Assembly (NCBI GenBank): GCA_029931535.1
Contig: JAQPZY010001684.1
Coordinates: 744,001-808,000 of the forward strand
Direction of reading: 5' to 3'
DNA from: Margaritifera margaritifera
Taxonomy: Eukaryota; Mollusca; Bivalvia; Unionida; Margaritiferidae
DNA length: 64,000 nucleotides
Part shown: positions 1 to 64,000 of the stretch, one piece after another
How positions within the stretch are numbered: the stretch's first letter is position 1
How the letters are laid out: every line of letters starts with the position of its first letter
Translations under genes and position numbers: made by a program
The notes under the pieces: generated by a model
What the model was told of the DNA's origin: nothing
Seen by the model: the letters and a program-made list of their open reading frames with translations, nothing else
The model's database searches: none

Positions 1-1074
1 GCAGGGTTTCACTGTATGGTCCATTAAGAAAGGAAGATAAAGAATCAGTACCTTAGCTCAAAGCAAGCAATTGTAATTATTAATCTTTCTCATGCAAAAT
101 ACAAAAGCAAACAAATACATCATTGTTTGATGAACACAGTACCATTAGATTTAAAAAATTGTATGAATATACTTTTTTTAAAAAGTGATGTGGAGTTTGT
201 GAATGGCATATAAGCTATTATTAAAGGGATTAATATTGTGTGCATTAATTTAACATCAGTACATTGACTGTACTACATGTTATGTCAGTAGTATGGCTTG
301 AAATTAGAACATTTGTCTTTGTTCCACGGGATAACCATAGTAATATTTTTACTGATCCTTCCAAAATTTTGCTAATCTTGGTAAAAGTACCCTTGCACTT
401 TGTATTTCAATAGATACTCAGTGCAGAAAGTGTACAACATCACCCCTTTTTCTGGGTCATATTTAAATCATTCATATTCGTTTTCCCAGGATTTCTAGTA
501 CTTTTCATCACTCTTTATCTTAATAACTATCACACTTCTTGTCATCATCAAATTTCTGACGTTTGGAGGAAGCTGCATACCTTGCAAGAATTTCGACATC
601 TTTTCAATTGTCACCTCACAATGCAGTGAATGATAATTTTTATCATAAGCCTGATAACCTAGCATAATTTGTATCACCAGTATTGAAAGTAATGCATTGG
701 GCCAGGGTGCCAGGCTAGTTCAGTGTGTGCTGTTTTGACAATCAGCATCCTTATTTACTTGATGCATGGAATAACACATGGTCATTTCTGCCATGAGTAT
801 TCATTCTGCCTTGTCAAAGTGCAGCATCATGGCAGGTAGTCAGTTAACACAATAAACAGATCAATTAACCAAGAAAGAGAATGCCATCCCATGTTTTGCT
901 ATATGAATCCGACAGAAGATCACTTGTTAACTTATGATAATGACCAGTGGAAATTTTTACTGCTCCAATAGAGCTGGGTGTTTGGGGTTTTGGCAAATGT
1001 CCTGATCTCAAGAGTAGCAGGTTAATGTTAATTTCTAGTACTGCAGTATACAAGACAGTGATAATATAATTATT
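1..1074. other. no recognisable gene
   Basis: AT-rich sequence with only short chance reading frames. I see no splice-flanked coding segment, RNA gene or clear repeat here. If the plus-strand GLE1 copy has 5' exons in this window they would lie upstream of 7,490, but I could not identify any. Confidence 0.5.
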
Positions 1075-1370
1075 GGCTTATTCGTACACAAGATATTGTT
1101 TCAATCTATGCTTCAAAATATTGATATTGGATGAGTTATAGGTCTTATCTGGCAGTCGAATCCATTACATTGCAGCTGAATAAAAGAAAATTCTTTTGTA
1201 TAAGTCTGTTTTAGGTTGCATAACTTGTAGATCAACTTGGGCAGCATTTCCCAAGTGGCATGTTTTTGAGTCGCTTAAATAGCTGAAAGTTTCTTTCAGA
1301 TGTGTTGGTGTTTCTCCTTTTATACATTTATAAAAAAGTAAACTTATGATATTTGATTCTCTCATTAATT
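1075..1370 (-). mobile_element. non-LTR retrotransposon, 3' end of the polymerase ORF (fragment)
   Basis: Read on the minus strand, this gives a leucine-rich stretch ending in a run like RLPDKTYNSSNI then ILKHRLKQYL and a stop. That is the usual C-terminal tail of CR1/L2-like LINE polymerases (a 'W..LP..I......F+..LK..L' pattern). An upstream part reads YKCIKGETPTHL, matching the 'K...G..P.YL' block that normally precedes the tail. The frame is interrupted between the two blocks, so this is a dead 5'-truncated copy. It points opposite to the neighbouring LINE at 1,480. The clade assignment is from memory of the family pattern. Confidence 0.6.
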
Positions 1371-1479
1371 TTCATCCATCATAATTATTTAAAAGAGAAT
1401 AAGATGGAGATATATGGTCAGCCACAAGTACAAGCCTAACTGCTCATTTTTGCATACCTCACGCGATCTCCAGTTGTTT

Positions 1480-3330
1480 GAAAGGTAGAAATTTTAGAGT
1501 CTGAAAGCTATTCTCAAGAGATGGGCGTACCTCATGGCAGCATATTGTCAGTCACCCTATTCAACATCAAAATTAACATAGTGAAATGTCTGAATCTAGG
1601 AACTGACTGCTCATTATATGTTGAAGACTTTATGATCTGCTATAGACCTAAGAGTATGCATACTATTTAACGTCAACTACAGATAAGCTTAAACAGGGTT
1701 CAGAAATTGGCAGAAAAAAATGGGTTAATATTTACGAAATCTAAAACTATTTGTATGCACTTGTGCCAATTACATTGTACATGTATTGTTGATTACCCAA
1801 AGCTCTATCTCGATGGTTGTCTTATTCCGGTTGTGGAGGAGACCACATTTGTAGGGCTTTTTCTGCCATATAGTAACTTTTCTTCTGCATATTAGATACC
1901 TCGGGGACAAATATCAAAAAGCCCTGGATTTTATACAAGTTGTGGCAAATACAGATTGGGGAGCAGATCAAAAGGTTTTGGTCTGGTTATACAGGTCATT
2001 AGTAAGATCTAAACTTTGTTATGGCTCGATTGTGTATGAATCAGAATGTAAATCGTACCTCCAGATGCTTGATACAATCAGGGACTTAGACTTTGTCAGG
2101 ATGCATTTAGAACTTCCCCTTCAGAAAGCCTCTTTGTCCCGGCCAATGAATCATCACTTTATCTCAAAGGAATTAAATTGACTCATCAGTATATCACAAA
2201 ACTATATTCTAATCCATTAAATTCCACATATGATATCGTCTTTATGCCCAGATATCAAACCATATACACTCGGAAACCAAATTTCATTTAACCTTTTGGC
2301 GTATGAATCCATCCTCACCTAGAAGCAACAAAAATTATAGTTGCAAACATTGCAAAATGTTGTCTTCCTGAACCACAGTGGGTATCAAAACCTCCCAAAA
2401 TAATGTTTGACCTTTGCCAGTTCAAAAAGTCATCAGCAAATCCTTTTTCAGAGCAATATCAATGAAATCTGAGCCTCCTATAGTAGTCGGGCGTCCCTGT
2501 GTACATACTGTTCGAAAAATGGAGTCAAAGTTGGAGCTGCCATTGTATCGCCCCATGGCACCATCTCGAGCCGGTTACTGGAAAAAGGCTCAATTTTTAG
2601 CGCAGAAATTATGGCCATACTAAAAGATTTAAACTACATAAAAACCTCTCAATAAACAAATTTCATCATATTTTCAGACTCCTTTCTTCATTAAAAGCCT
2701 TGAAAAATCTGAAATCTGACAACCCGTTAATATCCCAGATATTTAAAAAAAAATCATGCCCTTGTACAATCTGGGAAACGTATTCTGTACTGATGGCTGC
2801 CTAGTCATTTTGGTATAAAGGGTAATGAAAGGGCATATGAAGCAGCCAAAGCTGCACTACAGTCGCCCGTTTCTGAATGGAAGATTCCATATACTGACTT
2901 TAAAAAATTGTATAAATTAGCATTGTCGTCATATTTGGCAAAATATGCTGAATGAAAACTCCACAAACAAACTTAAGAACATCAAACCCACTATTGGAGA
3001 GTGGTATCCTTCGTATAGAATAAATAGGAGAGATGAGGTGGTATTATGCCCATCGCGTATTGGACACACATACCTGACTCATGTATATCTCCTGCTGAAG
3101 GGCGAACCTCAGCTGGAATGGGTAGCATGTCCATGTCCATTGACAGTGGAACAGTGTGTCAATTTCCACCCTGTGAGACAAAAGTATTTTGACATGAACT
3201 GCATGAAGAAACTGTTTGAGGACATACCATCCAATATAATCGTAGACTTTATAAGGGAATATGGTTTATATGACAAATTTTAACTATGTTTTAAAGATTT
3301 TACATGTGTTAACCTTATCTATTATTTTAT
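1480..3330 (+). mobile_element. decayed non-LTR retrotransposon with reverse transcriptase and RNase H remnants
   Basis: Successive plus-strand fragments line up in the order of one Jockey/I-type LINE polymerase. First comes the RT palm block GVPHGSILSVTLFNIKIN near 1,525-1,580. The catalytic region near 1,611-1,630 reads LYVEDF where a functional enzyme has Y-x-DD. The thumb follows (KTICMHLCQL at about 1,745; TDWGADQKVLVWLYRSLVRS at about 1,950-2,010). RNase H remnants include HFGIKGNERAYEAAKAAL near 2,795-2,855. The C-terminal block 2,945-3,283 contains RIGHTYLTHVYLL and PCPLTVEQC before a natural stop. Frameshifts and stops separate the pieces, so it cannot encode an active enzyme. The tail is AT-rich to about 3,400. 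Confidence 0.8.
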
Positions 3331-3512
3331 ATACATTTTACAAAATTTTAGCATCTTTATGTTTTATATTTTAAGTTGTACTTGATGTTTACATGTATTT
3401 GGAAGGGTTTATCTTCTTACGTTTTTGCCATTCATTTTTACATTTTTCAGAATTTACCTTTAGTGGACAGCATATAGTCATTTTTGTGCTGAGGTTCCGT
3501 AAAACACTACCA

Positions 3513-3610
3513 CATACATACATACATACATACATACATACATACATACATACATACATACATACATACATACATACATACATACATACATACATACATA
3601 CACACATACA
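3513..3610 (+). repeat. (CATA)n microsatellite
   Basis: About 24 nearly perfect CATA units. Open frames on both strands are a by-product of the tetranucleotide repeat and not genes. Confidence 0.97.
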
Positions 3611-3881
3611 CAGAATTTGAGGGTGCAGTCTAGATTTTCTTTAGTGCTGTTTCCCCATACTATGCAACAAGTAGTAAATCGGGTAAAATATAACCATTAT
3701 AAAAAAGTTTTCTACATTCAGGATTTAATTTTGTCTTGTCACAGTTTATGAATATTTTATTATTTCTACACCATCTCTCAATCTTACCTAGGTTAAGTTG
3801 TAGTTCAGTTTGTATCTGAGAGAAAATTGTGACGTCATCTGTGTACATATCAGTATGTGAATGCTGAATGTTAAGTGGGAG

Positions 3882-3883
<2 letters not shown>

Positions 3884-3970
<87 letters not shown>
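3884..3970 (+). repeat. compound (TA)n(TG)n microsatellite
   Basis: A (TA)n run to about 3,938 changes directly into a (TG)n run to about 3,970. The reading frames across it are artefacts of the dinucleotides. Confidence 0.97.
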
Positions 3971-3971
<1 letters not shown>

Positions 3972-3972
<1 letters not shown>

Positions 3973-4060
3973 AGCGGAACCCCGCTATAACACGCTTCTT
4001 TATAGAACACATTCGGATACAGCACAATGGTTACGTGGCTCCCAAAAGTTTGGAATAATT
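3972..4060 (+). mobile_element. possible DNA-transposon or MITE terminus
   Basis: Directly after the microsatellite lies CAGCGGAACCCCGCTATAAC, which resembles the CCCCGTTATAAC-type terminal sequences of pogo-like elements and MITEs. A related string is at 36,548-36,600. The partner terminus was not found, so this may be a solo end. Confidence 0.3.
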
Positions 4061-5175
4061 TCACCTAATGTTTGAAGTACAACAAAGCTTTAGTGCTAAA
4101 ATAAAAAACAGTTTGATTTAATAATTTGGCAAGATGTATTGTATTCTTCAAGAAAAAAAGTATTCTAGCTTATTTTTGAAAAGACATTGGCTCCTTAACA
4201 AGCTGATAATTGTTAATCTGATTATTATTGAACCATCAACAATAAAACCATTAGGTCTTCTTTGCATTTGTCTTCAATGCATCCTGTGAACAATTATTGT
4301 TCAATGCAAAGTAAACAATAGCTAACAAATGTTTGCTCAGTCATTTGGCGTACTCAACCAAACACCAAACAATGTGGAGGTGGTAATAGTTTCTAACCTG
4401 AACTTATAAATCAATTAATTTACCCACCTATTTAAGAGAAACAATAGACCACCAATGCCTGCTCAGTCAACCGTCATACACACTTGTTGACAGAAGCTCC
4501 AATCACTCATATACACAACCGATTGTAATCGTAAAGTCTATATTATAAACAGAAGTGGCCTTGGTATTGAAACATTGTCAGATTTAGCATTTCCTATGTG
4601 CAGTCATTGCTTTCTGCTATCTTAATATTGTAAAAAAGTTTCAATGCATTTTTATCACATCTATTAATTTCAAGTTTTTGGCACAGGAGTTTATGATCTA
4701 CTACATAAAAAACCTTTTTAAGGGAAAAAAAAGACAAAACTGTTGACATTTCCATCATTTATTTCTTTTAACTATTATGTACAAGGGCGGTCTGACAGGA
4801 GCAGTTAGGTCTAATACCAGACAGGAAAGGATGTAATGTCACTGTTTTCTTATTTGTTTATTTTTAAATATTGATTTGGATGGTTTGTTAGGCAAGACAT
4901 ACTTTTAATTTTTAACATAATTTTCTGATATTATGAATTATATTTGATGTTATTTTACAGGATGAATTATGATACTGTTGAAGCATTTTCTGATTTTTTA
5001 TATTCACCTATTTTCAGATTTTTGAAGAGAATATCATAAATAAGGGGACTAAAAAATTGAACTAAAAACTATTCATTCCACTGATGGGCACCGTTTTTCA
5101 AATACATGTAGATACGGAATCATGCTTTTTCGGAGAGATAGTATGACTGTGACACTGTACTCATATACTGTCTAT
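4061..5175. other. no recognisable gene
   Basis: AT-rich sequence without a credible coding segment, RNA gene or well-formed repeat. Confidence 0.5.
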
Positions 5176-5179
5176 ACGC

Positions 5180-5370
5180 GAAAATAAGTCTAATCGAACT
5201 GTAAACTGCATAGACACAGATCTGCTATTACACAATGCACTGGCAGATCTGTGTTTGTGTGATTTGTTAAGCCTAATCAGTAGAACAAACAACATAGACC
5301 CAGATCTGCTGGTGCATTATGCGATGGCAGATCGGGGTCTGTGTTGCCTGCAGTTGGATTTGACTTATTT
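5180..5370. mobile_element. foldback (inverted-repeat) element, copy 1
   Basis: Two nested hairpins contain variants of CAGATCTGCTGGTGCATTATG followed by GATGGCAGATC and GGTCTGTG. The outer halves, ACTGCATAGACACAGATC and its complement-like partner, are separated by TAATCAGTAGAACAAACA. The same module recurs at 6,255-6,475, 31,915-32,105 and 39,139-39,280, and beside the GLE1 exon at 18,437 (plus its right-arm mirror). This is a non-coding, MITE-like foldback family with no transposase of its own. The open frame starting near 5,255 overlaps it and is probably fortuitous. Confidence 0.7.
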
Positions 5371-5542
5371 GTCAGTAGATCTGGTAAGCATTGGTCTTCA
5401 TAATTCTGTATACAGAGGGTGTGTGGAAGAAAAAACAAAAAAACAAAGCTCGTACATCATTCTTTTTTGCCAGTTAATAGAAAAAAGGAGAAATGAGAAA
5501 CTTGTTCAGAAAATGAGAAAGTTCTCAAGCATTTTAGACTGA

Positions 5543-6254
5543 ATTGAGCAGTTCTTTTATAAAGTTAATTTATGTAAGGAATATTGCCAAGTTAGTCAGA
5601 AATATTCTAATTAAGTACTTTAACATCAACACATGTAAATCAACTGACTCATTGGTACAAAGTATGTATATACCAGTAATTTTTGAAATGTGAAAACAAG
5701 CACATTTTTATTTCTACAAGCTCTCCAGTTTTAATGCTTTCCTCACTGTACAACTATTTCTATTTTTTCTTCAAAATGTTTACACTTTCAGCAGTTTCAA
5801 GCAATAAGGCTATGACAGTCATTGTAACTTGTCACTGAAGCAAATTCACTGCTACTTGGATATTTCCCCAATTAATTGTTTAAAAGTTTCTATACTGTAA
5901 ATACAAAATATTTCAAATGACATTCTTATCTATACAGCATCACTTATATGTTTTTTCCAAACTTATGATACTGTATCAGTAAGATGCATGATGGATGTCT
6001 CTTTCATTAATGTATATTCTTTTTGTAATATGACAATAAGCATTTTCAAATCACTTGTTGTTTAATATTTTTAAACCTTTTGTACCCTATCACAACCAAT
6101 TCATACAACTGATGTATGGTCCTATGTACTATGAATTCTTTTTATTTTCTTTATGGATATAAATATATGTGGTTTGGAGAGAAATGACATTCTTGATAAC
6201 ACATAATTTCATGGGTTTTAACAGGGGTTCTATTGTTTTCATTTAAACATAACT
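5543..6254. other. no recognisable gene
   Basis: AT-rich sequence between two foldback elements; nothing coding is visible. Confidence 0.45.
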
Positions 6255-6475
6255 GTTTGTTACCATATATACTCGCATATAAGACAGGTCCAAATGCAAA
6301 CAACATAGACCCTGATCTGCCGTCACATAATGCGCCGGCAGATAAGGGTCTATGTTGTTTGTTCTACTGATTAGTCCTAACAAACTGCATAGACCAAGAT
6401 CTGCCGGTGCATTATGCGATGGCAGATCTGGGTCTATGCAGTTTGCATCAGATTATACATGAGTATATGAGGTGG
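6255..6475. mobile_element. foldback element, copy 2 (best preserved)
   Basis: The left terminus reads ATATACTCGCATATAAG and the right terminus reads ATACATGAGTATATGAGG, roughly inverted copies of each other. Between them are two hairpins of the form ACATAGACCCTGATCTGCC...GGCAGAT...GGGTCTATGTTG. The left and right hairpins are themselves related. The double-hairpin layout with diverged terminal inverted repeats makes this the clearest copy of the family. Confidence 0.75.
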
Positions 6476-7489
6476 ATCTTTAAATTCATGGTTGGTGGAA
6501 ACCACAAAATCCACGGCAAATGGTACACTGCGTAAAATAGATAATTCACAGTATGTGGTCTAAAAGAGAAGATAAGTGATGCCGACATTAATAGACAATG
6601 TAGTAACTAAGTGCTCCAGCCTTTTCTTTTCACACCAGTTTAAGTACATGTGTGTATTTACATTCACAAGCTGATGTATGTCAGTTACCCAGTTTAGCGA
6701 TATCATGCCCACTTGGGCCCCTTGTTTGCATATATTTCCTAAACCCTGACTCTGCAGCATGAAACAAGTTTAATACAGGGTAGGGATACGTGAAGCCCTT
6801 TAAGCTGTGACATATACCTATGCCATATCAAACAAGTTGTTTTACCTGACTGGGACCAAAACAGTAATGTGATTTTGTATTAATTATGTACCCACCTTTT
6901 TTAATGTTTTCTTTATATTTTTAGCCAAACAGTTTGAATAAATTTCAGAGCAGATAGGTATCTATCAAAGTCCAGTTTAGTACATCTAAGAATATTGATG
7001 CATAAAATGTTGAAAATATCGAAATACTTCCAGAATTGGCATGAGATATGAATGTGTTGATTGTACATCCATAGTAAATGCCATATCATTTATGTATGAT
7101 GAAACGGATATATAATAAAATATGAAAATTGTCTAGTTGTTAGGGATTAATCATTTTCACAAATGAGTGTCTCAATGTGCATGCCTAACATTGCCAGGCA
7201 TGATTGGATAGCATCACCATACTTTCTTCTAGGAGTGCATCACCCCATATAAATATTCTGATGAAAGGTTTAATGGCTAGGTCTTAAGATCATAAAACTT
7301 CGAGCTTTGTGGCCAGACTTAAGAAAACTTTACATTTTAAAAGTAAATTTTGATTAGCTGAGAGTGGAAACTTAAGCTCAAAGCTTTCATGATTTCTGGG
7401 CCAGGTCACTGTGTTGTAACTATACCACTGTTAAGATTTTTGGCATAAATTACTAATTTGCTGGATGTTCATTTTTGTATCACTTTTAG
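6476..7489. other. intergenic or intron, nothing recognised
   Basis: AT-rich sequence before the first recognised exon of the plus-strand GLE1 copy. It may be intron if further 5' exons exist upstream. No exon was identified in it. Confidence 0.4.
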
Positions 7490-7638
7490 GAGTCCTGTCT
7501 GGCAAAGGAACAAGAGCTTGTGGAGCATGATAGGAATTTAACAGAAAATGCAGAGAAAAGACTGAAGGACATGGAACGCCTGACCCAGTTGAATATAGCT
7601 CGGCAAATACTTCGCATAGAGCAGCAAAATTTGTCTAA
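7490..7638 (+). CDS. GLE1: GLE1 left copy, coiled-coil exon
   Basis: Acceptor CACTTTTAG and donor GTAAGC bracket an open 149-nt exon. It encodes a charged heptad-rich helix (AEKRLKDMERLTQL, ARQILRIEQQNLS). It ends with two bases of a codon completed by the exon at 9,008. The composition matches the Gle1 coiled-coil region. The start phase is assigned as 0 because this is the open, coiled frame. Confidence 0.7.
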
Positions 7639-8467
7639 GTAAGCCCCAGTTACTCTGTATATGTACTGTTCACTTATGAGTTGATGGTGAGGTCAAAGGT
7701 CATGTGAAGAATCTGTGTTGTAGATATAGCTATAAATAGATTTCACAAGGCTGTCAATACCATAGCCATATCTAAGAAGGGGACATGTAGTCCTACCAAT
7801 GTATGTCATGTCAAATTCCATCTGTGTGAATTTAATTTCTGTTCAGTAATTTTGGAAAGAATGAAATCAAAATTTGGTATGAGAAGACCTAGATCAAGTT
7901 TGAATATCACCATTTTCTGACAACATTTACAAGAGTTATGGACCCTGTCTTTGACTTTTGATATTTGCCCTTCAGTTACATCATATTACGGGGCGGGAGG
8001 TGGCATCTGTGTCATCTGGACACATTTCTAGTTGTACATATATCATATTTTGTTCACCTATTTGCATACTAATATGACAGCAACTTAGAAACAACTTAGA
8101 TACGCAAGTCAAGTAGTTTTTTTGTTTTAGTATATGTGCCATGTAAAAAAACTATATAAACTACTGCATGCACACAATACTCATCTGCTCAACCATTGAA
8201 TCATGGTCAGATATTAAGTATGTATGTACTCATTTTGTCAGTCTTTGTGTCTATCTGTATCGATGAGAGTACATGCTGCATTATTTAGAACACCCAGGTA
8301 AGTCCCTTTTCAATATGTCCATGTATGTCCTGAATTCTGTCTGTCCAGCTGACTGTGTCAGGCAGTGCTTTAGCTGAAGGTTGAAATACTATTAGATCTA
8401 ATGTCCAAATGCAGACAGATCATAGCCACAGAGCTGCAGAATATATATTGGGAGAGGATGGCCTTAC

Positions 8468-8655
8468 AGAAGACTGAGTCTGGGCTACGATTGAATTCGT
8501 GTAGCCCAGGGACTCCCATTAGACTGACTCTGGGCTACCATTGAATTCATGTAGTCCAGGGACTTTGAGTCTAGGCTAACATTGAACTCATGTAGTCCAG
8601 GGACTTCCAGAAGACTGAGTCTAGGCTACCATTGATTTCATGTAGTCCAGAGAAC
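8468..8655 (+). repeat. minisatellite of about 55 bp, each unit with a small hairpin
   Basis: Four diverged units of the form GACTGAGTCTGGGCTACNATTGAATTCNTGTAGYCCAGGGACT lie in a pseudogene intron. In the first unit CTGGGCTAC and GTAGCCCAG form a perfect 9-bp stem around a 12-base loop. Later units keep pairing partly through G-U wobble. Confidence 0.8.
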
Positions 8656-9007
8656 TACTAGATCGTATCAGGATTTATGCTGTAGTTTTATTTCAAATCA
8701 TAGCTATAAAATATTTTACATCAGAGAATAATTATTGATTTAATGAATTTTAACAAAGGTGAAGTTCTTAATTCTAAAAATAATATATTATAGTTTCTTA
8801 CCTGAAGTCCAGAATTTTAGTTTGTTACTTAATTCTTTTCCAGGTAGACTACTATCCTACAATCAGATTTTGAAAGTTCATTATGTTGGGGCTTGTTAAT
8901 TTTGTTTATTACTTGCCATTTTGTTTTAAGTCACATGTTTCATATATAATGACAACCTAATATTTTACCTTTCATTAGATTGTTGTTGTTGTTGTTTTTT
9001 CACAGAG

Positions 9008-9062
9008 CTCAAGAAATAGACAGTATCGAGAATTAAAGGAACATCACATGAAAAGAAAGCAG
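9008..9062 (+). CDS. GLE1: GLE1 left copy, second coiled-coil exon
   Basis: A pyrimidine-rich tract and CACAGAG acceptor precede a 55-nt exon ending at a GTAAGA donor. With the two carried bases it reads N then SRNRQYRELKEHHMKRKQ and ends on a codon boundary, which fits the phase-0 start at 15,101. Using the AG two bases earlier would create a stop, so the second AG is chosen. Confidence 0.7.
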
Positions 9063-9387
9063 GTAAGATATCATAGTTTTCGTGAATGCATTTCTATGCC
9101 AAATATACAAGAAAACTGTGCCCCAGATAACTTTTTGACCTATTGGGAATTTAACTCATAAAACTAAAATGAACTGAGTGAAATCAGAATTTTACCAAAA
9201 ATAATTGGGTGTTTTTCACTTTTAAATGATTTTTAAAGTAAATACTAAAACAACTGATTACTCTTCTATATGTAAAGTTTCGACAGGTCTCAATATCAAT
9301 TAATTCAGCACCATAGGAACTGGATCCACCAGTATCTTTCAAAAATGTAACTGGAAACAATAACTTTCTTCGAACTGTTATTGTGAC

Positions 9388-9391
<4 letters not shown>

Positions 9392-9474
<83 letters not shown>
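9392..9474 (+). repeat. (TA)n microsatellite
   Basis: An uninterrupted TA run of about 80 bases. The overlapping minus-strand frame rich in Tyr-Ile is spurious. Confidence 0.97.
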
Positions 9475-9477
<3 letters not shown>

Positions 9478-9544
9478 GTCCACATCTAGTCTGCCACTTT
9501 ACTTGCAGGTAACCTTAACCATTGTTATGGGCCTATAGTCCTGC

Positions 9545-11600
9545 GTGAACCTTTCCTTTCTCCTCTTTTTGGTCAACCAGAGTCTGCATGCTGGAACAGG
9601 AGCAAAGTCCCTTAATGAAGGTCCCCACATGCTGATGTTTATTAAAATCTCAAATTTCTCCCTCTTCAGAGAAAATCTAACTTATTCTTCAGGTTGTTCT
9701 GGTAGCTAAAAGCGCTTTCACGCTCCACACTCGCAAGTATCAAACAGAGAGCCGCTTTTGCAAGTGTAGACACATTGTGGTAGAGTCCATTTCACTTACT
9801 CCAAGTTGGAGAATGACCCCATTATCATGGCACAGAATCCTGGCCATTCCGTGAACAGTACATTTCTGTCCAAAATTGGTACATTTATCATCTCTAATTC
9901 ACTGAGGCCTTCACATAAGCGACCTTGCACAAGTTTTACCTTCTTTTCTGTTCCATATAAATCAGCCAAAGACTCTATTGCCTGTTTACTGTCATCTTCT
10001 GAGAAGGAGCATGCTGTTATAGGTTCAAACACAAGAGCAATATTTTCAAGAACTTTGGTGTTTTCCACCCTGAACCTCTGCTTGATATTCTTTGAAATAT
10101 TTGTGATATATTCCAATTTCACCAACTCAAACTGTGACTGTACATTTTCACAATAATTTTTCAGTTCTTCACCACTGTAAGATGGACTGTTCTCTTTTAA
10201 TGCAGTGCTCTTTCTCATGTCATTTGCCTTCATATGCTCTAATCTTCTCAAAGTACTGTCTACTACTGACTGTATTTCACAGAAGAGCAATCCCTGCTTT
10301 TGAAGGTGGCAACTTTGGGTTGATAACTGTGTGAATGTCCAACATTAGGTCAATCAGTAGTGCCAATTTTTAATTCAAAAAGTACTTGTGTAGGACTTTT
10401 GCAGTGGCATTTTTGTCATTTGAGAACTGATCCATAACACATGTAAACAGCATCAACTGCCTTCTTCAGCCCAAGCCAGCAGATAGAATGAGGTTCTTTT
10501 ATTGCAAGTTCTGGTTGTTCTAAGACTTTTTGAATTTCCTTTAATGTTGTTGTCCGGTTTGCCGAGCTACAGATGAAGTGATATAATGAGCTAAACTTGT
10601 CTCTAAACTTAAGTAGGATTTCATTTTTATTTAATAGAATCTGTTAAAGCAAAAAGGCAGTGTGTTAGACTGGCAAAGGGGGCAAATTTACTTTGTATTT
10701 GTACACCTACGCCTGTTTTCTTTCTGAGTATGACACGTGCCCGATCAGTTGCCACAGAACACACATTTGGAAATGCTGATTCCCAATGTACTGAAGCAGT
10801 TATGAGTAGCAGCTACAATAGTGTAAGCGTCCTGTATGGAAATATTTGCTAAAAAAGTGGTCACAGGTTGTCCATCCTTGATATATCAACAGTGATATTG
10901 GCACTTTCATTAACATAAGAGAAAAAATTCTGATTTGTTAATGTCATCTACAGCTAATTTTTAAAAAAACTGATGAAATGCACTGCTGGATCTTGTTAAT
11001 AATTGTCCAACTTACATTTTTATACTTTACAACAACCTTGTTTAATTCCTGTAACTCATGTAAATCATTCACTTTTTCAGATGGCATTTCGTTTTTGGCA
11101 CAATAATCAACAGTTCTCAGCAAAAATATATCATGGTCACTGTCATGTGTATCTGATATTACAGTTTCATCACACTCAGTGTTTATGTTCTCATGCAAAA
11201 TCAATTTCTCTGCACTCGTATGATCCTTAATGTGTCATTCTACTCAGGACCTCTAAACATTTTTCATTTTGTATTTGGTAAAATGCATACATCTGGGCCA
11301 TTTCTCTATATCACTTAGATCAATTACTTTAAAACACAGAAATGATTGTCTCCACAAATCATATGTTTTTGACAAAACTTTGTTTCAGTTGTGTTTCTTG
11401 GATGATTTAATAGAGGCTGATTCAACAGATTTATCAATTATATCTGAAAGAATACTTCTCACTATTTATGTTGAGGATGAACTGTCATTTGGCAGGAAAA
11501 AGCTAAGAATTGTTGAATATTTTGATAGAATTTCGGGCTTTGCACATTTTCTCCCACGTTTTCCCAACATTTTCAGCATCTGCTGTCTGTCGGACATTAT
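9545..11600 (-). mobile_element. decayed hAT-family (ZNF862-like) transposase
   Basis: Reading right to left, a plausible start near 11,596 gives MSDRQQMLKMLGKRGRK. Further broken segments follow, including one at 10,944-11,204. A 164-codon open stretch at 9,796-10,290 contains IKQRFRVENTKVLENIALVF, which resembles the region before the dimerisation domain in ZNF862-like proteins. The hATC dimerisation block is present near 9,680-9,790 as ASVERESAFSYQNNLKNKL, close to the family signature A.VER.FS.QN. Its continuation (FEILINISMWGPSLRDF, then PACRLWLTKKRR) is in another frame. Stops and frameshifts make it non-functional. It sits in the pseudogene intron between the exons at 9,008 and 15,101. 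Confidence 0.8.
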
Positions 11601-11639
11601 CTGAATGCTTGATGTTATGCAATAAATGAGCAAGCAAGC

Positions 11640-12251
11640 GCCCTGTCAATTGCAACAATAAAAGTTAGCATGGTTAAGTGGTTTACCATACTTGTTTACC
11701 CACTATGAATGTGCTTTTTCAGTTTATTTTATAAATGATGTAAAGTGGCACCAGACAATAAAATTAATTGCAAGTTTAAATCAGCTATTTATTTACACAA
11801 AGATATGCACAGAAACCTCAATCTTTTGAGTGAAATAAAAACGCTTCAAATACTGGAAGAAAAAATTGGGTAGTTCAATATTTTAATTTTGTGAAATATG
11901 CAGATATGCTGCTTACCTGGGGCACTGGAAAATTTGGTACATGTATTCATAAATAAGGAAAGAAACTGTTCGATTATGAATATTTGTGAGGTAATAAAAA
12001 TCAAAAAACCTCTTTTTCTGATATATCATAAGGAACCTATTGCATAACTCAACTTATAATTGAAATAACGTAAATTCTTTTATTTTTGGTTGAGTTTTGT
12101 AGTTTTGCAAATAAAATGACCTTTTCATAGACACTACATTTTGTGAATGTGATTCTGATGGGAAAGCCAAGCCTCTCATTCTTTCAATTTATGTTTGGGT
12201 TTTTATTGTTGTTTTTTTGTAAGAAACCATGAAATCCATACAAATGATATA
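11640..12251. other. no recognisable gene
   Basis: AT-rich sequence between the hAT remnant and the satellite; nothing coding was recognised. The corresponding right-arm sequence, if any, lies outside the window. Confidence 0.45.
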
Positions 12252-13346
12252 GCACAAATTAAAGTGAATTTACAGTTCAAGCTTTATACTAACTCACAAA
12301 CCAAAATGAATTTACAGTTCATGATTTATACTAAATCACAAATCAAAGTTAACTACAGTCCATGATTTATACTAACTCACAAATCAAAGTGAAGTTATAG
12401 TCCATGATTTATACTAACTCACAAATCAAAGTGAATTTACAGTCTGTGCTTTATACTACATTCCATGCTTTATACTAACTCACAAAATAAAGTGAATTTA
12501 CAGTCCATGCATTATACTTTGGTCCATGCTTTATACTAACTCAGAAATTAAAGTGAATGTACAGTCAATGCATTATACTACAGTCCAGACTTTATACTAA
12601 CTCACAAATCAAAGTGAATTTACAGTCCATGCTTTATACTAACTCACCAATCAAAGTGAATTTACAGTCCATGCATTATCCTACAGTCAATGCTTTATAC
12701 TAACAAATTAAAGTTAATTTACAGTACATGCATACTACAGTCCATGCTTTATACTAACTCACCAATCAAAGTGAATTTACAGTCCATGCATTATACTACG
12801 GTACTTTATAGTAAGTCACAAATTAAAGTGAATTTACAGTCCATGCATTATACTACAGTCCAAACTTTATACTAACTCACAAATCAAAGTGAATTTACAG
12901 TCTGTGCTATATACTAACTCACAAATCAAAGTGCATTTACAGTCCATGATTTATACTAACTCACAAATCAAAGTGCATTTGCTGTCTGTGCATTATACTA
13001 CAGTCCATGCTTTATAGTAACTCACAAATTAAAGTGAATTTACAGTCCATACATTATGCTAAAATCCATACTTTATACTAATTCATAAATCAATGTGAAT
13101 TTATAGTCCATGCTTTATACTAACTCACAAATCAAAGTGAATTTATAGTCCAAGCTTTATTCTAACTCAGAAATCAAAGTGAATTTACAGTCTGTGCTTT
13201 ATACTATCTCACAAATCAAAGTGAATTTACAGTCCATGCATTATACCACAGTCCATGCTTTATAGTAACTCACAAATTAAAGTGAATTTACAGTCTATGC
13301 TTTATACTAACTCACAAATTAAAGTGAATGTACAGCCCATGCTTTT
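12252..13346 (+). repeat. satellite A, left arm (42-bp unit with longer variants)
   Basis: The basic unit is AAAGTGAATTTACAGTCCAT followed by GCTTTATACTAACTCACAAATC (42 bp). Longer units add an extra CAGTCCATGCATTATACTA-like segment of about 20 bp, giving a mixed higher-order pattern. The same satellite, reverse-complemented, fills 61,965-64,000. It lies in a GLE1 intron in both copies. Open frames across it are repeat artefacts. Confidence 0.95.
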
Positions 13347-15085
13347 TTGGTTACTCACAGATTCTATCTAAATTCCTTTTTGAAATCTGCAATGTATGAT
13401 GCCATATAGCGTGTATGTTTAATGGAGGAGAGATTTTTGTGATCTAGCAGTGTAAGAGTGAGATCATGGAAATAAATCCTGTCAAAGTTAGTATTTTATA
13501 GATCATAACCTCCCTAGATCCACAATGGTTAAAATATGAATAGCCAAAATTTAAAACTCACATTTTTGGACACAATTTATATAAATCTTACATCTGAAAA
13601 GAATTCCACTGTGAGATATGTACTTGTGGGAATAGGATGGCCATACTTCCCATAATAGCTATGGATTGGTTCATTTAATCTTTACTGGGTAGGAAGTAAT
13701 TTTTCCTGCATTTGATTGCAGAACTTGATTAGAGTTCAGTTAATTTTGTCTGAATATAATACTGAGAACACTACTAGGATCATAAAATGATGCCAATTTT
13801 CCAATGTACCTTTGAGTGTCATTATGTTAGTTTCTGTTCAGCACACAAAAAAAGTTTTTATGATGAAATGTTAGTAAAAAGATTTTAAAAATTGTGATTT
13901 TGCCTATGGGTCAGTGTACTGTTTCCTTGGAGCATACACTTTTGGCATGAGAAAATGGAGGGGTGAGGTGGGGTAGTGGATGTTCTTTACCCTGTTAAAC
14001 AACCCGAAAGTTACGTTTGTGGGGAAATAAACTTAACACTAGCAGAGCTTCACTCCATGAAATAAAAAGTCAAAGCATCAAGGGTAGATAAAAAGTAATG
14101 CTTCTGACTAAATTCCACCATACAAAGTGGGGAAAATCTTGTCATAGCTATTGACTAAGCCACCCCATATAAAGGAGGAAGAGGTGTGGAATGCTTCATA
14201 AGATGTACTTATTTGTGATATGGATGTTTCTTGAAAGTTTACAGGATTTCATTTAATGGAAATTTGTAAGAATATTTTCAGGTTTCAGAAAAATACTTTT
14301 CTCAATTTAAAAAAAAATAGTATGCAAAGATCTGTTTTATCCCCCCCCCCCCACTAGCTGCTGTCTCTCCACAAGTCTGTACTTCTGTCCCGAATCTATT
14401 TTAGCATAATAGCACAAAATCTATTGATCTTAGAAATATGAAATTTTACACACTTTATCATGGTCATGAGTAGACAACCTAATTAGAATTTCAGGCCGTT
14501 AGACATGTTTTAATTTTTCACACATTGATGCACCATTTGGAATTGGACTTTTTTTGGCAAAATCCTTCTTGGAATGATTAAGCAAAACCACTTGAGGTAC
14601 ACAAATGAAATTTGGTAGTCATATTTGTATTTATATTTAGATGACCTGATAAGATCTTAAGCGCATTGCCCCAATTTGTCAGCTATTTGCATATTTTTTA
14701 AAAAACTTATTGGACATTTAGACATTTTTGACAAAAATCTTGTTGGTACAAGTGAGCATAGACCACTTGTGGTAGACAAATGAGATTTGATAGGCATTTT
14801 TGTATTCATATGTGGTGAATTAAAAAACAACACATTTTGAAACATTTTTAAATTATTTTTTTTAACAAAAATTTTGCAAGCACAATTGAAGAGAATCATA
14901 TGAGGTAGACAAATAAAATTTGGTACGCATATGTATCGGTAGATGACCTGATTAGATTTTTATGCCATTTTAGCAGTTTCTTTCACTTTTCGACAGTTTT
15001 GAATTTGATGAGACTAGGATTTTTTGGTCTGTCGAGTCTGCAGTGTGGCATATATGCTTTATAAACACAAATCCTGTTTTTGTTT
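13347..15085 (+). other. left-arm-only segment with diverged tandem repeat
   Basis: In the right arm the satellite directly abuts the exon at 61,875-61,933, whereas here about 1.7 kb separates satellite from exon. From about 14,380 it contains diverged units marked by ACCACTTGAGGTACACAAATG, CACTTGTGGTAGACAAATG and CATATGAGGTAGACAAATA, each followed by AAATTTGGTA-like sequence. The same family, inverted, is at 28,950-29,420. A poly-C run sits at 14,341-14,352. It is either an insertion on the left or a deletion on the right. Confidence 0.7.
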
Positions 15086-15100
15086 ATCTAACACCAAGAG

Positions 15101-15159
15101 GCAAAGGCGCAGGAGGCAGAAAAGACAAAACAGAGACTGAGGGCTGAAGCTAAACGAAG
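15101..15159 (+). CDS. GLE1: GLE1 left copy, third coiled-coil exon
   Basis: Acceptor CACCAAGAG and donor GTAATG enclose 59 nt reading AKAQEAEKTKQRLRAEAKR plus two bases. The right-arm counterpart at 61,875-61,933 differs by A-to-V and R-to-Q changes. Charged helical composition continues the Gle1 coiled coil. Confidence 0.8.
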
Positions 15160-17700
15160 GTAATGAGGTTTTATAATTTACTTTTATTATTTGTTTGTAT
15201 GGTTTTTTGTTTTATTAAATTCATCAGACAGAAAAATGATCTCATTCTCTTATTATTGCCTGCACAGCGGTGTCTTGCAGATATTTAATGCTAAAAATGT
15301 TTTAAAAAGTGATCCACTGCATTCACAGTGAAAATTTAAATGAAACTTGAGCAGGGCTGAAGAACTAGGGCAGCTCACAGGAAAATTGATCTTGCCTATG
15401 GGTAACTTGAGCTTGCTTTGAGTACATCCTTGATCGTTTACTTGAACTTGCTTTTAATTCGCTGAATCATCACCTGCTGATCAATGGTCACTTAAAAGCA
15501 AGGTATAGTGATTTAGCAAAATGGTGTCACCCATTGATGAGTACATTGCACAGTGTCCTTGCCCAAATAAAAAGGGCCAGAACAGTTTTAGAAGACAGTT
15601 ACAGGTTAATATAATCTTTTTTGTGTAAATGTTGTATAACCCTAAAGCATAATGTAAATATGTATTCTGATTGTAGTGCAGTCCGCTACCATGTTCAAGA
15701 TCACAGTCTCAGTTAGTTGGGATATTTTTAACTATGGTTAGCATTTATCCATGCTTTGAAATATATAAACCAGGTTTTGATACTGAAATAATCAATACTC
15801 AAAAGCTGTAAGTATTTTTGGGGGGTCAATTTTTGTTCTCATGATCTTATCATTTTAAAAAAATTCACTAGTTATAAATGATGAATTACAGCATGAACTT
15901 GTGTTCGTTTTAATATTTAAATATTTTATATCCATCCGATTTGGTTTTAGTTAATATTTGTATGATATTGTTACATGTGTCTATAACAGTTCAACAGTTA
16001 ATTTGCAAACCATAAACAGTTAAAATTGAGCATTTAAACTGTACACAAATATGTTAAAAAAATTTTTAAACATTTTTCATCGGCATAAAGTAAATTCATA
16101 AATATTATCTTTCATTTAATTTTTATTTTTGGGGTGTTTTAAATAATATTTACTTTCCATTTAAACTGTAAAAAAATATTATTTTCCATTTTTTTTCACT
16201 GAAAATGTAAAAAGACTTGGGTCAACGTAAACAGTTTACTCAAAGAACAATTTTACAAAATATGGTAGATACAGTTAGTTTTTCTGAGAAAAATCCTAAA
16301 TGGGGTATCATTTCAGCTTTTGGAATACTTATTAATAATCACCAATATCAGTCAATTCAGTATAGTCGTTGTCTTAAGTATTTATTTTTTTAATAAGAAC
16401 TGGTTAAAAGAAAATTTCTACTTTAGCAAACACATCTTAGGCCAAAACAAAAAATGTGAGTTTCTGGTCGGCCGACCGTACATGTTTCTCATTGCCGACC
16501 CTAGTACTCAACCCCCCCCCCCCAAAAAAAAAAAAAAAAAAAATAATAAAAAGAAAACAAATCCCATTGCCGAAATTGATTTGTGCATCTAATTGAGCTT
16601 GTTTTGCCCAGTACTTTGAAGCGCTTGAAATACCGTTTAATTTATATATAATGATTAAACAAAAAAAACAAACAAAAAATTCCTGCCTACCCTAATTTTA
16701 AAACCAGTGCAATAGGAAAAACACATTTGGGGGGGGGGCCTTACATGTATATGGTAAATCAGATATAAGAAAGTAAATAAGTCATTAATTACACCAGTAA
16801 ATTATTAGTGGCAGGAAAACAGATAATTAATCTGTCCTGCAGATAATCAACTAATCCCATTTTTTATCATTTGACTGCTAAATTTAAATTGTTCATGTCT
16901 TTTGGGTTTTGTTGATTTTCTGAATAAAGAATACAATGAATTTATTTAGTAAAACACAAAGAAAATTGCATTTAATTCACAATTACACATTCTGTATTAA
17001 ATGTATAGAGAACAATTGATTATCAGATTATCAGTAGGAGTCATACAGTCATATAAATGTCATTGCCATTAACTAATGTGTCCTAAACTTTTTTGTGTTG
17101 TCCTAAATTTCATACAAGCTTCGAAACAATTATCCTGGACACAGTCTAAACTATCCAAACACTACGTATTAAATTTGTGTGACTGACCTATGACCCTTTT
17201 TCACAGTATGCACACTAAATTGTTTATTTTACAAATGCTAATTATATGTACTTTTTATTGATCTATTACTTTGATCTTTATATTATAATTTTCTTTCCAG
17301 TAAATCAGTTATTGTCAACAAAAATCCAAGTATTGCTATTGTTACAAACTGATATTTTCAAATTTAGGAAGATAAAGAAAAAATGCAAACATTAAATTGT
17401 TGGATCAGATACTGCAGCCCATCATAATGTTCAACAATAATCTCTCACACCCAGTCAGCTTCTGGATTTCCATCTTGTTAATTCCATCATGCATTTTTTT
17501 CAGCAGATACATATAGCCAAAAATTTTCATTCTCTGTGTGGCTGCTTAAGGGGGTTGCACTGTAGTTACATTTTATGCATATCGGCAATGAGCAAACCAA
17601 TCAGATTTTATGTTTAAAATATTATGCATTAACTGCATATGTAAATCATTTGCATGTATTTAGGCTAAGACATGTATAGTTATAAACAGAGACCAGTCTA
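15160..17700. other. GLE1 intron (left copy), no gene
   Basis: Mirrors 59,395-61,874 of the right arm. It contains low-complexity C and A runs near 16,510-16,543, and a G run near 16,729. No exon, RNA gene or transposon was recognised. Confidence 0.6.
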
Positions 17701-18257
17701 TGAAATACCGTATTTACCCATGTATAACATTCACCCAACTGAAAACAACAGAATCAGACCAGGTATTTTAAAAACTTTTTAAGCACTAAACTTTAACTTG
17801 AGCTTTAAACCCTGAACTTTGATATGATGTTTTGAGTGAAATTATGCATTCATGTAAAGTGACCAAAGTTAAGAAAATTTGGAACATTCTTTGATTCTTA
17901 CATTATTTTAATCAAAACTACAGACTGACAAAATGTTCAGATTTTGAGCTTGAACCTCAGTTTTGTGCTTAAAAGGTTTTGAGAATATGGGGCCAGGCCT
18001 TGAGATTATAAAACTATAATCTCCAGGCCCTGTATTCTCAAAACGTTTGAGAATGAAACTCAAGCTGAAGCTGAAAACCCCACAATGAGATATGATGCTT
18101 AGAGTATAACTATGTTATGGAAATCTGACAGTCTAATAGAGGGACCCAAGTTAAGAAAAGTCTGAAAGTTCCCAGATTCTAGCTTTACAGTTCAAGATAT
18201 AGACTGTCAAAGTTTTGTCACTTTGAGCTTGAGTTTCTTGCTCAAAAAGTTTTCATA
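17701..18257. repeat. dispersed repeat with internal palindromes, left arm
   Basis: Begins near ACCGTATTTACCCATGTATAA and alternates segments such as TTGAGCTTGAACCTC, TTCTCAAAACGTTTGAGAA and CTCAAGCTGAAGCTGAAAA, in both orientations. At 18,013-18,035 GGAGATTATAG/TTTTATAATCTC-like halves abut, where the right arm (about 58,945-59,085) has an extra 130 bp. Confidence 0.6.
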
Positions 18258-18405
18258 ATGTGGTGCAAGATGTATCTACGCATAATGTGCCAGCAGATCC
18301 AAGTCTATGCTTTTTGTCCAAATCATCATGTAAAGTGAGCAGTGCAGATCATAATCTTCTAGTGTATCAGGTGACTGCAGAGCTAGGTCTGTCTGCAGTT
18401 GGGAG
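18258..18405. mobile_element. foldback element, degenerate copy next to a GLE1 acceptor (left arm)
   Basis: Contains ACGCATAATGTGCCAGCAG, CCAAGTCTATGC, and later AGCTAGGTCTGTCTGCAGT. These match the half-sites of the foldback family at 6,255 and 39,139. It ends about 30 bp upstream of the splice acceptor at 18,436. The mirror copy is at 58,563-58,710. Confidence 0.55.
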
Positions 18406-18436
18406 CACCTTTTGCAAACATAATCAAATGTTTAAG

Positions 18437-18723
18437 AGAGGAAGAACTACAACTGCACTTAGAGTCAATCCAAAAATCTCACAGCGATTTGACAGCATTA
18501 GATGCCTCAGTTCAGTCAATGACATCTAGCTTCAAATACCAGCAACATCTGTCAGAAGCTGCCAAAAAGTCCATCAATCTCATCCATACACTCACAGAAA
18601 ATTGTGAGAAGACTGTGCAGCATTGCAAACAAACAAGGGCAGTGACTCCAGAGAATCACCAGAAAATAAAGGAGATAATGGAGAGGGCACAAAATGCATA
18701 TGAATTTTGGAAAGAGGGATTTG
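18437..18723 (+). CDS. GLE1: GLE1 left copy, main helical exon
   Basis: A 287-nt exon completes the Arg codon carried from 15,159, then reads EEELQLHLESIQKSHSDLTA and continues open to the GTAAGT donor at 18,724. The right copy uses TTTCAG as acceptor. Here the same site reads TTTAAG, a weaker but still AG-containing acceptor. Within the exon the two copies differ at roughly five residues (for example AS/TK and EIM/GII). It encodes long amphipathic helices with no stop. Confidence 0.85.
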
Positions 18724-19158
18724 GTAAGTATATTTTCAGCAGAGAATATACTTTTATGCTGCGCCATGATAGTGATAGGGACATATAGTGTTACTGTTGT
18801 CCATTCATCAGTCCATCTATCCATCCATCCATCACACCTTCATTAGGTTTTGTATTTATATCACTTTTTCAGGCACTGTAGTTAGGCATTTGTATTCCAT
18901 AAACACTTTCAAGATGTGCAAGAAATGTTAAAATAGATGAGATAAGGCAGTCACATTGTCTCTCCAGTCATTGGCCTGTTTGACTTTTTGACTTTAATTT
19001 GTTCTATATTAAATAGCCTTATTGCCTATATGCACTTTGTACAGTGTTACCAGGCTTTGCATATAGATTCACAGAACTCGTAGGTTAGGATCTTTAAGGT
19101 GGAGGGAAATCAAAGGTAAGACTATTTTTATTTCTACAGGTTAACTTCAATTACAGCT

Positions 19159-19162
<4 letters not shown>

Positions 19163-19241
<79 letters not shown>
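19163..19241 (+). repeat. (TA)n microsatellite, left arm
   Basis: Uninterrupted TA run. The mirror tract is at 57,709-57,805, where a transposon fragment has inserted beside it. Confidence 0.97.
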
Positions 19242-19244
<3 letters not shown>

Positions 19245-20090
19245 TTATACTCTGTTGTAATTAGTGTATATAGATAGTGTTTCATTAGTAATTATGCTTC
19301 AAGCAGTAGAATTTTAGTGTCTTGTTGTTCATTTGGATTAAACATGCATGGATAAAATGAGATGTGCTTTCAGGAAGATTTAAATTTTTAACAACACTTG
19401 CACTTGAATGAAGGATCGATTTCAATAAGTAATAAATCTAATTTTCATATATTAGTATCATTTAATATTCTTTCTTTCATTTTTTCAGTAATGCTAGTGT
19501 TTGAATACCTTATGCTTTTTTTCATTTCTCTCAATCCTTACTTATCTCACAACATATGGATTTAAGGTAGTGAGTGGAAATTAAGCAACCAAATACTATA
19601 TAGATACGTGTGCTTTGAAACAATATAAAATGCTTTATAATTCCTCTTTTAGAGGGTTAAGAAGAAGGAAAAAAACACGTGTAAAAGCTAATGTTTATTA
19701 CCAGATTACAGTAATGAGGTTGATCTATCAAACAGCTTTGTTGAACTCTAGAAATGAATCACAGTAAGAAAATGGCGAGGTGTGTGTGGTTTCTTCATTA
19801 TATGTGGCTAATTTTTTATTGAGTCTTTGTGGTTCAGGGCAACAATAAAATTCACACAAATTTCTTAAATGCATCAAAAAGAAAACATTACAGCCACAAT
19901 ATCTGAGTGCCGAATTTGTTAAAATGTTTTGAATTGCTCTAATTCAATTCTGTTGAATTTATTATCATAAAACTCATCATCAACAAAGGACTCAAAAGTT
20001 TCTACATTATTGTGGTCAATTGGTCAGTCGTTGAGGGTAAAAAAGTCACAATATAGATGGGACAAGAAACTTTGATTTATATATGCCTGC
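19242..20090. other. GLE1 intron (left copy), no gene
   Basis: Mirrors 55,985-56,828 in the right arm closely. No exon or known repeat was recognised. Confidence 0.6.
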
Positions 20091-20940
20091 CATAAAGTGG
20101 AGCCCATTGTGATATTGTCAGTTCATATATCTGTCTGTTCCCTATTTGATTTCTGCACAATATCTCGAGTTCTCCACAAACTACCATTACCAAACGTTGT
20201 AAGTAAATTGCATTTGGGGCAAGGAAGAAACATATTGATTTTGAGTGCAAAAGGTCAAAGGTCAAAATCGCAGGGACTGAAAGTAGGAAAACTGTTTCCA
20301 CACAAGAGCTTGACCTGACCAAACTTTGTAAATGGTTTGCATTTGAGATATAAAAAAGACACCTGTTCCAAAGGTCAATCTCACGGTGACTCTAAGAAAC
20401 CATGGTTTCAGCATGATATCTTGAGTTTGTTATCACCAACTTTGACCAAACTTTGTGGATAGCTTGCATTTGAAACAAGGACTACACCTATTCATTTTGG
20501 GGTCAAAATGTCAAAGGTCAAGGTCACAGGAACTGAAAGAAGGAAAACCAATTTCTGCAAAACTGCTTCGGTTCTGAACCACATGCCTTGACTAAACTTT
20601 GTGGATATTTTGCTTTTGTGTTGAATGGTCAAAGGTCTAGGTAAGAGGGACTCAAAGAAGAAAAATGGTTTTAACAAAATAATTTGAGTCGTATGCCACA
20701 AACCATGACAAAACTTTCTGGATGGCTGGTATTTGCAACAGGAAAGGCATCTGTTGATTTTGGGGTCAGTAGGTCAAAAGTCGAAGTCAGAGAGACTAAA
20801 AGAATTTTTTTCTGCAAAAAATGCTGGTCATGGCAGGCATATAATGTACTGTTTATGGTACTCTTTTTAATATGCCTACACTTAAATGCAGTTATCTTTG
20901 CATGCTTCCCTTATACCCTCATTAGATAAAATGACTTTTT
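20091..20940 (+). repeat. diverged tandem repeat with GACC/GGTC core, left arm
   Basis: Units of about 120-140 bp combine phrases such as AAGGTCAAGGTCACAGG, GACTGAAAGAAGGAAAAC, CATGACCAAACTTTGT and GGCTTGCATTTG. I recognise this pattern as a repeat type common in bivalve DNA, though no named family was confirmed. The mirror block is 55,148-55,985, and a spacer block of the same family is at 43,400-44,540. Confidence 0.75.
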
Positions 20941-20989
20941 GATGCCTTTGACGCTAATCACAAAGGAACATTAAAATCTGACAGAGATT

Positions 20990-21740
20990 TGTTCATTTAT
21001 AAGGAGTTGACAGATGATCAACATGTTTATCCCAAGAGGAAGTAAACTTTATTTCCGCAGCATAACTTTATCAAGGATTTGTTGGATTTTGATCAAATTT
21101 GGTTTGCAGTTTTATATCAATTAGATCACAGATTAGTAGGATTACAGTCATTCTGCTTCATGATTTGGTGGAGTTATGGCCCTTGATGACCCATCTGTTC
21201 TTAACATTGTTTTCTGGCATAACTTTATCAAGCAGTATGGGATTTCTACCTTGTTTTGTATGGAATGTTCTATTAATCCGATCTATAGTAAATTTGATTG
21301 TCAGCATCCTGCATCAGAAATTAGTGTATTTATGGACCCTGATGGTTTTTCCTTTTAAACTTAAGTTTCAGCAGCATAACTTTACCTAGGATAATTAGAC
21401 TCTTTCCAGAATTAGTAAGCAGTTTTATAATGCCAAGATCTCCAATGAGATTGCTTGTCAGCATTGGGTTTAATAAGGGGAGATATTGCCCCTTGACTAC
21501 CTTCGCCTTCAAACTTGTGTTTCTGTAGCAAAACAATACCAGGGGTCATTAAATTTAAAGCCATTTTTTTCAGTTCTACATTAATAAACTCTTGCATGGG
21601 GTTGATAGTAAGCAAATATCATTTTTTGAAGTTTTGGCCCCCGATTCCAGGATACATCCACTTTTTATTTCCAAACACATGCTCTGTTTAAGGACCTGCT
21701 TGACACATGTTAGTGAGTGGGCCCTTTGTGATGCATCCAT
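20990..21740 (+). repeat. diverged tandem repeat ('AAATTTGGTTGAAATCC' type), left arm
   Basis: Units carry AACTTTATCAAGGATTTGTTG, GATCAAATTTGGTTTGCAG and CATAACTTTACC-like phrases separated by about 130 bp. Same family as 41,040-42,270; mirror at 54,320-55,030. Reading frames here are identical or nearly so between arms without looking like a gene. Confidence 0.7.
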
Positions 21741-22533
21741 GACTAATAGCTAGAGTTCATTTTGCTTATAACGCATTTCTATTTATAATTGATGCATTTT
21801 ATTTTTCCCAATAGCTCCTAATTGATATCTATACGTCTTTGATAACCAGCAATATGTTCACATTCACTGGTTTGAGATCTTTCACTTTTGGCCATCTGTT
21901 CTTTCAAATATTGGAATTTCACATGCCACTTTAACACATTTGTTTTACACATGCTAATCTAAGGTCATGTCACATGAGTAGCTGAATGAATATGTTAACA
22001 ATATAAGGTTTAGTTGCATGTATAGTGAATTCATGAGATCAATATACTGGTGATAAATGTGAAGTGCATCTACTTTGACATTAGGGTTGTTGAAGTTAAG
22101 CATACGCTGAATGCTCTTACCTGCAGTGTGTCACTGTCTAATGAGTTGTATGATTTTTGAGCTGAGCTCTGAATCTGCTTTCCCAATAGATGTGCAGTAG
22201 CTCTTATTCAAAACTAGAAGAAAACCATTAGCACTATTGATGTTTGTATATACAAGGTGATTCATAGCTCCAGGGAGTATCCAGGCATATCAACATTGCA
22301 AGACAGATCTTTGTTTGAAGGGTTGGATTTAAATGTTTATTGATAAGATGATTGAATATGTAAGAATAATTGCAAAATTCACCCAGTGTTTGCTGAAACA
22401 TTTTGGGAATGAACTTGAATCCTTGGGCTTCACCTTCAGGTTCCAAATCTTTCAATATGTTAGGCCAAATGTTGGAACTTCACAATTTGTGTATTATCAC
22501 TATAATGTTATTATTTTTACAATGTTTTTGCAG

Positions 22534-22604
22534 AAGCAGCAAACAAGGCAGGACATAAAGCTGAAGCAGATGCAGCAGCAGCAGAAGCAGCTAAAAAGGC
22601 AAAG
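22534..22604 (+). CDS. GLE1: GLE1 left copy, Ala/Lys linker exon
   Basis: Acceptor TTTTTGCAG and a 71-nt exon read (E)AANKAGHKAEADAAAAEAAK and KAK, ending at a non-consensus GTTGTT donor. Frame fits the preceding exon. The right copy has two more Ala codons, a frame-keeping GCA-repeat length change. Confidence 0.75.
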
Positions 22605-23039
22605 GTTGTTGTACATCAAGTACCAGATTTAAATGCTTTTACATTTTGCATTCAGTATTGTTATGACTCCATGGTTAAAAAAGATGGTCCATCTTGTTTT
22701 CCTCCTGTCAGTCTCTATCCATATATGTTCTCTGCAGTTAGCACAATTACACAAGAAATACTTGACATATACAAATCTGATTTGGTGGGCATGTTTCTAG
22801 CCATATGTAAATGATTACATTTTCATGTCATTGGAAGGGACTTTACCACTCGTTTACAAGTTTTTTTTGGACTTCATTAGACTTTTGGGACTTGTTCAGT
22901 AAACCACATTAGCACAATTATCCAGAACCACATCGTCAAGGCAAATGACTCATGCATATGTAGATGACAATTTTAGAATTTGACAGTATTTAAAGCAATG
23001 TTTATATTTTTAGTTCCACTGGACATAGACCAAAAGAAC

Positions 23040-23400
23040 TTTTGGGATGGACTGTTGTCTGTCATCGATTCATCTGTTAGCACATGTGTGTTATTGCTAC
23101 TCCTCCTAAACTACTTGGAGGATTACCTTAAAACGTAACACACAAATTCATTCCAAGGTCTAGTTGGTCTTAGATGAAAATGGTTGACTTGGACAGCCAA
23201 TATGGTCACCATGGCAGCCATCTTAAAAATCTTGTTACTACTCCTCCTAAATGGAAAGTTGTTTCACCAGAAGAATTCTTATTGTGTCAGGTTGGTTCTA
23301 AATAAAAATTGTGCTGATCCGACATTCAATATGGCCACCATGGCATCCATCTTGAAAATCTTGTTATTGCTATTCCTAATGACCCGATTAAATCTGTATG
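23040..23400 (+). repeat. diverged tandem repeat ('ATGGCAGCCATCTTG' type), left arm
   Basis: Two to three units with CCAATATGGTCACCATGGC, CTTGTTACTACTCCTCCTAAA and AGGTTGGTTCTAAATAAAAA. Same family as 40,180-40,960; mirror at 52,660-53,040. Confidence 0.7.
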
Positions 23401-23871
23401 TCTTTTAAATGAATTTTTCAAGTGTTTTGGGCATTTTTTTCAAACATTTCGGAGTCTTTCTTTGGGCTGCAGTGAAGGCATATGTACTGTATTTTACAAA
23501 CACAAATCTTGTAACATTTCTATTTGCAGCATATTATGACTGTTAATATTTTCAACAATTTACCATAAAATCAAACTTCAGAACAACAAAAAAAACTATA
23601 AAAATGAGAATATATGACAAAAACAATGACATGCCTTAAATAGGATCGTTTCCAGGTTATTACCATCATATATACTTAAAAAACATAATTCATCCAGTGT
23701 GCTCAGGATAACCCCCTAGAGCTTCAGTTTTCATTCCAAAACCATGTATTTATAAAGATTTGAATAGTTGTAACCAAAAGATGATTTAGCTATACAGGGC
23801 CATTTGAACATTAACTTAGGATATAAAAGTCTTATTGTTGAAGATTTTATGGTTGTTTGTGATGGTAAAAC

Positions 23872-24719
23872 CAGCATTAGCATCCTTAAATCCTCATTCA
23901 CAACATTAGCATCCCCAAATCCTCATAGACAACATTAGTATCCCTAAATCCTCATACACAACATTAGTATACTTAAATCCTCATACACAACATTAGCATC
24001 CTTAAATCCTCATACACAACATTAGCATCTTTAAATCCACACACACAACATTAGCATCTTTAAATCCTCATACACAACATTAGCATACCTAAAGCATCAT
24101 ATACAACATTAGCATCATTAAATCTTCATACACAACATTAGCATCCCTAAATCATCATACACAACATCAGCATCCTTAAATCCTCATACACAACATTAGC
24201 ATCCTTAAATCCTGGTACACAACATTAGCATCCCTAAATCCTAGTGCACAACATTAGCATCTTTAAATTCTGATACACAACATTAGCATCATTAAATCCT
24301 CGTACACAACATTAGCATCTCTAAATCCTCATACACAAAATTAGTATCCTTAAATGCTCACACACAACAATAGCATCCTTAAATCCTCATGCACAACATT
24401 AGCATCTATAAATCCTCATACACAACATTAGTATCCTTAAATCCTCATACACAACATTAGCATCCTTAAATGCTCACACACAACAATAGCATCCTTAAAT
24501 CCTCATGCACAACATTAGCATCATTGAATCCTCATACACAACATTAGCATCCTTAAATCCTCATACACAAAATTTGCATCCATAAATCCTCGTGCACAAC
24601 ATTAGCATCCTTGAATCCTCATGCACAACATTAGCATCCTTAAATCTCCATATGCAACATTAGTATCCCTAAATCCTCATACACAACATTAGCATCCTTA
24701 AATCCTTATACACAACATT
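23872..24719 (+). repeat. satellite B, left arm (29-bp unit, about 29 copies)
   Basis: Tandem AACATTAGCATCCTTAAATC CTCATACAC with scattered substitutions. The mirror array at 50,980-52,188 is about 360 bp longer. There are no unique spacers between the units, so it is not a CRISPR array. Confidence 0.95.
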
Positions 24720-24982
24720 CAGTCTATTCTACCACATTTATTTGAAATTTCATACAGATGTTAAAAATGACATTTTGTGTGTCTGTAGGTCACAACATGT
24801 GTTGCTATGTCACCATGAAATACAAATTTTCACAGTTTATGATGGACTTCACTGTGATAAATTTTGATGTTGGATCAATCACACCTTGCATTACATTCAC
24901 AAAGGAACTTATTGTGTATGCGTCATATTTTCTGGTAATAGGTACATATTCCTTGGATTATATGGAAATTCTGTTAACACAG

Positions 24983-25093
24983 GTCCCTACTGGATTCCCT
25001 TTGGCATCGTCTACTCCCATAATAGTGGCATCACAATCACCGCATATGGGGTTGTGACATCCACTGCAGCAGCAGCAGCTGGCACTGAAAAAG
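24983..25093 (+). pseudogene. GLE1: GLE1 left copy, Ser/Ala linker exon with frameshift and lost donor
   Basis: Acceptor TTAACACAG is kept and the exon starts VPTGFPLASSTPI like the right copy at 50,592-50,715. After ...CACAATCA the left copy lacks 13 nt found on the right, so the frame shifts and a stop follows within a few codons. At the exon end the right copy has AAAAG/GTTTGTC while the left has AAAAGGGTTGTC, so the GT donor position is now GG. Both defects are read directly from the two sequences. Confidence 0.85.
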
Positions 25094-25782
25094 GGTTGTC
25101 ATTCATTATCAAAAGTCTTGTAACTTCATAAGGACCAATAGGCTTGCACAAAGGTTAACAGGTTGTGAAATTATTTTCCAAATGTTTTAAAAGCTTGCTG
25201 TTTTCACTTTATTCCCATTCATCTAAAGAAGAGAAAATTAGACCTGACACTGCGTAAGCTCTTTTTGCATATTTAAAGTTGTTGCGTCTTTTTTCACTGA
25301 TGACAAAAAATATATATCAGAAAAGAAAGAAATTCCATATTTAGCAGTAGAATGGCAAGTTTTGAATATTTGGACCAAGTTACGCTTTTTTGAGGACATA
25401 GGTAAGATTTGGTTGTAAGACACTTAGAAAGAGTACCATTCATCAAATTCTAATTTTACATATTAATTTAAAGATTTCTATATATGTAAATTATGCCTAT
25501 CAACAAAATTTAAAGTAACTGAACTAAATATATCTGCTTTTCTTCATGACCTTGAATAGTCTAATGTGTTGTTTTGTACTTACCATGCTTCGTAACTTTT
25601 TTTTCTGCATAAAGTTCTGTCTTTACTTAATAACATCATGTGTGGCTACTTTTGGGGACTGGTCTCAATTTGGAGGTTCATAAATGGAGAGGTTTTTGTA
25701 TTTGGGTCTGTTTTAAGGCACTGAGATGGGGCATGTTCTATCATCATGTTTCTAGTTCAAGTCAGTGCCCTAACAAATACAG

Positions 25783-26218
25783 TGAAAATGACAATACATG
25801 ATCACAATGAAGTCTTAAATAAAATAAAACTTAGAAAACTCAAACATCAATCACTCCTATACTCAGGATCTTTCCAATGACCTGTTCAGTCCTGGTATAA
25901 AGCCATTGTTTGCTTGTAACCTTTAACAGTAGTGGGAAAAATCATACAATCATATACTCCAGTCTTTCCTATTTTTCCTACTTTTTCCCACCTTTTTGTC
26001 AGATTCCCTATTTTTCCCTCCTTTTTGCAAATTGGCCCTACTCTTCCTACTTTTTTTTCAATTTTACGTTGAAAATCGATTACACATTGCATGAGAAGCT
26101 GTAGCAAGCAAGTTCAGATATGATCTCTGTAATGTGAAGCTGGGTGTTTAAGAAGATAGAGGTAACCTGGATTAAAGAGTATGTGAGGAAGAGCATGCTT
26201 TTGTTCAGGTTTATAAAG
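25783..26218 (+). pseudogene. GLE1: GLE1 left copy, exon split by a 343-bp insertion
   Basis: The exon starts after AAATACAG at 25,783 and matches the right exon (49,838-49,930) up to ...AAAACTTAGA at 25,835. It resumes at GTATGTGAGGAAGAGC from 26,179 to the GTAAGT donor at 26,219. The intervening 343 bp brings in-frame stops. Confidence 0.85.
25836..26178. mobile_element. left-arm-only 343-bp insertion in a GLE1 exon
   Basis: Absent at the matching position in the right arm. It includes an unusual pyrimidine-rich stretch of repeated CCTATTTTTCC/CCTACTTTTTCCC phrases (25,968-26,060). Short AGA-type similarity flanks both ends, but no convincing target-site duplication or terminal inverted repeat was seen. 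The element type is unknown. Confidence 0.6.
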
Positions 26219-26589
26219 GTAAGTCAAGTAAAGGTTTTATTTTTCTAGCAATTTACATACATTTAATACCATTTTTCTTTATAAAATATCTCATTTATCC
26301 ACTACTTTTTCCCTACTTTTTCACAAAGGGTTCCTGGAAAGACTGCTGCTTGGAATAAGAGTTTTAAGGAAAATTCATAAATGTCTGAATTCGTCCTTCA
26401 TATTATATATAAAATTCTAGACAAGAACACAATATACTACTTGTCAAGCAAAAGTTTAAACTTGCCCTGGGCTGACAGACAGTGGATTTTTCCCTCCCTG
26501 TCTAATCTTGAACAAAAAAAAAAGCTTAGGTAAAAGATTTGGGGCCCAAACCTATGTATGTTTTTGAAGTTTCATGGCGTCTGTTTCAG

Positions 26590-26696
26590 TTGAGCTCCCA
26601 TGTGTGGATATAAGAACTTTTCTGGAGTATACTAGACTAGAGGAGAAATTGAAATCAGTGGAGCAAAAGATACAATCACTTTCAGCTACACCACAG
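26590..26696 (+). CDS. GLE1: GLE1 left copy, last retained exon
   Basis: Acceptor TGTTTCAG and donor GTAAGA enclose 107 nt reading ELPCVDIRTFLEYTRLEEK and then LKSVEQKIQSLSATPQ, ending on a codon boundary. The right copy is at 49,364-49,470. No further GLE1 exon follows on this strand, because homology ends at 27,788. Confidence 0.8.
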
Positions 26697-27788
26697 GTAA
26701 GATCATGATGAATATTTACATTCCCAATTTATTTAAGGAAATACTTTATTTTGTCAACTTCACTTACTGTAAATTTCATTTATTTTTGAGGGTATCAACA
26801 AAGATGCCAACCATTCCAATTTTGGCAGAATAATTCCTGTTTTAACCTCAGATTGCACAATTACAATTACTTCTACCATATTCTGACTTTCTGCTCAGAT
26901 AAAATTGTATTTAGGCAAACCACAACTTGAACACCAGTATGTCTAGATTGCTGAAGCATTTGTATCACAAAAGCAACTTAATATTGACTAATCAGAAATT
27001 ATGTCAGCCTGGCACCCTGATTCACCAGAGAATGTTCAAACAAGATGTCAGAATAAATGCCCAGTGATGATACTATCTTGGCAAAAACACCATATGCTAC
27101 AGAAATTCCAAACAGGATATGCAAGGCATAAAGATTTTATAAATACCATACCTATGCAATCCTTTCTCAACAGACTTTAGTGTGTAAGATAATTGTAGGA
27201 AGCACATTTCAACCAAAAAGCACTTTGAATCGGCGAGGTATAATGCTTGAAATAAATTGTTGGATAAAATATGAAATATTGCTGTTTTTATGTTAAGATT
27301 CAGATTTTTTAAAGCTGACATTCATATTTAATGTAGATAGGGGTTGGCATCATTGTATCAGTATTTTTATTTTGCAGAACATTACCTTTTTTTCAGCACA
27401 AAAATTTGCAGGTATGTCTCATAATGAGAAAGGGGTCCTAATTTCTTCATAGATTACATATTTTGTTTGGTAATTAAATTTATAGTCCACCATGTGACCA
27501 TGAAATTTCTGAAAGTGGGTACCAAATGAATGCAAGTGAATTCACAGGATCTAAAGTTTGGGTGTATCCAAACCAACACTATGTCCCCTAAACATTTTTA
27601 ACATGTATAAATACATGCTAGATTATCCAAATTGCAGATTATCAGAAATAATCTTACGTCCCTTGCCAAGATCAGGGTGTAGTTTCACTCAAATTCTAAA
27701 AAAATCTTCCTCAAATTGAGATTTTGCATTATCTTGTTTATGATATTTCTGAAGATATTGGGATTTTTGTGAGAGGTAGATACAATAC
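26697..27788. other. GLE1 intron remnant up to the duplication breakpoint
   Basis: Mirrors 48,164-49,363 of the right arm. The right arm has three copies of a 57-bp unit where this side has one (about 26,888-26,945). No gene. Confidence 0.7.
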
Positions 27789-28375
27789 TAAACAGTTTTC
27801 ACCTACGCTGCCTCTGACACATCCTCGGCATCTCCTGGAAGTATAGAGGATAGATTTTTGGGGGATTTTTTTTCACTTTTTTTACGGGGTTTAAATTTGA
27901 GAAGGGGTGTTGGTCTGGGTGGGGGTGGGGATTCGTTTTGATTAAAATATCCATCTCTTTTTTTCAGTGAACGAGTACTATTTTCACTGGAAATGGGTGT
28001 TCAACCGCACCCCCGAACTCCTCTACATCCACCCGAGATGTCATTCACGTTTGGACCTATTCTGTGGAATTGGTGGTCCACAAATTGAAATCTCCCATGT
28101 TTCGAGGTAAACCTTTGTGCAATGTAAGATGACAGTTCATTAATATCACCAGGAAATACAACCAAGAGAAGCAATGTACCTTTATTACTGCAAACCTACA
28201 TTGATTCTCACGTGCCATTCATTTTCGTGGAATTCGCAAGGTGAATCTATCCGCAAAGATAAAGTCTCAAACTATTTTTTCTTAAAAAAATTTAAGTACA
28301 AGAAGCAGCAGATCTGCGAAAGTCTTGCTGAACATCAGGTATACTCCATATAAGTTCGCATTGCCTCCTTTGCAG
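27789..28375. other. unique sequence between breakpoint and YDJC exon
   Basis: Not found in the right arm. It includes a T-rich tract and TTTTTTTCAG at about 27,958-27,967 followed by an unrecognised C-rich stretch. It could be YDJC intron. I could not match it to the upstream part of YDJC. Confidence 0.45.
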
Positions 28376-28660
28376 GACACCTCTATTTGTGGGCTTAAAA
28401 ACTATGAGCCAGGATATGTCATTAGATGCTCTACAGAAATTCCTAAGAGAACAATATTCCACCAGCGTTCATACTGTCTGTGAACTGATGGCCCATCCTG
28501 GTTACAGGGCTGGGGAGATCGGGGGATGCGGAGATGGTCCAGATGAATTTTCTGTCGAGAATATGAAATGGCCATTTTGTCAGACCCAAAGATGGCGGTG
28601 TTTTACGAAGACATGAATATTCGGCTTGTTTCTTTCTCAGATTGTTCCTCACTGGTCTAA
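28376..28660 (+). pseudogene. YDJC: YDJC-like carbohydrate deacetylase, terminal exon, frameshifted
   Basis: Acceptor CCTCCTTTGCAG precedes TPLFVGLKTMSQDMSLDAL, then ELMAHPGYRAG and GGCGDGPDEFS. These match the C-terminal block of YDJC (FVGL..., ELMAHPGYP..., GGCGEGPDAFS in the vertebrate protein). After DEFS the frame meets a stop about 20 codons on. One base over, the sequence continues as REYEMAILSDPKMAVF and ends SFSDCSSLV before TAA, which is the expected YDJC tail. A one-base loss near 28,551-28,556 explains this. YDJC/ChbG-family proteins are predicted to deacetylate chitooligosaccharide-like sugars. No upstream YDJC exon is visible, and the GLE1-derived arm begins 587 bp upstream. It is either a truncated pseudogene or a real exon with a base-call error. 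Confidence 0.8.
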
Positions 28661-28949
28661 AAGCCAAACTATTTGATGTGAACAGATGTATGAACAGACA
28701 GACAATCATATGGATGCCAAAGTGACCAATGTATCGAGTGGAACCAAGGCTGGCTCGACAATAAAGGGACTATTTTGTCATGATTTATTAAATTTTTATA
28801 ACAGTTTTCTACACCATTTTACTAGAAATCTTAGTAAGACTTAGCCAAGGCCCATCTGAGACAGTACAATGCATAACAGAAATATATTTATATGTTGGAC
28901 AAACTATTATCCAGCAAATCTTGTTAACTTTCTCAGTGGAACTAATTTG

Positions 28950-29420
28950 CCAAAATACAAATATGCCAACCAAATTTCATTTGTCTACCACAAGTAATTT
29001 TTGCCTAATTGTGTTTACAAGGTTTTTGTCCAAAGAGTCTAATGTCCAAACATTTTAAAAATGTGTACAAAAATGAAAAATTTGCTAAAATGGTTTGAAA
29101 ATCTAAACAGATATTGTACATAATAATAAAAATAAACCTATCAAATTTATTTAGTCTACCTTGTGATTTTTGCTTAATCATATTTACAAGGTTTTGGCCA
29201 AAAAGTCTTAAGTCCGAAAATAAGTGAAAAATTCAAGGAAGAAAAAAAAAAAGGTCCCTCGCTAGAACCTAATCAGGTCTTGTGACTCACTCAAGGTATC
29301 TAGATATCCAATTGAGTCTGGTTGAGCCACACTAGTTTTTGAGACATCTTGCTTACACGGTATGTTTGACTGATGGACAGACAGACATCACAAAATCAAT
29401 ATGTCTCCCCCTTATGAGGA
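28950..29420 (-). repeat. diverged tandem repeat, inverted relative to 14,380-15,060
   Basis: Two to three units contain CCAAATTTCATTTGTCTACC, TTTACAAGGTTTTTGTCC and TATCAAATTTATTTAGTCTA. These are complements of the phrases at 14,584, 14,760 and 14,895. Confidence 0.65.
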
Positions 29421-30735
29421 GGCAAGGCAGACATAAATAGATAGGCTGGTGACCAAACCAAAAGCTAATGATCAAGAGAGGCAGCTTGATGAGTGGAGGA
29501 ATATTACAATGATGATTTCACTTCCTGAAGATTTGCCTGGGAAGATAATCTGACAAAGACTCAGACGGCTAAAACTGGATTCAGAAATTTATCCTCTGTA
29601 AATATTTGTAAATATACTATTAATTCAAAACATTCTACTGAAACAAAGTTACTGTTATTGGCATTTTCTAAACTTAAGTAGTATTTATTTCTCAAGCAAG
29701 TATACAGTTTAAAATCTGAATACATCCACACACTCGAGTCAAAATCAGTATTGTTATCTGTCATACTGAAAACTGCTATATAGCATTCAATATAACTGGA
29801 CTTCCCTTTGCCATTGTAGAGCCAACATAGCTTTTAGATTAGATTCTTGTTTGTTGGCTTTAGGTTCTAAAACTACAACCCAAGTATAATGCATAATGCA
29901 TAATACCCCTCAAACAAGGTTCTAATGATTTTATTACACTGAATAAACCATGACAAAAGAATTTAAATACAAGATCTCCAATAAGGGAGCCATACTGCTG
30001 GTGTCATGACATCAAGTACATGTGATTTAGTAACTGTCAAAACACCCAATTACATCACAGCAAAAAAGGATAGTCATTGGAGGGGTGGTGGGTCCTCAAA
30101 CATTAAGACAGTTTTAAAATGGTAATAACCATTTATCATCTAACTGAATTTATCAAATTTAATTTTGATTTCTTTCTCAATTTATGACTCAATAATTACC
30201 ATTGTTCCAAGACCATGAAAATAAAGCATAGGTAAAATACCAGAATAGTGAAATAGTGCAGTGGCATAAATGTAACATATTGCTATCATAGTCCTTGATT
30301 ACAAGAGTGACAAAATTTATTGCTGACTGACTTAAACTTTTTTTTTTTATTAAAAACATGGGGTACATGAAATAATTAAATTTTTCATGTAACTGATTCA
30401 CCCATACATTTGTTATTGGAGGATGACCCAAAAGATGGAAGACTAATTCCAATGGATGTAATTATGTGGAAGAAAGCGATTCCAAGGGAAGTAATTATAA
30501 AATCATATGATGTCATGTGAAACAAGTCTATAAGTATTAGATGAATATAAAAACATGTATTTAATCCATTAGTGATTTGTCTTTTCCTAATCAATATTTT
30601 CTATACAATTTGCCACTTCTTTTATTCTAGAGAACATAAACACAGCCATGTCTTTTACAGCGAGAAAGTACAATGTATGACAATAAATTTTATACATTAT
30701 TTTATTATCAACTACCATTTATTCTATTTGAATAA
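29421..30735. other. no recognisable gene
   Basis: AT-rich spacer sequence with short chance frames only. Confidence 0.5.
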
Positions 30736-30737
30736 CC

Positions 30738-30828
30738 AGATTCAGATTTTCCTGCATTTCCTCACACAGACCATGTGCAGATTAAGATTTTCCTGCATTT
30801 CCTCGCACAGACTATGTGCAACTTTAAG
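30738..30828 (+). repeat. short tandem duplication (about 43 bp, twice)
   Basis: TCCTGCATTTCCTCACACAG and TCCTGCATTTCCTCGCACAG, each followed by AC(C/T)ATGTGCA, repeat once with few changes. Confidence 0.8.
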
Positions 30829-31090
30829 TTTTAATTTTGATTAAATATGCAGAAATAATTTTCATTTAAGGAAGAGTTGCAAATCATAACATATCAACTA
30901 GACTGTTTGTAAAACACATATCCTTGCACTCCCATATTTTATTCCACTCCCTAAATCTGTGCCACTGGGTCTAAGTCTCTGAGCAGTAAATATAGATTTA
31001 GAAGCCAATGTCAACTGTATATCTGAATTTGCCATATCATGCCCAGTAAAGGGATGTATGATCACCGGGTGGGGATCTCAATAGTTTCAA

Positions 31091-31620
31091 AAGTTATGAC
31101 CCTGGGGCCACCTCTATATCCCCCTGGACATGACCCTGGGGTCTCATTTGAAACCTTCAATGATATGTGTTGACACTTGGGTCAATGATAACACATTCTA
31201 ATTTTCAGACATGTAAGACAAAAAGACTTATAATTTACAGTTTTTTAAAACCATCTCCAGTCATATCCCAAAGTTTGAAGCTGCCAACTTAAATGGTGAA
31301 ACATTACAAATGTGTGAATGGGGAGGACCATAAAATCCCCACCTATTCTCAAAAAAAGTTATGACCCTGGGGCCACCTCTATATCCTTCTGGACATGACC
31401 CTGGGGTCTCATTTGAAACCTTCAATGATATGTGTTGACACTTGGGTCAATGATAACACATTCTAATTTTCAGACATGTAAGACAAAAAGACTTATAATT
31501 TACAGTTTTTTAAAACCATCTCCAGTCATATCCCAAAGTTTGAAGCTGCCAACTTAAATGGTGAAACATTACAAATGTGTGAATGGGGAGGACCATAAAA
31601 TCCCCACCTATTCTCAAAAA
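31091..31620 (+). repeat. recent 265-bp tandem duplication
   Basis: AAGTTATGACCCTGGGGCCA starts at 31,091 and again at 31,356. The two 265-bp copies run to CCACCTATTCTCAAAA and I see only a couple of substitutions (CCCCTGG versus CTTCTGG). An additional short CCCTGGGG repeat lies within each copy. Confidence 0.95.
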
Positions 31621-31914
31621 AATACAGGGATAATTAAACTATTGTCAGAGACACAACAAGCACCAGCTTTGATACACATTTCAGGGGTCAAAAAATCCTA
31701 TTGTCTGCTCATCCTTACGATTGATCCGTGGATAAAGACGAGTAGATTTTTCCTGAACAAACAACACAAATTATAGTAACAAAACAATTTCATGTTCTGG
31801 ACAATGAGTAGCAATTTTAAAATTTGTCGAGGGTTGCATTTACATCCTCAAAATGTATTATTTATATTTCTGATAAATAAGTGCATAAAATGTTGGCCCT
31901 ATTTAATGTGCACC

Positions 31915-32105
31915 CAACTATGCAGAATGTAGATCTAACTCTGCAATCATGTGATGTACCAGTAAATCAGGGTCTACGATGTTTATAGCACTATGATCTC
32001 AAATGAACAGAAAGATGCTGATCTGACAAATCATTATGTTATGACAGGTCTGGGTCTATGCCATTTCACAGGTGGGTACGCATTATATACCAGCAAATGA
32101 AATGC
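31915..32105. mobile_element. foldback element, degenerate copy
   Basis: Contains TCATGTGATGTACCAGTA, ATCAGGGTCTACGATG, GACAGGTCTGGGTCTATGCC and a GTGGGTACGCATTATA terminus, all variants of the foldback family half-sites. Confidence 0.6.
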
Positions 32106-32245
32106 AGTCAAAATCTTTTTAATTGAAGCCAAGATTTGTTATTTAAATTGCCTAACTAACTCTACTGTTGAATAAACGAAACAAGATTTTTAATGATCTG
32201 CAATAAGACCGTTAAGGACAATCACTGGTGAAATATTGGAGTACA

Positions 32246-33400
32246 GTAAAACCTGTTTGAGAGCTGACCCCGCTTATACCAATAAAAAGTGGTCTCTCAT
32301 GGCTTTAAGAAGGAAAAATACCCATAATTAATGTACATTCATTTTATTATTTTTTCATAGTTCTTGTTAAATTACAAATATTCATCTAAAAAAAACTGAA
32401 TTGCAATACAGATATATCGATCATAAACATGTACATTTTTACTTGAAATTTACAAGTAGTCTATTAGCATATTAACTGCAAAGTTAACTAAGGCAACACT
32501 TACTTATGCTGTCCATAAATTGTAAAGCTAGCTATGATAACAATTACTCAATGAATTTATTCAGAGCAAAAGCGAAAATCAAATGCACCCATGACATAAA
32601 TTATAAATGGATCAACTTGATAAACAAAAGGATGTACGAGACACACAAAGGTGAACAGAACATGAGATCTCTTCATTGTGTGCAGGTTTTAAAAACAGTA
32701 ACATTGATAAAGCAACAAAAAATATGAACCTTTACAATAACAAAAAGAAATCCAATAACTTGTTAGGAGAAAAAGACAAAGACCTCATTCACCCTGGTCA
32801 TTATGTATTGTAACTCAGACAAATGATTTACTGCAGAATCCAATGCAATACAGTGAAAACAGAGTGAGAAGATATCTAATTATGACGTCATGGGCATTGT
32901 GCAGGTTTTCACAACAGATTGTTTCCATTAATGATGGAATTATTAATTGAAATAGGTATTTAGATGATTCCAGCATTATAATAGCAGCTTGTGACATGTA
33001 CTTCAGTCTGGTTTAGGGTCTGTAGCATACAACTCTATCTTATACATATAAGGAAACCAGTAACCAGACTAAACTTTTTCCCTTTGTTTTCTTTTTGTTT
33101 GTTCATCCCTTTTTTGAGAACAATATGCACTCCACCTGCATACTCTGGTAACTCAGTGATCATGGTTACAAAGGATTAAATAAAAGTCTAGTGTTTTATA
33201 TCTCGTTTTGCAATGTGGTCATTCATAGCAGTGTTGAAACATACCTTGCATAAAAATCCTGACTGCTGGTTATGTTTCGTGGGTGGTTACTAACTAATGC
33301 CAGCACATTTATGTAGCAAAATTGGTCCTTGCATGACAATTTTGGTCATTAATGGCAGGTGGTCACCGATAGTAGTGGTCACTCAAATATGGTTTTTCTG
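32246..33400. mobile_element. possible pogo/Tigger-type non-autonomous element
   Basis: The left edge ACAGTAAAACCTGTTTGAGA with GTGGTCTCTCATGGC resembles pogo-like terminal repeats. Near 33,209-33,390 there are several TGGTCA(C/T)T and GGTGGTCACC phrases that could be the opposite end. No transposase was recognised inside, and exact boundaries and target duplications are not established. Confidence 0.35.
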
Positions 33401-33639
33401 CATTTAACTTTTTGGGAAATTAGATATTTTCAAATATTTAAGGGTCCAAACAACAGTACTGTTAATATGATTACCGGTATCACAAATATTATAAACATTA
33501 TGTTTCATTTTTCAATAAAATACAGAAATCATAATTAGGTCATCTTCAATATCTTCCTGAGCTCCTAGTGCTATGATATAATGAAATAACAAGTGATCAT
33601 ATCAATGATGCAATAATCATTTCTAGCTTTACAGGAAAC

Positions 33640-35715
33640 TTTGATTTTGCAAAAAGACAAGACAAGACTTTATTACACTCAGGTCGTAAAGTTTACAACA
33701 TATAAGGTATTTAAGAAAAAGAACATGAATTTAGCATTTGATATCATAACATAATGCTTTTGTTTAAACAGTATTTATTGAGGAAAACATTTTCGTGTAT
33801 GATTTATAACAATATAATATATGGTGATTCAGCAGAAAGCTAGAAGCTTGTTGACAACTGTCGCCCCTATTACAAAGAAATTTTAAAAATCAATAATTGT
33901 CTCCCGACTTAAAGTAGATAAGTCATACACAATTATAAATATATACATGATCAGTTCTAGTTTATGTAATTATTTAACAGGGATTACAAAAATTGGAAAA
34001 CATAGTCTAAGAACCTGCAAATATTTGTCACAAGTTGTGTGTTACCTGTATTCATTAACTGACTGTAAACGTTAAGTCTGGGAAATGTAAAAATGAGGTA
34101 TACACTTTTGTCTTTGATCATGAAAATAAGAACACGACAGAAGATAGTGATATTCATCACCTATTTCTTGTGACTGACAGAATGTACATTATCTTTTGTT
34201 ACAGGAAACATTAGCCCATCTTCCAGTTTCAACAGGAAACCTATGATATGCAGTTCTAAACTTAATTAAGCTTTTAGATATATTTTTTGGTAATGAGAAA
34301 TAGATCTTTTCTAAATCCAAACTTGTTTTAAATAACATGTAATTAAGATCTTTAGATGATGTATTGATGTTAGCTGCCCAAACTTCTCTGTATTGATCTT
34401 TTAGTCATAGTTCTACAGATTTTGTTAAACATTTAACTGACACAAAACTTTTGACTTCTCCATGTGTATCTAAATCCAACATTATCTAATATAGATTTAA
34501 TTTCTAGTATCCATTTATTGTCATAGGAATTATCACAAAAATGTTTGTATAAGAGAGAATACATATGATAAGACATTTTTTCTTCATAACAACTACCTAA
34601 TCTAACCCAATAGTTTATCATGTGAGTTTTAATGCTAATAATTTAGGGGAACGACCAAGTTCACCATATACCATATACAGAGGGAAACATTTTTTGACAT
34701 TCAGAATACTTCTAAGGAAAGAAAGATGAATTTGTTCGACTATATCTGATCTTACAAATCCCCAAATTTCACAAGCATGTTAAAATCGGTACAATGGTCT
34801 GATTTAACAGTTTTAGCTGAGAATCAATAGGGAAATCTAAATTATGTTTATGCTTTTTAAGTAAATACATACCTTTATTAGCTATGGATACTAGATTTTC
34901 AGGCCTTTGAAGAACTTTCCATTCTTGTGAAATATAAGGCCTAAGTAGTTATATTCATCTACAACATCAATACAGGCATTTCTTATCTTAAATTTGTGTG
35001 TTCCTTGTATTGATTATAAGTTTCTAGTTATCGCGATATCTACTAAATATATTAAGAGTATATTGCATGTCAACATGATTATCTGTGACATAGTGTCATC
35101 AGCATATAAAAGCAACAGAACATTTAACTTGTTTACAAAATCAGTATGTTTGGAAGGTACAGCACAACCTCTATACCCATTTACTAATAAAAATTATTCT
35201 AAGTCATTTAGGAACAAGGAGAACAATAATGGAGATAAATTTTCCCTTTGTCTTACACCTTTTTCAGAGGAGAAAAAAACAGAAAATTAATTATTTACAC
35301 AGACACATGATTTGGTATCATTATAAAGACTTAATGTAACATTAAAACACTTTCCCCTGATGCCTATCAAATACAACTTATGCAATAATCCAGCTCTCCA
35401 TACATTAGCAAAGGCACTTTTAAAATCAACACAAGTACAAAAAAGTTTCTTTTTGCAAAGTCTAATAAATTCAAAACGGCTGTACAAAAGAAAGATATTG
35501 TCTATTGTGGAATAGCCATTCCTGAATCCAGCTTGAGTCTCAGATAGTGATTTATCATCAACGAATTAGGCAATCTTAGATTTAATATAGCAATAAAAAC
35601 TTTACCAAAAACAGCTAACTAAAGCAATAGGTCTATAATTGGATATATTGGTTTTGTCACCTTCATTTTTATAAATCGGTACAATAACACCTTTAGTCCA
35701 ACCATCTGGTATGAA
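33640..35715 (-). mobile_element. decayed non-LTR retrotransposon (RT and C-terminal region)
   Basis: On the minus strand, 35,287-35,487 reads FVDFKSAF-type RT palm sequence (VDFKSAFANVWRAGLLHKLY, then GIRGKCFNVTLSLYND). That is the motif-A region with its catalytic Asp. Further down, 34,433-34,621 gives the tail NYWVRLGSC...YKHFCDNSYDN...WILEIKSILDNVGF, typical of the C-terminus of the same LINE type. The 3' end near 33,650 includes TTTATTACACTCAGG. Many stops and frameshifts intervene. It lies immediately downstream of the GLE1 stop codon, on the same strand, after a minisatellite. Confidence 0.75.
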
Positions 35716-35981
35716 GATTGAGATTTAAGCAGCTAACAAGAGTGACCTATCTTGGAGGTGGTTGATAAACACAGGTTGAGATTTAAGCAGTTAACAAGGG
35801 TGACCTATCTCAGTGGTGTTTAGTAAAGAGAGGTTGAGATTTAACCAGCTAACAAGAGTGACCAATCTCAGCGGTGGTTAGTAAAGACAGGTCAAGATTT
35901 AAGCATCTACCAAGAATGACCTATCTCAGTGGTGGTTGGTAAAGAGAGGTTGAGGTTTAAGCATCTAACAAGAGTGACCTT
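35716..35981 (+). repeat. 58-bp minisatellite just past the GLE1 stop
   Basis: About 4.5 units of GGTTGAGATTTAAGCAGCTA ACAAGAGTGACCTATCTCAG TGGTGGTTGGTAAAGA, with a few changes each. It begins 44 bp downstream of the GLE1 stop (minus strand), so it probably falls in the 3' UTR or terminator region. Confidence 0.9.
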
Positions 35982-36024
35982 ATGAGAGACACCAATACAT
36001 GCACTTTGTTACACATTCAAAATG

Positions 36025-36475
36025 CTAAGATGTCCAGAAACTTGATGGTAAAAAGCCTTCTGGTGGTGAAATATTTCCATGCTGCTTTAAACTTGTTTCT
36101 AAAAATATTTCCAATCTAGATACTGGTCCACTCCCTCCTGAGGAAGCTATGTTCTTCAACTTAGGCAAAAACTCCTTCACTAATACATGTAGCAACTTCT
36201 GAAATTGCTTTCTGTATTCTCTACACAAAGCATGTCCGGTGACCTGCAGAAGGTCAAAGATCATGGTTGCAGTAACATCTGGAATGGGGTCAATGTTCAG
36301 GATCCTTGACAACCAAGTCCAAGCCTTTTCCAGTCCATGAGGATGGGGTTGTCTGGAGCCCCTGGGTGGGGACGAGACAATTATGGCAGCATAGAGCCTC
36401 ATTATGCCAGACATTCTTTTTAAATATTTGTCCTGCTTCTCTACTTCACCATTTTCATATTTGTAACCACATGCC
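36025..36475 (-). CDS. GLE1: GLE1 last coding exon
   Basis: Acceptor TTTAAACAG, then 451 nt. The first base completes the Lys codon from the exon at 38,947, followed by ACGYKYENGEVEKQDKYLKR. The exon holds MSGIMRLYAAI, GLEKAWTWLSRILN, DVTATMIFDLLQVTG and ends PPEGFLPSSFWTS-stop. This is the most conserved part of the Gle1 domain. Confidence 0.93.
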
Positions 36476-39400
36476 CTGTTTAAATGAGACAATTAACAAT
36501 GGTTCAGTATTATTAAATATGAGTGTGAAAAAAAGAAAAGTTTGGTTACAACTCTCCCCGTTATAACATGCTTCACTATAATGCTATTCCAGATATAATG
36601 TGGCAATGCTATGGACCCCATAGCCAAAAAAATGAAAATTATTTTAACAAATTTTTGGGGGTTAAAATAAACATTTTTAACATTCATCAACTGTAAAAGT
36701 TTACTTCAAAACCACTGTACTTGATTTGGACATTGCCAGAACTGTACAGTCAGCGTGTGGCATAGCCACTATTGTATTCAGTCAATGTCAGATATTGTAT
36801 TCCTAACAGACTATAGCACACCCAAAATTACCCATATCTATAATTAGCCACTATTGTAATCAGTCCATGTCATCTATTGTATTTGGTAACAGTACATATG
36901 ACTGTCAAATTTCCTATAGCACTAAAGCCACTCCAGCAGATTAGTGACTTAATCTCTGTAAATACACCTCACTGATCATACCAAAGACCAACTTATTGTA
37001 GGTCACTGTTTACTGACACTTGAACAGCAACAGATCACAGAAAGGATGTACATAAGACATGCTGCCGCTTCCTGTGATATGTTGGCGTCCAAGTGTCAAT
37101 AAACAATGGCCTACAATAGCCTCATCTTTGGTACTTGTCACACAAAACTAGTGATTTATGTGATTCAATGCAGCCCAGAGTTCATTATCCAGTCGCCAGA
37201 GAGAAAGTGACAGTCACTGATATATGCTTATTTGTAGCTACAAATAACGTCTATTAAAACAATGAAGTGTCACTTTGTTGTGAAATCAGTTAGATTTAAG
37301 TGTGAATTTAGTATTACCAGTATTTACAAGTGAATAAAAACAGAACACTGTTCACTTAAATCATTTGGATAAATAATAAATTTAGGCATTTAATCTCTCA
37401 AGGAAAAGAAAAAGCTTATTCTTTGAAAAACAAGTTGGATGTCTTAAAATAACTTAAATCTTGCGAACCTTAAAGTCTGGTTGTTAAGGACTAAAGCTGT
37501 GCTAAGAGACCATTTGAAATCACTTGACGATATTCAGTACTGGATCAACATTGATGATATTCAGTACTGGATCAACACTGACGATATTTGTACTGGATCA
37601 ACATTGACGATATTCAGTACTGGACCAACATTGATGATATTCAGTACTGGATCAACATTGATGATATTCAGTGCTGGATCAATATTGATGATATTCAGTA
37701 CTGGATCAACATTGATGATATTCAGTACTGGATCAACACTGATGATATTCAGTACTGGATCAACGTTGGTGATATTCAGTACTGGATCGACACTGATGAT
37801 ATTCAGTACTGGATCAACACTGATGATATTCAGTGCTGGATCAACACTGAAGAGGACTGCCCCACTGTTGAATGTAAGACTGATACAGGACTGGTGAGGC
37901 TAGAAAACCAGGACACTGAGCCTTTAAAGATTATGCAACTGAGAAACATCCTAGACTTTGCAAGAAAACAAGAATGATCAATTCTCAAACAACATAAATT
38001 TGCGAAATACTTAAAGTAGGGAATACACTTCTGTCAAGTGAACAGTGCTTATTCTATTTGGATTAATACTTTTTTTTAACAAATGTGCTTATTTCAGACA
38101 TCATTGGATTTCAAATGTATTACATACATGCATGTAAGCTTGTTATTTCTGTTATTTTGTGTTTTAGAATTGGTAAAAACATGCTGTGCATGGTGTGATG
38201 TAATTCAGTCACTAAACAGCATTATGTAACTGGTGCTTTGAGCTGAAGATGTGATATTTATTTGACAAAAATGACATTATTCATTGCACTTTTTTACAGA
38301 TTGATGTTCATTAATTACAAAATGTGTTTAGAAGTGGTAAATACATGATTTTGAATTTCTTAATTATAAAAAGAATCACATTCTTAATATTAGGATGTGC
38401 TAGCCTCAAGTGCAACCAGAATTTAATATGATTTTTTTTCTGCAACTGACTGAGACTTTTCATCAATTTAAATAACTTTAAACCTGATGACAATGCAGTT
38501 GTAGATTAGAAATGAGGACTGACAAGTATATTTATTAAAGGTAGGTGTTGCATCATTCATTTAATGTTATACGATCTATCAAATGTATGAATGACAATAT
38601 GGGTTGAAGGAAAATAACATGAAGCTTAGTATTATATCTTTATTTCCTTTTTAAATCATTATTATTTGACAAAATTAAATGTACAAATACACCCCAAAAA
38701 TATCTAATTTATATAAACTAATATTATTACTATATGTTTGACTGGTGTTTTATACCCACCCCCAACACCTTCAACACACACATACAAGCATTCATACAAT
38801 ATTCTATCATTTTCCCTATAATGCGACTCACATTCCACTAAGGCAGGCTTGATGAAAAATTGATATCCAATGTCTAATTTTTGATGCAAGACAAAATGTT
38901 CTCTCAACCATTAAAGGTAAAAAGTTGATGGAGCTCTGAGACTTACTTGAAGTATTCCTGTGAACTTTGGCCTTCCTGCCTGGGAATGTAGCAGGGCAAT
39001 ATGTATGGGCACATGTTGTAAAAATGTCCTAGCAATAGTTCACCCAGATCTGGGTGTTCACTCCACAGGCCCACTGTTACCATGGCAATGGCAAAAGCTG
39101 TGTCATGCTTGGATGAAACCTGTTCTTCACCTTTTTTCTGAAATATCATATTTACCCATATATAACACACACTGAAATGAAATGTAAACAGCCTAGACCC
39201 TGATCTGTTAATGCATCATGTGATGGCAGATCTGGGTCTATGCTGTTTACAGTTGGGCGTGTGTTACACCCAAGCAAATGGCAATAACTCTAACACAATT
39301 GCATTAGCAAAGTGATTTATCGATATGCACATCTTCAGGTGATGACAATAATATTCACTAAGTTTCAAGGCAATGCATAAAAAACTGAGGGACTAGTTGT

Positions 39401-42400
39401 GTTAACAAGATTGGTTCACTGCATCAAGCTACAAGACAAAAAGGACAATAAATCTAACAAAAAATGTGGCTGCAAAGTTGTGGATATGTACATCATCAGG
39501 TGATGAACATAATATTTTCCAAGTTTCATGGCAATCCAGTAAAAACTGCCAGACTAGTTTCACTAATGAGATTGTGTCATACACTGCATTAAGCCACAAG
39601 ACAAAAATGGCAATAACTCTGACAATAATTGTGGGAACAAAGTGAATTGTCAATATGTGCATCTTCAGCTGATGAACATAAACATTTAACAAGTTTCATG
39701 GCAATTCAAAAAAAAAACACCGGGACTAGTTGTACTTACAAGATTGTGTCATACACTGCCTTAAACTACAAGACAAAACGGGCAATAACTCTAAAAAAAA
39801 CTGCGCAAGTGAAGCGATTTGATCTTCAGATCATGATCATAATATTTACCCCTGAAAAGTGTAGAAATTGTGTATACACTGCATAAAGCTACAAGGCAAA
39901 AATGGCAATAATCCTAACAAAAATTGCAGGACCAAAGCGATTTGTCAATATACACATCTTCAGGTTATGACCATAATATTTATCAAGTTTCATGATAATT
40001 CATCAAAAACTGCAGGACAAGTTGTGCTAGTGAGATTGTGTCATACACAAGACAAAAATTGCAATAACTCTAACAACAAAAGTCCTTTGAAAGAACTAAT
40101 GCTCTACTGGCTGAAAAGAATTTCCAGGAATCCAAGTTAAGATTGTTTCTTCTTTTTAATTGTTGATTGTTGAAACCATATCTAATAATCTTGAGCAAAA
40201 ACAAGGTTTCCAATGTGACCTATATTGGGTGTAAAATTGACACCATTTTCATTTAGGACCAACCTGACATCGAACAAAGATACAAGTAGCCATTCAGGAG
40301 AAGTAGCAATAACATGATTTTAAAGATGGCCATCATATTGGCCATCTGGATGTAAGATCGGCACCATTCAGGAGAAGTAGCAAAAACATGATTTTAAAGA
40401 TGGCCATCATATTGACCATCTGGATGTAAGATCGGTGCCATTATAACAAATCTTTTGGTAAAAACCCCATGTCAATATGACCATCCAAACAGAAGGAGTA
40501 GTGATAACAAGATTTTCATAGCAGCCATAATAAGAAATCTCCTGGTGAAAATCCCATGTCAATATGACTTTCCATTTAGAAGGGCTAGCAATAACAAGAT
40601 TTTAAAGATTGCTGTCATCGTGGCCATATTGGATACCAGATTGGCACCATTTTTATTTGGGATCAACTAGACGTCATAAGAAGTCTTTTAGTCAAAATCT
40701 CACGCTGATATGACCATCTGTTCAGATGGAGTAGCAATAAAAAGATTTTCAAGATGACCACTGTGGTGGCCATATTGGATGTCCGAGTGGCACCAATTTC
40801 ATTTAGGACCAACTAGACCATGGGATGAATGTGTGTGTAAAGTTTCATGGCAATCCTCCAGGAAGTTTAGATGGAGTAGAGATAACAAACTTGAACTAAC
40901 AGAAGACGGACAACAGGCCATCCCATAAGCTCTTCTGGTCCATGACCAGTAGAGCTAAAAGTCTGGACAAATTATACTGTAATATGTCCAAGAATAAATT
41001 AAAAATAGACTCAGCTCATAACTGTCTGAACATTCAAAATTTGGAGAAATGTGAATTTTATGGTCAGTTAAAGGAAAGAAAATGAACCATGTGTCTGCAA
41101 AACCTTCTAGATCTAATCCAGCATCAATACGGCAAGAAAACTATGTTTGGGGATGCTTTTTTCTTTTAACACTAAAGCTATTAGTGATGGGTGCATTGCT
41201 CACTAACATGTGCTTGGCAAGGCCTTAAACAGAGGAACTTGTGTTTTGGAAATCAAAGTTAGAAGAATGGATATTCTGGGGACATAATTCCTCAAAATGT
41301 TGATGTGAAATGCTGAAATGCAACTTATTCAAAGTCTCAACAATATAAAGAAGCATGCTAATTTGGTTGAAAATCCAACAGTCCTTGGTAATATTATGCT
41401 GTGGAAACCATCGGGAGGACAGGCTATTAGGGGTCATAATGATAATGTGGAATGCTGGAAATATAATTCATTCAGTCTCATTAATATAATGCTGCATGCC
41501 ATATTTGATTGAAATCCCACAATCCTTGCTAAATTAATGCTGCAGAAACAAAGTCAAGAAAATGGCCAATCTGGAGCAATAACTCTTCTAAATGATAATG
41601 TGGAATGTTGGAAATGAAACTCAGTCAAGGTCTTATCAATAAAAAGCTGCAGGAAAAATCTGGTTGAAAGCCAAGAAACTTAGGTAAAGTAATGCTGCAG
41701 AAACCAAAGTGAGGAGAACATACAATCTAGGGGCCATAGCTCCTGTAAATGATGTGGATCATTAAAAATCGAACTAATTCAAGGTCTTATTAATATAAAG
41801 GTGCAGGCTAAATTGGTTGAAATCCAAGAGCACTCAGTAACGATATGGTGCAGAAACCAAAGTCTGGAGGATGGGAAAGTAGGGACAATTTAGTTGTAAT
41901 CCAACAGTCCTAGGTAAAGTAATGCTAAAAATTAGAGTCAGATGGATGAAAAATCATTGTGCATAACTCCTATAAATGATGTCATGGAATGCTGGAAAAT
42001 ATCCAAATTGTTTAAGGTCTCAATATTATAGAGCTACATGCCAAATTTGGTTGAAAATCTAACAATCCTTGGTAAAGTTAAGCTCTTGAAAAGAAAATTA
42101 GAAGGACACAGGTAATTACCTATAATCAGGGGCCACAACTTCTCTAAATGATGGCATAGAAGGCAGGAAATCTCTTTTTTGTGGTCCCATCAATATAACA
42201 CTGCATATCAAATTTGGTTAAAATCCAACAATTGCAGAAATGAATTGCTGTCAGAAAGACAGGCAGACTGACATGATTACTTAAGGACTTCACAGACTTC
42301 ATTGAGTGACATCTTAATTATTTGATAGGGTAGTTGATTATGTAAGCACACTTTGGACGGAAGTTGAATCCTAGGGCTTCGATATTAGGTTTAAAATATT

Positions 42401-45400
42401 CCCTCATGTTCCAACAAGCATTCAGCTTCACAAACTGTGTATGATCACTATATTCTCACTCAGATCATTGCCTAGTATATGCCATTTAGGGCATGGAAAT
42501 GGTTGGGCCATAAAAAGATCATTGCCCAATATATGCTGCTCAGGGCATGTAACTGGTTGGGCCAATAAACAGATCACTGCCCAATATATGCTGCTCAGGG
42601 CATTTAACTGGTTGGGCCATTAAACAGATCATTGCCCAGTATATGCTGCTTAGGTATGTGTGATGGACAGCACAAAACAAATGTCTCCTCTCTGGCCAAG
42701 GGAGAGGGGGGAAAGCAAACTGATATGAAAATACTTTAATTAGTTTCATTTGAAATAAGGTAGATACAAACCACAATCATCCTGGCGATGAGGTTTTGAC
42801 AGAACAGCTGTGCATCAGGATGATCCCTTATTGAAATTCTCTTATTCCCCACTTCCACTGGCTGTCCAGATAATAAGGACGTCAAACGCAGCAACTTGTC
42901 ACGCAGATGTTCACCGCTGACAGGGGATATCGCATTGATTGGGATATTTACAGCTTTTTGGAAATCAAATTTCAGCTTTTTTGACTGAAATGAACACATC
43001 TTTATCTTTTGACAAACTGTACAGAATACCAAATAGAGCAATTATTATCTAGATGTCATAAGAAAGAATATAAAATGTTATTTCTACATCAAAAAAATTT
43101 AAAAAGCAGGATAAATGGCAATAAAATTTGCCTTTATAATATGAAAACTCTAGATACACAGGAAATATTAGTGACATAAATGGCAAAATGATGTAATGTC
43201 AGGTCAGGGTTCTTCCGAGACATTTTTTGAAGGCATGGTGGTAGCTATGCACAAAAATCAAGTTTATTTGATTTAACAAGAGTATTATGAATGGCACATT
43301 ATATGCCCACCCCATGTTTAATAGTCCTCTATATAGGCAGTAGTAGGGCATGGTTGACTCTGGAGATTATAGACCAATGGGTCTCAATGATCAGGATATT
43401 AGGTCAAGGTATGTAGTCTTGAACTAACTTACTGTGTGCAGAAAGGATTATTTTCTTATCAGATTCACCTTGACCCTGACCTCTGAATATCTGACCCCAG
43501 AAACTTCAGGTTTCTTTATTACCTTAAGTGCAAGCCATCCCCAAAGTCTTGTCAGAGAATGTACTATCAAACAAAAGTTATTCTGCAAAATCATTTTTTC
43601 TTCAAGCCACAATGACCTTACCAGTTGACCTTTTGAACCCTCAAATCAATAGGCCTCTTCAATACAATAAGTTCAAACATTCCAAAACTCTTATCAAGGT
43701 ACATGGTCAAGTAAGTTCAAGTCCTCCAAAAACTTTGGTCAATGTACATGATCTAGAACTAAAGTTATTATGCAAAAACCATTCTTCTTCTGTGAGTGAC
43801 AGTGGCCTTGATATCTGACCTCAAAATCAATAGGTTCTTTTGTTACCCAAAATGTAAGTCATCCACAAACTTTGGTGAAGGTACATGGTGGAAAGCAGAA
43901 ATGTTTGTGCAAAAAAACATTTTTATTTTTCCCTTCGTGACCCTAACCTTCGACCATTTGATCCCAAAATCAACAGGCTTCTTCCTCACCCCAGGTCCAA
44001 ATCATCCACAAAGTTTGGTCCAGGTCTGTGATGTAGAAATAATGTTATTGTGCAGAAACCAAGTTTACTTTGTAGTCACAGTGACCTTGCCGTTTGACCC
44101 TTTGATTCCAAAATCAATAGACTTCTTTCTTACCCCAAGTGTAAGCCATTAACAAAGTTGGTCCAAGTATGTAATGTAGAACTTATGTTGTTGTGCAGAA
44201 ACCATTTTTCTTCTTTCTGTCACAGTAACCTTGACCTTTGAACTTTTTACCCTGAAATCAACAGGCTTCATCCTTACCCCAAGAGCAAGCCACCTACATA
44301 CTTTGGTCCAGATTTGTGATGTAGAACTAATATTTTTCTGCAGAAAACATTTTTCTTCTTTCAGTCACATTGGCCTTGACTTTTGATGTCAAAATCAACA
44401 GGCTTTTTCCTTACCACAAGTGCAAGCCATCAATGAAGTTTGGTAACTATTGATGGTGAAAAACTCAAGTTATTGTGTGGAAACAATATTGGTAACAGAC
44501 CAACAGATGAACACATGGATGGACAACATCACAACAGAATATGATCTGCCTTAAAGCAGGCATATACAAATGAGCTAAAAGAGTCCCTAATTAACATAAA
44601 TAATTTTATACAGTGATATAATGAATTCTACAGGATACTCTTCAACTCTAGCATGCTGAACTCATGACCAAAAGGGTGCAGATTAAAATCCTTCCACTGA
44701 ATCAGCCTGGGTTGGCTAACATGTGTCCTTTGTGCAAGACATTTTCATTTAAACTGCCTTGGCACCAAATAACTGTCATTTTTTGCTGAGACATAAAACC
44801 CCAAACCAAACCAAAATAGAGTACTAATAGCAAATTATGCATTATTTACCAAACCAAAACGGAGTACTAACTGCAAAATATGCATTATCTACCAAACCAA
44901 AATAGAGTACTAATGCAAAATATGCAATATCTACCAAACCAAAATAGAGTACTAATTGCAAAATATGCATTATCTATCAACCTGGAGTATGAGGAACAGG
45001 CATGGCCAATTAGACAACTTTGTTACAGAATATACAGTATTTAGCAAGTAAACACTGATGAGGAATACACATTCATCATGAAAACAGTGATAGATGAAGT
45101 AACAAAATCAGTTGTTTACATACTAAATGGCAAATTGCACATTTATGGGTACCATATTCATGTACTAAATTTTTAATAAGATATATTCAATTAAAAGAAT
45201 AGACTGAGGAAAAAAAAACATTTTATTCTAACTAACATTGCAAAAATGTGCATTTTTTCATTTGCCCCCAAAAATTCACTGAAATACACTGAAATTACAG
45301 ATTATTAACAGTGATATTTGATCATTAACCAACAACGATCAACCTGGAATTACTACTAAGAGGAATGTCAGATGCTCAATCAATATCAGTACAGGTTTGG

Positions 45401-48400
45401 GGGCTAGATTTATCGACCTAGTCATATAGTACAGTAAGCAAAACACCAAGAGTAAAAATGTATATGGTACAGAATTCAATGTCATAAAATTGGTGTTACA
45501 TCTCAGACAAGGTTTTCCAAAAACTTCCTACTTATTTTAAGTTGCCCTTGTTAATTAATGTTGAAACACTAGATGTGGGGCAATTTATTCCATATGAATG
45601 GAGACAGTTCCTCATAGGTACTGTGTAAAAAATTTGCTTTGTTTTTGGTTTAGAAAAAGATGTAATGTAAGACACCAATGGGATCTTTGTCCTACAATAT
45701 TCTCAACTTCACTGGAAATATCCACCCACAGACTCATTACATCATCTAATACAATTAATGTACGATGGGTAATTTTTTTCTCCATTTTTTTTTATTATTA
45801 CAGAGAAGTCACAGCCATTCAAGTGATTTTTTTTGTAAGAAATGTGATATCAAAATAAAATTACACTTGTTACATCATGGTTTTCCAATATACCTTACCT
45901 GTTAGTTGTCACTAACACTTGTTATATAATGGTTACCCAATATACCTTACCTGTTAGTTGTCACGTGCAGTCAATAGGAGTATACAAACATCCTGTATGT
46001 CTATATACTTGTATTGACTGCACATGACAACTATCTTCTTTTTTTTTCTTGGAAGAATTAGCATTATGAAAACATCCTCGATTCAATATAAAAAAATGTT
46101 ATTCAAACTTTAAATCCAATGAGTAAGTAACAATGGACATGAACAAAACTGGTTATCGAGCAGGAACAGAGGCTGGAAAATTTGAAGTTCTTGAAAATCA
46201 GTTACAACACTCACACCGCTTCTTAATTATTTTAAAGCAAAATACCTTGTAAATTGAACTTGGTCACCAATTTAGAATTATTTATACTATTTTCCATCTT
46301 TACAAAGCGAAAATTCCATTCACAAACTGTTGTTTACATGGATGCAACTGTAGCGAGAAAGTAGGCATACTTCCCTTTCATCTGCCTCTCAAATAAACAG
46401 CATGCGCTTTGCATTACATCAGGCTATTATAAATTGATAGCATATAGATGTTGTAATATAAACACTGCTTGATGTAGAAAATGTCAGTTATTTTTCCAGT
46501 TACTGCCAATATTTCATAAGAATTCAAGATGTAACATCCTGACATCAAGCTGATTTATAAAATTCCAAAAACTGCATCAGAAATTCTTTTAGTGCAATCT
46601 TTTTATGACTTTTATCATTAATTAGGTCAACACATTTACTTTCCTTGCAAAGTTAAACAAGGTCAGAAATTTATGAGATTGGCAGAAAAATTTTCCAATT
46701 TTGAAATGTTAACACTTTGGATACGAATGTTACATCTAAACATGGTGAAGAATAATTTGATAATTTACTGTTTATTTCATTCTGAGAATCTCTTCATGGT
46801 TTCAAATGTATATAGTTATGCTTTCTCAGTAAATTGAATGCCAATGACTGCTCTCTTATTGAACAGCTGGGCATTATGATGGCATTTAATCCTGACACCC
46901 TCAGTGCACACATGATCAAACTTGGGAACATCCTTAACATTTAGGTTGAAAGTTTTAGTTTATAAATTTATTTAACCAGTAATCAATTAAATATATATCA
47001 ATGTTATCTTTCTATTATTGACTGCAAATAATATAAGCACCAGTTTTAAGTTTTGTTGACTATTTCAGGAAATACTGACATTTTTGTATAGACATAACAC
47101 TTATCTTATGCCATTGAATTATGTACCATATACAGTGATTCCCACTGATTTGCATGTTTTTGCCAGGAACAATTATGAATAATAACTTGGGTATACATAT
47201 ATACAGACAAATCTCAAATCCAAAAGAAACAACTCTTACCAGTAATGTTTATACCATGTAATCAAAGATATATAAAGTTACAATATTTAATACACAATTA
47301 CTGAATAAATCCAATCTTACTTATGTAAGGGATATGATTAAGTTTAATAGTACATTATCTTTTAAAGCTCTATTGAATTATATAATGTAAAATACACAGA
47401 ATATACCAAAAGTATGTGAGGTTAAATAAGGTAGCACAAAAACCTTGTGAGATTTTGACAACACTGAATACTCTGGATTCTGAAAGTCAGGTCATATTAG
47501 AAAACAAAATGCACCAATTATAGCAATACCTGCCACTTTTTTCTGTATCTATCCAAGCATCAGTTATTGCATAGTGTAGTATTATCTTGTTCATTTCAAG
47601 GTCTTTTAATGTCCTAAAGTTTAGCGTAAATATGTCTCTCAAGATTGTGTCCAATGCACTTTAATGTGCTATTTGTGTAATGGCCACTATTTTGATCGAA
47701 TCTGGCTATGCAAATATATAGGCTAAGCAAATAACACATATGCATATATTAAGCAATTAAATTTATTGATAAAAGAATCTGTGTATTGAAACTTTATGTA
47801 TGTATCCAGTATATGCAAATAAACTGTTTTGAAAGTAAGTTGGATGTTCATGTAGCAGAACAAACATTATCTGGCCCTGGTTTCACTAAACATTTAAATT
47901 TGTCTTCCTCAAACTGAGATTTTAAAATATCTTTCTCACTGCTTGGTTTTGGAACTAAGAGCTTTTTCGCTTAACATTAAGCAGGCATTAAGGATTAAAA
48001 TACAGTCATTATATCCTGCATTTTCTGAAAATAGTTTTGTTTTTATCTTTGAGAAAATATTGAGGATTTCCTCAAATTTGAAGAATTCTTCAATTCATTT
48101 TTCAAAGATAAAAGGACTCCAAGGCTAACAATATTTAAACTAAAGAGTCATTATTAATCTTTTGTATTGTATCTACCTCTCACAAAAATCCCAATATCAT
48201 CAGAAATATCATAAACAAGATAATGCAAAATCTCAATTTGAGGAAGATTTTTTAGAATTTGAGTGAAACTACACCCTGATCTTGGCAAGGGACATAAGAT
48301 TATTTCTAATAATCTGCAGTTTGGATAATCTAGCATGTATTTATACATGTTAAAAATGTTTAGGGGACATAGTGTTGGTTTGGATACACCCAAACTTTAG

Positions 48401-51400
48401 ATCCTGTGAATTCACTTGCATTCATCTGGTACCCACTTTCAGAAATTTCATGGTCACATAGTGGACTATAAATGTAAGGACCAAACAAAATATGTAATCT
48501 ATGAAGACATTAGGACCCCTTTCTCATTATGAGGCATACCTGCAAATTTTTGTGCTGAAAAAAAGGTAATGTTCTGCAAAATAAAAATTCTGATACAATG
48601 ATGCCAACCCCTATCTACATTAAATATGAATGTCAGCTTTAAAAAATCTGAATCTTAACATAAAAACAGGAATATTTCATATTTTACCCAACAATTTATT
48701 TCAAGCATTATACCTCACCAATTCAAAGTGCTTTTTGGTTGAAATGTGCTTCCTACAATTATCTTACACACTAAAGTCTGTTGAGAAAGGATTGCATAGG
48801 TATGGTATTTATAAAATCTTTATGCCTTGCATATCCTGTTTGGAATTTTTGTAGCAATGTGGTGTTTTTGCCAAGATAGTATCATCACTGGGCATTTATT
48901 CTGACATCTTGTTTGAACATTTTCTGGTGAATCAGGGTGCCAGGCTGACACGATTTCTGATTGGTCAATATTAAGTTGCTTTTGTGATACAAATGCTTCA
49001 GCAATCTAGATATACTGGTGTTCAGGTTGTGGTTTGCCTATATATAATTTTATCTCAGCAATCTAGACATACTGGTGTTCAAGTTGTGGTTTGCCTAGAT
49101 ATAATTTTATCTCAGCAATCTAGACATACTGGTGTTCAAGTTGTGGTTTGCCTATATACAATTTTATCTGAGCAGAAAGTCAGAATCTGGTAGAAGTAAT
49201 TGTGCAATCTGAGGTTAAAACAGGAATTATTCTGCCAAAATTGGAATGGTTGGCATCTTTGTTGATACCCTCAAAAATAAATGAAATTTACAGTAAGTGA
49301 AGTTGACAAAATAAAGTATTTCCTTAAATAAATTGGGAATGTAAATATTCATCATGATCTTACCTGTGGTGTAGCTGAAAGTGATTGTATCTTTTGCTCC
49401 ACTGATTTCAATTTCTCCTCTAGTCTAGTATACTCCAGAAAAGTCCTTATATCCACACATGGGAGCTCAACTGAAACAGACGCCATGAAACTTCAAAAAC
49501 ATACATAGGTTTGGGCCCCAAATCTTTTACCTAAGCTTTTTTTTGTTCAAGATTAGACAAGGAGGGAAAAATCCAGTCTGTCAGCCCAGGACAAGTTTAC
49601 ACATTTGCTTGACAAGTAGTATATTGTGTTACTTGTCTAGAATTTTATATATAATATGAGGACGAATTCAGACATTTATGAATTTTCCTTAAAACTCTTA
49701 TTCCAAGCAGCAGTCTTTCCAGGAACCCTTTGTGAAAAAGTAGGGAAAAAGTAGTGGATAAATGAGATATTTTATAAAGAAAAATGGTATTAAATGTATG
49801 TAAATTGCTAGAAAAATAAAACCTTTACTTGACTTACCTTTATAAACCTGAACAAAAGCATGCTCTTCCTCACATACTCTAAGTTTTATTTTATTTAAAA
49901 CTTCATTGTGATCATGTATTGTCATTTTCACTGTATTTTTTAGGCACTGACTTGAACTAGAAATATGATGATAGAACATGCCCCATCTCAGTGCCTTAAA
50001 ACAGACCCAAATACAAAAACCTCTCCATTTATGAACCTCCAAAGTGAGACCAGTCCCCAAAAGCAGCCACACATGATGTTATTAAGTAAAGACAGAACTT
50101 TATGCAGACAAAAAAAAGTTATGAAGCATGGTAAGTACAAAACAATACATTAGACTATTCAAGGTCATGAAGAAAAGCAGATATATTTAGTTCAGTTACT
50201 TTAAATTTTGTTGATAGGCATAATTTACATATATAGAAATCTTTAAATCAACATGTAAAATTAGAATTTGATGAATGGTACTCTTTTTCTAAGTGTCTTA
50301 CAACCAAATCTTACCTATGTCCTCAAAAAAGCGGTAACTGCTAAATATGGAATTTCTTTCTTTTCTGATATATATTTTTTTGTCATCAGTGAAAAAAGAC
50401 GCAACAACTTTAAATATGCAAAAAGAGTTTATGCAGTGTCAGGTCTAATTTTCTCTTCTTTAGATGAATGGGAATAAAGTGAAAACAGCAAGCTTTTAAA
50501 ACATTTGGAAAATAATTTCACAACCTGTTAACCTTTGTGCAAACCTATTGGTCCTTATGAAGTTACGAGACTTTGATAATGAATGACAAACCTTTTTCAG
50601 TGCCAGCTGCTGCTGCTGCAGTGGATGTCACAACCCCATATGAGGCCCCACTCTGCGATGATTGTGATGCCACTACTATGGGAGTAGACGATGCCAAAGG
50701 GAATCCAGTAGGGACCTGTGTTAACAGAATTTCCATATAATCCAAGGAATATGTACCTATTACCAGAAAATATGACGCATACACAATAAGTTCCTTTGTG
50801 AATGTAATGCAAGGTGTGATTGATCCAACATCAATATTTATCACAGTGAAGTCCATCATAAACTGTGAAAATTTGTATTTCATGGTGACATAGCAACACA
50901 TGTTGTGACCTACAGACACACAAAATGTCATTTTTAACATCTGTATGAAATTTTTAAAAAAATGTGGCAGAATAGACTGAATGTTGTGTATAAGGATTTA
51001 AGGATGCTAATGTTGTGTATGAGGATTTAGGGATACTAATGTTGCATATGGAGATTTAAGGATGCTAATGTTGTGCATGAGGATTCAAGGATGCTAATGT
51101 TGTGCACGAGGATTTATGGATGCAAATTTTGTGTATGAGGATTTAAGGATGCTAATGTTGTGTATGAGGATTTAAGGATGCTACTGTTGTGCATGAGGAT
51201 TTAAGGATGCTATTGTTGTGTGTGAGCATTTAAGGATACTAATGTTGTGTATGAGGATTTAAGGATACTAATGTTGTGTATGAGGATTTATAGATGCTAA
51301 TGTTGTGCATGAGGATTTAAGGATGCTATTGTTGTTTGTGAGCATTTGAGGATACTAATGTTGTGTTTGAGGATTTAGAGATGCTAATGTTGTGTACGAG

Positions 51401-54400
51401 GATTTAAGGATGCTAATGTTGTGTATGAGGATTTAAAGATGCTAATGTTGTGCACAAGGTTTTAAGGACACTATTGTTGTGTATGAGGACTTAAGGATGC
51501 TAATATTGCATATGAGGATTTAGGGATGCTAATGTTAGGTATGATGATTTAAAGATGCTAATCTTGTGCACAAGGATTTAGGGATACTAATGTTGTGTAT
51601 CAGGAATTAAGGATGCTATTAAAAATGTTGCATATGAGGATTTAAGGACACTAATTTTGTGTACAAGGATTTAGGGATGCTAATGTAGCATATGCAGATT
51701 TTAGTATGCTAATGTTGTGTATGAGGATTGAGGGATGCTAATGTAATGTTGTGTATGAGAATAAAATGATGCTAATGTTGTGTATGAGGATTTAAAGATG
51801 CTAATATTGTGCACAAGGATTTAGGGATGCTAATGTTGTGTACCAGGATTTAAGGATGCTAATGTTGTGTATGAGGATTTAAGGATGCTGATGTTGTGTA
51901 TGATGATTTAGGGATGCTAATGTTGTGTATGAAGATTTAAGCATGCTAATATTGTGTATGATGATTTAGGTATGCTAATCTTGTGTATGAGGATATAAAA
52001 ATGCTAATGTTGTGTATGTGGATTTAAAGATGCTAATGTTGTGTATGAGGATTTAAGGATGCTATGTTGTGTATGAGGATTTAAGTATACTAATGTTGTG
52101 TATGAGGATTTAGGGATACTAATGTTGTCTATGAGGATTTGGGGATGCTAATGTTGTGAATGAGGATTTAAGGATGCTAATGCTGGTTTTACCATCACAA
52201 ACAACCATAAAATCTTCAACAATAAGACTTTTATATCCTAAGTGAATGTGCAAATGGCCCTGTATAGCTAAATCATCTTTTGGTTACAACTATTCAAATC
52301 TTTATAAATACATGGTTTTGGGATGAAAACTGAAGCTCTAGGGGGTTATCCTGAGCACACTGGATGAATTATGTTTTTTAAGTATATATGATGGTAATAA
52401 CCTGGAAACGATCCTATTTAAGGCATGTCATTGTTTTGTCATATATTCTCCTTTTTATAGTTTTTTTTGTTGTTCTGAAGTTTGATTTTATGGTAAATTG
52501 TTGAAAATATTAACAGTCATAATATGCTGCAAATAGAAATGTTACAAGATTTGTGTTTGTAAAATACAGTACATATGCCTTCACTGCAGCCCAAAGAAAG
52601 ACTCCAAAATGTTTGAAAAAAATGCCCAAAACACTTGAAAAATTCATTTAAAAGATATACAGATTTAATCAGGTCATTAGGAATAGCAATAACAAGATTT
52701 TCAAGATGGATGCCATGGTGGCCATATTGAATGTCGGATCAGCACAATTTTTATTTAGAATCAACCTGACACAATAAGAATTCTTCTGGTGAAACAACTT
52801 TCCATTTAGGAGGAGTAGTAACAAGATTTTTAAGATGGCTGCCATGGTGACCATATTGGCTGTCCAAGTCAACCATTTTCATCTAAGACCAACTAGACCT
52901 TGGAATGAATTTGTGTGTTAAGCTTTAAGGTAATCCTCCAAATAGTTTAGGAGGAGTAGCAATAACACACATGTGCTAACAGATGAATCGATGACAGACA
53001 ACAGTCCATCCCAAAAGTTCTTTTGGTCTATGTCCAGTGGAGCTAAAAATATAAACATTGCTTTAAATACTGTCAAATTCTAAAATTGTCATCTACATAT
53101 GCATAAGTCATTTGCCTTGACGATGTGGTTTCTGCATAATTGTGCTAATGTGGTTTACTGAACAAGTCCCAAAAGTCTAATGAAGTCTAAAAAAAAAACC
53201 TTGTAAAAGAGTGGTAAAGTCCCTTCCAATGACATGAAAATGTAATCATTTACATATGGCTAGAAACATGCCCACCAAATCTAATTTGTATATGTCAAGT
53301 GTTTCTTGTGTAATTGTGCTAATGAGCTAACTGCAGAGGACATATATGGATAGAGACTGACAGGAGGAAACCAAGATGAACCCTCTTTTTTAACCATGGA
53401 GTCATAACAATACTGAATGCAAAATGTAAAAGCATTTAAATCTGGTAATTGATGTACAATGACCTTTGCCTTTTTAGCTGCTTCTGCTGCTGCTGCTGCT
53501 GCATCTGCATCAGCTTTTTGTCCTGCCTTGTTTGCTGCTTCTGCAAAAACATTGTAAAAATAATAACATTATAGTGATAATACACAGATTGTGAAGTTCC
53601 AACATTTGCCAGAACATATGGAAAGATTTGGAACCTGAAGGTGAAGCCCAAGGATTCAAGTTCATTCCCAAAATGTTTCAGCAAACACTGGGTGAATTTT
53701 GCAATTATTCTTACATATTCAATCATCTTATCAATAAACATTTAAATCCAACCCTTCAAACAAAGATCTGTCTTGCAATGTTGATGCCTGAATACTACCT
53801 GCAGCTATGAATAGCCTTGTATATATATACAAATATCAATAGTGCTAATGTTTTTCTTCTAGTTTTGAATAAGAGCTACTGCACATCTATTGGGAAAGCA
53901 GCTTCAGAGCTCAGCTCAAAAATCATACAACTCATTAGACAATGACACACTGCAGGTGAGAGTATTCAGGGTATGCTTAACTTCAACAACCCTAATGTCA
54001 AAGTAGATGTACTTCACATTTATCACCAGTACATTGATCTCATGAATTCACTATACATGCAACTAAACCTTATATTGTTAACATATTCATTCAGCTACTC
54101 ATGTGACATGGCCTTAGATTAGCGTGTGTACAACAAATGTGTTAAAGTGGCATGTGAAATTCCAATATTTGAAAGAACAGATGGCCAAAAGTGAAAGATC
54201 TCAAACCAGTGAATGTGAACATATTGCTGGTTATCAAAGACATATAGATATCAATTAGGAGCTATTGGGAAAAATAAAATGCATCAATTATAAATAGAAA
54301 TGCGTTATAAGCAAAATGAACTCTAGCTATTAGTCATGGATGCATCACAAAGGGCCCACTCACTAACATGTGTCAAGCAGGTCCTTAAACAGAGCATGTG

Positions 54401-57400
54401 TTTGGAAATAAAAAGTGGGTGTATCCTGGAATCGGGGGCCAAAACTTCAAAAAATGATATTTGCTTGCTATCAACCCCATGCAAGAGTTTATTAATGTAG
54501 AACTGAAAAAAAAATGGCTTTAAATTTAATGACCCCTGGTATTGTTTTGCTACAGAAACACAAGTTTGAAGGCGAAGGTAGTCAAGGGCCATATCTCCCC
54601 TTATTAAACCGAATGCTGACAAGCAATCTCATGGGGGATCTTGGCATTATAAAACTGCTTACTAATTCTGGAAAGAGTCTAATAATCCTTGGTAAAGTTA
54701 TGCTGCTGAAACTTAAGTTTAAAAGGAAAAACCATCAGGGTCCATAAATACACTAATTTCTGATGCAGGATGCTGACAATCAAATTTACTATAGATTGGA
54801 TTAATAGAACATTCCATACAAAACAAGGTAGAAATCCCATACTGCTTGATAAAGTTATGCCAGAAAACAATGTTAAGAACAGATGGGTCATCAAGGGCCA
54901 TAACTCCACCAAATCATGAAGCAGAATGACTGTAATCCTACTAATCTGTGATCTAATTGATATAAAACTGCAAACCAAATTTGATCAAAATCCAACAAAT
55001 CCTTGATAAAGTTATGCTGCGGAAATAAAGTTTACTTCCTCTTGGGATAAACATGTTGATCATCTGTCAACTCCTTATAAATGAACAAATCTCTGTCAGA
55101 TTTTAATGTTCCTTTGTGATTAGTGTCAAAGGCATCAAAAAGTCATTTTATCTAATGAGGGTATAAGGGAAGCATGCAAAGATAACTGCATTTAAGTGTA
55201 GGCATATTAAAAAGAGTACCATAAACAGTACATTATATGCCTGCCATGACCAGCATTTTTTGCAGAAAAAAATTCTTTTAGTCTCTCTGACTTCGACTTT
55301 TGACCTACTGACCCCAAAATCAACAGATGCCTTTCCTGTTGCAAATACCAGCCATCCAGAAAGTTTTGTCATGGTTTGTGGCATACGACTCAAATTATTT
55401 TGTTAAAACCATTTTTCTTCTTTGAGTCCCTCTTACCTAGACCTTTGACCATTCAACACAAAAGCAAAATATCCACAAAGTTTAGTCAAGGCATGTGGTT
55501 CAGAACCGAAGCAGTTTTGCAGAAATTGGTTTTCCTTCTTTCAGTTCCTGTGACCTTGACCTTTGACATTTTGACCCCAAAATGAATAGGTGTAGTCCTT
55601 GTTTCAAATGCAAGCTATCCACAAAGTTTGGTCAAAGTTGGTGATAACAAACTCAAGATATCATGCTGAAACCATGGTTTCTTAGAGTCACCGTGAGATT
55701 GACCTTTGGAACAGGTGTCTTTTTTATATCTCAAATGCAAACCATTTACAAAGTTTGGTCAGGTCAAGCTATTGTGTGGAAACAGTTTTCCTACTTTCAG
55801 TCCCTGCGATTTTGACCTTTGACCTTTTTGTACCCAAAATGAATATGTTTCTTCCTTGCCCCAAATGCAATTTACTTACAAAGTTTGGTAATGGTAGTTT
55901 GTGGAGAACTTGAGATATTGTGCAGAAATCAAATAGGGAACAGACAGATATATGAACTGACAATATCACAATAGGCTCCACTTTATGGCAGGCATATACA
56001 AATCAAAGTTTCTTGTCTCATCTATAGTGTCACTTTTTACCCTCAATGACTGACCAATTGACCACAATAATGTAGAAACTTTTGAGTCCTTTGTTGATGT
56101 AGAGTCATGTGATAATAAATCCAACAGAATATAATTAGAGCAATTCAAAGCATTTTAATAAATTCAGCACTCAGATACTGTGGCTGTAATGTTTTCTTTT
56201 TGACGGAATTAAGAAATTGTTGTGAATTTTGTTGTTGTCCTGAACCACAAATTTAAAGACTTAATAAAAAATTAGCCACATATAATGAAGAAACCACACA
56301 CACCCCACTATTTTCTTACTATGTTTCATTCCTAGAGTTCAACAAAGCTATTTGATAGATCAACCTCGTTACTGTAATCTGGTTATAAAACATTAGCTTT
56401 TACATGTGTGTGGTTTTTTTTAACCCTCTGAAAAAGGAATTATAAAGCATTTTATATTGTTTCAATGCACACGTATCTATACAGTATTTGGTTGCTGCAT
56501 AATTTCCACTCACTGCCTTAAATTGATATGTTGTGAGGTAAGTATGGACAGAGAAAAATGAGAAAAAGCATAAGGTATTCAAACACCAGCATTACTGAAA
56601 ATGAAAGAAAGAATAATAAATTATACTAATATATGAAAATTAGATTTATTACTTATTCAAATTGATCCTTCATTCAAGTGCAACTGTTAAAAATTTAAAT
56701 CTTCCTGAAAGCACATCTCATTTTATCCATGCATGTTTAATCCAAATGAACAAGAAGACTCTAAAATACTACTGCTTGAAACATAATTACTAATGAAACA
56801 CTATCTATATACACTAATTACAACAGAGGATCCATTCAGCATGATCGGCTTGATTAATGAGGTTGCAAGGTCCACTAATACTTTACACTGATCATCACCA
56901 GTGACATCTTCCTTTTCCCTGATGGTCTCCATAACTTTCTTCTGCATACCAGTTGCGGAAGTGTGATTTTAATTCTACTTTGCAGACTTTATTTATTGTC
57001 AAGTTTAGTGGTTGAAGTCAGTTTGTACATAAGGGAGGCACAAACAAACGAGTGTATACATTGTCTTTGAATTTAGTTAGCATCTTTGCACTTTGATGGG
57101 CTCTAAAGACATCAAATATTGCCACTGCCTGCTGATTGCACTGAGCAAGGGGCAGCTGGTCATGTTTTTGGTTCACATATGGAATGATGACATTATCCAC
57201 ATAACAAATCATAGATTCTTCATTACTCCAGTGTGAATCTGTTTGAGTCACATCCCAATAGTGAGGGAAAACTACACCCTTAGGCAGGCATCTGCTACTC
57301 TTCCCTGTGTAAATGAGCTGTTGCAGCAGAAGAGTACCATATTTTCTTACAGCGAGTAAAATTGTAATTTGTGTCTTGTGATCAAGTTTAGAAATCAACA

Positions 57401-57711
57401 CTTGTTTACATCCACAGACAGTGGTTTAAAGAGATCATACAGATGTGCTGTAATAACTGATTGGCTTAGTGTTGTTGGCTGCCTTGGCTTCCATTGATGC
57501 TGACTCAAACAAAAATATGGTTTAAGTGACTGATCTTTAAGGGTGTTTGATTTGTGCTCCTATAGATGGTAGTACTGTTTTAGTGTTGTTGGATGCATTG
57601 GCTTCCACTGTTCCACTGATGTTATGCACTTGGACCTTTTTTTTTTTTTTTTTTACAAAACCATAAAAATTTAGACCCATGATAATAAATGATACTACAG
57701 TGTATGTACAT

Positions 57712-57809
<98 letters not shown>

Positions 57810-60800
57810 AGCTGTAATTGAAGTTAACCTGTAGAAATAAAAATAGTCTTACCTTTGATTTCCCTCCACCTTAAAGATCCTAACCTACGAGTTCTGTGAA
57901 TCTATATGCAAAGCCTGGTAACACTGTACAAAGTGCATATAGGCAATAAGGCTATTTAATATAGAACAAATTAAAGTCAAAAAGTCAAACAATCCAATGA
58001 CTGGAGAGACAATGTGACTGCCTTATCTCATCTATTTTAACCTTTCTTGCACATCTTGAAAATGTTTATGGAATACAAATGCCTAACTACAGTGCCTGAA
58101 AAAGTGATATAAATACAAAACCTAATGAAGGTGTGATGGATGGATGGATAGATGGACTGATGAATGGACAACAGTAACACTATATGTTCCTACCACTATC
58201 ATGGTGCAGCATAAAAGTATACTCTTGGCTGAAAATATACTTACCAAATCCCTCTTTCCAAAATTCATATGCATTTTGTGCCCTCTCTATTATCCCCTTT
58301 ATTTTCTGGTGATTCTCTGGAGTCACTGCCCTTGTTTGTTTGCAATGCTGCACAGTCTTCTCACAATTTTCTGTGAGTGTATGGATGAGATTGATGGACT
58401 TTTTGGCAGCTTCTGACAGATGTTGCTGGTATTTGAAGCTAGATGTCATTGTCTGAACTTTGGTATCTAATGCTGTCAAATCGCTGTGAGATTTTTGGAT
58501 TGACTCTAAGTGCAGTTGTAGTTCTTCCTCCCTGAAACATTTGATTATGTTTGCAAAAGGTGCTCCCAACTGCAGACAGACCCAGCTCTGCAGTCACATA
58601 ATACACTAGAAGATTATGATCTGCACTCCTCACTTTACATGATGATTTGGACAAAAAGCGTAGACTTTGATCTGCTGGTACATTATGCAAAGGTACATCT
58701 TGCACCACATTATGAAAACTTTTTGAGCAAGAAACTCAGGATCAAAGTGCCAAAACTACAGGAGTCTATTTTGAACTGGAGTAAAGCTAGAATCTGGGAA
58801 CTTTCAGACTTTTCTTAACTTGGGTCCCTCTATTAGACTGCCAGATTTCCATAACATGGCTATACTCTAAGCATCATATCTCATTTTGGGATTTTCAGCT
58901 TCAGCTTGAGTTTCATTCTCAAAAGTTTTGAGAATACAGGGTCTGGAGATCATAAAGCACCTGAATTTAAGCTTGAGATTTTGTTTCAACCAATCATAAA
59001 TAAAATTACTTTTGAATGTTGGTTTCTTACTTGCTGACAGTGAAAACTCAATCTCGAACTCAAGATCAAAGTTTTATAATCTCCAGGCCTGGCCCTATAT
59101 TCTCAAAACCTTTTAAGCACAAAACTGAAGTTCAAGCTCAAAATCTGAACATTCTGACAATCTGTAATTTTGATTAAAATAATGTAAAAATCAAAGAACG
59201 TTCCAAATTTTCTTAACATTGGTCACTCTACATGAATGCATAATTTCACTCAAAACATCATATCAAAGTTTGGGGTTTAAAGCTCAAGTTAAAGTTTAGT
59301 GCTCAAAAAGTTTTTAAAATACCTGGTCTGATTCTGTTGTTTTCAGTTGGGTGAATGTTATACATGGGTAAATATGGTATTTCATAGACTGGTCTATGTT
59401 TATAACTATACATGTCTTAGCCTAAATACATGCAAATGATTTACATATGCAGTTAATGCAGAATATTTTAAACATAAAATCTGATTGGTTTGCACATTGC
59501 CGATATGCATAAAATGTAACCACAGTGCAACCCCTTAAGCAGCCACACAGAGAATGGAAAATTTTGGCTATAAAAAATGCATTGATGGAATTAACAAGAT
59601 GGAAATCCAGAAGCTGGCTGGGTGTGAGAGATTATTGTTGAACATTATGATAGGTTGCAGTATCTGATCCAACAATTTATTTTTGCATTTCTTCTTAATC
59701 TTCCTAAATTTGAAAATATCAGTTTGTAACAATAGCAATACTTGGATTTTTGTTGACAATAACTGATTTACTGGAAAGAAAATTATAATATAAAGATCAA
59801 AGTAATAGATCAATAAAAAGTACATATAATTAGCATTTGTAAAATAAACAATTTAGTGTGCATACTGTGAAAAAAGGGTCATAGGTCAGTCACACAAATT
59901 TAATATGTAGTGTTTGGATAGTTTAGACTGTGTCCAGGATAACTGTTTCGAAGATTGTATGAAATTTAGGACAATACAGAAAATTTAGGACACATTAGTC
60001 AACGACCATGGCATTTATATGACTGTATGACTCCTACTGATAATCTGATAATCAACTGTTCTTTATACATTTAATACAGAATGTGTAATTGTGAATTAAA
60101 TACAATTTTCTTTGTATTTTACCTAAATAAATTCATTGTATTCTTTATTCAGAAAATCAACAAAACCCAAAAGTAAGGAACAATTTAATTTTAGCAGTGA
60201 AATGATAAAATATGGGATTAGCTGATTATCTGCTGGACAGATTAATTATCTGTTTTCCTGCCACTAATAATTTACTGGTGTAATAATGACTTATTTACTT
60301 TCTTATTTACTTTCTTACATGTGATTTACCATATATATGTAAGTCAAAAAATAATAATATGTGTTTCCTATTGCACTGGTTTTAAAATTAGGGTAGGCAC
60401 GAATTTTTTTTTTTTTAAACATTATATATAAATCAATATTTCAAGCACTTCAAAGTACTGGGCAAAACAAGCTCAATTAGATGCACAAATCAATTTCGGC
60501 AATGTGATTTTTTGTCTTTTTTGGAGGTGGGGGGTAGTGCTAGGGTCGGCAATGAGAAACAGGTACAGTCCGCCAACCGGAAACACTGATATTTTTTTTT
60601 GGGCCTAAGATGTATTTGTTTCAGTAGAAATTTTCTTTTAACCAGTTCTTATTAAAAAAATAAATACTTAAGACAACGACTATACTGAATTGACTGATAT
60701 TGGTGATTATTGATAAGTATTCCAAAAGCTGAAATGATACCCCTTTTAGGAAAGCTAACTGTATCTGCCATATTTTGTAAAAATTGTTGTTTGAGTAAAA

Positions 60801-61933
60801 TGTTTATGCTGACCCAAGACTCTTTACTTTTTCAGTGAAAAAAATGGAAAATAATATTTTTTAAAAGTTTAAATGGAAAGTAAATATTATTTAAAACACC
60901 CCAAAAATAAAAATTAAATGAAAGATAATATTTATGAATTTACTTTATGCTGATGAAAGATGTTCCCAGAAAATTTTAACATATTTGTGTACAGTTTAAA
61001 TGCTCAATTTTAACTGTTTATGGTTTGCAAAATAACTGTTCAACTGTTGTAGACACATGTAACAATATCATACAAATATTAACTAAAACCACGTCAGATG
61101 GATATAGAATATTTAAATATTATTAAAACGAACACAAGTTCATGCTGTAATTCATCATTTATAACTAGTGAATTTTTTAAAAATGATAAGATCATGAGAT
61201 CAAAATTGACCCCCCAAAAATACTTACAGCTTTTGAGTATTGATTATTTCAGTATCAAAACCTGATTTATATATTTCAAAGCATGGATAAATGCTAACCA
61301 TAGTTAAAAATATCCCAACTAACTGAGACTGTGATCTTGAACATCATAGCAGACTGCACTACAATCAGAATACATATTTACATTATGCTTTAGGGTTATA
61401 CAACATTTACACAAAAAAGATTATATTAACCTGTAACTGTCTTCTAAAACTGTTCTGGCCCTTTTTATTTGGGCAAGGACACTGTGCAATGTACTCATCA
61501 ATGGGTGACACCATTTTGCTAAAACACTATACCTTGCTTTTAAGTGACCATTGATCAGCAGGTGATGATTCAGTGAATCAAAAGCAAGTTTATGTAAACA
61601 ATCAAGGATGTACTCAAAGCAAGCTCAAATCACACATGGGCAAGATCAATTTTCCTGTGAGCTACCCTGGTTCTTCAGCCCTGCTCAAGTTTCATTTAAA
61701 TTTTCACTGTGAATGCAGTGGATCACTTTTTAAAACATTTTTAGCATTAAATATCTGCAAGACACTGCTGTGCAGGCAATAATAAGAGAATGAGATCACT
61801 TTTCTGTCTGATGAATTTAATGAAAAAAAACCCATAAAAACAAATAATAAAAGTAAATTATAAAACCTCATTACCTTTGTTTAGCTTCAGCCCTCAGTCT
61901 CTGTTTTGTCTTTTCTGCCTCCTGCACCTTTGC
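36025..61933 (-). CDS. GLE1: GLE1, mRNA-export factor (5' end beyond window)
   Basis: Nine exons join on the minus strand: 61,933-61,875, 58,531-58,245, 53,540-53,464, 50,715-50,592, 49,930-49,838, 49,470-49,364, 42,984-42,775, 39,137-38,947 and 36,475-36,025. They total 1,599 nt, every phase fits and there is no internal stop, giving 532 residues plus stop. Residues 1-115 are coiled coil, 116-182 an Ala/Ser-rich linker and about 250-532 the Gle1 C-terminal domain. Key matches to the animal family are DFQKAVNIPI, the LLSGQPV loop, KKGEEQV, KYLKRMSGIMRLYAA, DVTATMIFDLL and the PSSFWTS terminus. In known species GLE1 sits at the cytoplasmic face of the nuclear pore. With inositol hexakisphosphate it activates DDX19/Dbp5 to release proteins from exported mRNA. 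Only the N-terminal part is missing from view. This copy looks functional. Confidence 0.93.
36548..36640 (+). mobile_element. possible MITE terminus
   Basis: CTCCCCGTTATAACATGC followed by TATAATGCTATTCCAGATA resembles the sequence at 3,972 and pogo-like ends. It lies in the GLE1 intron just upstream of the last exon. No partner end was confirmed. Confidence 0.3.
36980..37132. mobile_element. long hairpin (inverted repeat, about 61-bp arms)
   Basis: The arm 36,980-37,040 (ACCAAAGACCAACTTATTGT ... GATCACAG) is complementary to 37,071-37,132 with roughly a fifth of positions mismatched, around a 30-base loop. It resembles a MITE. If transcribed as part of the GLE1 intron it would fold into a long stem. 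Confidence 0.75.
37529..37850 (+). repeat. 27-bp minisatellite, about 12 units
   Basis: Units of GATATTCAGTACTGGATCAA CATTGAT. Because 27 is divisible by three, open frames run along it (repeating DIQYWINID in one frame), interrupted by a small deletion in the third unit. One frame continues about 40 codons into unique sequence to 37,977. It lies in a GLE1 intron on the opposite strand, and I do not take it as a gene. Confidence 0.92.
37978..38946. other. GLE1 intron, no other feature
   Basis: AT-rich intron sequence between the last two GLE1 exons; nothing else recognised. Confidence 0.55.
38947..39137 (-). CDS. GLE1: GLE1 exon, Gle1 domain middle
   Basis: Acceptor GATATTTCAG and donor GTAAGT enclose 191 nt. 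It reads KKGEEQVSSKHDTAFAIAMV, TVGLWSEHPDLGELLLGHFY and ends SSQEYF plus two bases. It aligns with the [20 protein letters not shown] block of the human protein. Confidence 0.92.
39139..39280. mobile_element. foldback element abutting the GLE1 splice acceptor
   Basis: The terminus GAAATATCATATTTACCCAT with ATATAACACACAC matches the family end at 17,704 (GAAATACCGTATTTACCCAT). Inside is the hairpin ACAGCCTAGACCCTGATCTG ... GATGGCAGATCTGGGTCTATGC, and the far end reads GTTGGGCGTGTGTTACACCC. Its near end lies within a few bases of the acceptor of the exon at 39,137. Confidence 0.75.
39285..40135 (+). repeat. diverged tandem repeat ('AATGGCAATAACTCTAACA' type)
   Basis: About six units of 130-150 bp combining AAGCTACAAGACAAAAATGG, AATATGCACATCTTCAGGTG and AAGTTTCATGGCAATCC phrases. 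GLE1 intron. Confidence 0.8.
40180..40960 (+). repeat. diverged tandem repeat ('GGCCATATTGGATGTAAGAT' type)
   Basis: About five units with GGCACCATTTTCATTTAGGA, AAAATCCCATGTCAATATGA and AGCAATAACAAGATTTTAAA. Related to 23,040-23,400 and 52,660-53,040 in the arms. Confidence 0.8.
41040..42270 (+). repeat. diverged tandem repeat ('AATTTGGTTGAAATCCAACA' type)
   Basis: About eight units of 130-150 bp with GTAAAGTAATGCTGCAGAAA, TGATAATGTGGAATGCTGGA and CAAGGTCTTATCAATATAAA. Same family as 20,990-21,740 and 54,320-55,030. Confidence 0.8.
42463..42655 (+). repeat. 57-bp minisatellite, about 3.4 units
   Basis: Units of GATCATTGCCCAATATATGC TGCTCAGGGCATGTAACTGG TTGGGCCATAAACA, ending about 120 bp from the exon at 42,775. 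Confidence 0.9.
42775..42984 (-). CDS. GLE1: GLE1 exon, start of the Gle1 domain
   Basis: Acceptor GTTCATTTCAG and donor GTGGTT enclose 210 nt (70 codons, phase 0 at both ends). It reads SKKLKFDFQKAVNIPINAIS and then LLRLTSLLSGQPVEVGNKRI, ending NLIARMI. It matches the human [20 protein letters not shown] and LLSGKPV blocks. Confidence 0.92.
43400..44540 (+). repeat. diverged tandem repeat with GACCTTTGACC core
   Basis: About nine units of 120-140 bp with phrases GTGACCTTGACCTTTGA, CCAAAATCAACAGGCTTCTT, CCCCAAGTGCAAGCCATC and ACAAAGTTTGGTCCAGG. Same family, mostly inverted, as 20,091-20,940. Confidence 0.85.
44806..44978 (+). repeat. 42-bp minisatellite, four units
   Basis: Units of CCAAACCAAAATAGAGTACT AATTGCAAAATATGCATTAT CTA. 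Confidence 0.9.
44979..45850. other. GLE1 intron, nothing recognised
   Basis: AT-rich intron sequence; the frame at 45,598-45,858 has no recognisable protein features. Confidence 0.5.
45954..46032. mobile_element. short hairpin element
   Basis: TAGTTGTCACGTGCAGTCAA at the left edge pairs with TTGACTGCACATGACAACTA at the right edge, extending into flanking bases for about 30 bp, around a loop of about 17 bases. A partial duplicate of the flank (ATATACCTTACCTGTTAGTT) lies just upstream. Confidence 0.75.
46033..48163. other. GLE1 intron, nothing recognised
   Basis: AT-rich intron sequence running to the inner edge of the right arm. No gene or clear repeat. Confidence 0.55.
48999..49170 (+). 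repeat. 57-bp tandem triplication, right arm only
   Basis: CAGCAATCTAGACATACTGG begins at 48,999, 49,056 and 49,113. The left arm has a single copy (about 26,888-26,945), so this expanded after, or was lost since, the duplication. Confidence 0.93.
49364..49470 (-). CDS. GLE1: GLE1 exon before the Gle1 domain
   Basis: TGTTTCAG acceptor and GTAAGA donor; reads VELPCVDIRTFLEYTRLEEK and on to SLSATPQ, ending in phase 0 for the exon at 42,984. Left copy at 26,590. Confidence 0.9.
49838..49930 (-). CDS. GLE1: GLE1 short exon
   Basis: AAATACAG acceptor and GTAAGT donor enclose 93 nt reading VKMTIHDHNEVLNKIKLRVC then EEEHAFVQVYK. The left copy of this exon is split by an insertion. Confidence 0.88.
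50592..50715 (-). CDS. GLE1: GLE1 Ser/Ala linker exon
   Basis: Acceptor TTAACACAG and donor GTTTGT enclose 124 nt reading VPTGFPLASSTPIVVASQSS, then QSGASYGVVTSTAAAAAGTE. Intact frame, unlike the left copy. Confidence 0.88.
50980..52188 (-). repeat. satellite B, right arm (29-bp unit, about 42 copies)
   Basis: Complement of the left array, with units like GTATGAGGATTTAAGGATGC TAATGTTGT. A few units are irregular or compressed, for example near 51,617 and 51,742. Confidence 0.95.
52660..53040 (-). repeat. diverged tandem repeat, mirror of 23,040-23,400
   Basis: Same phrases reverse-complemented (GGTGGCCATATTGAATGTC, AGGAGGAGTAGTAACAAG). One substitution adds a stop in the otherwise shared chance frame. 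Confidence 0.7.
53464..53540 (-). CDS. GLE1: GLE1 Ala/Lys linker exon
   Basis: TTTTTGCAG acceptor, 77 nt reading (E)AANKAGQKADADAAAAAAEA and AKKAK, then a non-consensus GTCATT donor. It has two more Ala codons than the left copy. Confidence 0.82.
54320..55985 (-). repeat. dispersed repeat blocks, mirror of 20,091-21,740
   Basis: The two diverged tandem families seen at 20,091-20,940 and 20,990-21,740, in reverse order. The core 55,148-55,585 is almost identical to its left partner. Confidence 0.8.
56829..57700 (-). mobile_element. pogo/Tigger-type transposase fragment, right arm only
   Basis: On the minus strand, 57,018-57,401 reads DHKTQITILLAVRKYGTLLL, QLIYTGKS, LPKGVVFPHYWDVTQTDSHW and AVAIFDVFRAHQSAKML. 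That is the DDE_1 endonuclease core of Tigger-like transposases, including the conserved FDVF.AH block. The N-terminal DNA-binding domain and first catalytic block are missing. The left arm at 19,241-19,262 shows an uninterrupted junction (TATACTCTGTTGTAATTAG), so the segment was inserted on the right or removed from the left. A poly-T run lies at about 57,637-57,654. Confidence 0.85.
57709..57805 (+). repeat. (TA)n microsatellite, right arm
   Basis: TA run with one interruption, mirror of 19,163-19,241 and longer. Confidence 0.97.
58245..58531 (-). CDS. GLE1: GLE1 main helical exon
   Basis: Acceptor ATGTTTCAG and donor GTAAGT enclose 287 nt reading (R)EEELQLHLESIQKSHSDL, SSFKYQQHLSEAAKKSINLI, and ending AYEFWKEGF plus one base. 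Long helices consistent with the Gle1 coiled-coil region. Confidence 0.9.
58563..59340. repeat. foldback remnant and palindromic dispersed repeat, right arm
   Basis: Mirror of 17,701-18,405. Relative to the left it holds about 130 extra bases around 58,950-59,080, bounded by GGAGATCATAAAG and TTTTATAATCTCC. Confidence 0.65.
59395..61874. other. GLE1 intron, nothing recognised
   Basis: Mirror of 15,160-17,700, AT-rich, with low-complexity T and G runs near 60,400 and 60,520. No other gene. Confidence 0.6.
61875..61933 (-). CDS. GLE1: GLE1 coiled-coil exon (first exon in window)
   Basis: CACCAAGAG-type acceptor (here TAGCACCAAGAG) and GTAATG donor enclose 59 nt reading AKVQEAEKTKQRLRAEAKQ plus two bases. 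Upstream exons lie beyond the satellite and the window edge. Confidence 0.85.
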
Positions 61934-61964
61934 CTCTTGGTGCTAGATAAACAAAAAGATAACT

Positions 61965-64000
61965 AGACTGTAAATGCACTTTGATTTGTGAGTTAGTATA
62001 AAGCACAGACTGTAAATTCACTTTGATTTATGAGTTAGTATAAAGCATGGATTGTAGTATAATGCACAGATTGTAAATTCACTTTGATTTGTGAGTTAGT
62101 ATAAAGCATGGATTGTAGTATAATGCACAGACTGTAAATTCACTTTGATTTGTGAGTTAGTATAAAGCATGGATTGTAGTATAATGCACAGACTGTAAAT
62201 TCATTTTGATTTGTGAGTTAGTATAAAGCATGGATTGTAGTATAATGTTTGGACTGTAAATCACTTTCATTTGTGAGTTAGTATAAAGTATGGACTGTAG
62301 TATAATGCATGGTCTGTAAATTCACTTTGATTTGTGATTTAGTATAAAGTATGGACTACAGTATGCATGGACTGTAAATTCATTTTAATTTGTGAGTTAG
62401 AGTCAAGCACGAACTGTAGTCTAATGCATGGACTGTAAATTCACTTTGATTTGTGAGTTAGTATAAAGCATGGACTGTAATTAACTTTGATTTGTGAGTT
62501 GATATAAAGCATGGACTGTAGTATAATGCACAGACTGTAAATTCACTTTGATTTGGCTGTTAATATAAAGCACAGACTGTAAATGCACTTTTATTTGTGA
62601 GTTAGTATAAAGCATGGACTGTAAATTCACTTTAATTTGTGAGTTAGTATAAAGCATGGACTGTAGTATAAAGCATGGACTGTAAATTCACTTTAATTTG
62701 TGAGTTACTATAAAGCATGAACTGTAGTATAATGTATGGACTCTAAATTCACTTTGATTTGTATTTTAGTATAAAGCATGGACTGTAGTATAATGCACAG
62801 ACTGTAAATTCACTTTGATTTGTGAACTAGTATAAAGCATGTACTGTGAATGCACTTTGATTTGTGAGTTAGTATAAAGCAAAGACTGTAAATTCACTTT
62901 GATTTGTGAGTTAGTATAAAGCATGGATTGTAAAATAAAGCACAGACTGTAAATTCACTTTGATTTATGAGTTAGTATAAAGCATGGATTGTAGTATAAT
63001 GCACAGATTGTAAATTCACTTTGATTTATGAGTTAGTATAAAGCATAGACTATAAATTCACTTTGATTTGTGATTTAGTATAAAGCATGGACTGTAGTAT
63101 AATGTATGGACTGTAGTATAATGCATGGTCTGTAAATTCATTTTAATTTGTGAGTTAGAGTCAAGCACGAACTGTAATCTAATGCATGGACTGTAAATTC
63201 ACTTTGATTTGTGAGTTAGTATAAAGCACGGACTGTAAATTCACTTTGATTGTGAGTTAGTATAAAGCACAGACTGTAATTCACTTTAATTTGTGAGTTA
63301 GTATAAAGCATGGACTGTAGTATAATGCACAGACTGTAAATTCACTTTGACTTGTGTTAATATAAAGCACAGACTGTAAATGCACTTTTATTTGTGAGTT
63401 AGTATAAAGCATGGACTGTAAATTCACTTTAATTTGTGACTTACTATAAAGTACCATAGTATAATGCATGTACTGTAAATTCACTTTGATTGGTGAGTTA
63501 GTATAAAGCATGGACTGTAGTATGCATGTACTGTAAATTAACTTTAATTTGTTAGTATAAAGCATTGACTATAGGATAATGCACGGACTGTAAATTCACT
63601 TTGATTGGTGAGTTAGTATAAAGCATGGACTGTAAATTCACTTTGATTTGTGAGTTAGTATAAAGCCTGGACTGTAGTATAATGCATTGACTATACATTC
63701 ACTTTAATTTCTGAGTTAGTATAAAGCATGGACTAAAGTATAATGCATGGACTGTAAAGTCACTTTATTTTGTGAGTTAGTATAAAGCATGGAATGTAGT
63801 ATAAAGCACAGACTGTTAATTCACTTTGTTTGGTGAGTTAGTATAAAGCATGGACTATAAATTCACTTTGATTTGTGAGTTAGTATAAATCATGGACTGC
63901 AATTCACTTTGATTTGTGAGTTAGTATAAAGCATGGACTGTAAATTCACTTTAATTTGTGAGTTACTATAAAGCATGGACTGTAGTATCATGCAGGGACT
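61965..64000 (-). repeat. satellite A, right arm (runs off the window)
   Basis: Reverse complement of the 12,252-13,346 array: units of GACTGTAAATTCACTTTGAT TTGTGAGTTAGTATAAAGCA plus a longer variant with GTAGTATAATGCA. At least 2 kb here against 1.1 kb on the left. Confidence 0.95.

What the first reader, a model, noticed from the sequence alone, without database searches (positions are those of the whole stretch)
12252..64000. Large imperfect inverted duplication of the middle of GLE1
Six GLE1 exons, two satellites, a (TA)n tract and several dispersed repeats appear twice in mirror order around a 20.4-kb spacer. Only one side continues into the Gle1 C-terminal domain. Arms of 15 kb or more within a gene of essential function are unusual.
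Basis: seen in the sequence. Interest (0 to 1): 0.8.

Follow-up and report, generated by a model that had tools for sequence, protein, structure and literature searches.

The report
Inverted pseudogene copy beside GLE1
In what is probably the freshwater pearl mussel genome, the front half of the essential mRNA-export gene GLE1 has a broken mirror-image copy about 20 kilobases away, which seems to have exchanged sequence with the working gene and could flip and break it.

Summary
The mirror repeat is real and larger than reported. Seen beyond the window, its arms are about 62 kb (window -34,087..27,792) and 57 kb (48,160..~105,494) around a 20,367-bp spacer. It is not the middle of GLE1. Both arms hold the whole 5' half: upstream region, start codon and exons 1-10 (residues 1-400). 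The spacer holds the only exons 11-13 (C-terminal domain) in the 220 kb examined, continuous with the right arm. The right copy is a clean 13-exon, 684-residue gene. The left copy is a 5' pseudogene: two frameshifting deletions, lost exon-3 donor, lost exon-6 acceptor, damaged exon-9 donor. Divergence is a mosaic: about 5.5% background, blocks near 2%, and a 973-bp tract with a single difference, which points to repeated gene conversion. The best-fitting assembly, Margaritifera margaritifera V2, has a published heterozygosity of 0.163%, and the arms end in largely unrelated flanks, so a haplotype misjoin is unlikely, though untested with reads. Best reading: an old inverted partial duplication that landed beside, and probably truncated, a second YdjC-type deacetylase gene. 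It works like human IDS/IDS2, a gene with a partial pseudogene prone to disabling inversion. New member of a known kind, moderately interesting.

The parts
1..27792 (+). Left arm (part inside the window; the arm continues left to about -34,087): 5' GLE1 pseudogene, exons 4-10 of the ten copied exons
   Evidence: inverted match to 48,160-~105,494; lesions
7490..7638 (+). left copy exon 4 (psi)
9006..9062 (+). left copy exon 5 (psi), 4-bp frameshifting deletion
15092..15159 (+). left copy exon 6 (psi), acceptor AG>AA
18437..18723 (+). left copy exon 7 (psi)
22534..22604 (+). left copy exon 8 (psi), 6-bp in-frame deletion
24983..25093 (+). left copy exon 9 (psi), 13-bp frameshifting deletion, donor GT>GG
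26590..26696 (+). left copy exon 10 (psi)
20307..21279 (.). presumed recent gene-conversion tract in the left arm (1 difference in 973 bp; mirror about 54,798-55,770)
392..15903 (.). low-divergence block (2.2%) between arms, read as older gene conversion (satellite part left out of the count)
20122..27756 (.). low-divergence block (1.8%) between arms
27792..27793 (.). inner breakpoint of the left arm; no transposon edge recognised by eye
27793..48159 (.). spacer, 20,367 bp, not duplicated within the 220 kb compared
28377..28657 (+). relic of the last exon of a second YdjC-type carbohydrate deacetylase gene, frameshifted; its exons 1-4 were not found
36025..36475 (-). GLE1 exon 13 (with stop)
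38947..39137 (-). GLE1 exon 12
42772..42984 (-). GLE1 exon 11 (start of C-terminal domain)
48160..64000 (-). Right arm (part inside the window; the arm continues to about 105,494): working GLE1 exons 10 to 6
49364..49470 (-). GLE1 exon 10
50592..50715 (-). GLE1 exon 9
53464..53540 (-). GLE1 exon 8
58245..58531 (-). GLE1 exon 7
61875..61942 (-). GLE1 exon 6 (exons 5-1 lie at 67,402..100,113, outside the window)

Best explanation
An old, real inverted segmental duplication copied the 5' half of GLE1 (about 5 kb upstream through part of intron 10, roughly 60 kb) and placed it in inverted orientation about 20 kb away, beyond the gene's 3' end, where only the last exon of a second YdjC-type deacetylase gene now remains. 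The right copy stayed joined to exons 11-13 and is the working gene. The left copy lacks them and has decayed into a pseudogene. The arms have since exchanged sequence by gene conversion, most recently over about 1 kb in intron 7. Shown: the structure in the assembly, the gene model, the lesions, the mosaic divergence. Inferred: that gene conversion made the mosaic; that the deacetylase truncation came with the insertion; and that arm-arm crossover would invert the spacer and, if inward of exon 3, put dead exons in front of the C-terminal domain and disable GLE1.
For: Arms and edges. Ten exon pairs and a clean right-hand gene (13 exons, GT-AG introns, 684 residues, no internal stop); GLE1 Pfam domain E 2.5e-76 at residues 384-633; solved GLE1 C-terminal domain chains (6b4f and others) match 396-684. 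Left lesions. pN/pS between copies 0.75 (30 non, 11 syn; not different from 1, P 0.44). At 27 amino-acid differences 25 relatives side with the right copy at 17, the left at 6, tied or neither at 4; F119, P88 and I3 are held by 25, 23 and 22 of 25 and changed on the left. Mosaic of 5.4-5.7% and 1.8-2.6%, one segment only in 40 of 40 shuffles; 1 difference in 20,307-21,279 against 32 substitutions in 19,821-20,306. A 1,750-bp element with terminal inverted repeats and a TA target duplication is in the right arm only, with an empty site on the left. Deacetylase gene and relic.
Against: No reads were available, so the joins at 27,792 and 48,160 rest on the assembly. The species is inferred. A genome-wide count of GLE1 did not complete. 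Six of 27 amino-acid differences favour the left residue as ancestral. Low-divergence blocks could partly be two duplication steps of different age, or, for the 973-bp tract, a polishing error. The relic deacetylase exon could be an older partial duplicate rather than a casualty of the insertion. Weak matches near -41 kb/112 kb are roughly collinear with the arms, so an older, outer extension of homology is not excluded.
Confidence: 0.85

Rival explanations
1. Assembly artefact: two haplotypes of one GLE1 locus were joined head to head, so the arms are alleles.
For: Arms share exon order and alignable introns; the best-fitting assembly was made from PacBio CLR reads (PMC10189783 passages).
Against: Published heterozygosity of the best-fitting assembly is 0.163%, the arms differ by 3.9% overall and about 5.5% outside low blocks. 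Strong homology stops at about -34,087 and 105,494: 26 kb to the left compared with 54 kb to the right leave only weaker matches, the best-scoring 69-74% alike over about 1 kb. No second exons 11-13 lie beside the left arm. One side alone carries five or six lesions.
Confidence: 0.07
2. Real paralogues, wrongly placed: the left arm is a true duplicate but lies elsewhere and was misjoined here.
For: The left arm's outer end lies in a satellite (unit about 18 bp, read), a place where joins can fail.
Against: Both ends would need false joins; no repeat was recognised at the inner edge; deacetylase pieces flank the left arm on both sides in one orientation, which fits one locus.
Confidence: 0.05
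3. Inversion with staggered breaks: the 20-kb spacer was inverted and the arms are the filled-in staggered ends, so the spacer's present orientation is derived.
For: Same final geometry; the mechanism is recalled from Drosophila inversion literature, no call.
Against: Staggers of 60 kb would be far longer than the cases I recall; the deacetylase relic lies in the orientation expected for a tandem copy of the gene to its left, which favours no spacer inversion.
Confidence: 0.1
4. Both arms are alternative working 5' halves sharing one C-terminal cassette that flips.
For: Both arms contain upstream sequence, start codon and exons 1-10.
Against: Left copy has frameshifts and broken splice sites.
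Confidence: 0.02

Closest known systems
Human IDS and its pseudogene IDS2/IDSP1 (Hunter syndrome inversions)
   Same: A gene with a nearby partial pseudogene; non-allelic recombination gives inversions and hybrid alleles (passages of PMC9405548; variant-table passages of PMC11610362). The inverted layout at about 20 kb is recalled, not seen.
   Different: Here about 60 kb and the whole 5' half (10 of 13 exons) are copied, in a mollusc, in GLE1; no inversion has been observed.
[quoted passage not shown]
   Same: Inverted repeats around a spacer; recurrent inversion and conversion are discussed there (passages of PMC3961182).
   Different: Only one orientation is known here; most exchanges would be predicted to be harmful.
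Fold-back inverted duplications with a single-copy spacer
   Same: Inverted copy separated by a non-duplicated spacer, 766-70,466 bp in 21 sequenced human junctions (passages of PMC3907307).
   Different: Those are patients' rearrangements with terminal deletions, translocations or rings; this one is interstitial and old; no ancestral junction is available for a microhomology test.

Membership tests
Inverted segmental duplication (>=1 kb, >=90% identity) | long inverted copies at >=90% identity, beyond transposon content | tested here: met
   45,237 aligned positions, 3.9% different, satellites and a few short pieces left out; contains ten GLE1 exon pairs
Inverted segmental duplication (>=1 kb, >=90% identity) | two physical loci, not alleles | tested here: inconclusive
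   divergence, one-sided lesions and differing flanks favour two loci; read depth not available
Non-processed (duplicated) pseudogene | retains introns of the parent | tested here: met
   all ten exons in order with aligned intron sequence
Non-processed (duplicated) pseudogene | disabling lesions and missing part | tested here: met
   two frameshifts, broken splice sites, exons 11-13 absent beside it
GLE1 (mRNA export factor) | GLE1 C-terminal domain PF07817 and match to bivalve GLE1 along its length | tested here: met
IDS/IDS2-like inversion-prone gene-pseudogene pair | inverted partial pseudogene nearby | tested here: met
IDS/IDS2-like inversion-prone gene-pseudogene pair | sequence exchange between the copies | tested here: inconclusive
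   mosaic divergence with sharp edges supports it; no outgroup or reads to exclude staged duplication or polishing error
IDS/IDS2-like inversion-prone gene-pseudogene pair | inversions observed in individuals | not testable with these tools
   needs population long reads

The most novel reading that the evidence does not exclude
The arms recombine often enough that inverted spacers and hybrid GLE1 alleles segregate in wild mussels: exchanges upstream of exon 3 give working hybrids, exchanges further in give recessive lethal alleles, so the locus is a standing source of load at an essential gene in an endangered animal.
Probability: 0.2. Interest if true: 0.65.

Novelty: new member of a known kind. 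Interest (0 to 1): 0.4.

Why it matters
It is a natural case, probably in a long-lived freshwater mussel, of an essential gene facing its own broken mirror copy at close range, with layered blocks of divergence that look like successive conversion tracts. It predicts recurrent disabling inversions that could be checked by long reads. It is also a practical warning: automatic annotation may report a second, partial GLE1, and short reads could mis-map between the arms.

Tried and rejected
Rejected: 'middle of GLE1' (exon 1 with its start codon is in both arms); 'arms of 15 kb'; a switchable shared C-terminal cassette (left copy dead); extension of the arms beyond -34,087/105,494 by weak, roughly collinear matches near -41 kb/112 kb (69-74%, with shifted copies, read as a dispersed repeat; its genome-wide search did not complete, so this is not proven).

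Only two genome searches were answered. Literature searches for GLE1 with pseudogene or bivalve, and for inverted duplications in bivalves or molluscs (the best 10, 6 and 6 of 74, 348 and 57 papers listed) showed no description of this locus in their listings.

Full report
What was checked. The window is G000:C281:744,001-808,000 of an assembly of 2,453,371,941 bases in 1,696 contigs. Coordinates below are window coordinates; negative values and values above 64,000 lie in flanks I fetched. A self-BLAST confirms the inverted repeat with inner edges 27,792 and 48,160. With 60 kb more on the left and 96 kb more on the right, the chain of inverted matches continues to about -34,087 on the left and 105,494 on the right, where both arms run into a satellite with a unit of about 18 bp. 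Beyond that, 26 kb on the left and 54 kb on the right share only weaker matches (60 rows were printed); the best-scoring are 69-74% alike near -41 kb and 112 kb, roughly collinear with the arms and present in shifted copies. I read them as a dispersed repeat, but an older outer extension is not excluded. The finding's outer limit was the window's end.

What the gene is. Bivalve GLE1 proteins (Ruditapes, Mercenaria and others) map exon by exon. The right-hand gene on the minus strand has 13 exons from 100,113 to 36,025, all introns GT-AG, and encodes 684 residues without an internal stop. PF07817 covers residues 384-633 and solved GLE1 C-terminal domain chains match 396-684. Exons 1-10 (residues 1-400) lie in the right arm and exons 11-13 (401-684) in the spacer, so the duplication ends almost exactly where the C-terminal domain begins. 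No transcript was available; the model rests on homology and splice sites.

The left copy. Exons 1-10 are all present on the plus strand, from -29,030 to 26,696. They carry an exon-2 donor GT>GC, exon-3 donor GT>AT, a 4-bp deletion in exon 5, exon-6 acceptor AG>AA, a 6-bp in-frame deletion in exon 8, a 13-bp deletion in exon 9 and exon-9 donor GT>GG. Exon 2 also has three single-base gaps, net in frame. Between the copies 30 non-synonymous and 11 synonymous differences give pN/pS 0.75, not different from 1 (P 0.44). At 27 amino-acid differences, 25 relatives (12 named as bivalves by their source, 13 unnamed) favour the right residue at 17, the left at 6, and are tied or match neither at 4. No exons 11-13 lie beside the left copy. 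It is a non-processed 5' pseudogene.

Not alleles, most likely. The assembly's size and contig number fit Margaritifera margaritifera V2 (2.45 Gb, 1,700 contigs; passages of PMC10189783) better than Unio delphinus (2.51 Gb, 1,254) or U. pictorum (2.43 Gb, 670) (passages). The nearest named relative of a neighbouring gene is from the unionid Potamilus streckersoni. No barcode was matched, so the species is inferred. That paper gives heterozygosity of about 0.163%. The arms differ at 1,767 of 45,237 aligned positions (3.9%; satellites and a few short matches were left out). The arms also carry unshared insertions, for example a 1,750-bp element in the right arm with terminal inverted repeats and a TA target duplication, against an empty left site. 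One 601-bp arm probe found just two close full-length places in the genome (100% and 98%); its other 55 matches are partial, the longer ones at 78% or less, among 40 scored candidates of 6,497. Read depth could not be examined, and the genome-wide count of GLE1 did not complete.

The arms talk to each other. Divergence is not uniform. An optimal segmentation in 50-position bins gives 2.6% at -33.3 to -30.1 kb, 5.4% from there to 0.4 kb, 2.2% to 15.9 kb, 5.6-5.7% to about 20.1-20.3 kb and about 1.8-2.1% to the inner edge, with a 0.1% piece at 20.3-21.3 kb under the lowest of three penalties. In 40 of 40 shuffles a single segment was found. Between 20,307 and 21,279 there is one difference in 973 bp, against 32 substitutions in the 486 bp before it and nine in the 378 bp after it. 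Sharp edges and non-coding content argue for gene conversion rather than constraint. The youngest tract has a divergence like that between two alleles, so it would be recent. Polishing error or staged duplication are possible but weaker alternatives. There are 14 exactly identical runs of 200 bp or more, the longest 646 bp.

What it predicts. A crossover between the arms inverts everything between the exchange points. The C-terminal exons then keep right-arm exons inward of the exchange and gain left-arm exons outward of it. Any exchange inward of exon 3 (left coordinate above about -20,609) would import the broken exon-3 donor. Thirteen of the 14 long identical runs lie there and one, at -30,818, lies upstream of exon 1 (positions, exons). 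This is inference from the anatomy.

How it arose. Left of the left arm is an apparently complete YdjC-type carbohydrate deacetylase gene in five exon matches (plus strand, -49,945 to -37,406; splice sites not checked). Right of it, 585 bp inside the spacer, is the frameshifted last exon of a second one (28,377-28,657) whose other exons are missing and were not found elsewhere in the genome (six matches, all on this contig). The simplest history is two tandem deacetylase genes facing GLE1 tail to tail, into the second of which an inverted copy of GLE1's 5' half was inserted with loss of sequence. A replication-based template switch would do this, but no transposon was recognised at the junction and the ancestral sequence is lacking, so the mechanism is a guess. 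Fold-back duplications in humans show the same non-duplicated spacer (passages of PMC3907307).

Verdict. Real with high probability, mostly of a known kind. The human IDS/IDS2 pair is the closest working analogue (passages). The interest lies in the size of the copied part, the essential gene and the readable record of apparent conversion.

Noticed in passing
-49,945..-37,406 (C281:694,055-706,594) and 28,377-28,657: An apparently complete YdjC-type carbohydrate deacetylase gene and a frameshifted last exon of a second copy on either side of the left arm.
   Followed up: yes
31,089-31,622: Two head-to-tail 265-bp units 99% alike in the spacer, a recent-looking tandem duplication.
   Followed up: no
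37,524-37,850: A 27-bp unit repeated 12 times in the GLE1 intron before exon 13, open in several frames.
   Followed up: no
23,875-24,719 and 50,980-52,182: The 29-bp satellite in intron 8 differs in length between the arms (29 against 41 copies), so its copy number has changed since the duplication.
   Followed up: no
right arm, about 85,670-87,419: A 1,750-bp element with terminal inverted repeats and TA target duplication, absent from the left arm.
   Followed up: partly
right arm, 78,377-79,495: Reverse-transcriptase-like reading frame of a retroelement in GLE1 intron 3 (PF00078, E 5e-9 for the 319-residue piece scanned).
   Followed up: no
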